Part shown: in pieces, positions 1 to 64,000 of the stretch
How positions within the stretch are numbered: position 1 is the first letter of the stretch
Layout: each line of letters begins with the position of its first letter
From: Lichtheimia corymbifera B2541
Taxonomy: Eukaryota > Mucoromycota > Mucoromycetes > Mucorales > Lichtheimiaceae
Direction: 5' to 3'
DNA length: 64,000 bases
NCBI GenBank assembly: GCA_000697475.1
Contig: JNEU01001129.1
Span: 1-64,000 of the forward strand
Program-made: the position numbers and the translations under genes
The notes under the pieces: generated by a model
Database searches by the model: none
Seen by the model: the letters and a program-made list of their open reading frames with translations, nothing else
What the model was told of the DNA's origin: nothing

Positions 1-446
1 AGAGTCGTATCTGCCTTTTGATCGGCACGTTGGACATCCTTGCAAGGGCTTGCTCTTGGGAGTGGAACCCAATCTCTCCTTCTTAGCTTTGGCTTTTGCT
101 TGTTTTTCTTGCGCCTTCGCTTTCTTAGCTATGAAAACTAGTGAGTAGAATGCATAAGCGAATTCATCCATAAAGCATACCATTGTTGGGACACTGAGCG
201 CTTTTTTCATTGCGATGACCTTTGTTTCCACAGCTGGTGCACACTGTTCAAGTCCATGTTAGCTGGAAGACATTCCACGTGCTTTCATCATTACCAACCT
301 GTTTCCTCTTGTTTCTTTTTCTTCTCGTCTTTCATTCTCTGGGCTTCTTCTTGCTTCTTGCGCTTTTTGTACTCAATGATGTCCTTGGCCGACATTCCTT
401 CATATCGCTTTTGCTTTGACGATGACGATGTTATGTTGATGCTCAT
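1..446 (-). CDS. Zinc-knuckle protein, N-terminal part (runs off window)
   Basis: Partial gene reading leftwards off the window edge; no family assigned. Three exons can be joined: about 446-290 (starts MSINITSS, then a Lys/Glu-rich helix containing MSAKDIIEYKKRKKQEE), 243-181, and 128 to beyond 1, with GT-AG introns. The middle exon encodes a zinc-knuckle pattern, C-x2-C-x4-H followed by a Cys eight residues later (CTSCGNKGHRNEKSAQCP). The third exon begins a Lys/Ala-rich stretch and then a second similar start (CPTCRSKGR). Paired knuckles of this kind bind nucleic acid in several proteins and also occur in transposon-derived proteins, so the role is open. The ATG at 446 was chosen because the frame upstream lacks similar composition. 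The exact donor of exon 1 is uncertain by a few bases. Confidence 0.5.
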
Positions 447-1652
447 TACGATTGACGAAAAGAGGTAAGAGTGATGGATAGACACAGGTGATGGGAAGGT
501 GGGAGTGATGGGAAGAGGTAGATACAATAGTCGTCAAACAGGATACCCCGATTTTCGGATTTTTCGCGTGCATCATGCACACAATGGCTCTATTGTTGGT
601 TCCTGTCTGCATGCATGATAGCGTATCATTTTCCCACACAGTGGAAGGGACAAAGTAGTCAAACATATTCAAGGAAAAAACCCCTGCTATAAAAATTGTT
701 GATCTCCTGGAGTCAGCTACATAGCTTTTGTTGATCGCAGACAACGTAATAAAGACTTACGGAAGCCGATCAAAGAAATTGGTGAAGCTTGAAAAACTAT
801 TGTAGTCAGCTCAAACCAAAAAGAAACAGGTTTGCGTTGCTCACCTCTCTTTCAGAATGCTGGACGTGAGTTTGGTTGGTGTAACAAACATTTGCAACTA
901 CATTCTCGATCTAACCAATACAAGTTGGATCACTTACATTTTGTCGTGCATGAACCTTTTGTCAAGAAAGCAACTACCATGGAGCTCCGTATAACACATG
1001 TACTGGTAAATGAGGCATGTTTAAAGCAAAGGATGGCTTTTTCTATCATTCACCATCCATCCTTTTCCCTTCTCCAGATCTATATGATACGCACGCTTTG
1101 AGAAGGAATCAAAGCATCTTAAACCTGTCATTGTTGAAGACTCCTGATGGTATAGGTATACGATCGACTATAACCCATTTCTTTTCCTACTGCATTATCC
1201 AAGACTCATTCTTCCTACCGGTATATCCTCTTGTGAAATACCCCACACACCACAACCCTGTCCATTTGTTGACAATCTCATTCGAAACGTCTTTTTCATC
1301 TTCATTCAAATTATTGTTACCATCTTCTTTCTCTTAAGGTCATCGTTTGTGTTAGCTACACGAGCCCCGCCAACAGATACATCGGATTTGAGAATACAAC
1401 TAAACACAGCACCAGCTGCAAATTGCTTTTCGTTATTATTGTTGCAAGGACATTATTGGAATAAAGAGCATTCAAAAGGAGAAGGAAAAGTTAAAAGCCG
1501 TATAGAAATGAAAAAGTGGATATAAGCTGAAAAAAGGGTTGAATCCAGTTCAAGATGCGATGGGTGAAGAGAATCAACCTCGTCTTGACATTTTTTTTTG
1601 CCCTCTTCGACCTCCCGTCGCAAGATTGGATCTCGATTCCCTATACAATGCG
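447..1652. other. Intergenic, no gene seen
   Basis: About 1.2 kb between the left-edge gene and the end of the Rad52-like gene. Reading frames are short and of low-complexity composition. A CT-rich stretch lies near 1040-1330. No RNA gene or repeat recognised. Confidence 0.4.
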
Positions 1653-3023
1653 TTAGATATGGTCAACAAATACCTTGCTGCTTATAGATGTACTTAACAT
1701 GTTTCTCATTTGTTTTTTGTTTGTTACAGCCTCATCCCGCTTCTGTAATCGCGCAACAGATTCTGGAGTGAAATCAGCTAGATCATCGTCTTCAGCTTCT
1801 GATCTTGCAGGAGTATGGGTTGCAGTCATCGAAGCAGCGTTGGGATGTAAGGACATAGGTGCCATAACATGAGAATAAGGGCGAGGACGGAGAATATGAT
1901 GACCTTGCATTGTGGCAGGTGCACCACCGGATTCCTGCAATGGTATTGATTCATGGATGGGATCTTCTTGTGGATCGCTTCCACGAGGTTCTTGTACGGG
2001 GAGGACAGCTTCTTGTGGATCGCTTCCATGAGGCTCTTGTAGCGGGAGGACAGCTTCTTGTTGTGGATCGTTTCCATGAGGTTCTTGTACCGGGAGGACG
2101 GCTTCTTGTTGCGGATCGCTTTCATGAGGTTCTTGTACCGGGAGGACAGCTACTTGTTGTGGATCGCTTCCATGAGGTTCTTCTACCACCGGGAGGACAG
2201 CTACTTGTGGTGGATCGTTTCCTTGTACCGGGAGGACAGCTTCTTGTCGTGGAACGGTATCGTGGGGTTCAAGCAAAGGGTTCATGATGGCAGGGTTGTG
2301 TAAAAGCTTATGATAAAGGAAATCAAAACCAGGACACCTCTTACAGTTCCATTGTTCATTACCTGTGGTATTGTGAGCTTGAAGACTGGACCCAACATTC
2401 TAAATGCTTTTAGCATGCCGTCACCTTCTGCCCGTGATGTGGCCTATAAACGTACAAGTATTAGGTGATAATGCCAATATAGGTAAAGCATGCATGTGTG
2501 TACCAAGCGGTATGCTACTTCACGATCGACGTGTTTCATCGACCCTAATCCTATGGCCTAAAAAACCATTAATGCAATTAGTCTAATCCTTGTAGCTGCA
2601 TGTATGATGCTTAGTAATACCTGCTTCTCGTTTTCAAATAACGCAATGTGGATACCGACGACTATCGTCACATGCACCGAGAACACGCCATGTCTGAATT
2701 CACACTGTACCGATATCAATCATTGAACCTATATTTTTGATACCAGGAAGGAGAAATGATCCTTACATAATCTGTGCTTACATTGACGATTTTGAGTGCC
2801 CATCCAAAGCGTCCGAATATATCGTTGGCCAAATCGACGGCATCCTTTTGTTTTATCATCCTCACCAGCTCCCCGGCTATGTAGCAAAGGGTAAAAGAAG
2901 ATATCATGAGAAACAATCATTGAATAACGCATGTGTAAGTTTACAAGGATTAGGCAGAGTGGATATGTATCTTTGGGGAGCTGGTCCCATCAAAGCTTGC
3001 AGAGTGATTTCTTTTTCTGACAT
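1653..3023 (-). CDS. Rad52-family DNA repair protein (divergent, repeat-tailed)
   Basis: Six exons join in frame: 3023-2945, 2876-2782, 2704-2621, 2557-2504, 2443-2363 and 2306-1653. The product begins MSEKEITLQALMGPAPQRYIS and continues with DAVDLANDIFGRFGW, GVFSVHVTIVV, AIGLGSMKHV and DGMLKAFRMLG. These follow, in order, the hallmark blocks of the Rad52 core (GPEYIS, ELANEIFGFNGW, the RVTL strand, DIGYG, DALKRALRxFG). Rad52 proteins anneal single-stranded DNA and assist Rad51 in homologous recombination in the nucleus. Unusually, the Lys-Arg pair normally before ALR is Leu-Lys here, and the RVTL/DIGYG blocks are degraded. The C-terminal half is a tandem 13-17 residue Pro/Gln/Glu repeat (EAVLPVQEPHGSDPQQ type) followed by a short acidic tail. 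It may be a Rad59-like or neofunctionalised paralog rather than the main Rad52. The family call rests on motif order recognised by eye. Confidence 0.65.
1966..2262. repeat. Coding minisatellite, 39-51 base units
   Basis: About seven imperfect tandem units ending in GGGAGGACAG, with unit lengths of 39, 45, 48 and 51 bases. All lengths are multiples of three, so the frame of the Rad52-like gene on the minus strand is kept. The units encode variants of EAVLPVQEPHGSDPQQ. Confidence 0.85.
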
Positions 3024-3989
3024 TCTGCAGAAAGATATTGATGCTTTCCCAAGCTTGTTCGAATCTCTCTTTTTTAAACCCCTTGCTTGCATTCCGGAGT
3101 GGTGATTGCAATCATGCATAATGACCCGTGACTATAAAAAGTTGGGGTTCCACAACCATTGTCCTCTGTGTTTGCGATAGACTATCAACAACAAGCGTAT
3201 TTGTGCACAACAATGGAATAAAGTGAACGTGTGGTTATATCGTTTATGAGTGTCTTAGCATGGAAATTCGTTTATGTAAATCAATGATATGGGATGGATC
3301 GTTGGCTCATGCTTGAATATGTGTGGATTGTGTTATTGGTGATCTACGACAGTAGGGGAAGCCATTCACGGGATTGTAACACAGATATCCAGCCCAGCAG
3401 CAGCACATCAAAGCATCACAAAACATAGCTTGTACATAATTGAATTCTTCATCATTACTTTGCTTGCCTCTAATACCTGATAACGACGGTGCGTGAGTGT
3501 AGTGCTATAGTACAGCATTACAGCGTTTCATTCACTATACTATAGCACTATGAGCAAACTGCAGCGGCACAAGGCATGATGCCTAGATCCCCAAACGGCA
3601 CCCATTACCAATATTCCAAATGGACAATATTGCAAGGCATTTAAAAAATATGGGGATTGAGGACATATTGTTCTGGATGATCTTGTTGTACACATGTATC
3701 AATGGAAAGGTGGGAAAGAGTGCAGCATGCGAGGCTAATTGATCGTCGTGCATTTGCTTTAAGCCCCTTTCCGTTTTAAGATGTGAACGTGTAATTGAGA
3801 TTATTCTACATGCTTACATACATATGACTTTATAGTAGTGAATGCTTCACCAAGATGATAGGATGCAATGATTGAAGATTATGTTATGCGATATCGGGTA
3901 AGCGGAATAAGGAAGAGGCTGAGAGAGGAAGAAGGAAGAAATTAAATAGGTCAGGCACTGTCATGCAAATCCATGCACACTGTAATTAA
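3024..3989. other. Intergenic, no gene seen
   Basis: No supportable reading frame. The right end (about 3900-3990) belongs to the degraded outer end of repeat locus A, which matches the tails downstream of loci B and C in reverse orientation. Confidence 0.4.
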
Positions 3990-4880
3990 CGCATGTCCTT
4001 GAGATTGCCTCTCTCTAACCTGAAACTTTCACACAATATGCTATTGGGCATGCTGATCAACTTTGTCTTAATAAAGAACCCACACTTCATTCAAAGGTTT
4101 TGAATGGTTCTCTTTGTCATGCTGATCAACTCCATTCATTTAAAAATCGCATACTTCATTATGATGTTTCGATGAATCCGGCGGCCCAAATATAGGAGAA
4201 ATGATGGACGGACGGAACGCAAGGAGGGTGTATAGTGCACACCCCCGCGGTTGCCCATCTCCATCGTCAAACTTGGTCAGACTGTGGGCTTCGACATGCT
4301 GATCAACTCCATTTAAATAAAAGTCGCAGGCTTCATTGTGAGAAATAAAATGCGGGCGTCCGACGATGAACGGACGGTATTATATGGAGTGTGGACGGCC
4401 CATAACCTTAAGATTACCCATTTCGAACCTGAAAGTTTCACACAAGATGCTCTTGGACATGCTGATCAATTTCGTTCTCATAAAGACATCACGCTTCATT
4501 TAAAAATCTTGAATGGGAGGGTGTAATGTGGGATTGACTATGGAGGACGGAAATTCCGCACCCGTCCAAATGCATGAAATGTCAGTTACTCTGAATTACC
4601 TTGGGATTCCCCATCTTGAACTTGAAACTTGGTAAGAAGATTCTCTGAGTCATGCTGATCAACTTCATTCATTTAAAAATCATAGGCTTCATTATGAAAA
4701 CTTTAAATGGGAGCGTCCGACAAAGAACGGACATGAGCATAAGTACGGTGTACGGCCTACGTCCCCGATATTGCCCATCTCGATCTTGCAACTTTCACAC
4801 AAGGTGCTCTTGAACATGCTGATCAAGTTTGTTCTCATAAAGATACCACGCTTTATTTGAAAATTTGAGTGGGAGGGAAC
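3990..4880 (-). repeat. Repeat locus A: direct array of the GATCAGCATG unit
   Basis: Six divergent units in direct order, read on the minus strand. Each carries GATCAGCATG (seen as CATGCTGATCA on the plus strand near 4045, 4115, 4295, 4458, 4652 and 4814), then TTGTGTGAAAGTTTCA-like and GGGCAAT-like blocks. Spacing is irregular, about 70 to 195 bases. The same unit recurs at 30.9-31.5 kb and 34.5-35.4 kb on the opposite strand, so this is an interspersed family. No protein is encoded. Confidence 0.8.
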
Positions 4881-5087
4881 AAATGTACGAGAGACATAGC
4901 GTAGGTAGTGTTATCATGGGCTGGAGAAGGAGAAGTGTTCATATGCAGTTCATTGATCAACATCTGTAAGCGGGATTAGGAAGCTATCGGCTAGCAGTTT
5001 TATGGATTGGACATTAGATAGGTCCTAGCAAGTTATGAGCGAAGCGAGCAATGCCGGCCGCTAGTTCACTTTATTAAGCAAGTTTCA

Positions 5088-7161
5088 TTATTTTGGTACA
5101 AGTACAAGTGGATTACTCAGAGAGTAGGTATTCAATACATTATCTGCCCATAACAATGCCTCGAATGTAAAGGTAGTCGGATGGAAGACATCGGGAACTG
5201 CATCAGTGAATGCTGGAAATAGAGAACTATATAACTCCTGTAACTCGACAGCCGTTTGCGGATCAACCTCTTGTAGACTACTAGTACATTTAACACAGAT
5301 ATCAGCAAGATACACTCAAATCCTAACTTGTTCACATTACCTGGTCTTGTTGAAAAAGTCATGCCATTTGCTCTTATCCCCTTTGGACCGCTCTTGTATC
5401 AGTGCCAGCATAAATACAATATCTTCCTCTTCTTCAATATCTTCGAACAACTGGTCGACAGCATTCTTGAATGTTGGATTCCTTTGCAAAAGCTGCTTCA
5501 AGCTGATGGTGACGTTTTCCAGCATGACCATGGATGAGGATTCTTCACGTGGAGTAGAGAAATGCTCTGGATTAACGATCTTCAAGAAAGGTGCGTTGGG
5601 TGCAATTGTATCTTGTGCCATTGTCTTTAGCACCGATTGTTTCCGCTGTTCGACCATGGATAAGATTGATTTCAAAACGTCTTCTTGACCTACGATTACC
5701 CATATGACCATTATTAACCTGGACACCCGATACATTCGAATAATATCCACTTACCATCCCGGTACATCAATGCGTATTGCTGCCATGGTTTTGCTGCCTG
5801 ATCACGGCTTACAGGGAGCCTTTTCACATTCATCAGCTTGAACTGAAGCAGAGACTGGGTGGTGTTTAGCATGGCGAGCTCGTTACGATATCCGACAAAG
5901 TCAAGCATGCTGGCATCCGTGCAATTGACGTAATAGCTGATTTCAGTCTCATTCATCACAAGTACTCGCATAAGTTTCCAAAGAGAGTCGGGGGCTGATT
6001 GTCTGTGCACGTAATTCAATAATGGATCATCATTGCCGGATACGATATTCGCTTGTGAAAGGAGGTTGAGCTTGATTGGCCCGTTTGGATCTTGAGAAAA
6101 GTTGGGCTTGATAGCAAAGTGATCGTATTCATTGTACTATGTATCATTGTGTCAGATTTCATTCTTTTATCATCCTAATATAAAATATACTCACTGGGAA
6201 GCAAAATCCATAGCCCAAAAGCACTATTTGATCGGTTGTCAGATCCAGCATTGATAATTGAATCACCAAAACTTACATTCTTCGTTGGACTACAGGTTCA
6301 AAAGAAGGAAAACGTTAGCCAATATCCTTGCAATTTCTGTATACCACCAACCTTTGGACCATAATTGTTAAAGAGCTGTTGTCCTTGATTTGCGGGCTGG
6401 CCAGTAACAAAAGACAGGGTCCCAGTTTCCTCATCACCGGATCTCATCCAAGTAATTCTGGTGTTGGGTTTGTGATTCAATGCGTCCAAAAGGGGGAACA
6501 AGACCTCAGAGGGGATATCTTCCTTGGTTGGATCGATCAGCTTGTAAGGAAATGAGCGAGAAGAAAGCACACAATAAGCCCATAGATAATCGTCCCTATC
6601 ATTATTGTGAAATCAATTGACTTGCATATTTGTGAATGTAAACAAGACGGACATACCATGAAATGTTGTCAACGCCAGGCTCTTTTGATAACTTTTGATA
6701 CTCTTCATAGATTGAGGCCTTACGCTCCACCGTTGCAGTTGCTAGCGCCGTGTTCTCAATGAAGCGCATATCATCATCGTCAAAGAATAGTGTGGTCATG
6801 ATTTTGGGTGGTAACACATCCAGATAAGGCGCATAAAAGGATTGGCTTCCGAGATTTTTTTGTTGTGCCACAAAAGCTGACATGACAGCTCGACAGGAAT
6901 ACGCATGTAGAGAGGGAAAAGCGCGTCGTGCAACTGGTTCAGTAATCGCGAGTCGAAAAGGGAGCGTTGCCAATGTCTCATTCTCTTCCACGGGCTGGCT
7001 TGCATAGACACTACCAATGCCATCCTGATCTATAAACACGATCAACACCAAGATCCACACAACGACTACGATATCGAGTTACCTGTCTTGAAATCAAACT
7101 TGTCGAATGTAGCACCGTTGTCTCGAAGCCATTGGATGTAGCGTTCAAGTGGGATCGCCAT
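5088..7161 (-). CDS. SET-domain protein lysine methyltransferase (SETD6/LSMT-type)
   Basis: A multi-exon gene that starts MAIPLERYIQWLRDNG at 7161 and ends with a stop at 5088. Joined exons give the split SET architecture of the Rubisco-LSMT/SETD3/SETD6 group. This comprises an N-terminal strand block (GIGSVYASQPVEENE), the helical insert, SSRSFPYK, the cofactor-binding block LLDALNHKPN, the post-SET FNNYGPK and the motif NEELLLGYGFCFP. A substrate-binding-like helical region then follows. Such enzymes methylate lysines of ribosomal proteins, elongation factors or nuclear proteins using SAM. The last two exons (5750-5088) contain a second acidic helical region and a block TFEALLWADNVLNTYSL, which resembles the helix before the SSRSF motif of a SET domain but lacks the Arg and everything after it. 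Internal exon ends are approximate; the substrate is unknown. Confidence 0.8.
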
Positions 7162-7808
7162 CGTATATTATGGAGGTGAAAAAGAACGAGTACGCTTGTT
7201 GTTTGTGCGTGCGATATCGGAGTAGTCATGCAGCTTCCTTCCCATCCAAAAGAAACCAGTCGTCTTATGAATCCATGTCATGCTGTCTGAAAGGGAGGGG
7301 GGTGGGAGTTGCCTGTGTTTGGGAAAAAAGGGGATGTGTCTGGACACTTATGCAGCTATAGTTTACATCTTGTGGTACTACCCACCATAAGCATTCGCAT
7401 AAGACCACCATCATGCATGAAGAGGAGGAGGAGCACCCAGCCCAGTATCTGATGAGAAATGATATACATATTTAGATGTGTTGGGTAAAGCAAGCCTGGT
7501 AAAAGAGGAAGCATATGCGCACTGGGTGATCTTGCTGCTATTGCATGGCGCATTAAATAAAGCAGTACATAATACTAATAATACACAACAAAATATGCAA
7601 GTTCTGTAGCTTACTGCAGGTCGTTTGCTTATAAAAGTAGATGACGTGTAAGGAAGAAGAATCAAGGAGAGAAAAAGTGAGCCCAAAACGGAATTGATTC
7701 GGGCCATGGGCGTATTTTCATCTTGTTTCCATCACCCCTTTCTTGACTATGTCCTTTCTTCTTCTTCTTTGACCACACAACAATAACATACGTATACGAT
7801 ATTATTAC
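7162..7808. promoter_or_regulatory. Shared divergent upstream region (SET / RING-CH genes)
   Basis: About 650 bases between two genes transcribed away from each other. Contains no convincing frame. It holds G-rich, GGAGG-rich and CT-rich (7740-7770) stretches but no defined motif that I can assign. Confidence 0.35.
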
Positions 7809-8738
7809 ATGAGGGAGATCCATTATCTTACCTCGTCATCCATCCCAATGGATTTATCTCTGCCACCACCCTATCCTGTTTCCACTACTACACCTGCCAC
7901 CACTACGAACGCTCATCCAATGCCACGTCCATCTTCCAGCAGTGGATCTAGACGTTCGAGCCATAAACGACGTCCTTGTCAATTATGCCATTATGGCCAA
8001 AATGCAGAGAGCCAACAACCACAACCACAACACCATCCACCACGACGTTTACATTTTCCTGTGATCCCTTTTCTAATACACAAAAATCGACCACACCATG
8101 TACGAATATGTCCTTGTCCACAAAAGGTGCATCTAAATTGCCTTGCATTGGAAGGCCAACACAGGGATACCATCACCTGCAGTATATGTGACTACGCGTA
8201 TCATTCTCGATTACGAGTATACCTTAGCCGCGCTGTATGTTTTGCAATACACTTACTAAGTATGGCATCTGTGGTCGGCCTTGTCTTTGGATTAGCACAA
8301 CTTGGGTCAGCTCTTGACAAGCTTGGTCTGGGTAATGAGGCTGGTTCAAAGTTGGATGGGGACGAGCTATGGCAAGATCACGAGCTACAAGAGATTCTCG
8401 CATGGCTACAACTAGTTCACTTTGCAACAGGTGTTGCTGGTGAGGCTCTGTTGGGATTAGTCTATCTAGTGGGCGTATGTGGTGTCATTGGCCTTGATCG
8501 CACCCTTCACATGCTAGACGATATCATCCATATTAACCTTGAGCCCTTATTACGTTTGCCAATCCCCGAATGGATTCGAAGAGCTCTTCTTTGTACTTGC
8601 CTTACGTTCATAGGCCTGATCCTTGGTACATACCTCTTGTTTTATTCTTGGATTTGGGCATGCTTGCTTTGTCATTTTTGCTATCGAATCCTCAATGTAT
8701 CCACTTACACGCCATCACCACCATCATCATCACAATAA
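7809..8738 (+). CDS. RING-CH (MARCH-type) membrane E3 ubiquitin ligase
   Basis: Single-exon frame of 309 residues. A Ser/Thr/Pro-rich N-terminus precedes a C4HC3 RING-CH finger with Cys57, Cys60, Cys101, Cys103, His108, Cys111, Cys124 and Cys127 in the right spacing and order (CQLC, CPCP, HLNC, CSIC). Hydrophobic membrane segments follow at about 144-166, 205-228 and 260-290. This matches MARCH-type ligases, which sit in internal membranes and ubiquitinate membrane proteins. The first loop, between the second and third Cys, is long and Gln/His/Pro-rich, which is unusual. Translation could instead start at Met14 (7848), which has a better local context. Confidence 0.75.
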   Translation: MREIHYLTSSSIPMDLSLPPPYPVSTTTPATTTNAHPMPRPSSSSGSRRSSHKRRPCQLCHYGQNAESQQPQPQHHPPRRLHFPVIPFLIHKNRPHHVRICPCPQKVHLNCLALEGQHRDTITCSICDYAYHSRLRVYLSRAVCFAIHLLSMASVVGLVFGLAQLGSALDKLGLGNEAGSKLDGDELWQDHELQEILAWLQLVHFATGVAGEALLGLVYLVGVCGVIGLDRTLHMLDDIIHINLEPLLRLPIPEWIRRALLCTCLTFIGLILGTYLLFYSWIWACLLCHFCYRILNVSTYTPSPPSSSQ

Positions 8739-8925
8739 TACAATCCCATCATTCTTGTACATAATCGTATTTTCTCATGCTCCTGCTTGCTGATATTGTA
8801 ATGGGTGCGTGTGTTGCATAAATCACTCGAGACGTCAAATTTATCACTTGTCTCATCGCTTGCTATATGATTCATGCATCGGAGGTCGCGATAGATAAAA
8901 CACTCTTTCTTTTGCTTTTACTATC

Positions 8926-9519
8926 ATGTCAACTGAACGCTACCAAGATAATCATGACTCTAGCAGCATCGAATCTTGGTCACCTGAAATCAAGTCTCGA
9001 TGGCGTTTCTCGGCTGAACAACACCAGGCACTTGAACAAGCATACCAGGAACAGCGTAATCCTTCACAAGGCGAAATCAACTGGTTAGCTGAAGAGCTTC
9101 AAAGCCCAAGGAAAACAGTGGTGACATGGTTCCAAAACAGACGAGCTAAAGAGCGTCGTCGTCGCGGTCAGCGACAGCGTCAAGAATCTCCTCATCATCA
9201 TATGACACAAGCTTGGGTGTCATCATCAGCATCGTCATCATTTGAAGCAGCAGCAAGAAATACAACCGAGCTACTCTCAACGCATCATGAGAGTAATGCT
9301 AGTTCACAAGTATCATTTCCATCATCAACTGATAGCCAAAGGCACCAGCCAATGTACAACGATCCATTTTCGTATTATCTACTACCAGCATCCCACCATC
9401 AGAGTGGTCCGATGACTCAATATGCAGCGTGGCAATCCCCTACTTTCCAAGCCCTCTATGCACTCGATGACATTGATCTTTTCCTGGATCTCAGTGACAT
9501 TGCTTACACCTATCAGTGA
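8926..9519 (+). CDS. Homeodomain transcription factor
   Basis: Single-exon gene of 197 residues. A homeodomain occupies about residues 24-82, beginning SRWRFSAEQHQALEQAYQ. Its recognition helix carries the signature WFQNRRAKERRRR at 68-80. The rest is low complexity, rich in Ser, His and Gln, as expected for an activation or disordered region. The C-terminus ends in an acidic hydrophobic motif (LDDIDLFLDLSDIAY) that looks like a transactivation segment. It acts as a nuclear DNA-binding regulator; targets cannot be inferred. The helix-3 Asn and Arg required for DNA contact are present. The gene converges with the U2AF gene, leaving about 130 bases between stops. Confidence 0.9.
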   Translation: MSTERYQDNHDSSSIESWSPEIKSRWRFSAEQHQALEQAYQEQRNPSQGEINWLAEELQSPRKTVVTWFQNRRAKERRRRGQRQRQESPHHHMTQAWVSSSASSSFEAAARNTTELLSTHHESNASSQVSFPSSTDSQRHQPMYNDPFSYYLLPASHHQSGPMTQYAAWQSPTFQALYALDDIDLFLDLSDIAYTYQ

Positions 9520-9649
9520 TGATGCCCATTTATATCAATGATTAATACGCGTGGTTTCAATAACTCAACAATAAAAAAAGTATATTTGCAATGCACAAAA
9601 TGATCAAAGTATAACAGCAGACGATTATGATATATTGAAGTTCTTATTA

Positions 9650-10537
9650 TTAGTATTCATCATATCTATGTCTACGATGTCGGTCACTATCACGATAACG
9701 ATCATCATCTCGACGACGTGACGAGCTCCTTCTACTACGGTGATAATCCTCATCCTCTTCTCCACGCTCTTCTCTGCGGCGATGACGTTCTTCACGCTCT
9801 TTTTCTCGAATCGAAGCACGCTGAGCATCCATTAGTTCCCGCTTGAGTGACCTAGTTGGGTGTCTCAAATGCATAAAGTTGCAAAAGCCGCCACGATTAC
9901 ATTCGGCAACCTCGTGCTGTCTACAACATGCTTCCCTGAAATCTGTTACTGGGGACAACTCCGCATACAATGGTCGACCTAAGTATTGAAATATATCAGT
10001 ATCCTGTGTTTCATCTCCATCAACCACCCTTTTTACCTGCATAGAATCGGTTATTCAAGCTTTCTACTGCCTTCCCTGCTGCTTCTTCATATCGAAATTG
10101 GCAATACACGTTTCCCACCAAGTGGTCACCTATGTTGTCGCAGACGATCATCTCTTCTACCTCCCCAAAAGACGCTAATTCGGTAAAAACATCCTCGTAA
10201 AACATGTCAAAGTCTTCCTGCAGCTGTTCAGGAGGCATGGTATATAGCTGTTCGTGTGCTGGATTTTTGTACATATTGGCTATTAGAATCGTTTGTGAAA
10301 AGGTCGGCTTAACATGCTTTCTGGAGCAACGCTCTCCGTGTCGACAAGCGCCAATCTATGTTCAAGATTAGTTTCTCATCCTTTCAAATCGTTTCCATGC
10401 TGCTTACCTTGAAATAGAATGAGCAGTTGACTCTGTACACATGGTTTATAAAGTTAGTAACGTGTTATATGAAAATAAATAGAATAGACATACTTGTCCT
10501 TTTCAGTGCCATAAATGCTTGCGAGATATTCGGCCAT
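9650..10537 (-). CDS. U2AF1: U2AF small subunit (U2AF35), 3' splice-site recognition
   Basis: Four or more exons join to a protein of about 240 residues starting MAEYLASIYGTEKDK at 10537. In order: first CCCH zinc finger (Cys18, Cys27, Cys33, His37), an atypical RRM (DVFTELASFGEVEEM through NVYCQFRYEEAA), a second CCCH finger (CCRQHEVAECNRGGFCNFMH), and an Arg/Ser/Asp/His tail. This is the textbook U2AF35 layout and length. The protein binds the AG at the intron 3' end as a dimer with U2AF65. Ser34, the position known as a mutation hotspot in the human protein, is Ser here too (CSRKH). A microexon of about 20 bases near 10413-10432 encodes part of the first finger. Confidence 0.95.
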
Positions 10538-11323
10538 GCTGCTATTATGTTATTTTGGGAACTAAGGATCAAATGGTGGGGGAGCCGCAGCGAATGCTGA
10601 GACATTTATATAGCTGTCGGAGCAACATCCGTTGCCATGGAATTTCCATGGTGATCTGTGCTCTATATAAGACTGGACCAATTGACAACGAGTTTAACCT
10701 TTCTATATATGAATGTGGGGTATTGTGTGTCAGTCATCGAATGTGCTAGTAGCTGTCGATATTACAAAGGATGTCAAAAGAATGAGCATAATGTTGTTTC
10801 GGATAAAAGAAAGACCATTTTGCCTGTGCTATTTTGGGTAGTATAATAAATCAAGCCTGATTACCCCAGCAACGTGCATTGATTAACAGCAACATCCTCC
10901 GCACGAGATCTTGTTCCTGATAAACGAGTTGATAGCAGGTTGAAAGATGGCTCTCAATGTGGTCATGTTGTACAAGTAGGCTATGTATTCGCACTTGTTT
11001 CAAAAAAGTCTACCATTTGCATGAATTGGGAGTTAGGTTAACATGATGGTGACAGTGTTGAATGACAGGTCCATAACAGGTGGCGGATGATCTATTCTAC
11101 AACAACGTGTTATCGCATTGGATGCCGACCATGCACGGCACCGGTGCCGATCATGTCATCCTGCGACAGTGATCACCCCCTTTTATTTAAAACCATCCCC
11201 GAGGATAGTAAAGATTCTCCTCCTCGATTCATTTCTTTTTTCCTCTCTTCTTCTTTCTCACACACCCACGCTCACTCACGCTCTTTTTAACTTTTACACA
11301 TCATCATTCCTCCCCTCTCGGTT
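10538..11323. promoter_or_regulatory. Divergent upstream region of U2AF1 and the acyltransferase
   Basis: About 790 bases between divergent genes. An inverted-repeat motif, GTTGCCATGG followed by AATTTCCATGG, lies at 10631-10651 about 95 bases upstream of the U2AF1 start. An AT-rich TTTTATTTAAAA lies near 11180, 140 bases before the acyltransferase ATG, and a CT-rich leader spans 11215-11290. Confidence 0.4.
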
Positions 11324-13222
11324 ATGTCACATTCACCAGCTCTGCTAAAAACTGCAGTGCTTCAAGCTACAAAGACCAATGGTGATGAATCACAAGCCGA
11401 ATTCTCCGAGGTATCGTCCTTGTCGTCCGAGCCTATTATCAGCAACAACAACAGCAGTAATGGCAGCAATGACATGATCACCACCACCATTGACTCGTCC
11501 ACCACTACAACCACCGTTCTATCAGAGGGTCGTCCAGCAGTAGAAAAGACGCAATCAACGTCCACCACCATTTCTGAATCACACACAACGAGCGCCCACC
11601 AGGTGCATAAGAAACGACGACTGCTGTTCAAAGCGCGTATGTCAAAGTTTGATATCTCCAATCCTGAAACATCGAGCGATCCATTCCGTGGCTTCTTCAC
11701 TTTGTTTTGGCTTGTGATGGCATTTTATGTCATTCAAACGGCTATTCGATGTTATGAACAAGAAGGGGTCATTCTCAGTCTTGGCTTTTTTCGATTATTC
11801 TCCAAGGATGGTCTTGCTTTACTCGTATCCGACATGACGATGGTGGCCACTACCATGTGCAGCGTTGTATTCTCAAAAATGCTTATGCTGGGGATCATTC
11901 ATTATGAGACAACGGGGTGGGTTATACAACACGTGTGTCAGACCGTGTTCCTGTTTTTCAATATTTATTGGACGTTTTGGCGGTAAGTGGGTGGGGAGGC
12001 ATGTGGATATGGCTTAGTAGAGGGAATATGTATGTTCATCATGTGAAATAGTGATTGGCCATGGGTTCAGTCAGGCTTCTTCACACTGCATACCATTGTC
12101 ATGATGATGAAAATGCACTCCTACACGGCTTTCAATGGCGAGCTGTCGATCAAGTATCGGCGTCTTAAATCCCTCAAGGAATACATCCCCAAATGGATTG
12201 CTGAGCACAAGGATGATCATGCCGACAACAACAACAAAGAGCTCGAAGCGATGGAATCAGAGGTGGCATTTCTTCAAGATGAATTGGTCCAAGGCAATGC
12301 ACGCTATCCAGATAATATCACCTTTGCCAACTACTTTGATTATCTTTTGGTGCCAAGCTTAGTATATTCCATGGAGTATCCAAGAACTGAAAAGTAAGTA
12401 GGCAATGCAATGCATGATGACAACGTGAATGTATATATTAACCTTGGTTATTTAGAATCAGGCCTTGGTATGTGTTTGAGAAAACAGTTGCAACCCTGGG
12501 TTCTTTTCTTTTGCTCTACATCACCACCGAGCGTTATATCCTACCCAAGTTGTATGATCCCAACACATCCGATCTACGCGTCAGCATCGAGTTGTTGCTT
12601 CCATTCATGACAAATTACCTCTTGATATTTTACATCATCTTTGAATGCATTCTCAATGGATTTGCTGAGATCAGCAGGTATGTGATTATATGAGGTGCAC
12701 CTCTCCAAATGCTGACAGCTGTTTGTGGTATGTAGATTTGCCGATAGAAACTTTTATGACGATTGGTGGAATAGGTAATGAAGGATAAAGTCTGTGAGTG
12801 GATGGATTGAAACTTATGGAGGCTATGATGGATATAGTATCACCTACGATGAGTTTGCTCGCAAGTGGAACAAGCCCGTGCACCACTGGTTACTGCGTCA
12901 TGTGTATGCCCAATCCATCGAGTCTTATCGTTTATCCAAGGCCAATGCGACCTTTGTTACATTTTTATTCTCGTCATGCCTTCACGAGCTGGTTCTGGTG
13001 ATTGTTACGCGACGTATCCGCATGTATTTATTTGTGCTGCAAATGTTGCAGCTTCCCTTGATCATGATCGGAAGACATCCGCTCATCCGCAAGTATTCCA
13101 TGGTCGGCAATATTGTGTTCTGGTTGAGCATGTTTGTGGGTCTTCCATTGTTGGCGATCCTTTATTGTAGAGAGGCCTTTTGGTCTGACGCTATCTTTGG
13201 CACACATATTCATTCCCAATAA
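11324..13222 (+). CDS. Sterol O-acyltransferase (ARE2/SOAT-type MBOAT enzyme)
   Basis: Five exons: 11324-11982, about 12051-12394, about 12457-12677, a short exon near 12737-12775, and 12826-13222. They join in frame, for example SRFADRNFYDDWWNSITYDEFARKWNKPVH across two introns. The enzyme esterifies sterols with fatty acyl-CoA in the ER for storage in lipid droplets. Visible hallmarks are the FYDDWWN motif, the MKMHSYTAFN block, the FARKWNKPVHHWLLRHVY block typical of fungal ARE enzymes, and the conserved His in FSSCLHELV expected to be catalytic. Multiple membrane helices are present, and the Ser/Thr-rich first 110 residues are likely cytosolic. DGAT1 is the nearest alternative, but the WNKPVH and HSYT context favours a sterol acyltransferase. 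Confidence 0.88.
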
Positions 13223-13656
13223 ACATCAGCATACGGCATCTTTTTTATGTTTCAAGCAATTTGTGTTTCATGACAACCATTCGTCACCATGTGGTGGACC
13301 CCAAAACCAATGTATTATTTAAACATATATAGAGAGAGAGCGAGGATTCACACACACCCCCATGCACCCACATTTATATATAAATAGATACCATGTATAT
13401 TCTGTAAAAGTTTCCCGCCAACAACACAAATGCCTGGTGCACACGTTAGAATACATTGTGTACGTGTAACGAGCACCCACTTGCTACTCCAGGGATCATA
13501 TGTTCACTTTTGTGATATCACACATTGCATCAGCTGAATGGTTTGACGTCTAAACATTTTTACTCTCTGTGAAGAAACACGAACATGGGGGTCGTATGCA
13601 AAAAGAAAAAAGGGGAATATAAAGAAAAAACAAGACTAATACATGTACAAAGGAGA

Positions 13657-13694
<38 letters not shown>

Positions 13695-13729
13695 AAAAGA
13701 TGCCAGGAGTAGTGAAGGATATAAAGTAG
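13223..13729. other. Convergent 3' region with microsatellite
   Basis: About 500 bases between convergent stops, AT-rich with short GA and CA runs and the GAAA array at its right end. No gene seen. Confidence 0.4.
13661..13696. repeat. (GAAA)n microsatellite
   Basis: About nine uninterrupted GAAA units just downstream of the samB/Mub1-like stop codon. Confidence 0.9.
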
Positions 13730-15505
13730 CTAATCGACTTCCATTAGGTCTCGTATCATTCTGTTTTCGGCTACATCCGCTTCAACCTCGGTAGAGGACC
13801 CTGATGCTGGGATGTTGTTATGGTGACTAGAGCGAGATCTGGGCCGACGCGGTTCTCGCCGAGATGGATGATCACCTAAGATAGGAGTGTGATGATGGTG
13901 ACGGTGATGATGATGATGATGGTCTTCTGTTTGAGAATCACTGCCATTATCTGCTGATGCATTTGCTGTAAATGAAAGTAGTGCAGAGCGATCAGGATCA
14001 TTGGGTGTCGTTGTTGCTGTTGTTCTGATATCACGACCTGCCATAGCATTGGGTACCGTGGGTGTTGTCGTGGTTGGTGCAAGATCACTTTGCCGCTCAT
14101 GAATCGGGATCGGTAAGACATCCGTGTTTGGACCGTGAAAAGGGGTAGTCGTAGTAGCTGTTGCTGTTTCCGCTGTTCCAGGTTGAGGAGCTCCTCCAGT
14201 ACCATCTACTACAGGTGCTGTTGTTGCGGTTGTTGTTGTTGTTGTGATGGTTGTGGTTGTTGTAGCTGTAGCTGTGGTTGTTGTGGTTGTAGTCGAAGTA
14301 CCATTGGATTGTTGTTGTTGCTGTTGAGATGTCGAATGTCGTTCTACGCACCACCATCGATGACCTTCCGCCCATGCTTTGGATTGGCATTGTTTAGAAC
14401 AATATTTTGCTTTACGACTAGATGAATGATGTAAGAACCCAATAGTGAATAGAATAACGAGGTTGATCTCTTACCATCGACGACATTTTGCAAATTCACG
14501 GGGATACCGCTCCCATTTGCCGCAATGCATATAAGCACACTGCCTGATACCACCTCGTGCTTCATCCTTCCTGCAGGCGTTGCGCATAATGACTCCTGCC
14601 CAGTACATGATGGGGTGGGGATGTATGCGGTGAGTGAACTTTTCAACGACAGAAAAGACGTTCTTGCGATGGTCATTGTGAAAAGATTGACGAATGTGTG
14701 GGTATTTGGATAGATAAGCCAATAATTGTAATGACAAGAGCACATCTTCTTCTCTGTTCAAGACCGCTTCTGCTGATAGACTGCTTAGTAATGGTATAGT
14801 CGATAAGGAGGGATCGATAGGTTTGGGCTTGGGCTTCGGACTGCGGGTGAGAAAAGTACGTCGTTTGGGTACCGCAAAAGGTCGTTGCGATGATACTTGT
14901 TGCTGCTGTTGCTGCTGAATAAATGGATGTGGCTGATCGACAGAACCGAAAAATCTCCGTGAAGGCGTAATAGGCATCGACCTTGATTGAGTGGGTACTG
15001 CAGGAAGTGACCATGCACTGGTTGTTGTCGTCGAATTGCTACCATGCTGCTGCTGCTGCTGTTGCTGCTGCTTAGTACGTTCGGGATCATCCTCAGTAAC
15101 CATATTGGAAGCCGCCCTTGTATGCTCCAATGCCCTCAGGAAGTTCTCGAGAATAGCAAGCACAACATGAACAGTGCCTGTTTCCACCACACGGCTTCGT
15201 ATGGCTTCGGTGCCACGCACACCCACATTGACAACGCTTTGGAATGCAAGCGACCATTTCCACATTGAATGTCGGTCTGTTTGTTGGCATGTTGCTAGAA
15301 TCTTGACCAGTCGTTCCAATCCACCATCTGCTGCAAGGATTTCTCGTATACGTGGTGATGTCGATGTCATGTATGCAAGGTGAGTAAGCGAGTTGACGAG
15401 GGGCAATGTTGCTGTGCAGTCGAGAGCCCGACGATCGTAAAGAGTTGACGAGATGACGACTGCAGCTCTGTTTTGAGCAGGGAAACTAAAGTTCGGTTCA
15501 CGCAT
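13730..15505 (-). CDS. samB/Mub1-type MYND-finger protein
   Basis: Two exons (15505 to about 14475, then about 14420 to 13730). The start MREPNFSFPAQNRAAVVISS, followed by TLYDRRALDCTATLPLVNSL and SPRIREILAADGGLERLV, closely follows the N-terminus of fungal samB/Mub1 proteins. Armadillo-like helices continue to about residue 300. The MYND finger spans the intron: CGKW and C-rich residues before it, then RKAKYCSKQCQSKAWAEGHRWWC after it. Mub1 works with the ubiquitin ligase Ubr2 in yeast, and samB affects morphogenesis in Aspergillus; the role here is inferred. The middle contains polyQ runs encoded by CAG repeats. The C-terminal 200 residues are extreme low complexity (Thr runs, His runs, Arg/Ser). 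Confidence 0.88.
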
Positions 15506-17323
15506 AGACGAGTAGCAGCCTTGAACAAGTACAAATGATGTTGTGTATGTGACGATAAGAGAGGGTGTGTACGTATCCGAAAAAATAAAGACTTTCTTGA
15601 GAAAGGAGTTGCAACAACGAGAAAAGAAAGAGAAAAGGCGATGGAAAGAGAACAGCAGGCAATACTCAAATCCCCGAAGATGACTTGGGGGTCCAACCCT
15701 TCGTTTTGGGGGCCCATGATCCACCTGAGGACACCTCGCCACTATAATGTGTATCACTTTTTTCCTCTCAATGTATTCCCTATTCTTTCTCGTTCTTTTA
15801 TATATAAAGTTATGACATATGTATTTCCCTTTATAAGAATATCCCTTGCATCTACTTGGTCGGGCTCCATTTGCTGCTTTTAGTAGTAGTAGTAGACAAC
15901 TCAACAACAACAACAAAATCTCAACCATCCAAAATCAGGGGCGCAACAAAGGAGCATCATACAATATCTCCTTCGACATTGTGTGGCGTGCGTACTATTA
16001 TTTTCCTATACGCCGCCCTTTGTTAACTACAACAATGCACCCATGATCATCTCTTTTATCATCTTTTTATTATCGCCGATTGCTGCATATCACTAAAAAA
16101 AACTTCACCTTACGCAAGTTCCAAAGTGGTAAACGCCAGAGTGTAACAAGCCCGTTGGGCGAAAACGCGTATCAGATGAGTATAGTGTCAACCACGCGGA
16201 TGGAAATGTGCTGGCGGAGAAGATAAACTTGACATCACGTGGTTACATGAAACAAGGTATATGATAGAGCCTCCCCCAACAAGAGAGATCGCCAAGCGCC
16301 ATTTTGCATACACATAGTATGTTTCTTTGACTATAACAGATACACCATAACGATATCCACAATGCTTCCAAATCATTGATGAGTGTAAGATAAGCTCGTA
16401 CGATAAGCCTGCGTGGAGGTGTTTATTTAGTTAGCTAGGTGATTGTAGCATTTATGCATCTAATGATAGACATTAGATTTTCGATAATGCTTATATATAC
16501 ATAAAGTCACCTTATTACTCGATTGTTATCAGCAAGGAGCAGACTACCTAGATGGCAGTCGATAGCAATTTATGGGATGATATCCCTCAATACAAAAGGT
16601 GGCTCTTCAATTCCAAAGTATTCATCAGACCAGCAGTAGGACCGCATCGTTCTCATCTCTTGCTCATTGTTGTGAGGGAAATTGGCGGATCAACTGATCC
16701 AGTGGATACCTTTAGAGTTGTTGAGTGCTATCTCTTATTCTAAGGGAGAACATCCCATCGCCTGGATGTGAGGTAATCAATTCTGTGATCGACTGCCTAT
16801 ACGTAATCGACACCTTCTTGAAGGGAGCACTAGTAGATGTCAGCGAAAGAAAGGTGAATCAAAGTCACGTGGAAAGAAGCTGTTCTCGATACGAATGCAC
16901 GTATCACTTAGATGACTGTGGATGTTTACAATTGATATATATATAATTTATTCATTCAGGATAATGATGGATCAAATGGATATAAATCAATAATATTAAT
17001 ATGTGCATGATGGCATGTTCTCCTGCAGCAGGCATCTCCTTTGTTCCAAACACGCCTACATGAATAACAAATCTTAATCCACTACTTTTGGGGGAGGGGT
17101 AAAAAACGACCAGTAGTGCAGGGACAGGTGAACTGGAATATGATAGAATGGATGGATGGGATGGGGAGGAGAAAAATGATACGCCACCTCTATCAAATTT
17201 CCTTTTGGCACGCGTCGTAACACAAACACATATCCTTTGTCCACCACTGGCTTTGTTTCCCTTTTTCCTCCTCTTCCTTTTCCAGTCGCTTTTCGTACAC
17301 TTCCTTCCACCCAGCTTGTCTTC
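15506..17323. other. Long intergenic region, no supported gene
   Basis: About 1.8 kb. A CT/GA-rich leader belongs to the samB-like gene (15530-15650, read on minus). A small frame at 16552-16743 (63 codons) shows no family signature. A CT-rich leader at 17265-17323 precedes the next gene. Confidence 0.4.
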
Positions 17324-18187
17324 ATGTCCTCCCTGAAGGCTTTTGGATTTCAGGTCCGGAAGGGAAAAACCAAAGATGCACAGTGGTCAGATTCCAGCAC
17401 ATGCACCAAAGCAGCAGATCACAACACCTTGCCATGGTTGGCACCATCCGCCAAACAACCTCCAGTAAAAGCCAAATCGACCATTGTCACCACAAAGAGT
17501 GCTTCCATTGAGCCTGTTTCCAAAAAGAAAGCAACCTCATCAGCTTCTAAATCGAATACCATTACGCGTTATTTTACGCGCACACCCACCACCACTGCCA
17601 CGCCACAACAACAAGGGATCTCCATGAAGAACGACACCACCAATGCCAATATTGACGCTGGCGAGGAGACGTGTCTATGTGTGGTGCGAAAGCGTATACC
17701 CATTACGTCAATATGGAGCACTCTTTTAGAAGAATACAGCTTCTCTGTTGATGATTCTGACGACCCCAGCGACGACGACTTTTATTACGGACATGTGGAA
17801 CAGCACAAGCGAGTTTGTTCAAGGGAGGACATGATGATGTTGGACACCGTAATGACAAGTATGGATCCAAGAGGCACCAGACGCAAGATACGCGATGACG
17901 ATGACGAGGATGATATGAATGGAACCAGCCAGGATAGGCGGCTACACAGCAGGAGTAAGATTAGCAAAACAGATCTCGTCTCGGCATTTCAACAGGTTCT
18001 GACCATGAATCCTCGTATCATTGGGGTACCAGTGACAAACATGCTAAAGGAAATGGAGCAAGAACAAGATGACCAAGACGATGATGATGAAGAAGAAGAT
18101 AGAACAAGAAATGTACGGAAACGAATGACTCAAGAAGAAGCAGCGACACTATTACAACTTATCACAGAAGAATTCTTGCTATATTAG
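17324..18187 (+). CDS. Acidic unknown protein with PIP-box-like motif
   Basis: Single-exon frame of about 287 residues from the ATG at 17324 (MSSLKAFGFQVRKGK). This start was chosen because the preceding 60 bases are a typical CT-rich leader; a longer frame begins at 17237. I do not recognise a family. The N-terminal third is basic and Ser/Thr/Lys-rich and includes SNTITRYFTRTP. That resembles a PCNA-interacting (PIP) motif, with the I-x-x-aromatic-aromatic core but Ser in place of the usual Gln. The centre carries acidic runs (DDSDDPSDDDF, RDDDDEDD) and the end has a conserved-looking helical segment (TDLVSAFQQVLTMNPRIIGVPV), then an acidic run and a hydrophobic terminal helix. A nuclear DNA-replication or repair accessory role is only a guess. 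Confidence 0.6.
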   Translation: MSSLKAFGFQVRKGKTKDAQWSDSSTCTKAADHNTLPWLAPSAKQPPVKAKSTIVTTKSASIEPVSKKKATSSASKSNTITRYFTRTPTTTATPQQQGISMKNDTTNANIDAGEETCLCVVRKRIPITSIWSTLLEEYSFSVDDSDDPSDDDFYYGHVEQHKRVCSREDMMMLDTVMTSMDPRGTRRKIRDDDDEDDMNGTSQDRRLHSRSKISKTDLVSAFQQVLTMNPRIIGVPVTNMLKEMEQEQDDQDDDDEEEDRTRNVRKRMTQEEAATLLQLITEEFLLY

Positions 18188-18423
18188 ACTGTATAAGGCA
18201 GGATAGTTCGTCCCAATGTATATATATATAAACTTTGGATGTGCCATGTGTATGTATTTGCGACAAAAAAGATGCATAATGTGATATATATATACGAGTG
18301 TGAGTGAGTGAGTGATGGATGTGTTTGTGTTTGTGTGTGCATGTGTTGTGTGATGTACAAAAGATGCTCTCCTTTTTTTTTTTCTTGCTTTGGTATGTTG
18401 TTGTATGGTTAATGCATAGTTTC

Positions 18424-19732
18424 TTAAAACTTGAATCCCCAGATCTCAAGCGCCAAACACTCAAAAGTTGTATGATCGGCAAGCGGCTCATTCTCAAACG
18501 TGGCACATGGCTCGGTGTGCCCATGCAACAAATCTCCATTAAGCCAAAGACCCACTTTGCCATCCCTACATGTAAGACAAAGAATGTGTGAATGAAAACA
18601 ACAATGGAGCTTTCACATGACATTGTGCTTGCTTACCCTCCTCCCAATGAGAGATAATTGCGATCAGAGTATATCAGGTAATCATTTTTACCCGCCCACC
18701 GATAAACAAGAGGCCGAGGATTTCCCGACTGCATATCCATTCTCCAAAGGAAACTACGTCAACAAGAGGCAAAGATGTGAGTAAATATGAATGCAGGAGG
18801 TGGTATAAGGGACAAGTAGGTGTCATTCACAAACACTACTCACCATTCGCCGGAGCCATAGTACCGCGACTCCATATGTAATGTCTCGGAAAGGTAGCCT
18901 CCAAAAATCTTTTTGCCAGAAATAAATGTGAGCATTGATATTCTCAGCCTTGGATGTGGCGGTATTTACCTCTTCATCCGTTGTTTGGATCACGAGCAAA
19001 CAAGGGCCCAAATGTTTTTGGACATTATAAAACAGTGTCTGTAAGCTCGAGCCATGTTGATCCATGCTATACAGCAGACGCCATTCATGTGCCACAGACA
19101 GCCGACGTGGTAAAAAGAGTCGAAGCTATAGTAGAGATGCATTTTGCATGATCAGCCTACATCATCCTAAAGGATAAGAATATTCTGCATTATCGTCTTA
19201 CAGTCTCAGCCATGCGTGTATCTAAACAAGACATGGTGTTGGCATCACGTTGCGTCAATTTGACAGGGCGATACTGCACAATGTCGTGAGTTGTTTTTCG
19301 AGTAACAAGGGGGCGTCGGTTTTTATCATTGTGAGCATCTTTTTGGCGCCCAATTCCATGTCGATGTTTGTTTTCATCCTCTCCATCTTCATCACTACTA
19401 CCACTACTAGCACTAATGAGAGAGTTGAGAATGGATGCTGTGGTGCTGCTTCGCTTGAGTTTTTTACGCCGAGTCTTGTCTTGTTGCAATAAATGCCGAG
19501 AGAGATTGGAAGATGATGTACGAGGACGGCGACACAAACTTGAATTGCCAGAACCATCAGATTGCTCATCCTTTTCGGATGGCGGCGATTCAGCATCATC
19601 ATAGGTGGTCGTGGATGTGTTAAAGTAATAGAAATCGGTGCATTGAATGGGGCTTGTGTCAAGGACAACATTATGCGCATCATTCACTGATGGGAACAAA
19701 AGACAAGGTAGAGCTTCAACGGCTTTCATCAT
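18424..19732 (-). CDS. OXR1-type TLDc-domain protein
   Basis: Five exons join. The N-terminal about 180 residues are Ser/Arg-rich and disordered. The TLDc domain follows, with LPRRLSVAHEWRLLYSMDQHGSSLQTL, then IFGGYLSETLHMESRYYGSGE, FLWRMD, NDYLIYSDRNYLSLGGG, DGKVGLWLNGDLLHG and the family ending ECLALEIWGFKF before the stop at 18424. All are diagnostic, in the right order, and the WGF ending is characteristic of OXR1. TLDc proteins protect against oxidative stress and regulate the V-ATPase. Frames shift across each intron, so no single open frame shows the domain. The gene converges with the unknown acidic gene, leaving about 240 bases. Confidence 0.9.
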
Positions 19733-20357
19733 GGCGTTTCAAAAAAATAGAGAAAAGAAAGAACTCCAAAAATGAGGAAATCTGAAAAAATCTCACTTGC
19801 ATTTTGTACCCCCCACTCTCTTTCAGCCCACTTGCTTGCTTTGCTTTCCAAAGCTCTGGAAGCCAATCGCTTTCCGTCGTGGGAAACACATACAAAAGCA
19901 CAGACCCACATGTACGGCGTTGTGAATCGCATTAAGCCAGCCTTGAACAACCGCCCATCATCAGCTTATCCATACGGCTTCATCCATTACCATGGACCCA
20001 ATAATAAGAATGAACAACATTTGCATTGACCGACATGCATGTGGCATTCGAAAGGATGGTTGCACAATGGTGCAAACGTGCACTTGAAGGCCTAGGTCGC
20101 TTGTTCTTTCTTTTCATAAAAGGTAACTACCGCGATAGTAGATCACGTAGTATTTGTTGACCAATCCGATTAAAATGAATCTCACGCCAGAAGCTAGAAA
20201 GTTGCTAGATTTGGTGTTTTATCACAACCACCACATGCTTCTCTTTTACAACCGGTGCATGTGGCAATGGTTGTCCCGATCCGAGAAGGTGGAGTCAGGT
20301 GTATGTCTTGCCTGTCGTTGCCCAAAAGGCAGCAAACATGGGTGTAACGCTACACAT

Positions 20358-20376
20358 ACACACACACACACACACA
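20358..20376. repeat. (CA)n microsatellite
   Basis: A short run of alternating AC, about nine units. Confidence 0.8.
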
Positions 20377-21722
20377 AAATCTACTAGCTTCCATGCTTCA
20401 AGAGAAATTGTTGTGTGAGCAGAAAGAATGCATTTTGATCCTCTTACATCTGCATCGTGACACCAGCCTTTGTCTAGAACATCGACAAACTGAAAGATGG
20501 CTGTTGCAGCGGGAGGTCGGGAACCGAGGATCGCTTGTGCAGCTCATGAGATCCCCATGACATACAAACCATGGATGGCTGGGTTGTTTATACGTTGCTG
20601 TGCATTGTTGTCGGCTATTAATGTTTGCGCTATTATCGGTGTGGTGCGTGTTCGCCATTGAAAACAGCCGCATCTTACACCCACATACATACGCTCGCTA
20701 GTCGGTCCGTTATAACCGATCGACACCGTAAAATATGCATGCATCGTTGTTATCCAGATATTCTATGTTTTCCATGCTGCAAGCAAAAAATAGCGACTCC
20801 TGCGTATTGACACTAGCTTGCAGCCTTCTTTCCGTGGAGTGTAATTTACGGCGTAAGGAGCCCTGGTTTCATGATGTTTAGAGGCTACTCCTAATATAGA
20901 ACACCGTTTGATCTTGTGGTCTATTTTACTGTAAGAAGGCAAACATGCTATATTCTTGCAACACAAATTTTCATTTCAAGCAGCTTGTCATGGTTACACT
21001 TTATGCAATCCTCAATCCATTTCCAAATATTCTTTTGCTATATGCTTTATTCAGGTAATGCAGCTCATGTGCATGGTCTAACTGATTGACAATGTTTCGT
21101 TAAGAAGGCTACGGATAACACATATACAATCAACAACGCCCATGCGACCCAAACAACTCGGCTTTGGTCGTGCGTCATAGTAATATCGCTGAACGAATTC
21201 TGTTTGTCAACAATGATTGGTTACACAGGCCCTCTTTCTTTGTATTTTCATACGCTTTATACTCTTTGTTTGTTTGTTTCATAATTGCGGTGGTGATGCA
21301 CATCTTAAACCTTCAGTTGCTGCATCTTGTCAATGAGCGTTTTTGCTAATCTGGATATATTAGCCATTTTCATGTCATAGGGCCGTTAGATTCTCATATC
21401 ACAAGGCATGATTGTATATTCGCAGGATTCATTTTTCTCTTAAAGTAACAAGTTATTATGAGGGCAGTCTAGCAGGGTGTGTGATGCTAGAAGCATCATA
21501 AAACGATCTAGAAGTATCCATCATCCATCATTGGAATCTGCATTGGAGAGAGACCATGCAAGGAAACAAGCAACGAATTTGGAAAAGAAATTATGATGAA
21601 GGAAACGAACAATGACATTTTTATTCATTGAGAATATTGATAGGAGGTGAGCTCTTTGTTCTTGTCCATGATTCATTGTAGCAGTAGCAGCATTTGAGCG
21701 ATGGCAATGAATGATGGCTGGT

Positions 21723-21730
21723 TGACGTCA
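21723..21730. promoter_or_regulatory. CRE-type palindrome TGACGTCA
   Basis: A perfect 8-base TGACGTCA lies about 160 bases upstream of the NDUFS7 start, a typical location for a bZIP (CREB/ATF-like) site. Function is inferred from sequence only. Confidence 0.4.
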
Positions 21731-21889
21731 GCTTCCGATGGCGGGGCCAGAAATCTTACACCACGGTAAGCCTATCAGTGAAAAAACACGCCCAGTTGTT
21801 GTTGAGTCTGAGGACAAGTGTATTCAAGCCTCTTCTTTTCCTTAATACCTTAATCCCTCCCTACTCTTTTCGCCCATTTACCTTCCATA

Positions 21890-22871
21890 ATGGCAATGAC
21901 GGCACTTGGATTGCATGCTGCTAAGCGTGCTATGAGTAAGCTTTCCAACGACCCTTGATTTCACGATACGAAGCACCCATTGTCGACATGTCAACTGAAT
22001 TCGACGTCTCTTTCTCTCTGTATAGCCACCACAATCGCTCCTCAGGCACTTTCAGTATCGAAGCGTGCTATGTCGACTGAAGTCACCAGAAAGATCGACG
22101 ACGTGAAGGAGATCGCACTTAAGCCTAACAACAGTGCAGGTTAGCAACAGCCAATAATGACATATGAAACCAGCAATTCACACGCATATCATTCGCCATT
22201 AGAATACGTTCTTTCGACTGTCGATCGTGTTGTCGCTTGGGCCCGTGAGGGTTCTTTCTGGCCTGTTACTTTTGGTTTGGCTTGCTGCGCTGTGGTAAAT
22301 TTCTTTAACGATGCATGTGCAACATACACTCGGCAAGGGAATACTGAAGGTATACATGTCATTAGGAAATGATGCATTGTTCTACTCCTCGTTACGATCA
22401 GGATCGTCTTGGTATTATTTTCCGTGCTACTCCTCGTCAATCTGATGTCATGATCGTTGCTGGTACTCTCACCAACAAGATGGCTCCTGCTCTTCGAAAG
22501 GTTTATGATCAGGTAAGATGTGGCAATTGGATAGGAAGGATAAAGGATCACTAAAGCGAACATTGGTTGTTTGTAGATGCCCGAACCTCGCTGGGTCATT
22601 TCTATGGGCAGTTGTGCCAATGGTGGTGGTTATTATCACTACTCATACTCTGTCGTCCGTGGTTGTGATCGTATTGTCCCTGTTGATGTCTACGTCCCCG
22701 GCTGCCCTCCCACTGCTGAGGCATTGCTTTATGGTATCTTCCAACTCCAACGCAAGATGAGAAGAGTAAGTATGGAAATTGAAAGACGAATATACTCGGG
22801 CCATATGGTTAACTCGGTTCTTTTTTACTTGATTGCAGACCAAGATCACCCAGCTTTGGTACAGAAAGTAG
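21890..22871 (+). CDS. NDUFS7: Mitochondrial complex I 20 kDa subunit (PSST/NDUFS7)
   Basis: Six exons join to a protein of about 200 residues. It starts [15 protein letters not shown], a mitochondrial targeting-like peptide; an intron at about 22140-22199 joins NNSA to [13 protein letters not shown]. The core contains [12 protein letters not shown] (the Cys pair spanning an intron at about 22294-22368), [21 protein letters not shown] and [10 protein letters not shown]. These supply the four Cys that ligate iron-sulfur cluster N2, the last cluster before ubiquinone. The end, [15 protein letters not shown], comes from the final exon, with the stop at 22869-22871. This is a highly conserved nuclear-encoded subunit of respiratory NADH dehydrogenase in the mitochondrial inner membrane. 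Confidence 0.95.
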
Positions 22872-24067
22872 ATTTATCCACAAGTACAGCAAATAAACGA
22901 GAATATCTTTGTCAGCATATATGCGCATTCATCTGATGTAATTGCTGGATCCACATGTAGTGCGACAGAAATGATGATGCAACCATAATCGATTGAATCC
23001 ACCCACTTTATTAGGCTAGTAGACGACTTTATTGGCTTCTTGTAGGAAAACGAAACCACCATGTACGGATTGGTCAACAAGCTCACAACTAAGCATTACG
23101 AACCTATACTTAGATACATAGCCCCACCGCTGTTTTCTTTGTGATTAGAATAAAGGGCACATTAGACCAAGATTGGTGGCTCATTCATCCTTAAATTACT
23201 CTTTGACAATGGAAGACTCGGCAATAAAAGTGTACTGACATCATCTGGAGGCTATCATCCATTCATATCTCAAATCCAGAGCTTGAATTACTATGTAATG
23301 CAGAGATGAAGTAACGCATCTTTTTATATAACGACTTTGCTAATTATGGTGGCTCCCCATTATCTGGGTACCAATCACTTGCATTTCGCTGTCAGGGAAC
23401 AAGGTTACCTAAGGAGAAGAGCACACTCTGATATGTAGATGATGACGAATTCGGTTATCGCTCAACCTTCCTCATAGAAGTAACCGGTGACTTTGGTGTC
23501 ATAGTGCATTCCTCTACCGTTTTGATCCTGCGTATGATTTTGCTTTGTTCTATTCGTCTTAGATCATAGCTGGGATGAATGGAATATCCCAGTGATTGCC
23601 AGCTAATCAATTGATTCCATTGTCAAACGGATCCAATTGGATGCTATCAGGATGAAATCATATGCTCTCTAAGGATCGTCTCATCATTATTGGGTTGTCA
23701 TCATCGAATCTGAAGCTGCTTGATGTTCCGTGAAATCAGCAAAGCCTAGGATATTAGATGCAACATCAACAACCCCACATATGTATTCAATTGAGCAAAT
23801 ACTACACTACCAGATGATTTTAAAAAGAGATTCTCAATAGCCATGAGTGACTAAGAAATGCTACAAAAGATGTTTGCTAATCAGAGAGAAAATATTATCA
23901 AAGGCGAAGAGATGTATAGTTTATTCAATAAAAGTAATTGAGCTGCTAGGGGCGTAGGGATCAATAAATTATCTATGCGAGCTGTACAAAACATTGACCA
24001 CCGCACGTATTTCTGAGACCGCAGTCATCTGGCAGCCTTCATACACTTCTTTTTTCCACTTGAGATC
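22872..24067. other. Intergenic, no gene seen
   Basis: About 1.2 kb, AT-rich, with stops frequent in all frames. No repeats shared with the repeat island were seen. A short CT-rich leader precedes the SF3A1 start. Confidence 0.4.
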
Positions 24068-26589
24068 ATGGCAACCACCGCTCTAAGTCAGCCCAACTTG
24101 ATGGAAACTGATGGATCACCAGCAGTCGATGCCAGCAACTCGTCTACTCCAGCAGAAGAAGGCAACAAACCCATCGTTGGCATCATTTACCCTCCACCCA
24201 ACATTCGAGGTACGATTCTTGTGACCCATTCACTGCTTGTCGTTGCGACTAATCTCTGGATTTGTACACTACAGAAACGGTTGACACAGCTGCAGCTTTT
24301 CTCGCCAACAAACCTGCACAACTCGAAGATCGTATTCGTGAAAATGAACGACACAATCCCAAGTTTTGTTTTCTGAACCCCAGCGACCCATATCACGCTT
24401 ATTACCAGTTCAAACTTAACGAGGCTCGAGAAGGCAAAGGTATTTGGATACAAAGATGGTGCCGGTACTAGTGAGAATACTAACGTCGCATTGCTTTTCA
24501 GTATCCAAGAAGGCTGGAAAAGAAGAAAAGGAAGACCAACGCAAGACACCAGAGGAAGACACCAATGCACCACCAAAAGAGCCTGAGCCATTTGAGTTTT
24601 CAGCACAAATGCCTGCCATGTCAGCTCAGGATCTGTAAGTGTTTTTTAGATACATGTTGGGAACATTAACTGATATATCAAAATAGGGATATCATGAAGC
24701 TTACAGCACAATTTGCAGCGCGTAACGGTCGCCAATTCATCAATCAACTTGCACAACGCGAATCACGCAACTATCAATTCGACTTTTTACGGCCATCACA
24801 CAGCCTATTCCCGTTTTTCACTGAGCTTGTCAAGCAATACACCAAAGTGCTAGCACCGCCAAAGGATCTCAAGGAAAAGTTGTTGATGAACAAGAATACA
24901 AAGTACAAGATTATCGACCGTGTAAAGGAGCGTGTTGAATGGGTTGCATGGACCGAGGCTGAGAGAAAGAAGAAAGAAGATGAGGATGAAAAAGAACGAC
25001 GTAAGTAAAACCAAGTGATCATTGGGGATACAGTAGTGGATGATTGACATGTTTCCATAGTTGCATATGCTAGCATCGAATGGCATGATTTCGTTGTCGT
25101 GGAAACAGTCGAATTCAATGAAGCAGATGATCAAATGGATTTGCCACCACCCATGAGCTTATCAGAATTGGAGAACATGTCACTCGCCCAAAAACGAATG
25201 AACGCTTTAGTGGAGCAGCCACAAGAGGAGAAGCCTGGTGACGTGGAGATGGACGTATGTACTCGTTATATCACCAAAAAGTGAGTTGGTTAATTAACAT
25301 GTCATTTGGATATAGATCGAAGATGTGGATATGGAAGAAGAGAGTGATCAAGAGGAAGAACAACGACCACCTCCTGAGCAAGTCAAGGTGCCCGATACCA
25401 CTGCAGCCATCAAAGTTCGCACTGATTATCAACCCAAGCTTCTTGGTGCCAACGCAGCTAAGAAGAATGAACCAACACAAATCTGTCCTCGTTGTGGTTT
25501 GGCCATTCCCGTCTCAGAAATGGATCACCATATGCGTATTGAACTTCTTGATCCCAAGTGGAAGGAACAAAAGCTGGCCGCAGAGGCAAAGACCAAAGAC
25601 AGCAACTTGCTTCAAGAAGGAACAGATGTTGCCAAGATTCTCAAGAACTTTTCTGGTTACCGTTCTGATATCTTTGGTGAAGAGGAGACAGCGATTGGTA
25701 AAAAGATTCACGAGGAAGAAGAGGAGGCAAGGAAGAAGGAACGTGTTACCTGGGATGGCCACACTGCCACTATCAGCTTAGCTACGCAACGTGCTCAACA
25801 AAACACATCCATTGAAGAGCAAATTGCAGCTATCCATAGGAGCAAGGGCTTTACACCGTAAGTTGAGGTTATGGCTACTTTGTGAGTATGAGATGTTTAA
25901 CTCAATGTCTTTAGTGATACATATGGTCCACGAATGCCTGATGCTACATTATCGCAAGAAGCTGTTCCAGCAGCACCCACACAAGCAGCACCAGTGCAGC
26001 AACCTTACTATAGTGCAGCACCAACAGCAAGTGCAGCACCAATGCCTGATCCTTCTGGTGCTTTCAGCAATCAACTTCCCAATATGTACGTATCACAGCC
26101 ACCGGTGCAGCCACCAGTGATGGGAGCAACATCAGCGACGCCCCCAATGGTGGATGGTAGTGTGCGTAAAGCAGAGGAGGATTTAGAACAAGCAGATGCC
26201 AAGCGACCCCGTTTTGATAACGCACAACCTGGAATGGAGCCTCAATGGAATGCACCACCCGTAAGTTCTTATGCAAGGTATACATGGATCGATACTAATA
26301 CATACATCATTAGCCTGAAATATCTGTCAACATTGTTACTCCTAACATGCCAGAGAAGCCTGAATGGAACCTTAATGGCAGCACTATCACTATTTCGAAT
26401 CTTCCACCAAACACTCTTATCACCACCCTCAAGGATCGTATATCTTCACAACTTGGCATGCCAGCCGGCAAACAAAAATTGACTTCAGCAACCAACACTG
26501 TCCTCAACAACAGCAAGAGTTTGGAGTTTTATGGCATCGTAGAAGGCACAACATTGACTTTGGGTATTAAGGATCGAGGCAAAAAGTAA
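24068..26589 (+). CDS. SF3A1: Splicing factor 3A subunit 1 (SF3a120/Prp21)
   Basis: Seven or more exons. Two SURP modules are visible: ETVDTAAAFLANKPAQLEDRIRENE with FCFLNPSDPYHAYYQFKL, then DIMKLTAQFAARNGRQFINQL with QFDFLRPSHSLFPFF. Next comes the conserved central region (YASIEWHDFVVVETVEF, LRPPP-like acidic linker, CPRCGLAIPVSEMDHHMRIELLDPKW, GYRSDIFGEEE). A Pro/Ala/Gln linker follows and the protein ends in a ubiquitin-like domain (ITISNLPPNTLITTLKDRI, FYGIVEGTTLTLGIKDRGKK). This is the complete SF3A1 architecture. The protein is part of the U2 snRNP and needed for prespliceosome assembly. The stop is only about 80 bases from the convergent methyltransferase gene. Confidence 0.95.
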
Positions 26590-26669
26590 TTTTAGATCAA
26601 AATACATTTTCAATCACTTTTTTTATTGTATATCATGTTGGAAGACTTTATTGAGTAAACAATGCTAGT

Positions 26670-27588
26670 TTAAGCTGTTTTATATGCGACAACACGAAGA
26701 CGCACATACATTACAAACCATTTCCCATCTTCTCGTTGATAGGAGGGTCTCAAATGCTCCATAATTTCAGATATCACTTCCTCACGATCCTTATCAGTTG
26801 GGAGGACTTGAAGAAAGCAGAAACCAAATGTACGCAGCCATCCACCCACATCAGTGTCAAGCTCTGTCATACGTGGCACCAGATCGATGGATTTCACTTG
26901 GAAGCCATTGTTTTCAAGATCTGCCTTGTATGTGTCGGGAGATGGGAAATACCATGGTGACAAAGATTGGCCATTGAAACCACGACGATTGAGAGCAGTG
27001 ATCAATGCTGTGTGTATCTCTAAAACATACATCATTCATTAAAAAGGCATGGGGCATGGTGGTGATGATGAAGGAAGCATACCTCCACAATTCATAAATC
27101 CTCCAAATTCAGCTACAAAACGTCCACCTGGTTTAAGGACATGATGGATGCCCCGGATGACCTTGATAGGATCGCGTTTGAGCCAATGAAGTGCTATATA
27201 GAATCCAATGTTAGTTTCCCCACAATTTTTATCCTGTGACAAATTATTTATACTTGCTTGCATTAGAAAACACAGCATCAAAAGCGGCAAGATCAGGAGC
27301 GGCATCAAACCATTCTGCCACATCATGACCATCCACAACATGGTAATCGATATTGGTATCCGGAGGTGCGATTGCCTTTGCCTTTTCTATCATGTTGCTG
27401 CTGGCATCAATTCCAACAACAGACTTGCATTGCTCGGCCAGCTTGAGCGTAAGTACTCCGTCGCCACAACCAAAGTCGAGAACCTTTTCGTCAGATTGAG
27501 CATCAAGCATACCAAGGATGATGGACCCCAGTCTGGGCACAAACGATGCATGGGTGTTATAGTTGCTAGATGACCAAGAGGATGACAT
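26670..27588 (-). CDS. Class I SAM-dependent methyltransferase (trans-aconitate-type)
   Basis: Three exons (27588 to about 27260, about 27197 to 27080, about 27019 to 26670). The first encodes the SAM-binding motif VLDFGCGDGVLTLKL, the acidic-end motif VVGIDASSNMIEKAK, a DGHD block and FDAVFSNA. The second continues ALHWLKRDPIKVIRGIHHVLKPGGRFVAEFGG. The third carries the variable lid and substrate part (SPWYFPSPDTYKADLENNGF). The motif order and the SNAALHWL block fit the trans-aconitate methyltransferase-like or Methyltransf_11/25 group of small-molecule methyltransferases; the substrate is not determinable. Length is about 255 residues, normal for the group. The start at 27588 gives MSSSWSSSNYNTHASFVPRLG. 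Confidence 0.8.
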
Positions 27589-28083
27589 TTTTCTTTTCGT
27601 GTGTATGCCAAGATTGTCCCTGTTGTGGTGGTGGCACAACACCACTCTGTCTTTATAAAAGAACGCCTTGCGCGGAGATTGACACGGTGATCCCGCATGA
27701 TTGGCTAGTCAGTTCATGTATTCATATTGACCCTACTCTTGGCAACCAACGTTAGCTTGCATAGTGTTGTATTGAGTATGAGTCGATCATTCTTGATTGG
27801 ATGCCCTGGTTCGCACGAATGTCATTATACTTAGCCACGTCCTTGACCGATGTCTGAGGCAGGGATAAACGATAGCCTTCCTCCTTTGGTGGCCATTGGC
27901 TGCTATTACGTGGTTTTTTATGCAGATGGGGTTGTGCCGTGTACTAGTAAATACAATGTGGCCTGTTCCCAGCATAGCCTGTAACTTTCACATGCCGCTC
28001 TGACATTGATATATGGGCTTTGTCCCATTCATCCTGCCACCTTTTGTAGTCTTCTTTTCTTCCTCCACCAATTTTCTCCAATT
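27589..28083. promoter_or_regulatory. Divergent upstream region (methyltransferase / SCP2-like)
   Basis: About 500 bases between divergent starts. A CT-rich leader (28040-28080) precedes the SCP2-like ATG. No specific motif assigned. Confidence 0.35.
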
Positions 28084-28881
28084 ATGGTTGCTATCAACGA
28101 TGACGACATCAAGCAGCTTAAGCAACTAGCTAGCGACTTGCTCATGCCAGAACTAGAACGTCAGCTGCAAGAAGACCCTTCGCTTATCCCTAATATGAAG
28201 GCCCTCTTTGTTCTCACAATAGTGAAAAAGAGAAAGCCCATGGCTACTTGGTAAGCTAAAAGAGTTGGATGCGTAATACTTGCTCGGGATTTGAATTAAC
28301 ATGATATCCAGGTACTGCTTGCTTCAAGGTTAGAGCGCCAAATTGGATCAAGTGCATTATTATTCAAGGGCAGCAGTTAACCCTATTATTTTAGGGAAAG
28401 GAGTGATGCCAGTCATTACAGACAATGAAGACGTAATCAAGAATACAATGAAACGCAAGGTCAAGGTCGTCAAGGTTGAAGTCGAGGATAAGAATATGGT
28501 CAATCTTTTAACAGGCGGGTAATGTATCTCTCTCTCTCTCACATATGCATGCATGCGTACAGCCGACTAACATATAAGAGTAGTATGACAGGTATGATAT
28601 GCGCAATAAATACAATAGGAAGCTTTCAACTCACACACCATCAAAAGGCGTAAAGGCTTATATGACTGGTCGCATCAAGGTTCGTGGTGATCTTTTGCTC
28701 GCACAGCAGCTTGAACAGGTCTTTGAGAAAGCCAATGGGCGTAAGGTACGTCATTGTCTAAGCTTAGAAGAATGACACACTCATCTTACAATAACTGCAA
28801 AAGCGTGCCTTGACATTCCTTAGGGAAAATGAGCAATTGCGTGCTGCTCTAGCTGCTCGCAATATCAAAGCCAAGTTGTAG
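28084..28881 (+). CDS. SCP2-like lipid-binding domain protein (probable)
   Basis: Four or five exons join in frame to about 185 residues: MVAINDDDIKQLKQLASDLL (28084), then TWYCLLQGKGVMPVITDNED across two introns, then DKNMVNLLTGGYDMRNKYN, AYMTGRIKVRGDLLLAQQLEQVF and a C-terminal basic helix ending at 28881. The block from the strand WYCLLQGKG to GRIKVRGDLLLAQQLE resembles the sterol carrier protein 2 fold (strand, then kGkikikGdm-like turn, then helix). SCP2 domains bind lipids or acyl-CoA. It lacks an obvious peroxisomal SKL signal, ending AKL instead, which resembles a weak PTS1. The Lys-rich middle and the ENEQLRAALAAR tail are not typical of SCP2. Family assignment is moderate. Confidence 0.6.
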
Positions 28882-29195
28882 TGTGTCTTCAAATACGAAC
28901 ATAATGCAATCAATAATACTGTTGGGGTGCCGCATGATGTGTATGTTTGCACTGTGGGAATAAGATGATCCTTTCTCACCATGTGCAACGAAGCATGGCA
29001 ACCTTTTTACCCCACGACATTCATGTTCTACACACACACTCTCTCTCCCATATATATCCTTAATGTCTTTTGTGTATGATGCAATGATGATGCTGCTACG
29101 CGTTGATTTTGATTTTAATAGTGCATGGATAAGATTTTGTTGTATACATGATGAAGAGCGAAAGGAGGGGGAGGGAAATACACCACAAGATGAAA

Positions 29196-29766
29196 CTAGA
29201 ATTCGACGTCGGTTCGACCTGGTTGATCCGTTGGCATGTCCGTATCCATGACAACATGTGCATCTTGTTGTTCAAAGACAGACATTGGTTGTTGTGATGC
29301 TTTGGCGTCCTCGAATGTTCGTTGTCGAATAACATCCATATCAAACTTGTTTTTCAATGTGTTGATTTCCGAGATCAATTCTGACGTAGCGTCCTTCAAT
29401 GCTTGGCCTGGAGCAGTGCCTGGTACGGTTTGCACCTTGACGTGAAAGTTGTGTTCGAGTGGATGTGGCACCTTGTAGCCGGCAAATAGCACACGGGGAT
29501 CTTTCAAGAGCTGTCTATAATGCTGCATTATTACATTTGATATATCGACAATAAGGAAGCTGATTTCGCTTACGATCGTAACATATTTCCTAGCGTGTGG
29601 TCCTCTCGTTCAATCTTGAAGGTGGCTGCATTGGGGATTCTAGTGTCGATCTCCATCTCCACTCTTTTCTAGAGTCAGTCATTGAGGCCTATTCAATCGA
29701 ATGTTGCACCTACTTTCTTCTTCCTTCCGGAATGACAAATAGTTCGAAACGTTCTGGTGCGTTCAT
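29196..29766 (-). CDS. RPB11: RNA polymerase II subunit RPB11
   Basis: Three exons. The first encodes MNAPERFELFVIPEG (29766); the next joins through an AG at the start of VEMEIDTRIPNAATFKIERED and HTLGNMLRS; the last is LLKDPRVLFAGYKVPHPLEH to the stop at 29196. The sequence HTLGN followed by AGYKVPHPLEHNFHVKVQT is the signature of RPB11/AC19 subunits; the N-terminal ERFELFV motif specifies RPB11. The protein dimerises with RPB3 in the polymerase II core. The total of about 150 residues exceeds the usual 115-120 because of an acidic Gln/Asp tail after the last helix. It is head to head with LSM4 across about 210 bases. Confidence 0.93.
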
Positions 29767-29979
29767 GGTTGTGTGTGTGTGGTTGTTGTTGTGCGGTTAT
29801 GGGTTGTAAAATGAGGGAGCCAAAGGAAAGAAAGCTGACAGCAACGCAGTGCGTGGTAGGGTCAACTTGAACTCCGGACTTTTTGGCAACCATTGGTTTT
29901 CTTCCTCAACAAGCTCTAACGTAAGATCCACAGCACGCGACGATCCGATCAGGCTCCTTATTTCAATTATAGACACTCC
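29767..29979. promoter_or_regulatory. Compact bidirectional promoter, RPB11 / LSM4
   Basis: About 213 bases separate the two divergent start codons. Two conserved essential genes must share regulatory sequence here unless LSM4 carries an upstream non-coding exon. CTTTCTTTCC-like and TTTGG tracts are present; no canonical TATA box is seen. Confidence 0.55.
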
Positions 29980-30342
29980 ATGTTACCTTTATCTCTTTTA
30001 CACACGGCTGCTGGTCACCCTCTTTTGGTTGAACTCAAGAATGGCGAGACTTTTAACGGCCATTTGGTCAACTGCGACAATTGGATGAATTTGACGCTGC
30101 GTGAAGTGATTCAAACCTCTCCCGATGGTGACAAGTTTTGGCGTTTGCCCGAGTGCTATATCCGTGGTAATACCATCAAGTATCTGAATGTGCCTGAAGA
30201 GATTGTGGACATGGTCAAGGAAGAGGAAGGCCGTCAACGTAACATGCGTGGTAACCGTGGCCGTGGTGGAGGTAGAGATGGTGGTCGTGGTCGTGGCAGA
30301 GGTAATCAAAACCGTGGTGGAGGTGCTCGTGGTGGACGATAA
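29980..30342 (+). CDS. LSM4: U6 snRNA-associated Sm-like protein LSM4
   Basis: Single-exon frame of 120 residues starting [22 protein letters not shown]. The Sm1 motif ([24 protein letters not shown]) and the Sm2 motif ([15 protein letters not shown]) are present, with the family's PLSLL start. An Arg/Gly-rich RGG tail follows (from about residue 85). LSM4 is part of the Lsm1-7 (decay) and Lsm2-8 (U6 snRNP) rings. Length is normal. The absence of introns contrasts with most neighbours. Confidence 0.95.
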
Positions 30343-30889
30343 AGATATCAAGGCAAGAGGAAACGGCAGTACATGTACATCCAACACTTGATCCGACATT
30401 CAACATTTACTATTTCCACCCTTGTTACGATATTCATTTCCACACATTCATGCCATCCGTTTTTTTCTTACTCCATACAACAAAGCTGTCGTTATTCTCT
30501 TGATCTCGCAAAATGTGTCTTGTTTGTTAATGTTGGGGATGGGGATATGCTATGTGCATTGCAGGGCTAGCATTTAAATCAAATCTAGAAAGCCTATCCA
30601 TAGTGCATGTAATCATATAAAGCTCGCTTGGCTCGTAAACTTTGATTTCTCGTAATGTTCCTACGACTTTTATGCAATCGCATCACATCCTCGCCAATCA
30701 TTAGCCCCTTCCTCACCATTGTCCAGTCTACTACATGTGCGAGATTCTCCTGATTCAGCCCATCATTTTCATCATTCAAATGTCTGGATCCGAGAGATTT
30801 GACTGACCTATGCTGTCATTACAAACCGTACACCGTACTTATGTTCCATCCTTTCATAGCTTATCCCCTCTCCCACTCCAAATCCTCAC
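30343..30889. other. LSM4 3' region and edge of the repeat island
   Basis: No supported gene. A 61-codon minus-strand frame at 30594-30779 has no recognisable domain. Confidence 0.35.
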
Positions 30890-31560
30890 AGTGGAGCATG
30901 AGATTTTATTTTGAAAGGCGTGATCAGCATGCCCTAACAAATCTTCTGACAATAAGTTTGAAGTTCGGGATGGGCAATCTCAGGGACGTGCACTATACAT
31001 TTCCCGTTCGTTCATCGTCGGATGTCCGCATTCAAAGTTCCCCTAATAAAACGTATGGTTTTATTTGAATGAAGTTGATCAACAGGTCCCAGCGAACCTG
31101 CTGACCAAGTTTCACGATGGAGATGGGCAATCGCGGGGGAGTGCACTATACACCCTACTTGCGTTCCATCCGTCCTAAAATTGGACCGCCGGATTCGTAA
31201 AACATCATAATGAAACATGCGATTTTTAAATGAATGGGGTTGATCAGAATGACTCAGCGAACATGCTTACCAAGTTTCAAGTTCCAGGAGGGCAATCCCA
31301 AGGTAATTCATACTAAATGGCATTTCAATGAATCCCGGCGGTTCCGGAATTTCCGTCGGTCATAGTAAACCCCACATTATGCTCTCCCTTTCAAAAACTT
31401 TGAATGAAGTGTGGGTTCTTTATTAAGACAAAGTTGATCAGCATGCCCAAGAGCATCTTGTGTGAAAGTTACAGGTTTGAGAAGGGTAATCTCAAGGTCA
31501 TGCATCAATTACAGTGTGCGTGGATTTGCATGACAGCGCCTGATCTATTTAATTTCCACC
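30890..31560 (+). repeat. Repeat locus B: direct array of the GATCAGCATG unit
   Basis: Four units in direct orientation. Cores are at about 30921 (GATCAGCATG), 31077 (GATCAACAGG), 31241 (GATCAGAATG) and 31434 (GATCAGCATG), spaced about 156, 164 and 193 bases. Each core is followed by a CAAGTTTCA or GAAAGTTACA-like block, then a GGGCAATC-like block. The last unit closely matches the third and last unit of locus C, including the GAAGTGTGGGTTCTTTATTA approach. The spacing pattern is conserved between B and C, so they are copies of one larger array. Confidence 0.8.
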
Positions 31561-32010
31561 TTTTCCACATCCCAGCCTCTTCCTCTTCCTCCTCCCATTC
31601 TCAACAGTTGCCCCATTCAACTACAACTACAACCTGGGAACGATTGTCCTGCTTCCAATCCACCATGTCAATGCTACGAATATCTTGACCCGATTGTCTT
31701 TGACTGAATGACGACTTCATGGCGTGTGCACCACACTACAACGCCTGCATTCCTTGACACTGTATTTTCTCTTGTACACTCCTCTGCCACAACCAATCGT
31801 AACAGCATTCATTCCAGCAGTTACTATTAGCAAGGCCTTCATTGCATTGTCTCCATAGCGTTCACAACCTTGTCACTCTACTACAATACACGCTCTTGCA
31901 CACTTCTCTGCCACCACCAAACGTAGCAGCTGTTGCTATTAGCAAGGTCTTTACTCCATTGTCCCAATTTACTTGGCAGCAGCTTGCTTTGATACATATG
32001 GATTCCAATG
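31540..32010 (+). repeat. Downstream tail of element copy B
   Basis: Starts with a TTTAATTTCC and CT-rich stretch, then ACGATTGTCCTGCTTC and ATGTCAATGCTACGAATA (7-codon frame MSMLRIS) before AGCAAGG-type blocks. The same blocks occur in the same order at 35390-35800, with about 75-80% identity by eye. Similarity fades after about 32010. Confidence 0.7.
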
Positions 32011-33027
32011 GATGGTATGCCATATCAACTATCAGATCCAGCACATTACAAGCAATTCTCACCTGGTTGACCTGTGATGGAAGAAGGGATTGACCAACAA
32101 CCGGACGGAAAAGGCAGCATACACCATCATGGCTCTTTTCAACCAACGTATTGGATTTGATGGATGGATGGGATGGAGTTGACGAAGCAGCTTATATCTT
32201 TCACAAAGGACTTTTACAACCGTGGATGATATGGAATACTCGAATCAAACCATGCAGCAACTATTCCCAATCATGGATGAAGGATGCTTATGACGGCAGC
32301 AACGAAAATACAATGACTCAATTACCCTGTTCCCCTCATGTGATTCACTCGTGTCTTATACTATTTGCAACATTGTTCATTTATCATATTTATTCGATAA
32401 ACATCCACACCACTATGTATGTCCTATTCTTCGACTTAATCATTGAATGAAAATTGGGTTCAAGATGATATTTAGGAGGGTATCGTGATATCTACTCATA
32501 TGTGTGGGATGTGGATCACTTGTTTGGTTGCAGGATTGAACGGGGAAATAGTAGCTCGAAGGTCGGAAAGCGAGACGCGATCATTTACATCATCATCATA
32601 TGTATCGAGATGCCTTTGTTCTTTTGTGACAATATACTGTCGTTTATGCTTTCTAGTTCACATGATGATACACGAAGGCAGTCGCTATTCTCAAAAATGC
32701 TTATATTCAAAAGACAATAAGTTCAGAGTGAGGGTGCCCAGCATCATATGTAGTAGTGCATGTTATATAAGCTTGGTGGTTCATTGTAAGCTTATTCCAT
32801 TATGTTCAAGAAAAAGTGAGCTGTGAGAGAATGTGGCACGAATGCATGGACATGTCATTATTACCTACGAAAAGTTCCAGCTAACACTATCCTATGCAAC
32901 CGTAAGTAAGAACGAACACCATTCCATCGGGCTATCATAGGCAGACCTTACTACAGGCGTATCATGGATGGAGTTACTTCATGCATCTCTCCACCAATAG
33001 GATCGGCCCTTCAAGTCTGGCTCAGTA

Positions 33028-33570
33028 ACACAAACACGCCCCTCTGCATCTTCGGCTCTATCAAGGTCCAGCTACTTGACAATGAACAAAGACCACTTTC
33101 CATATAGCATCATAGTTACAGCATATGTAAAACACAAAGATGCCCATAACTAAAAATTCTACAATGAGACGCGGGGTCTTCAATCGAACAAAGTTGCGCG
33201 GCGGGATCAAGTGCACCTTGTGTAGAAGTTTCATGATCGTAGTGGCCGATCTCATATTCACCCAATGTCACCACCAGTCAAAGTGGATCTGGTCGATCTC
33301 TTGAATTTTTTTCGACGAGGCTAGTGGTGACATTGGGTGAATGTGAGAATGGCCACTACGATCATGAAACTTCTACACAAGGTGCACTTGACCCCGCCGC
33401 GCAACTTTGTTCGATTGAAGACCCCACGTTTCATTGCAGAATTTTGAGTTATGGACATCTTTATGTTTTACATATGCTGTGACCATAATACTATATGACA
33501 AGTGGTCTTTGTTCATTGTCAAGATGGTAGACCCTGATAGAGCGGAAGATGCGCAGGGGCGTGCATGTGT
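33028..33570. repeat. Long imperfect palindrome P1
   Basis: Left arm about 33028-33276 and right arm about 33321-33570 are reverse complements with roughly 90% identity by eye, around a spacer of about 45 bases that includes GAATTTTTTTCGAC. The arms carry a version of the repeat-family unit (GGGTCTTCAATCGAACAAAG, then CTTGTGTAGAAGTTTCATGA). If transcribed through, the RNA would form a hairpin of about 250 base pairs. Confidence 0.85.
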
Positions 33571-33576
33571 AACACA

Positions 33577-33867
33577 GCTCATTTGCATGATACTTCACAA
33601 TGAACAAATGCCACTTGTCATATAACATCATGGTTTCAGCATATGTAAAAGCTTAAAAGTGTATGTATCTAGGATTGGCATGTTTGATCGTGAAACATGA
33701 TTGACAAGGTGCGCTCCACCACGACGAGCAATATTGTTCTATGAAAGAGCCCATGTTTCATTGTAAAGTTTAGAGATAAATGCACTTCCTCGTTTTATAT
33801 ATGCTGAAAAGCATGATGCTATATGACAAGTGATGTTTGTTCATTGTGAAGTATCATGCAAATGAGC
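33577..33867. repeat. Imperfect palindrome P2
   Basis: Arms begin GCTCATTTGCATGATACTTC at 33577 and end with the reverse complement at 33867, with a more decayed inner part. It lies directly between P1 and P3. Confidence 0.75.
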
Positions 33868-33884
33868 TGTGTTGCACAAACGCG

Positions 33885-34400
33885 CCCCTCTGCATCTTCC
33901 GCTCTATCAGAATTGAGCTACTTGACAATGAACAAACACCACTTATCATATAGTATTATGGTCACAGCATATGTAAAACATAAAGATGTCCATAACTCAA
34001 AATTCTACAATGAAACGTGGGGTCTTCAATCGAACAAAGTTGCGCGGCGGGATCAAGCGCACCTTGTGCAGAAGTTTCACGATCGTCGTGGCCATTCTCA
34101 GATTCACCCAATGTCACCACCAGCCAAAGTAGAATCGGGTCGACCTCTTGAATTTTTTTTTTCGACTTTGGCTGGTGGTGACATTGCGAAATCTAGGATC
34201 GCCGAGGTTGATTGTGAAACTTGCACACAAGGTGCGCCTCACCCCGACGAGCAACTTTATTCGATTGAGGACCCCACATTTCATTGTAAAGTTTTGAGAT
34301 ACAGGCACCTTTGTGTTTTACATATGTTGTAAGCGTGATGTTATATGGAGAGTGGTGTTTGTTCATTGGGAAGTATCATGCAAATGAGCTGTGTTGCACA
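33885..34400. repeat. Long imperfect palindrome P3, related to P1
   Basis: Left arm about 33916-34133 and right arm about 34165-34370, centred on GAATTTTTTTTTCGAC. The left arm is nearly the same sequence as the P1 left arm, and the right arm is more diverged. A further half copy (about 34440-34530) leads into locus C. Confidence 0.75.
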
Positions 34401-34539
34401 AAGAAGTCCGTCTGCATCTTCGGCTCTATCGGGGTCTACCTACTTGACAATGAACAGACACCACTTGTCATATAGCATCACGCTTACAGCATATGTAAAA
34501 ACATAAAGGTGCCTGTTTATCCAAATTTCCATAATGATG

Positions 34540-35400
34540 TGTAGAGGCTTTATGAGCACGATCTTGATCAGCATGTCGAAGCCCACGGCCTGACCAAGTT
34601 TCGAGGTCGCCGTGGGCAATATCGGCGCGCACGGCGCGTACACCCTATTTATGTTACCATCCTTTCGTCGTCTCTCCCACATTCAAGATTTTCATAATGA
34701 ACTCTGGGGTCTTTATGGGAACGAAATTGCTCGGCGTGATCGAAAGGGTGTTGTGTGAAAGTTTCAGGTTCGAGGTGGGCAATCTCGGGGAACAGGAGCG
34801 CCGACCCTACTTTTCTCTTCGTCTCTCCTACATTTGGGCTGGCCCGCATTCAAAATGTTCATAATGAACCATCCGGTTTTTAAATGAATGAAGTTGATCA
34901 GCATGTGCGAGAGTACCTTCTGACCAAGTTTCAAGTGCGAAATGGGGAATCCCAAGAAACTACATACTAACTGACTTTTTCATAAATCCGGCGCTTTCCC
35001 AATTTCCGCCCATCATAGTAAACCCCACATTATGCTCTCCCTTTCGAAATTTTCAAATGAAGTGTGGGTTCTTTATTAAGACAAAGTTGATCAGCATGTG
35101 CGAGAGTACCTTCTGACCAAGTTTCAAGTGCGAAATGGGGAATCCCAAGAAACTACATACTAACTGACTTTTTCATAAATCCGGCGCTTTCCCAATTTCC
35201 GCCCATCATAGTAAACCCCACATTATGCTCTCCCTTTCGAAATTTTCAAATGAAGTGTGGGTTCTTTATTAAGACAAAGTTGATCAGCATGCCCAAGAGC
35301 ATCTTGTGTGAAAGTTTGAGGGTTGAGACAGGCAATCCCAATATCATGCATTGATATCAGTGCATATGGATATGTCTGTCTGCCTGACAGATTTAATTTC
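34540..35400 (+). repeat. Repeat locus C: direct array of the GATCAGCATG unit
   Basis: Five units with cores at about 34567, 34735 (variant), 34894, 35087 and 35280. Two successive units are an exact duplication (see separate entry). The variant second unit (GGAACGAAATTGCTCGGCG) is intermediate between the array unit and the palindrome-arm unit, linking the two structures. Confidence 0.8.
34891..35276 (+). repeat. Two 193-base near-identical tandem copies
   Basis: Bases 34891-35083 and 35084-35276 agree closely. From GATCAGCATGTGCGAGAG through CCCACATTATGCTCTCCC they appear identical, and both start AAGTTGATCAGCATG. Minor differences are limited to the approach to the first core. This is a recent duplication within locus C. 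Confidence 0.85.
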
Positions 35401-35830
35401 CACCTCTTCCACTCCCACTTTATTTCCCTCTTCTTCCCATTCTCAACTGTTGATGCATTCAAGTACGACTACCATCTACGAACGATTGTCCTGCTTCACT
35501 CCATCATGTCAATGCTACGAATAGCTTGATCTGAAAGCCTTTGACTGAATGGCAAGTTCCATGGCGTGTGGACTCCACTACAGCAACACCGGCATTCCTT
35601 GACACTGCACGTTCCCTTGTACACTCTTCTGCCACAACCAATCGTAACAGCCTCATTCTAGCAGTTTCTATTAGCAAGGTCTTTAATCCACTGTATTCAA
35701 ACAGCATTCACAGCCTTGTCACTCTACTACAACACACGCTCTTGCACAGTCCTCTGCCGCGACCAAACGTAGCAGCCGTTGCTATTATCAATGTCTCAAG
35801 TTACTTGCAGCAACCTCCCATGAAGCATTT
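35390..35830 (+). repeat. Downstream tail of element copy C
   Basis: Matches the tail of copy B block by block: GATTTAATTTCCACC, CT-rich leader, ACGATTGTCCTGCTTC, the 7-codon frame MSMLRIA, GCATTCCTTGACACTG, CTCTTGCACA and AAACGTAGCAGC. After about 35830 the two copies diverge. Confidence 0.7.
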
Positions 35831-37496
35831 TTGGGTGGACAGCAGATAGCCATTATATATAGAAGCAGCGTTATTTACGTGTAGCAACTTGCTTTGATAT
35901 AAACGAATGCGTATGACGAATATGGATCTGGATATTGGTTTGGTACATGGGTTGGAAGGAACTGGGTATATAACGCGTGGTAAAAGAGTGTATCCATTGT
36001 CAACAACCAGTATACTCGTACTTTACACGCTATTCCATGGAGGCTTCAATCATCATCTTCTGTGCAACCTGCCAACAGTATACAACCATCAACACCACAA
36101 TGCCTGCTCAAAAGGATAAGAACTCTCCAAATCGATTATCTCCCGCATTAGAGCATTCATTGTACCTCTCTCTTTATCTCTTGTGAATGATGCTTGGATT
36201 AAAGGGGAATATGAGAATACGATGAACAACAACTTTTAAGTTTTGATAGTGTAAGAGATCCCCCTCCTTCCTGAGGAGTTAGACCTCGTTGTGTATGGGT
36301 ACTTGGTGCATTGTATTATACAAAGATAGTAAAAGTATATCCGCTTGCGAATGCTATGATAAACGACAATGTGAGAAAGAGGAAGGATCTGATAGGCTCA
36401 TTGTGTTTTGAACAAAGGCTGTAATCAATAGTGAAACTCATATCTTTTTCTGTGATTAGATCTTGTCAATCACATCGTAATAACACACGTTCCTCTTTTG
36501 TGATAAAAGATCGATGGGAGATGTACCTCGCATTCGGCTGCCATGCAATCCTTTATTGTCCTCAAAGATGATATTACATGTCTATATGTGATCGTTTATA
36601 AAGGCTGCTGGACTATATACTTTGTATCATAGAGAAATTAAATCACATACTTTAGGGATAAGCAACGCTTGGCTTTTGAATACCTGCTATCTCAATTTCA
36701 TGGTATGGTCGATCTTTTGTTCTCATTGGTGGATTGATTAATGATAGCTGATCAGTTGACCATCATATATGAGGCAATCGTGTTTAATATCCAACGATCA
36801 CTTGTGTTCCAAAGTATACACCAATAATTTCATCATCAATTCCCTGACCGAAAGAATACAAATTTTCTGACTTCTTTGGAGCCACCATGACAAATATATC
36901 ATTATGAAATTTGAGTGTCAAAGAGTATACCTCCACATGATGGTGAATACCACTCGTGAGCTTTAGTCGTCGATCATGATGCTAATGCATTGGGTCCGAT
37001 GGTTGCCTTTTGTCCCTTTTTCAATGACTGACCAGCAAAACATCATCGTCATATTGTTGAGTAGCAAGCTTGTTCACAAAAGACTTAAAAGCCCATAATG
37101 GGTCCATTTATTGTGTTTGCCTCATTCATTGTCATAGTAACTTTATATAGCTATTCTAGTTGAAGGCGTCTCCAGATGATGTTGGTGATTGTCCCATCTA
37201 CTGCAAATGCTTGTGGCACCTAGTTATGTCTCCGCAAGATTTTTGTTATACCATTGTGCGAAAAAAAGGACGCAAGAGTGACCGTGTTACATGTGCACCA
37301 TGTGTGTGTGCATGAATCATTGTGATCATGGTTGATATCATTCCTATATGAAATTTTATCTAATACACGGGGGATATGCCGAAAATTGGGTTGATGTGGA
37401 AGGGGGCAGTAATGATCAGGTGTAATAATACACAAATGACATGCTGGGGGATGAAGGTTCCCATGTACAGGGTGCATGTAAGATCAGATAACTATT
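35831..37496. other. Repeat-island flank, possible gene relics
   Basis: No intact gene. On the minus strand a stop-to-stop frame of about 62 codons ends at 36784 (contains VMVAPKKSENLYSFGQG). Another minus-strand frame at 37220-37477 is Cys/His-rich. Neither can be joined into a known protein, so they may be decayed coding relics. Confidence 0.3.
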
Positions 37497-38446
37497 TCAC
37501 CATTTGACTCTATCAGATTTCGACTGGACAAAGCTGTGGCTCATGGCTCCACGATACAAATCTTTGATGACCTTTCCCTCGCACATGGTTTCCTCAATGA
37601 TTGGCTTGCAGTGACAAGTGTTGACTCGACCATACCAAATGCCTGTCCTTCCTTCGTGGATATAACAAATGATGTTGCCAGCAAATTTATGGCCTATACC
37701 ATATCATATCCCTTATCAGCCCGCTGTATCTTTTTTGCATACATCCTCTTTACATTACCTCCCACGTGGCTCACCATGAAAATAGCCACATCATCCTCTG
37801 AGATATCCTTTTCCCGCAATACGTTATCAAATTCTGCTGCCAGGATAGGAGCCACGACACCGCATCGTCGATCTCTTTTCTTGTGGGAGCAAATCAAGAT
37901 CATGGAAGCGTACGGATTCTTTTGTACTTTCATTGACTCGGAAACCTTGAGTGGTTCATTAGGTGATGCAGGTAATGGTTGATTGAGAAATTCGTCATAG
38001 AATGCTTGAGCACGATCTGGAGTGACGTCGGTGACAAGGATATTGTCTGGTAGGATGATCACGTCGTGTGCATTTGGGATGGTTGAATACTGAGTAAACA
38101 TGGAGGTGTTTGTGATGAAATTACGCCAATCTTGCTTAAATTGATCATTAACGATCACGTTAAGCTCTGCTGCAAGAGTGCCCTTGTCGTCTTCAATGTG
38201 TGATGCCCAGTCGGTTTGTCCTGTGCTGATCATAATGTGTCGACCATATGGTTTCATGGACCCCAGCAAGGGCGTCTCGGTATCAATCTCCATGTGAGGA
38301 TAAGGCCTATGATCGTCGCATGGATTTGGACAAGCGGTGCAGTCGCTTACTACACAGTCGGCAGGTGGAAGCTGATCGTTATCGACATTTGGGGTGGATG
38401 AGGTGAGACCAACAGCCGATCCGAGTTTTGAGATTAGAGAAGCCAT
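37497..38446 (-). CDS. Apd1/sucrase-ferredoxin-like thioredoxin-fold protein
   Basis: Two exons: 38446 to about 37752, and about 37692 to the stop at 37497-37499. The intron (GTAATG to TATAG) splits the signature motif HVGGHKFAGN, which is rebuilt on joining. Upstream is CSHKKRDRRCGVVAPIL, giving the family's C-x-H and C motifs, and downstream IWYGRVNTCHCKPII. The early part has the CxxC-like DCTACPNPCDD. Apd1/Aim32-type proteins have a thioredoxin-like fold with a His-coordinated Fe-S cluster and are linked to redox and metal stress. Predicted length is about 290 residues, normal for the group. A GA/TC tract lies in the 5' leader just upstream. Confidence 0.82.
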
Positions 38447-38505
38447 TAGTAAAGAAAAGAGTGGGGTTGATAGTGGAGGTGGAGGAGGGTAGTGAAAGTG
38501 CAAGT

Positions 38506-38507
<2 letters not shown>

Positions 38508-38537
<30 letters not shown>
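38508..38537. repeat. (GA)n microsatellite
   Basis: About 15 GA units located some 60 bases upstream of the Apd1-like start. They read as (TC)n in that gene's leader. Confidence 0.9.
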
Positions 38538-38542
<5 letters not shown>

Positions 38543-39643
38543 AAAGAAAGACGCGGATAACAAGACAACTGCAACAACGCTTGTCAATGGACATGGGGGT
38601 ACTGCACTTTTATCTGATTTAACTCCCTCTCCCCCCATTTATTGATTGTTGCACACTCTACTAGTTGTACTCGGAATACAGCTATCCATTTGTTTGAAGG
38701 CTTGGGTACACATGACATACACAGAAACATCCTATTGCTTCGTATTTAGACATACGACGACATCATCTGTACTCGTGTATCTACGCGTCCTTTGAAAGGG
38801 CAACTGCTGCTGTTATATTAGCTTTCACCGCTACATGTACCGCGTTTCTTAAAGTGCGCGGGGACATGGCCGATGGATAATGACTATAGCACCTACACAC
38901 GGTTATTTGGTTTAACTCATCAAGCTGCAGGAAGCGCGGAAATTCGGTGGTCGGGATGAAACATTCCATATTGCTATCATGTTCGTCCCGCTTTTCTTTT
39001 GTATCGAGCCATCCACACGCATGCTGTCATGATACTGTCTCCGCTGCTCATCAGGGTGAGCTTACAGTTATCCAGTTATCCGGGTATAGGTACCTGCTGA
39101 TCAATCATCAAAATTACGCATTGTCAAAAGTGGTACAATGGATCAATCTTTTATTTATATCGCATACAATTATCATTCTCTTTCTCTTTTTACTACTACA
39201 TGCAAATCGTTTTTTTTTGTGGCGTGTTGATACAACAAGAAGGGTATGAAGAAGACATGTGTTACATGCATACTGAAGTATGATTATTATTCGAGAACAA
39301 TCCAAGTATGAGAAGATAAGGATGGATATAGTAAGCAAGTGTCCCATTGTCCCTGAAGATAAAGTAGTGGGTGAGTGGAGGTTGATAGCTTCTTGCATAA
39401 AGCTAGCCCCCCACACGGAGGATGATCATCCAATGAGGAAAGGAATCAATCTCGTGACTCTTTTTTTCCTAAGGAGGCGGGTTGGATGGCTGGCTAACTG
39501 GGTGGGAGCTGAAGTTTGAATGAGTGGGAACATCACCTTACTTTGAGAGCGAGAGACTTCACTTGTACACGTCGTGTCAAACAGCTTTATTCTCTTTTCA
39601 ACTCGATCTATTCACGGCAATTGCAACCTCATTCTTTTGCAAC
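38538..39643. other. Divergent intergenic region
   Basis: About 1.1 kb between divergent genes. Short frames only. A 39580-39640 CT-rich leader precedes the next start codon. Confidence 0.35.
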
Positions 39644-42600
39644 ATGTCCGGCGATACACCAGCGTCAACAACAGGGCGTTATTCTTCTTCCATCAACAGA
39701 AAGTTCTCTGGATCAATGAGTCCTGCAACAGGTCATTCACAAGGTAATGTTCGTTTGTTGCCCTTGGACAAGTAGTATCTCATGTGGACGATCGCTTGGA
39801 TCAATGGGGCTTCTTGCTTTGCTGTATTCATTCGGAGTCAACGTCTGACCCAAAAAACCTTCTTTTTGTATGTTCCCATTAGCGCGCTCGAACAATACTC
39901 GCAATCGAGTCCTTACAAGCAAGATCAGTGCACCTCGTCCTATCAACTTGCCAAGCTTGCGTCGAGAAAATGCAGCATCATCAGAATGGTCACAGTCATC
40001 GAATACTTGTTCAACAGCGTCCATTAATGGTGGTGTCAGTGCCAGTGGATGGGGTTCACCTTCTCCAGTATCGTCACCTTATTCTTCACCCCAAAAACTC
40101 GATCATGCCGACACTGCAGCCAAGACCGCAGAATGGCAACAACAAAATGAACACCCACAACAACAACCATCACCCGTGTTGAGCAAAACTTCTTCATCTC
40201 AAGAAGCATCTTCACCACCGCAACAACCTCGTGCCTGGGGATCACCAGCAATCACTGCAACAACTACAACTACAACTACAACCACTGCAAACATCACATC
40301 ATCATCCACCACATCGGCTGATTTCCCGACAGCTGCAGAAACAATATCATCTCCTCCCACATCCTCAGTAGAAGGTAAAGTAAATCATGTCATTTCCTCC
40401 CACAACCCATGACATTAACTAAGCTGATTCTTCTTTTAGCTGATCAAAACAAGAAATCTGAAAAGGTAAGTTGATATACATGGATAATAGTTGCATTATG
40501 GGATTCATTAACTTGTGTATTATATATATAGAAAGATTCACTGTCGTCAGTATTAAGTGACCCTGAACATTTGGATTGGGACGAGGTAACGTGGGAGTCA
40601 AGAGAGCTCACGTGGTCTTTGACTAACTTATATAATGGTATTAGCTTGTACGCCAGGATCTTGAAGAACATCATGATGAAGAAAAGTCGGAGGAGAATAG
40701 TTCATCACCCAATCAAGTGGAAAATGAGACTACGGTGCTTCCTTCGGATCGATTTACCCAAGATTATGATCGCAGTTATCCACCTCATATACTTCAGGTG
40801 ACTGAAGACCAAGAACGGCATTACAAGGGCTACCGTGAGAATTCACGACGTGATGCGTATAGCTGGAGGGAGGGAGGTGGTGGTGGAACTGGCAACAACA
40901 ACAGTATACGCAACCATCGTGATCGACGACCATCAGGTGATCGACTTTGGGGACGTAGCAGCAGCAGAGATCGTCAATCGGATCGTGGCCGTTCACAGCA
41001 TCGATATGAGAGACGTCCAAGTTATGATAGGCGATCAGGTGGTGGTGGTAGTGGATCATCGGTCAATTTCCATCCCACCATTATGCAACGTCCACGTCGT
41101 ATGTCAGAACACAGCGCACGTTCAGATCGATCATCAACTCGAGATGACCATTCAGTTCATGAACCAGCACCCTCTCTTGACAGCTTGCCTGAAACAACAT
41201 CCACTTCACCTACGATACCAAGACCAAAGGAACTCACAGCTGCACAACGTGAATACATGCATACCGCTGCTGAACGTGCAAAGAAACGACGAGATGAAGA
41301 AGAGGCTGAACGTGAAGCCGCTCGTGAACGTGCACGTAAAAAGGCTGAAGCATTAGCAGCTGCTATGCAAAGCAAGGAAACTCCATCACCAAAGACACCT
41401 TCAACTGAAGAAAAGGCATCTGAAGAAAAGGCAGCAGATGAGGAGGCTCCCAAAGGTGAAGAACAGCAGCCAATGAAGAAGGAAGAGGAGACAAGCAAGG
41501 ATATCAAAGCGGATGAGTCGATACCGAATGAGAGCAGTGCAGTGGATGATAAGCCTGAGGTGACCAATGATGTCAAGGATGAGGAAAAGGATGATTCCAA
41601 ATCTATCAAGTCTGATCAGCGGAAGGTTGAAGACAAGTCTCAAAAGACAAAGGACACTCGCAAGAAATCCAAAAAGAAGGAAGACAAGGCTGAAGACGCT
41701 GCAAACAAACCAGATGACAGCCGATCCTCAACATCCAACAATGAACGCCAGAAGCGTAAGACAAAGAAACAAAAGGATGTCAAAGGTAAATGAGTAAATA
41801 CAAGTGCTAATGAACTCGTGCTTATTATATATCTATTATTAGAGCCCAAGAAGGAAGAAGTGGATAAGAATGAGGATACTTCAAGGGATTCGGAGGACGA
41901 GGAGGTTATCCAATGGAACGAATATGTTGAACGAGTGCGTGGCAACAAGGAAAATGAGACCTTCACCCCTACTTCAGGTGCATCAGCGTGGAGTGCTTAT
42001 GCAGATCGATTGCAAGCTAAGGATGAGGAACGCTGGAATCATCAAGTGGAGCAATATGCAGCCGAGAGAAACCTGGATCCTGCTATGTTCAAAGATTTAC
42101 GCCAATTCGACCGACCTGGACGACGAGATCGGCCATCAACGGGCGACAAAGCTGTGGAGGACAATGATAGTGCAAGTGTCACTGACAAGCGCAAGAAGGA
42201 TCGTAAGGACCGTAAGGATAAGAAATCTCGCCACAACGATCGTCGTCGATCTCGGGATGAAGAACCAAAGCTTGATAACGAGGAGCAATGGCCTTCACTT
42301 GGCGATGATATCAAAGCAGATGACACCACCAAAGTAGCCGAAGCAACATCTACATCCACCACAAAGTCCAAAACCAAGCGTGAGAGGAGAAAGGCTAAGG
42401 ACGCTATCAAAAAGGATGCTAAGAGATCTACACACGAAGATGAAAAGGAGAAGGATGAGCAAACATCAACAGCGACACCAGCACATGATATTTCACAAGA
42501 AGACAAACATGACAACAAAGCAGCTTCTGTGACCAGTGAAACAGCTTCATCACCTAAAGAAAAAGAGCCAGCTAATACAGCAACTCGTATACCCAATCAG

Positions 42601-43354
42601 TCATCATCATCCGAGCATATCGCTGTTACCACTGAAGATGTCCAGGAAGATTGGAATAGGGCACAACGTCGCCAATTTTTGATCAAGTCTGGTCATCCTA
42701 TTTTCCCCACGCGTGTTGAATATGCTGCCACGTTGAAGCCACCCTATTTGAATTTCATGACGACCATGGATGGGGTTGATCCCAATGTAAGTGTGTGTGT
42801 GTGTGGTGTGCCTGTTAAATCCTATACAATATTGACCGAGATATATGTTTATAGATGCTTATGGATTTGAATGAGCAGACGAGGCATTTATTGATCAAAT
42901 CACCCCATGATGTGCCTGATGCTGCGGTTGATGGTGTTATGTTCACTGAGCAAGATCGGCAACTGGGACAGCAAATGCAAATTCCATTGGCAACTACATT
43001 ACCAAGCGGGGCATCCGGTTATCCTCCATTCTATATATACTCGACCATGCCACCCTTTGCAAATGGCACGTATGTGCATAATCCAATGTATGCCCCACGA
43101 CCTGATGGCCAACAAGGTATGACCACGTTTAATAATCATATGCTGATAAAGACGATCCATGCTAATGTAAAATAGTAGCAGCATTCCCGTCTCCAACAAC
43201 ACAATCGCAACAGCAACAGCAGCGACAACAACCAATGATGTACTACATGCCTCATCCACCACAGCACGTGTTTCCCCCATGGCAAGGAATGCCGCACGTC
43301 CAACAGCAACAAACACCACAACAACAATTTAGTAACCAACGACGCCATCGATAG
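39644..43354 (+). CDS. Large disordered charged protein, unrecognised
   Basis: Six to eight exons join: start MSGDTPASTTGRYSS (39644); NNTRNRVLTSKISAPRPINLP; a long frame at 40717-41793; another from about 41842 to 42788; then MLMDLNEQTRHLL and a Gln-rich last exon ending at 43354. I do not recognise a family. The N-terminus is Ser/Pro/Thr/Gln-rich. The middle is rich in Arg/Asp/Gly (RDRRPSGDRLWGRSSSRDRQ), followed by a Glu/Lys/Ala helix (ELTAAQREYMHTAAERAKK) and long Lys/Glu acidic-basic stretches. Near the end is the most conserved-looking segment (DWNRAQRRQFLIKSGHPIF, then RVEYAATLKPPYLNFM). It ends Gln/Pro/His-rich. The composition resembles RNA-binding or mRNP-associated scaffold proteins. 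First-exon splice junctions are approximate. Confidence 0.65.
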
Positions 43355-44471
43355 CTCTTCCCCCTCCTTTGCTTACAACGCACCATTTCCTCTTTTGAAT
43401 AAAATTGCACAGTGTGCCCTGTCGCTTTAGTGTTTACTGACTGGGCAATGTATATACGAATTTTTGTTTCATTTTAGAATTTTTACGACACAAGACATTC
43501 AAACAACCGTGGGTATGGATACGCACTTGTAAACAACAACTTGCCGTGTTGTTGCACGATATATCAAGAAAAAGAATGTCGTATTAGGAGGTATCATGAA
43601 AAAGTAGGTAGGATGATCGCGTCTCATCTGTATACAATAAAAGAATCCCCCTTCCTTCATGGATCATCTATTTGCATGGATGATAGATCGGATGACATGC
43701 AAGTGTTTATAACATGAAACTGCGTGGGATTGGATACAGCACAAGAATGGAACCTATTGACAGGCAAACTCGGGGAACTGCCAAAACCCGAAGTTGAACA
43801 CCATGTGTCTAATGCATTACACAGCAGTGGAAACCGTAACCCAGGTTCAGGGGGAAGGAGGGCAAGGGGGTGCGTTTATTGTTTCAACATGAATAAAGCG
43901 GATGCTTTTCTCCTTTCTTTATACTACTACTGCAAGAGATTGAGTGTGATGCATCATGATTATCATCAATCCTATTATTAGTGCATCAAACATCCTCTTA
44001 TCTTTTACATACCAGAGATAGGGGAGATAGCACTGTTGGCATCTACAACAGCAAATAAATGATTGCAAGCACACACAAGTACCAAAAGTGGAAGAGAAAT
44101 AGGCAACACAAATGGAGATAAGACAAACCTTAATGCAAAAATATGGGTACCCACTTTGGATAATAGGGGTTTCGAACATATAGATTTGCCCCTCAAACAA
44201 GAGATGTGTGTACGAGTGCGTGTGCGTTCAAGTGGTAGGCCTTTTCATCACCCTTGAATATGAAGAATGCCACACTGCAGGACAAAAGGAGACGGGTTTC
44301 AATAAAGAAATCTTTGGAGCTCGTGCAGTGGAAGCCGAAAAAAGTTTGTTGGGCGGTCGTACAACCCTCAAAACTCGGCATATTTAAAGAGGCAGCATCT
44401 GGCTGTTGGACAATGCGCTTTGGATCTCTTTTTTGAAAGACACATCCTTCTTTTTTTTTTCTTTCACCATC
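43355..44471. other. Intergenic, no gene seen
   Basis: About 1.1 kb. Short frames at 43724 and 44063 have no recognisable content. The right end (44440-44470) is a T-rich leader. Confidence 0.4.
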
Positions 44472-46638
44472 ATGGATATTCCAAATGCACACACAAGGCT
44501 AACCAGAAGCTCCACAACTGAGCAAGATGTTCTACGCATCCGAAACTTACATCCATCGCACATGTCGAGTGGTACAGCTCACTATGGCACAGCACCTCTT
44601 AGTACAGGCGTGCTGCCTACTCGTCTTTCAGGAACATCACTCTCGGATCGAGTTGGATCGTTTGTTGGATCTTATTCTAGAACGTCTCTCATGTTCATGG
44701 CCGAGAATTTAGCAGTTCCAGCACCGTCCACGCCAGTGGTAAGTTGACTTGATTTGTTGTCATTGACCAAGCACGATAATGATGCTGATGATGATGTGCT
44801 CGTTGTAGTTTGATGAAGAAGCTGACAAGCATTCCACTTCATCCTTTGGATCCCTCTCGAGGTAAAAGTTAGAAAAAAATGGCTATTGTTGATTGTGTCA
44901 AGTATACTCATGGTAATGCGTTTCAGGCATTTGTCGGGTGGAGAAACAGGTGGCTATCACTACCAACGACGACCTTCATCACACATGGAAACACAGGAGC
45001 GTACATCACTTTTTATGAGTGAGATTGACAAAATACTCTCCACACACAGCGTTGCTACGGTTGCGGATGATCACCGATTAGCAAGTGTGCTTAGCAGCGA
45101 CCCTCAATCGATCACCCCCGCCATTATGGATGATCGGAAAAAGTCATCTTTTGCTCAATCCATTTTCAATTCAATCAACATTTTACTCGGTGTTGGGATT
45201 CTTGCGTTACCACTTGGATTCAAAGTAAAAAAGGGATAGCACATTTTCATTGTTCAAATTTGCTCACCACTACCGTTTATGGGTTAGGTTGCGGGATGGG
45301 CTGCAGGATTGTTGATTTTCGGCTTTTGTTGTCTTTTGACAAACTACACTGCAAAGCTACTTGGTCGGTGCTTGGAAGTTGATCCTAGTTCACGCACTTT
45401 TGGTGATCTTGCAGGAGCTACTTTTGGTATGCGTGGCCGTGTCTTTGTTACAGCACTCTTTGTCACTGAGCTTATCACTAACAGGTAATAGGAAGGGGGT
45501 TGGTTCAAGCTGGGTGGAAATTAACATTAACCTTTACTATTAGCGTTGCCATGGTGATCCTTTTGAGTGATGGCTTGGATGCATTGTTTCCTGGATTTCA
45601 TTCCATCACGCTTCGTATCATTTCATTCTTTATTTTGACGCCTATGCTCTTTTTCCCGGTGCGGTACCTATCCTATTCGAGCTTGCTTGGGATCATTAGT
45701 GCACTTAGTATCATTGGCGTAATGTTTTATGATGGTTTTACCAAACATGATGCTCCTGGAAGTTTGATTGAGCCTGCAGTACGTGTTCCAGAATAGCACA
45801 CAATGGCAATATGACTCATTTTATTATTTAGGATACTGAAATATGGCCATCCCAATACCAACGGTTGCCATTGAGCTTTGGTCTCATAATGGCTGGATTC
45901 GCCTCACATGCGGTATTTCCAACAGGTACAAACTACAACACATGATCAACCATCAGTGAATGGCAATTGATGCATCAAAATAGTTTATCGCGACATGGAT
46001 AATCCCAAACGATACGATACTATGGTGAATTGGACCTATGTTGCAACCACGATGGTATATCTCCTTGTGGCTATTTGTGGGTATTTGATGTTTGGATCAC
46101 AAACAATGCAGGAGGTGAGTAGTAGTAGTTGGGATAGGAAATGATATGATATAACTTGGGGTCTTACGAAAAAAAAAAAAACATCGAGTAGATTACACAA
46201 AACCTCGTTCTGGTGCCTGAGTATAATCAAACGTTGAATCGGCTGGCAGTGTGGTTGATTGCCCTTCAACCGATTGCCAAGTACGGATTGAACATGAATC
46301 CCGTGAACCTAAGTTGGCAAATAGTAGTTTTCCGACAGCCATGGATTGAAGCTTGGTGTGCTCGTGGACCATGGCGAGAGCCTATTCTCACATTTATTGG
46401 CAAGACGGTGGTCAGCGTGATGATTGTGGCATTAGCCTATTATATCCCAGGATTCGAAAAGATCATGGCATTGCTTGGATCGTTCTTTTCATATGTTATA
46501 TCCGGTATCATCCCTATACTGTGCTATCTACGGTTCTTTGGTGACACCTTGACGGGTCCAGAAAAGTTCTGGAACTGGGTACTTATCGTTATTTCATCCT
46601 TTATGGCACTCACCGGCACCATGTGGAGCTTCCTTTAA
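44472..46638 (+). CDS. Vacuolar amino-acid transporter, AVT/AAAP family
   Basis: Seven or so exons. An N-terminal cytosolic Ser/Thr-rich region of about 190 residues (MDIPNAHTRLTRSS...) precedes the transporter core. It begins SSFAQSIFNSINILLGVGILALPLGFK, the hallmark first helix of the amino acid/auxin permease family. Ten or eleven membrane helices follow, including AGWAAGLLIFGFCCLLTNYTAKLLG, LSFGLIMAGFASHAVFP, VYLLVAICGYLMFG and VISGIIPILCYLRFF. The DIPNPKRY-type loop block (DMDNPKRYDTMVNWTY) is present. The closest type is yeast AVT1, which imports neutral amino acids into the vacuole with protons. The substrate is inferred. Convergent with the GSKIP-like gene. Confidence 0.88.
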
Positions 46639-46771
46639 AGTATCATCCCAGCATTATTCCACCCATCACATATATCCATTCCCCCTTTGCATCACTTTCT
46701 TCATTTCATTTAGACAAAATCCATCCAAGCAACATGTGTAAAAGAAAGATTGATATATTTGTTGCGAAACG

Positions 46772-47232
46772 TTAGGAAGGTTGAACCCATTGATGTACAT
46801 CCTCTTCACTATTCTTGTTGGTATTGGGATCCTGAAGCAGCTTGGAAAGTAAGACTTCTTGAAAACGTTGACAGAATAAAGGAGAAATGGCCATGAGAAG
46901 GCTTTCGAGAGTTTCAAAGGGCTTGTTGAGATGCGATTGTGCTTTACTAGCAGTGGCTAATGCAAGGCCCGCATTGGAAAGAGCTGAACATGAAGTAACC
47001 TGCATTTCTATATGTTAATCCCTTGATATGACTATAGCCTCCCTTGACGTACCATATAACCCTGATCGGTCAAGTCAATGACCACCAAGACATCCTCAAG
47101 CAAGGTCAAATCGAGACGACCGACATTGTTGGCAGTATCACGGACAAAAACAGTGCAAGATCCAGGGACGATGCCATAGTCGTATTCGCGCGTTGCTGCG
47201 TCAAGTTCTTCATCGAGTGAGCATTTCCGCAT
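46772..47232 (-). CDS. GSKIP-like small protein
   Basis: Two exons (47232-47053 and 46999-46772) join GYM to VTSCS and give 135 residues, against 139 for human GSKIP. The middle has two strand blocks (VFVRDTANNVGRLDLTLLED, VLVVIDLTDQGYMV) and the C-terminal helix FETLESLLMAISPLFCQRFQEVLL corresponds to the TxxSLLDxLSPxYxxxFxxxLL helix of GSKIP. In animals GSKIP anchors GSK3-beta and PKA through that C-terminal region. Here the role is inferred only. The PKA-binding N-terminal segment is not clearly recognisable. The alternative is a Clu-type N-terminal fold protein. Confidence 0.65.
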
Positions 47233-47634
47233 GGCTCGTCATGGAAGACTGTCAGAGAACCTGGTCTTTGTATTCTTTTATGTTACTATATCAACTGTAC
47301 CCACCTTGTCTTTTTTTATATATAATAAAGTCCCTGGATGATGGTATCTCGAGAAAGAAGGATAGCAACCAAAAGAAGGAAAAAAAAGAGGTATTGGGTT
47401 TGACCAGCAAAAGTTAACCCCGGAGAAGCGGGCGGAAGATGCTGTATTTAATAGCATGAATGAATCAGTGCGGTTGCGGGGTAATCGGCGAATGCCGGAT
47501 GATGCCATGTGTTAGGCTAAGGATAACTTGCAAACTCATCTTTGAATAAGGCTGACAATGCATAATTGTAGTTTTATATACATAACTTGCTTTTAAATCC
47601 ATTCTTATTACTACGACTACGGCTATGATGACTA
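47233..47634. other. Region between minus-strand genes
   Basis: Upstream of the GSKIP-like start and downstream of the CIAO1 stop. Contains the GSKIP 5' region with an A-rich stretch; no gene seen. Confidence 0.4.
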
Positions 47635-48925
47635 TTACATATCATCCTCTATGTATCGCCAAATACGTGCCACTCCATCGTCACCAGCAGTAGCCAACCA
47701 ATCCTTATGTACCTCGGATGGGAACCAACTAACATGGTTGATGTCGTGAACACCATGGGCTGCTTCGATCTTTGCTGTTGCCTCCCACGACATTTCTTCC
47801 GATATCTCACCCGATTGCTACCAAAATTCAGCTTAGTCAATAGACCTTGCATATTGATTTATAATGTATACCACCTACCTGAACAAATACACGGACGCTA
47901 TTATCACCGCTGGCACTTGCGATATGATTATTGACCTTGGACCAGGAGACTGAATAGATGCATCGATTATGATAACCGGATAATGTGCAAACTGTTCGAT
48001 AGGTGGGATCATGACTTGGTGTTGGAATGCCCTGTGCGTTTTGAGGTTTGATAGTTCTCCAGATGCGCAAAGTTTGGTCATCGGAACCAGACACTATCAA
48101 CCCAGAGTCAATTTCCCATCATCATTATTTTCCTTATTCCCTCCTTGTAATTTACCAATATGGTCACCAGAAGCATCAAAATCCAACGCCCAAACAGTAG
48201 ATGTGTGGCCTTGTAGGGTATCAGAGCAGTACCAATCATCATCATCTTCACGCCAGATCTTGATAGTGTCATCGTAACTTGCAGATGCCAACACCTCCTT
48301 GTGTGGATGCCATGCAACCATCTTGACATCTTGGCTATGTTCTTGCAAAACACTCAGACATTCAAAATCATTGTCAGATTCGACTATGGCATACCATTAG
48401 CAAGAGAGAACCCCACGCGTTGGCAAGATCCCACCACCCATTTTACCTTCCCAAATCCACACAGTTTTATCACGGCTGCAGGTTGCCAATAGTTGTCCTG
48501 TTGACCAGGCCACTGATTTAACTTCGTTTTCATGACCTTCAAGGGTAGCCACGCACTCCCAGTCGTTTTCTCGAGCGTCGTATTCCCAAATACCGGTGGT
48601 GGCATCGAAGCTAGCTGTTGCAATCTCGTTTCCAGAAGGTGACCATGCCAGACTTCGAATAGTACGTTTATGTCCATGCTCAAGCGTGTGAATGCATTGC
48701 CAATTCGAAGAGTCAGAGTGCGATGCGGGAGCCCAGAGTCGAACGGTCTTGTCACCCGAGCATGTTGCAAGAATTGTCTTTGAAGGATGCCAAACAGCTT
48801 GCCAAACACGATCTTGGTGTCCTATTGCATGCCAAGGGAAGCAAATGATTATGAATCGACTGGATCGTGTGCGTGTGCGTGTGAATGATACCTTCAAGAG
48901 TGGCTACCAGTTCAAGGCGTGGCAT
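47635..48925 (-). CDS. CIAO1: CIAO1 (Cia1), cytosolic Fe-S assembly WD40 protein
   Basis: About five exons. It starts [13 protein letters not shown] (48925), with the first intron splitting LEG and HQDRVW. WD40 blades follow in order: [84 protein letters not shown] and [14 protein letters not shown], that is, seven blades. The ending IEDDM precedes a stop at 47635-47637. The [21 protein letters not shown] first blade and the [19 protein letters not shown] pattern are typical of CIAO1, which targets the cytosolic iron-sulfur machinery to client proteins. Length about 355 residues matches the family. Confidence 0.9.
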
Positions 48926-51100
48926 GGATAGAGAATGAAAAAGATCTTAAAAGTGCAAGTTGTACAAGCGACTGATATAAAATCCTCCTCCATCTCTCTC
49001 TTTATCTCTCTCTTGATCGATATCAGATAATGCAAGAAAAGACATCTCTTTCTTACACACACACATACACCACAGCTCCTCCCACCTACCTTGTTGCAAG
49101 TAGTATTCATTCCTTGATAAAAATAAAGTAAACGGAGTGCGTGGGTTAATTCTCACGAGTGATCCATAATCATACTAGTAGCAGCAGCAGCAGCACCAGC
49201 AGGATGCACGCACATACGTTTGACATGCGAGTACCATGCGACCTTTTTTTCCACAACAAACGGATTATCCTTATTCTTCTTTAGTCCGAATGTACTGCAG
49301 AAAATGACGTGAAGACCATTTGAATGGAGATGACAGGTCAAATGACAAGTGAGAAAAAGGGGAAAGGAGGAATAAACCATATGTCAGGTCTTGTCTTTTC
49401 ATTTGGACATAGTAATGCATGCCGGGTGGGGGATATACCTATTATTATCGTGGGAACATATGCTGCTGTCGGTAATAATCTATGCATATGTGTGTATGTA
49501 ATGATGATCGGATGGTTACTGAAAATATATTGGTGCTGTGCACCTCGATCTTGGAGAATGACACATAAAGTATGAGAAAGAATATGATGATCGACAAAAA
49601 AGAATATGTCCATGACAAGGAGAAACAAAGAGATCCCCATAATCACCCCTGATCGTACATTGGCCCCCCAAAACATAATAACCCCAATAGCCCTCCTGTT
49701 ACTTCAAGGATACTGCGTGCAATGCGTGCGTGTATCTATGTATCTGTGTTGTACGCGCGCGCGCGGGTTACTAAATAGACCATTATTTCTATCTCATAGA
49801 AGCTGCATGTGACAAAGGAGGGGGGAAAGGGTGAATGAATGGATTGCATATGTATAGGTCATTGTGCATATAACAACATTCTTTGAATGCCATGATAATA
49901 AATGAGAAAATGTGGTGGTGGTGGTGGTGGTGGTGTGTGTGTGTGAGTGTGTGAGAACAATAACAGGCGTGGGCGGATGATCTCGCATGAGCATCGGGAC
50001 GTGTGATATGCCGTCATCCCTCATTTCAGGGTGGAGAAAAAGTTCCCGCGCAACTAGAAGCAGCATTTGACATTATTGTTGAAAGAACAAGTAGGGGTAA
50101 TAGGAGACGAAAAAAGAGTAGTACTTTGTAAGAAGGAGGAGGTGGATGTATACACACATACATAACACAGCAATTGTCGATCCGAAAGGGGTGAAGGGCA
50201 CATCACTGCGTATCACAGAATGGAAAGCTAGCATTGGCCTGGTTTCAAATACTCATGCAGTGAGGAGCTGTCGAATCACCAACAACGACGGCTGACCGTA
50301 ATTAAGCTTCCCTTTTCTTTAGGCGACTCACCTCTCCCCCCTTGTACTTTTTCTCTTTCTTGTCTTCTTGTCACGCGCTTACCTGCATATTTCGCCCGCC
50401 AGCAAACAAAACAAGGTGTGCAACCGTGTGTGCATTCACCTCCTTTTGCGTCTAAATTGTCGTCACTTTTCTTTCTCCCCCTCTTTTTACTCTTTGCTGC
50501 ATATCACACACACACGCATCATATCTCGGCCATTGTTCTTATCCACGCTGATTGGATCTAATATACAACTCTCCTTATTGTAGCTGCCACACACACACTC
50601 TCTCTCTTTCTCCTGATATCTGCTGCTTTGGTATTCACGGGGCGTGATCTTTTTTGTTCTAGTTGCCCTGCATACGAATCATTGTCGCCTTTATATTATT
50701 CACCCATTCATCGGTCCCTCTCTTTCTCTTTCTCTCTTTCCCCTTTTTTTTCTCTCTCTCTCTCTCTTGTTACCTTCATAGTCGCGTCAGATTCATTGCC
50801 GTCGACCCTTTTATTCATTTACGCAGACATATATTATCACTTGGTGATTGTCTTTTTTTTTCTCCCCTTTCCCTTCTTGCTCTTTTATATATCCATCTCT
50901 TTACTTTCCAAGCTTGTCATCCCTTCCCTCCCTATTATACTTAACGGAGAACTTATCTGGTGTATTATCTGCATTATTTTCCCTGACCCGCGTTCTTTTC
51001 CTCTCTTTCTTTCTTTCAAAAGGTCCTTTCAAGTCTCACAACCACCGATCTGAATGTGCACTCGACATTGCGCACAACTCACAACTCACATTCATACGTA
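48926..51100. other. Long intergenic region with simple repeats
   Basis: About 2.2 kb. Includes a GCGCGCGCG run near 49754-49764, a GGT/GT tract at 49911-49946 and extended CT-rich stretches at 50580-51050 that look like a long leader for the FAR1-like gene. Frames in the CT-rich part are Ser/Leu/Phe low complexity and are not credible genes. Confidence 0.4.
49911..49946. repeat. (GGT)n/(GT)n microsatellite
   Basis: A run of GGT triplets that passes into GT dinucleotides. Confidence 0.85.
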
Positions 51101-53166
51101 ATGACCAACCCTGATCAGAGCAACAACCTTGCAACGACCCATGACCCCACTGCACAGCAAAAGCCATTTGCTCGTGTATCTGTAAGTTACACGAAATCAA
51201 ATAATGCAACTGAGCAGCTGTTTACTGTTGTCGATCCAATCATTTGCAGATGGAACCGCTCTTTGAGAGATTATTAAAACGCACATTTCCCGACAGCAAA
51301 ACCGCCATTGAACATTGTCGTAAGCTGTGTGCCGAATTCGGATTCACTGTAAAACAAGAAGCCAGTGCCAACAGAGTACGTTGTCATTGATATATGTAGA
51401 CGTTGACATGTGATTGACTTTTTTTATATGTATAGAACATTTATGTATATTGTTCAAGGGAAGGTCTACCTGATTCACAACGTAATCCAAAACCATCACC
51501 TCAGCGCAAAAGACCAAGCAAGCGATGCGATTGCCGTTGGAGAGTAGTGCTATCTGAGAATGAGCATGAACAATGGGAGTTTCGCAAGTCAATGAACCCA
51601 ACCGCTTCAGAGCATAACCACGAGATGATGTCTCCTGATGAAATGGTGAAAGCGTGGCCAACCGAGGTGAATGACCTGATCATCCATTTGGCGCGTCAAC
51701 GTCTACAAACGCATGAAATCCGCGAGGCCGTCAAATCTCAGTTTCCCGACATCACATGGAATGAGCGTCGATTTTACAATAGGCTCACTGAAGAAAGGAA
51801 ACGTATCAAACAACGTGGTGTACTTGATCGATCACAACGCTTACTTGTCATGTCAGCACGTCTTTGTGCTGTTGTCGCATCAAATGAGGATTGGACAGCA
51901 GCTGTGGAAATTGAGATGGCAAAGATGCTCGAGAATTATAGCCAACTTTCACGCTTGTCATCGGATGCCATTGCGTCTCTTTCGGATTTACATCCCGATA
52001 TGATCCACATGGATGGTACTAGACAACAACATCATCAACAACAGCATCATCATAGTGGGAGTGATAATGATTCGGATCGACCTTCACCTGATTCAACGAG
52101 TGATATGGCTTTGGATGAACCTTCTCCTACAAAGAAAAGGAAATCCACATCATCGACAACGAGTACACGAGAAGTACCCAAAGGAGCTCAAGTCGTTCAT
52201 ATTCCCAATTACACGTTGTATGTTCGTCATCAGCCTATGCGATCGTCATCTGAACCATCCACTCATGCAAGTGTCAGTAACACCGCTGTTGCTGCTGCTG
52301 CCGCCGCTGCTGCTCGTCGAACGTTTATTGCTTCTCCTCCCGATTTGCTCAGCCCACAACATCAAATCGGTAATGCTGCTGCAGCTGCAGCCTTTGGTCA
52401 AAGTAGTCTCCCACTTGCCTCTCCGACATCATCGTCATCATCATCCACCTCCTCACTCTCCTTTCAACGGGGTCATTCGCAACAACAACAGCAATATCCA
52501 CGTCGTTTTGATCAGCAACAACAACAACGTGTATCATCACCTATGCAACATCCAAGTATTTCACCACATGATGCCCCACCATCCTTTGTCGCATATCATC
52601 AATCACACCAACATCAGCAGCAGCAACCACAACAACAACATGAGCAGCAACATCAAACACAGCAGCATCATGCAGCTGCTGCAGCCGCTGCTGCTGCAGT
52701 AACACCAGCACAAAATAACTACAATGTGGCCCAAACGGTTGCTTATCCAATGGCCAGCTTTGCTCCTTTTTCAGCACCATCCACAGAAATGCCTTTTGGC
52801 TTTGATGGCGGAATGGCGGGTAGTTTTACACCTGCAGCAGCCCGTGCAACACCTATGCCAGGGAGTCTTGAACGTCCAGAACCCACTCATCCACACGATG
52901 TCACCACTTACCGTCAACAGCAGCCACAACAAACTTCTTCCTTTGGTTATTATCCTGTCAAAGAAGAGCCGATGGATCAACGTATGCTACTTCGTGATCA
53001 AAGGATGCAACGTAACATGTCCCAACAAGGCTATATGCCCATGATGAGAGGTGATGAGGATCAACAACAACATCATCCTTCATCGGCTCATCACCATCAT
53101 CATCATCACCAACCACCGCCACAACCACCACAGCAACAACAACATCAGCAGAGTGAATGGGCTTGA
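51101..53166 (+). CDS. FAR1-type DNA-binding transcription regulator
   Basis: Three exons. The first runs from MTNPDQSNNLATTHDP (51101) to RVS, joined to MEPLFERLLKRTFPDSKTAIEH, then through an intron at about 51375-51435 to NIYVYCSREG. The fold KTAIEHCRKLCAEFGFTVKQEAS, then YVYCSREGLP, RPSKRCDCRWRV and the closing SEHNHEM matches the FAR1 DNA-binding domain: Cys in YCSREG and CDC, ending His-Asn-His. This WRKY/GCM1-like zinc domain derives from Mutator-like transposases and is common in fungal regulators. Residues after about 300 are Gln-, His- and Ala-rich runs typical of activation regions, including several polyA and polyQ stretches encoded by mixed codons. The long CT-rich upstream region suggests a long leader. 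Confidence 0.8.
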
Positions 53167-55002
53167 AACATTATCTCTGATCCATCGTCTTAACGCATCT
53201 ACCTTTTTTTTTTCCCTTTGCTGATACAGGTTCTTTCTTTTCTTGTTTTTACATATGCACAACACAATCTGGGGGATTCTTTTTCTTGATATGCTAGTAT
53301 TCTTTTCTCTTTTCTTCTCTTTCTCTATGCCAAGCGCCTCTTAGGAATTCAAACTTGTATCCATCATTCTCTTTACTGCTGTGTAGATTATATTTTTTAA
53401 CACATATATTTACTCTCTCTCTCTCTCGCTCTCAAATATACATATACAATATACATATATACACCATTGTTTTTGCTGCGGCAGGAGATAAAAAGGTATT
53501 ACTGTAAAAGGATAACGCCTAAACAGGAGAGAGAAAGGAGAGCCAAGCGACACAGAGCCAACCAAGTCGTTCCTTTCATGTGACCCCAGCAGTGCTGGAA
53601 TCTGACGCATGCAGCCAACTCTCTCACTTTCTCTCCCCACTTTGTCATGCGAACATTTGGATATGGATGAGATTGGTTATTCTCATCATCATGATATATA
53701 TTTGGAAATATGCATTTGCTCCTTGATGGATTACAACATTTGGGGATGGCTACTTATGTACCACCCGGTGATAAACGACAAACAAAGCTATTATTGTTAT
53801 TGTTGTCTGTACCATGAGATCAAGAGATCATGTTTTGTCTAACCCGAGTCGTTGCCAAACAAGGATATTTTAATGTGGGGTATCCTGATGAACACACACA
53901 CACAAGGAGGAGCAAAGGACACAAAGGGAAAACAACCCCCAAAGAAAAAGGGTAAAGTAGAGGAGTAGTCATCATCATCATTATCATGGACCCGCACTTG
54001 GCATGCATATGCTGATGTGTAGTGGGTCCTTGTGCATCATGCAATAATAATCAATTCGCATCTCCTTGCAAAATGATGAATGATGTGGCACCACCCACCC
54101 AATTTCCAAAGTATCTCCTCAGCAGGGTGACGCAGGATGACTGGAAAGTACTTGAAAGGTACAAACAAATTGACGATCGGGCGTATGTTGTGCTACTTGC
54201 CACATGTACCACCACATTGGCAACCATGCTGCCGAGATGATGTACCATAATAGTAGTTAAAATTGCTATCAAGGAATAATGGATGGGGTAATGCAAGATT
54301 GCTCTTTTCCCTATCACCCATCATCCTATCACAACATTGTGCACCTACTCCATGTTCCAGGTAGTAGCTTTGCGTATGTCACGTGCTCAGCATAGTTCGC
54401 TATTGTTGATCAGCTATAAATTGAGTATCAGCTTTTATATTGATACCAATTTGCGACAATTGTTGCCCACAATAAAGAGATAATAGGCGAGAAGACGAGC
54501 AAAAAGATTCCTTCCAAGGTGATAGTCGAGGAATAGTGTTCTAATTGCCATATAGGCGGCTGATCACATTGTCACCTTTATAGCGTCCTTCCTTTTTGTA
54601 GGGCTAACAATGAACCATTACGACGCCCACACACATAAAAGCAAGGATTATGCACAGCTCATCTCATTCATCTATCGCATCATGATTGTATGTTCCACCA
54701 ACACCTGTTGTCAAGTGTCCAAGGACAGCTTTTGCTATCCCACCATGGATTGAGGTCATATAATGCATTGATCTCTGTCATCGTCTACAGCGCTTTATCA
54801 GCTTGTTACCCTATGCCTTTGTGGCATTTGATCCTATTCTTTCATGGGTCCTTCGTGGCATACATTGGCATGGATATGACCTTTTTCAGTTGTTTGCAAA
54901 CGAGATGACTAGAATGATAGCGACAAGCTAAACAGCAAAATCGTTGGCAGGCACCTGTTGTTTCTCTGGATCGGGATTTATTTGGTTTTTGTTGCCATCA
55001 TT

Positions 55003-55015
55003 GTTGCCAGGCAAC
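55003..55015. promoter_or_regulatory. RFX-type X-box, GTTGCCAGGCAAC
   Basis: Two GTTGCC/GGCAAC half-sites with a one-base spacer form the canonical RFX binding layout (GTNRCC-N-RGYAAC). It lies about 1.07 kb upstream of the C2H2 factor start. Confidence 0.5.
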
Positions 55016-55790
55016 GCATGATCGATTGCAAGTTTATGCCGCTCACCCTATACACCCGCTAGCCAAGGGGTGCTGACAAATCAAGAATCGACGAGCCACC
55101 TGGTTAAAGTGTTTGTTGTGATGGATTGCGTGATAAAGGATTATTCATCGACTCGTGGTGACATGAATCTGATAAGGGGATGCAAATCATATTACATGAA
55201 TTGCGCGCTATATCGGCCGGCTTTGCTTGGCACATTGTGCGTATGTATCACCCCTGCTTACTATTGTCCAATAAGAATTAATCCATGCGTTGCTATGAAA
55301 TGAAATCGCAAGTGAAGAAGGGCTTATATATAAGGGCTGTAGACTGCCAAAAAAAGTGAATGGCCAATGCGATGAGCCTTGGATTAGTAAGGCTTCTTCG
55401 AATCTTTTCTGTGTTAGATGAAATGATTTCTGTGAGTGGTCGCGTGTTGCCCATAGCTCGATATGGTAAGATGACAAATCAACAAGGCTGTCTCAAGGTT
55501 TCTAGCAACATCTCATCCCTTGCCTTTCAAGTACTTCCAAGTTAAAGATATAAAAAATCGTGGCTTGATTTAATAACTAGCTTTTCATGATTATGTATTG
55601 GGATGGAAAGAGAAATGGAAAAGATCCAAACAAAGAATAAATAGGATTTTGGAATATGGAAGGGAGTCCACGTCAAGGTTACCTAATTTAGGAAGGAGGG
55701 CTTACAGCTTCTATAATGGGCAACAGCACTGCGGTATCTGATGGCGATCGAGGCGACTCAATGGCAGGGTGCGTCAAGGGAAAAAGCAGA

Positions 55791-55804
55791 GTTGCTATAG
55801 CAAC
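55791..55804. promoter_or_regulatory. RFX-type X-box, GTTGCTATAGCAAC
   Basis: A perfect 14-base palindrome with RFX half-sites, 268 bases upstream of the predicted start of the C2H2 zinc-finger gene and 127 bases upstream of its TATA box. Confidence 0.55.
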
Positions 55805-55930
55805 GGGCATCAATGAGAGCGACGCTCTAATGGAGAAACTGAGTCATCCAAATAGGTAACACGGAATGATGTTGCACCGAGCTGCCGCAGCAAATGGGTT
55901 GGGTGGGCTGAGCAGTCCTCTGCTGCGGAT

Positions 55931-55938
55931 TATAAATA
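55931..55938 (+). promoter_or_regulatory. TATA box TATAAATA
   Basis: A canonical TATAAATA 134 bases upstream of the C2H2 factor's likely ATG and followed by a CT-rich leader. Confidence 0.6.
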
Positions 55939-56071
55939 GCCAAAAGACCAAGTGCAAACTTTTTATTCCCACCTTTTTCCTTTTTCCCTGGTCGCGCGAT
56001 CAGCGTTTACTATACCCATCTTGAATTCTTCTTCATTTTCTTCTTCTTTACCCTCGTCTTCTTTTTCTTTT

Positions 56072-57370
56072 ATGTCGTCGTCTCACTCCACTCTCACTGT
56101 TGAAGATTTGAACAGATTGCTTTTCAACATGGAATACAACGATTATGGTGAGTCATCGCAATTCTTGGCAGCGTGTCGACTGATTGTCTCAACGAATCGT
56201 TCAGCTGCTGCTCTTTCTATGAATGATGATCCCAAGCAGTTTAGTAACCAACAACCGGATACTTCTGCCCTCTTTGCATCGGTCATTGGTGATATTACAC
56301 CTGCTGCGGCTGCAGTGCTTGGCGAATCGCCTGCTATTGAAACTCCGTATCTCGACGCAAGCATGACGCCTTATTCACATACACCTGCCACTGCATTCAC
56401 ACCATACACACCATACACACCTGCAACGGCATTTACTCCTTCTCTCAGTGATATACAGGGTTCTCCTCACTTTTCGCCTTGTATAGAAGGTCATGACATC
56501 TCGATGGCTCATTATTTACCTATGGAGTGTAATCAGGTTGCAGCAGCTTCTACAGTCACAGACGGCAACAACTGGTTTGGTGAACCTTCAACAAGTACTC
56601 CTGCTACATTCAGTGGTGATCCATCACAACTTGTACTTGATAAGAGTAAGGACACACCAGCAATGAACAGCTCTCGTATTGCTTGGCATGATGAACCTGC
56701 AGCAGAAGAATCCGATATGCTTTTCCCTCCTCTCGATGACGATGACAATGTCGATCCTTATCCATCCACCATCACCGACAATCAACATGATCTTCTCAAT
56801 GCTTTGATGGGATTCGACTTTGGTGTGGAACAACATCAGCAACAATATGACCAACAACAGCAACAACAATCCTCGTCATCTCAAAACAACAGCAATGAGA
56901 ATGAAAAGCAGCAACAAGAAGTGCAAGAGAATCAAAAGGAATCCTCCTCTCAAGATGTGCATCAAGAAGAACCACAGGCCAAGGAACACATTGAAGAGCA
57001 ATCCAACAAAAAGAAGCAGGCTTCTTCCCGTAAGCGACGTAACACTGCAACTGAATCATCGAATCCCAAGCGTCGTCGTTCTGCTGCTAGTGATGCAAAC
57101 GCCAAGCGATACGAATGCCCCATTTGCAAGACATGCTTCAACCGCCGATACAACTTGGGCACGCATATTAAGACTCACGACAAGAATCGCAAGAAGGAAT
57201 TTGAGTGCACAGTATGTCCCAAGAGCTTTGACCGACGTCATGATCGTGATCGACATATTGCCACTGTTCATCTTGGTGAGCGATCTTATGCATGTGGACG
57301 TTGCCAGGCAGCATTCAGTCGCAAGGATGCGTTGACTCGACATATAGACCAAAAACATGGCGTGGTGTGA
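56072..57370 (+). CDS. C2H2 zinc-finger transcription factor
   Basis: Single-exon frame of 432 residues from Met at 56072 (MSSSHSTLTVEDLNRLLFNMEY); a longer in-frame start at 55952 would add 40 CT-encoded residues and is less likely. Three C-terminal fingers: YECPICKTCFNRRYNLGTHIKTH, FECTVCPKSFDRRHDRDRHIATVH and YACGRCQAAFSRKDALTRHIDQKH, each C-x2-C-x12-H-x3/4-H. A basic nuclear-localisation-type segment (KKKQASSRKRRN, PKRRR) precedes them. The N-terminal region is Ser/Thr/Pro-rich with TPYTPATAFTP repeats, then a Gln-rich stretch. Fungal regulators of stress and development often have this layout. Its targets are not known. Confidence 0.88.
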   Translation: MSSSHSTLTVEDLNRLLFNMEYNDYGESSQFLAACRLIVSTNRSAAALSMNDDPKQFSNQQPDTSALFASVIGDITPAAAAVLGESPAIETPYLDASMTPYSHTPATAFTPYTPYTPATAFTPSLSDIQGSPHFSPCIEGHDISMAHYLPMECNQVAAASTVTDGNNWFGEPSTSTPATFSGDPSQLVLDKSKDTPAMNSSRIAWHDEPAAEESDMLFPPLDDDDNVDPYPSTITDNQHDLLNALMGFDFGVEQHQQQYDQQQQQQSSSSQNNSNENEKQQQEVQENQKESSSQDVHQEEPQAKEHIEEQSNKKKQASSRKRRNTATESSNPKRRRSAASDANAKRYECPICKTCFNRRYNLGTHIKTHDKNRKKEFECTVCPKSFDRRHDRDRHIATVHLGERSYACGRCQAAFSRKDALTRHIDQKHGVV

Positions 57371-57824
57371 CATTGAGCGCCTTTTATCCTGTTTTATTTA
57401 ACGGTCTGGACTACGTTACAAATTACAAGAACCTTTTTACAAACCACTGGCTGCCGGCTTTTACAACATCCATGACAACAACACCACCAAACAACCCATG
57501 GGATACTCTGTAAGCATTCTCTCTCTCTCTCTCTTTTTCCAACCCCTTTTGTACCCTTTCTTTGTTTTCTTTGTACGAGAGAGAAGCCTTTTATACATCC
57601 CCCCTTATCTTTTCGTTGTTGTTCACATCCTTCTTCCTACACTTTGCTTTTGTAAATCTCCCCAATTTTTACACCCACTTACCCTTTGTCACCCATCCCC
57701 TTTCTTGGGAAACAATCAATGACAAACATATAGCAAGTCAAAAGAAGAAACTCTAAAATACTCGCAATTCGATTTTTATGTTACTCTTTTGGGAAATAAA
57801 ACATCCCCATATACACGCCCTTTT

Positions 57825-58346
57825 TTATGATGAATTCTGTTCCTCTTTTTCATATCCTGGTAATGAGCAATGACGATTGTATACTTGGTTGATCGGTGAT
57901 TGCGTACTATCATCACAACAACAATGATAATGGTGAATGATTATAGGTTCTGCTTGGAGTGGTGGTAGTGGCGGTGGTGGTGGCGCCATCATTGGTAATC
58001 CATCCATAAACGGAGGTGGCAATGCGAATAAGGGTGATGATGGAGGTGGCGATAATACGGATGTAGTGGCGAAAGGTGGAGGTGGTGGAGGTGGTGGAAA
58101 AAATCCAGTGAATGGCGGATAAGGTATCGGTTGAGACCGGTGCATCCATTGTTTCATGTGGCGTTTATGCTTCCTACGCACCATTGCATCTCGCAAGTGA
58201 CCCTTGATCCGACATAAAAACGTTTCCGGTGGTGGTGGTATCCTCATGGTAGGATCAAAATGCTGCAACAATAAAAGATGGTGATGGCGTTGTTCGAGAT
58301 TATCATGGTCATTATCGATATCATTGACAAGAGTTGGACTGCTCAT
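57825..58346 (-). CDS. Small proline/histidine-rich protein, unrecognised
   Basis: Single frame of 173 residues from the ATG at 58346 (MSSPTLVNDIDNDHDN); a longer frame begins at 58445. Central basic segment FLCRIKGHLRDAMVRRKHKRHMKQWMHR, then polyproline runs (PPPPPPPP, PPPPPLPPL) and a Cys/His-rich piece (HHYHCCCDD). No family recognised. It may be an SH3- or WW-binding scaffold or only a spurious open frame; the plus-strand frame over the same region is glycine-rich and looks like its shadow. It converges with the C2H2 factor across a CT-rich 3' region. Confidence 0.4.
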   Translation of the reverse strand: MSSPTLVNDIDNDHDNLEQRHHHLLLLQHFDPTMRIPPPPETFLCRIKGHLRDAMVRRKHKRHMKQWMHRSQPIPYPPFTGFFPPPPPPPPFATTSVLSPPPSSPLFALPPPFMDGLPMMAPPPPPLPPLQAEPIIIHHYHCCCDDSTQSPINQVYNRHCSLPGYEKEEQNSS

Positions 58347-58827
58347 TGGATAAATGGGTAGTAAAGAAAAGAAAAAGCAACCCTGACGGGTGCAAAGAAA
58401 AACGGAACACATGTATACACACACACTAGCGCATGATCTGGTCACCTGAATTCGGAATGAGTTGTCCGTGTACCCTTTCTTTGGGCATATATTTATACAT
58501 GCCTTCTTAATGGCAATATCTCATCAAAACATCTGCATGATATGAGCAGTCAGAGAAGTTATGGTCTGTTGAAGTACTTTTAATAAGGCAAAGAAAACAA
58601 GAAAATGTTTACATAATTAAGGGGGGTGTCTGTTGAAAGCAAAACAAATGTACATGTAACAAGGAATCACTTCCCTGTGTTTGAGGGATGGTAGTTGAAT
58701 ACAGGTGCGATAGGAGAGGTGTGAAGTGTAAATGTGTGTCGATGTGCATATGTTGTAGTTTGGGGGAAGGGGGGAAATGGCATGTTGAATACAAAGAAAA
58801 AAAGCTGTAGAAGAAAAATGGGATATC
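58347..58827. other. Intergenic between two minus-strand genes
   Basis: Nothing supportable beyond the 3' end of the MTHFR gene and the upstream part of the small proline-rich frame. Confidence 0.4.
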
Positions 58828-61012
<2,185 letters not shown>

Positions 61013-63440
61013 GGCGTTTTGGTTTGGGAAGAGCACTGAGTGAAGAAAGGGAAACGGCGGTATGGAAATAGGTCAGACAATGAATAAGATCAGTGATGCG
61101 TGCTTATCATTGGCTGGATTGACAAACCGAATCGCATCATCACTTAGATGAAAACGAGATGATGCCATCTCTGTGAAAAGTGCTTGGAAGCGGTCTTTGC
61201 ACTGGTATCTGCTAATGCATCTCACTCTCTCATTATACGGAGTACTTCACCTATCAATCGCACACAGCACCCTGAATGGCTCAATCCCCCTTTTGTCGGA
61301 TGCATTCTTCACTTTCATGCATAAGATCGGTAAAGCAAGATACTCAATAGATAACGTAAATGCTGTCTAGTTTAATAAATTGAATCCACATTTTATCTCA
61401 AGTCCTTCCTTAGTTACAAAGACATCAGTGATATGGTATGGATGATGCTGGGCGATGGGTGATGATATGTTTTAAGATAAAGGGAATCAAAGAAAAGAGG
61501 ATACTGACTCTGAAATCGCATCCGCCAATGTGAGCTTACAAGATGCTTGTACCACCTCAAAGCTCATGTTGTACAAGGATCATGAATCCAGGCGAGGTGT
61601 TCTCTTTTTCCTTTCATGCCTATTCCTCTTGTCCCACCTTATTTGGCTAGCAATCTGACACAATGCATCAAATCCTAGTCATATCCACAATCTGGGTAAA
61701 TCCATATGATAGAATCCATAGCAAAAACGATGGCATGTTTCTATACAACATCATGATCAGCCATCTTGGGCGACGACACCCTTGCTTTATAAGGCAGTGT
61801 GTACTGCATCCCAAGGTAGCATGTGCTACTTATCAGGTACAAATACTTTTGCCTTTAGTGTTTTCCCACGATGAATACTCATAATGCTATTCGTACCATA
61901 CAATGGACATGAACGCATGTTGAGCGTAATGCGATGTAAAGCAATGCTCACATTATCCTCCTCCTTTGTCAGTTAAATCATAACTGTGTGTATGCAGCAT
62001 GTCAAACGACCCTGTATGTATTTTCTTGCATTGCTGATGTAAATAAAATGTGCACATGCTCCTCTCCGGAACAAGCGAACATCGCCTTTTTTGGAAGACC
62101 GTATACTGATGAATACAATCGCTTGTTGTCCTACAGTAGCCATCCATGTTTCTGGATTACTGCGTCTTCTTTGGATACTCCAGGGCTGATGACACATCAG
62201 CGTGTGAATAGTTATTCGCTCGAATAAAATCCAAGGGAGAGAGAAACGAGTAGCCGGCGTTGAAATGTACGCACTTTGGAATGTAAGCTCGGTAACACAC
62301 GACTCGAAATGTGTTTACCGGGAACACACAATAGCAATCAGTGTTGTAGTGAAACGGGATCAAGAAATAGAAACATGGTGTGTCAGCCGTATGTGTTTTA
62401 CTTTGAACATCAAAAGAGTTGCTATGACTACGTGAGGTAGCTTTACAAGAAATGCGATGCCTCGAGCAAGAACAAAGGGGAAATGGTACAAAATGAGCAA
62501 ATTATTCAAAAAAGGCGTCATCACGCGGCACCATGTCAGCTGCTTTTTCATCCTATGGCAATGAGAAAGAGCTTGTGTTTCCAGGGTATCGCTTGTCCCC
62601 CATAACAGCACAATTCGCTTACCAAAATACAATAGAAATAGCAATAAGGGACACACAGATCAGGGTCGGTGTGAGAAAAGCAAAAGATGGGTGTTGTCGA
62701 TGGTGGTGTCAGCAGATCAAATTGCATGCTGCGTCCATTTGTCAACTCCACAGCATCCAGATCAGGCATCAAAAAGGCTCCTGATATTCTATGCAAGGTC
62801 ATGTCAATGTGGAGGGAGCGAAAAAATCACGACAAAATAGGCAGAGAAGACCAAATACAGGCGACCAAGTGGGTTTCTCCCCGGGTACACAAATCAAAGA
62901 GCACGGCTATGGATCCGACAGAATCCATGGAAATGTGTTTTTTGTACCCCAGCTCATCATACACGCATGTCTCATGGAAAAGCAAATGCATTGATACCAC
63001 AACAACAAGTTATAGATAATATCCACCTTTGTTGTGTCTATGAAATGGCCTGTCAACCATCATTTTCTCGATCGTTTTATTTTCCCATGGGCCATGTGGA
63101 ACCTGATTTTGATAGTACCATGTTCTTTTTATGTGGCTGAACTGCATGTACACCGTGCGCATTTGGAGACTCTATCAATACATGCCACACGTACCAGCTG
63201 GTTTGGACATGACATGCCATTTTGAGCAGAAATTACCTGAAAGGGTGTGATGTCAAGAACAAGCATTGGTGATAATGGCACAAGGCTGCTTGGATTAGTG
63301 CAGTACAATTCATCCCTCCCTGTGCCTATAAAACCTCTTTGGATCAAGAGCCCTTTCCTTTTTCTTTTCTCACCTCAGGCCAGGTTCCTCTTTTTCTCTC
63401 CCTCACCTTCCCCCATCATCAACGTTTTCATTCCATCACT
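61013..63440. other. Long intergenic region, no supported gene
   Basis: About 2.4 kb between divergent genes. Short frames only (none over 110 codons). A CT-rich leader and TATA box precede the OPT gene at its right end. Confidence 0.4.
63327..63333 (+). promoter_or_regulatory. TATA box TATAAAA
   Basis: Canonical TATAAAA 114 bases upstream of the OPT-family start codon, followed by a CT-rich leader. Confidence 0.6.
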
Positions 63441-64000
63441 ATGGAATCCAAGCCTGAGACAACCGAACAAGAGAAAATCGAATATGAGATCGACGAGAAG
63501 AAGCAAGAAGAGCTTTATGAAAAAGGTGACCAAATTGCAGTCAAGGACGACGAACCGATAGGGCATGTCATTGTTGAAGAATGGCAATTTACTTGGAGAG
63601 CATCTGTGGTCGGCTCGCTTCTCGGATGTCTAATTGGTAAGGAACACAATTCCCGTCTTTCTGCTGATTGCATGGTCGCTGACTGATTTTTCCACATGAT
63701 AATGCAGCTGCTTCCAATACATACTTGGGTCTTAAAATTGGCTGGACATTTGGTGCATCCATGTTTGGTGCCATTTTCTCCTTTGCTATTCTCAAACCCT
63801 TGTCTCGCGCACTTCCCATATGGCTCGGTGGTGGTTACTTTGGTGCCAAAGAAAATGTCACTGCACAATCTGCAGCTACTACTGGTACGTTGACGACATC
63901 ATGTATACATTATTCGTTCATTTGACTTATATTACTATCATCTTTATAGCCGGTGGTCTTTCAGCTGGTTTCGTCGCTGGTGTCCCTGCCTTATACAAGC
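63441..64000 (+). CDS. OPT-family oligopeptide/metal-chelate transporter, 5' part
   Basis: Partial gene that runs off the right edge. It starts MESKPETTEQEKIEYEIDEK and has introns at about 63636-63707 and 63884-63948. A cytosolic acidic tail precedes the first helices: WRASVVGSLLGCLIAASNTYLGLKIGWTFGA, then IFSFAILKPLSRALPIW, and GAKENVTAQSAATTAGGLSAGFVAGVPALY. The NTYLGLKxGWTFGASxFGAI block and the KENVTxQxAATxAGG block are diagnostic of the OPT superfamily (peptide or metal-phytosiderophore-type transporters in the plasma membrane). Substrate unknown. Only about the first quarter of the protein is in the window. Confidence 0.88.

What the first reader, a model, noticed from the sequence alone, without database searches (positions are those of the whole stretch)
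3990..35830. An interspersed family of 160-193 base GATCAGCATG units at three loci
The same unit occurs in arrays at 3990-4880 (minus orientation), 30890-31560 and 34540-35400 (plus orientation). Each unit has the core GATCAGCATG, a CTTGTGTGAAAGTTTCA-like block and a GGGCAATC-like block in fixed order. Arrays B and C also share the spacing sequence (about 156-170, then 193). This looks like a whole composite element copied as one piece rather than a simple satellite. It encodes no transposase in the window and I cannot match it to a named family.
Basis: seen in the sequence. Interest (0 to 1): 0.75.

Follow-up and report, generated by a model that had tools for sequence, protein, structure and literature searches.

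The report
Fungal foldback transposon with internal arrays
The repeated units are building blocks inside a large, fold-back family of jumping genes, spread through the genome of a mould related to Lichtheimia and probably moved by a Mutator-type transposase; the general kind is known, but I found no description of this architecture.

Summary
GATCAGCATG occurs exactly 2246 times in the 35.0 Mb genome (reversed-pattern control 15), that of a mucoralean fungus near Lichtheimia. The 145-194 bp units (U) are subrepeats of a modular element: U array, a 1.56 kb stretch (T1-T4) and alternately inverted modules (I) with the same core. Copies form nested palindromes several kb long; arrays B and C lie in one such locus. 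Some copies elsewhere end in an inverted repeat, GGGAATTACTACGCGCGCACC (58 hits with up to 2 mismatches, 29 of them the MULE's own variant; control 0). Eight inverted pairs delimit candidate elements; 5 of 7 tested have 8-9 bp flanking repeats (6/8 to 9/9), against at most 5 matches in mismatched pairings. The joined flanks of one insertion match an intact I module in the window. A homologous terminus bounds a 4.6 kb element with MULE transposase sequence. Best reading: a non-autonomous foldback-type Mutator-superfamily (MULE) family, roughly 6% of the genome. The window copies show no terminus and are probably truncated or decayed; how the palindromes grew is unknown.

The parts
3910..3990 (-). 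remnant of the stretch that follows the array (T1 side), inverted; end of homology with locus B
   Evidence: arms 3910-4107 / 31387-31584, 88% complementary
3990..4879 (-). array A: six U units (one partial), spacing 101-193 bp
   Evidence: profile hits 4003-4090, 4104-4159, 4251-4336, 4412-4499, 4605-4692, 4770-4855
30728..30807 (+). short T1-like match upstream of array B, weak
   Evidence: profile hit only
30870..31504 (+). array B: four U units
31527..33087 (+). T1-T2-T3-T4 stretch following array B
   Evidence: T1 31527-31974, T2 31965-32187, T3 32208-32776, T4 32784-33087
33019..34626 (.). I array: alternately inverted modules, palindrome centres near 33299, 33722 and 34147, with U-like cores
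   Evidence: I1, I2, I6; cores 33164+, 33348-, 33673-, 34010+, 34197-, 34534+
34534..35353 (+). array C: five U units; two neighbouring 193 bp units identical
35373..35912 (+). T1 and start of T2 following array C
35913..36498 (+). alternative tail (S), about 65-76% alike in copies L021, L024 and L027; L021 and L027 align to the same end point near 36498
34074..34117 (+). uninterrupted counterpart of the C136 insertion site (93% identical to its joined flanks over 44 of 51 bases)

Best explanation
The arrays are internal subrepeats of a non-autonomous, foldback-type DNA transposon family of the Mutator (MULE) superfamily. The basic element is: terminal inverted repeat, a subterminal stretch (X), an array of U units, the T1-T4 stretch, I module(s), terminal inverted repeat. 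Elements were moved by the transposase of a related MULE with a homologous terminus, which acts on the terminal repeats and leaves 8-9 bp target-site duplications. Shown: genome-wide dispersal, recurrent module order, shared sharp terminus in some copies, flanking repeats, an empty site for a short relative, and a MULE bounded by a homologous terminus. Inferred: that this MULE did the moving; that the window copies, which lack a detectable terminus, are truncated or decayed descendants; that U arrays grow by slippage or unequal exchange and palindromes by template switching during gap repair.
For: 2246 exact cores against a control of 15; the capped list of 100 places alone covers 26 of contigs C1-C46 (my count). 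Recurrent module order T-U-I-U-T or X-U-T-I-T-U over the window and 19 fetched stretches and L046. Mid-contig palindromes with arms 77.5-91% alike (L021, L022, L028, L031). Three copies with unrelated flanks share the inner part of one terminus. 34 inner-repeat hits (17/17, up to 3 mismatches, control 0); 58 outer-repeat hits (30/28, control 0), of which 29 are the MULE variant and 29 not (my count). Of 5 TIR pairs read in full (L047-L050, L053), L049 and L050 enclose U arrays. C260:55324-59622 holds a T match and a U block. Flanking repeats: C136 9/9, C397 7/8, C260 7/8, C222 6/8, C200 6/8; 42 mismatched pairings average 2.3/8 (2.4/9) and never exceed 5. The C136 insertion lies in an I module. 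L053 (C157:918-5522) has 223 bp inverted ends 90% alike and the same terminal sequence, one base changed at its left end and two at its right, with MULE domain PF10551 in two pieces, E 3.4e-4 (below cut-off) and 1.3e-9. A profile of the foldback termini built without it finds both its ends, E 1.5e-5 and 1.4e-10.
Against: No terminus is detectable in the window, and 29 non-MULE outer-terminus hits are few beside 2246 cores, so most arrays have no visible ends. L019 lacks the outermost bases of the terminus. C90 shows no flanking repeat (2/8) and C157 only 5/8. The MULE element L053 shares none of the U, I, T or X modules, only the terminal repeat. The two copies that give the empty-site evidence (C136, C222) are short; no module was found in C222 (L047), and C136's interior was not read. 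Module order is not constant: L023, L025, L033 and L037 hold small T1 pieces within the I array, L034 and L035 join other modules to T3, and L036 has only an array. The S tail has a common end with no resemblance to the terminal repeat. The three youngest palindromes (L019, L020, L046) run into contig ends, so their second arms could be partly an assembly effect.
Confidence: 0.78

Rival explanations
1. An interspersed satellite: arrays and palindromes spread and grow by recombination and segmental duplication, and the terminal repeats belong to MULE-type elements that merely inserted next to or into them.
For: Most arrays show no terminus. Array starts are cut at varied points near or within units. 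Two 193 bp units in the window are identical, a local duplication. Short elements with this terminus do insert into I modules.
Against: In L049 and L050 the terminal repeats face inward and enclose X, U, T (and in L050 I) in module order; L019, L020 and L046 share the same X end and inner terminus with unrelated flanks; C397 and C260 have 7/8 flanking repeats.
Confidence: 0.15
2. Derivatives of an LTR retrotransposon, with the arrays as promoter or LTR repeats.
For: A U array lies directly before a gag-bearing retroelement in L036.
Against: The array breaks off inside a unit where an LTR-like TGTGGTAA... sequence starts (read by eye), so that retroelement most likely inserted into an older array. 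Copies are palindromic with inverted, not direct, ends. This was seen at one locus only; the other gag loci were not fetched.
Confidence: 0.02
3. A host structural or regulatory repeat (centromere, telomere, nucleosome-phasing or small-RNA locus) kept for function.
For: Spacing peaks at 156, 163, 178 and 193 bp resemble nucleosome repeat lengths (recalled); long hairpins could yield double-stranded RNA (one search gives matches to miRNA families, all below their gathering scores).
Against: Dispersed over many contigs; T copies mostly 71-92% alike; a shared transposon terminus in some copies.
Confidence: 0.05

Closest known systems
Tm1, Mutator/Foldback family of Meloidogyne (PMC3169594; passages read, among them part of the abstract)
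   Same: Foldback-like composite repeats, non-coding copies plus a transposase-encoding Mutator-type member, 8-10 (mostly 9) bp target duplications
   Different: Tm1 subrepeats are 13-15 bp and make up the TIR itself; here the subrepeats lie 145-194 bp apart, inside the terminal repeat, and an alternating palindromic I array is added. Different host; sequences were not compared.
MULE-Mucorales group (PMC6446971; passages and part of Table 1 read)
   Same: Mutator superfamily transposase in Mucoromycota; TIR-bounded
   Different: The table gives 10 bp TSD and 40 bp TIR; L053 has about 223 bp inverted ends, and the flanking repeats found are 8-9 bp. No foldback derivatives are mentioned in the passages read. 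Whether L053 falls in that group was not tested.
MULEs with tandem long TIRs in plants (PMC3310237; passages read, among them part of the abstract)
   Same: Mostly non-autonomous MULEs whose terminal regions were multiplied in tandem and then amplified
   Different: Duplication there is of the TIR; here of an internal unit, in up to nine tandem copies (L021) and in nested inverted order
Drosophila FB and Arabidopsis FARE foldback elements (recalled; seen here only as references in PMC3169594)
   Same: Long inverted repeats that fold back, subrepeats, 9 bp duplications (recalled)
   Different: Not compared here; subrepeat size and module order differ from what I recall

Membership tests
Mutator (MULE) superfamily | Transposase with MULE domain | tested here: not met
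   Not in the array-bearing elements: no transposase family in 10 ORFs from the modules and 10 longer ORFs from the same stretches (20 of the ORFs listed, the rest not scanned). Found in the TIR-sharing partner L053: PF10551 E 3.4e-4 (below cut-off) and 1.3e-9 in two pieces. Expected for a non-autonomous family.
Mutator (MULE) superfamily | Long terminal inverted repeats related to those of a MULE | tested here: met
   Profile of foldback termini built without L053 finds both its ends, E 1.5e-5 and 1.4e-10; first 21 bp differ by one base from its left end. Not detected in the window copies.
Mutator (MULE) superfamily | 8-11 bp target-site duplication | tested here: inconclusive
   Of 7 TIR pairs: 9/9, 7/8, 7/8, 6/8, 6/8, 5/8, 2/8 (better of 8 and 9 bases); 42 mismatched pairings reach at most 5. 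Array- or T-bearing elements among them: C397 7/8, C260 7/8, C90 2/8.
Foldback elements | Very long inverted repeats that fold back on themselves | tested here: met
   Mid-contig palindromes L031 3.85 kb 91%, L021 3.2 kb 83%, L022 3.1 kb 79%, L028 4.4 kb 77.5%. L049 and L050 show one U array each, not mirror-image arms.
Foldback elements | Terminal repeats built of tandem subrepeats | tested here: inconclusive
   U arrays lie inside the arms but about 500 bp in from the terminus, behind the X stretch, in L019, L020 and L046; the terminal repeat itself is not made of U units.
hAT superfamily | hAT transposase in or beside the elements | tested here: not met
   9 PF05699 matches in the genome; the 4 loci fetched (L042-L045) hold no U, I or T module; the other 5 were not examined.

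The most novel reading that the evidence does not exclude
A transposon-satellite hybrid with its own amplification by palindromes: the alternately inverted I array and the U arrays multiply in place by a hairpin or template-switch process, so that one element becomes a multi-kb nested palindrome which then transposes as a unit. It may also feed long double-stranded RNA into the host's silencing system.
Probability: 0.15. Interest if true: 0.7.

Novelty: new variant of a known kind. Interest (0 to 1): 0.42.

Why it matters
A single repeat family of perhaps 6% of the genome would matter for mucoralean genomics. The L. corymbifera genome paper reports 4.7% repeats in all, found with Repbase and Censor, which could miss an undescribed family (it is not shown that the genome here is that species). 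The family also seems to help break the assembly: 21 of the first 100 listed cores, on 12 contigs, lie within 3 kb of a contig start, against at most 3.7% expected (my count; cores of one array are not independent). It offers a case in which nested palindromes, tandem arrays and a young MULE with homologous termini can be compared to ask how foldback elements arise.

Tried and rejected
Simple satellite or local duplication: rejected by the genome-wide count. Structural RNA: Rfam gave 7 matches (E up to 1) in 30500-36500, all below gathering scores, 5 of them miRNA families, as a long hairpin may. Coding function of T: ORFs of 130-180 aa recur but match no domain above cut-off; five ORF pairs gave 24 synonymous changes over 376 sites and 60 non-synonymous over 1481, a weak excess on ORFs chosen for being open, so not taken as coding. 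A T ORF matches two 'predicted proteins' of L. corymbifera, probably spurious gene models. Arm-to-arm homogenisation: L031 arms are closer to each other (91%) than to other copies (80-87%), but L022 (79%) and L028 (77.5%) are not, so not general. Subtelomeric location of the MULE ends: not supported, because all seven contig ends checked lie inside L053-like sequence, 93-100% alike. MULE and hAT genes with module-bearing flanks: none among the 8 loci fetched. Terminus of the S tail: no match to the terminal repeat, no convincing inverted partner at the other end. A first search for target duplications, anchored at the inner part of the terminus, found only GCGCGC in L047 and nothing in L048-L050; the later result rests on the outer terminus and was tried at lengths 8-11, with the excess at 8 and 9 only. 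The 6% figure is a ratio estimate from 19 array-rich stretches (94,723 module bases per 98 cores, times 2246) and may be too high; 6,075 of 64,000 window bases (9.5%) were covered.
Full report
Observation. The three arrays exist as described. A repeat search groups the same 74-94 base unit and finds inverted matches between A and both B and C. With up to one mismatch the core occurs 21 times in the window against 8.8 expected from shuffles; the CTTGTGTGAAAGTTTCA block, with up to three, occurs 10 times against 0.3. In the whole genome (34,979,012 bases, 432 contigs; the window is C395:1-64000) the exact core occurs 2246 times, 1179 forward and 1067 reverse, against 15 for the reversed pattern. 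Two exact cores 170-200 bases apart, start to start, occur 425 times, control 0.

Organism. An ORF beside one array (L035) is fungal elongation factor 3. An ORF of the T module matches only two proteins at E up to 0.01, both named from Lichtheimia corymbifera. A MULE piece has an L. corymbifera MULE as its best named hit, 61% over 71% of its length; six unnamed hits score higher. The MTHFR ORF of the window is 81% identical to Absidia cylindrospora and 69-70% to Rhizopus microsporus, while its 98-100% matches are unnamed (best 120 of 598 listed). I take it as a mucoralean fungus near Lichtheimia; the species is not established.

Anatomy. I fetched 19 stretches of up to 10 kb around listed hits (chosen for paired or inverted arrays, so not a random sample) and mapped profile models of the modules on them and on the window. 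U is a unit of about 90 bases; neighbouring units in one orientation lie 145-194 bases apart (140 of 141 spacings, one of 248) with peaks at 156, 163, 178 and 193. After the last unit of many arrays comes a 1.56 kb stretch, T1 to T4. I modules hold a U core each and change orientation: +- pairs 176-188 bases apart, -+ pairs 325-341, one 405. Two patterns recur: T-U-I-U-T (for example L022, L027, L028, L031) and X-U-T-I-T-U (L019, L020, and L046), where a second X would lie beyond the contig end. There are exceptions: short T1 pieces within the I array (L023, L025, L033, L037), direct joins to T3 (L034, L035), an array alone (L036). In the window, locus B-C reads U x4, T1-T4, I array, U x5, T1, then another tail S whose end near 36498 is shared with other copies. 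Locus A is an inverted array with a short remnant of T1.

Palindromes. Self-comparison shows mid-contig palindromes of 3.1-4.4 kb with arms 77.5-91% alike (L021, L022, L028, L031) and three at contig ends with arms 97-99% alike (L019, L020, L046). In the latter the contig stops inside the second arm, so a share of assembly effect cannot be excluded. In L019 the arms differ by 65 substitutions and 7 single-base gaps.

Termini. L019, L020 and L046 have unrelated flanks but share an abrupt outer end. A pattern from it, with up to three mismatches, hits 34 places, control 0. Reading outward from paired hits gave the full terminus GGGAATTACTACGCGCGCACC, with an optional further copy of a roughly 25 base block; L019 and the left end of L048 lack the outermost bases. 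With up to two mismatches it occurs 58 times, control 0; by my count 29 of these carry the MULE variant described below and 29 do not. Inverted pairs on one contig delimit eight candidate elements: C90, C397, C200, C222, C286, C136, C260 and C157. Five were read in full. L050 (C90) reads terminus-X-U x3-T1-T4-I-terminus. L049 (C397) reads terminus-T3-T2-T1-U x3-X-terminus in reverse orientation. L047 (C222) and L048 (C286) are short and hold no module. L053 (C157) is the MULE. C260 holds a T match and a U block; the interiors of C200 and C136 were not read.

Target sites. Flanks were compared for 7 of the 8 pairs (C286 was left out because its left end is degenerate). Matches at the better of 8 or 9 bases: C136 9/9, C397 7/8, C260 7/8, C222 6/8, C200 6/8, C157 5/8, C90 2/8. 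Own pairs average 5.1 of 8 and 4.1 of 9; the 42 pairings of flanks from different elements average 2.3 and 2.4 and never exceed 5; at 10 and 11 bases there is no clear excess. The joined flanks of C136 match an uninterrupted I module in many of the stretches searched, including window 34074-34117 at 93%. C222 likewise lies at the loop of an I palindrome: its joined flanks match across the junction, for example L025 4805-4870 at 80%. These small relatives therefore inserted after the I modules existed.

Partner. PF10551 (MULE) has 9 matches in the genome. Two lie on contigs with the variant terminus: C157 (L053), whose ends are 223 base inverted repeats 90% alike, and C388 (L039), 97% identical to L053 over 2.9 kb, with a terminus hit at 3820-3840. 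L053 holds MULE pieces on one strand, one of them below the family's cut-off; the copy is interrupted or contains introns, which I did not resolve. A CxC...CxH stretch in a third piece looks like a SWIM finger by eye, but no family matched it. The variant GGGAATTACTACGCCCGCACC accounts for 28 hits, plus one with one further change; 11 of these 29 lie within the first 551 bases of a contig. Seven such contig ends examined all continue in L053-like sequence at 93-100% identity, so this MULE is young and present in many copies. A profile built only from the foldback termini recognises both L053 ends.

Mechanism. The likely history is that a MULE relative acquired the X-U-T-I interior, lost coding capacity and was moved by the MULE transposase in trans. 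U arrays then varied in number, probably by slippage or unequal exchange (two neighbouring 193 base units in the window are identical, while units elsewhere in the window are 60-80% alike), and mirror-image doubling produced the palindromes, probably by template switching. The last two steps are inference. Apart from the copies on C148 and C2, the scored T matches are 71-92% identical to the query (40 of 554 candidates scored), so much of the family is old.

Literature. The L. corymbifera genome paper reports 4.7% repeats found with Repbase and Censor and names no such family in the passages read; its Table S2 was not seen. I searched for Lichtheimia with transposable elements (17 papers, 15 listed), foldback with transposon, palindrome, tandem and fungi (10), any two of Lichtheimia, MULE and inverted repeat (122, 12 listed, none of those with Lichtheimia), Mutator-like with foldback (5), and Mucorales with Mutator (2). 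The listings showed no description of this family. Subscription papers and Repbase or Dfam themselves were not searchable. The nearest described cases are Tm1, MULE-Mucorales and MULEs with tandem TIRs.

Verdict. A real, unusual variant of a known kind. Strongest points: the terminus, its pairing around array-bearing elements, the flanking repeats and the MULE with a homologous terminus. Weakest: no terminus in the window copies, few termini beside the number of arrays, and an unexplained S tail.

Noticed in passing
L036 (C10:27000-33306), about 4690: A gag-bearing LTR-type retroelement appears to begin (TGTGGTAA...) inside a unit of a U array, so it probably inserted into an older array; three gag copies at 100% identity (rounded) exist in the genome.
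   Followed up: partly
C14, C19, C23, C60, C90, C95, C97, C120, C215, C255, C368 starts; C137 end: The MULE terminus variant lies about 350-550 bases from these contig ends; the seven ends examined (C14, C19, C60, C90, C97, C120, C137) are 93-100% identical to the interior of L053: a young, assembly-breaking, possibly still active transposon.
   Followed up: partly
window 1963-2222: 48 base tandem repeat, 5.4 copies, inside a 248-codon open frame on the minus strand.
   Followed up: no
window 8926-9519, 37694-38638, 55952-57370, 58828-59787: Host genes by domain: homeodomain, sucrase/ferredoxin-like, C2H2 zinc finger, MTHFR C-terminal domain.
   Followed up: no
window 35913-36498 and L021, L024, L027: An alternative tail of array copies with a common end but no resemblance to the MULE-type terminus.
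   Followed up: partly
proteins P0001, P0002: Two L. corymbifera 'predicted proteins' resemble a translation of the T module and are probably spurious gene models; they suggest that the family also exists in that species.
   Followed up: partly
L053:425-946 minus strand: A second open frame of 174 codons in the MULE element; no Pfam match at E 0.1; looks by eye like an OTU-type protease (recalled resemblance).
   Followed up: no
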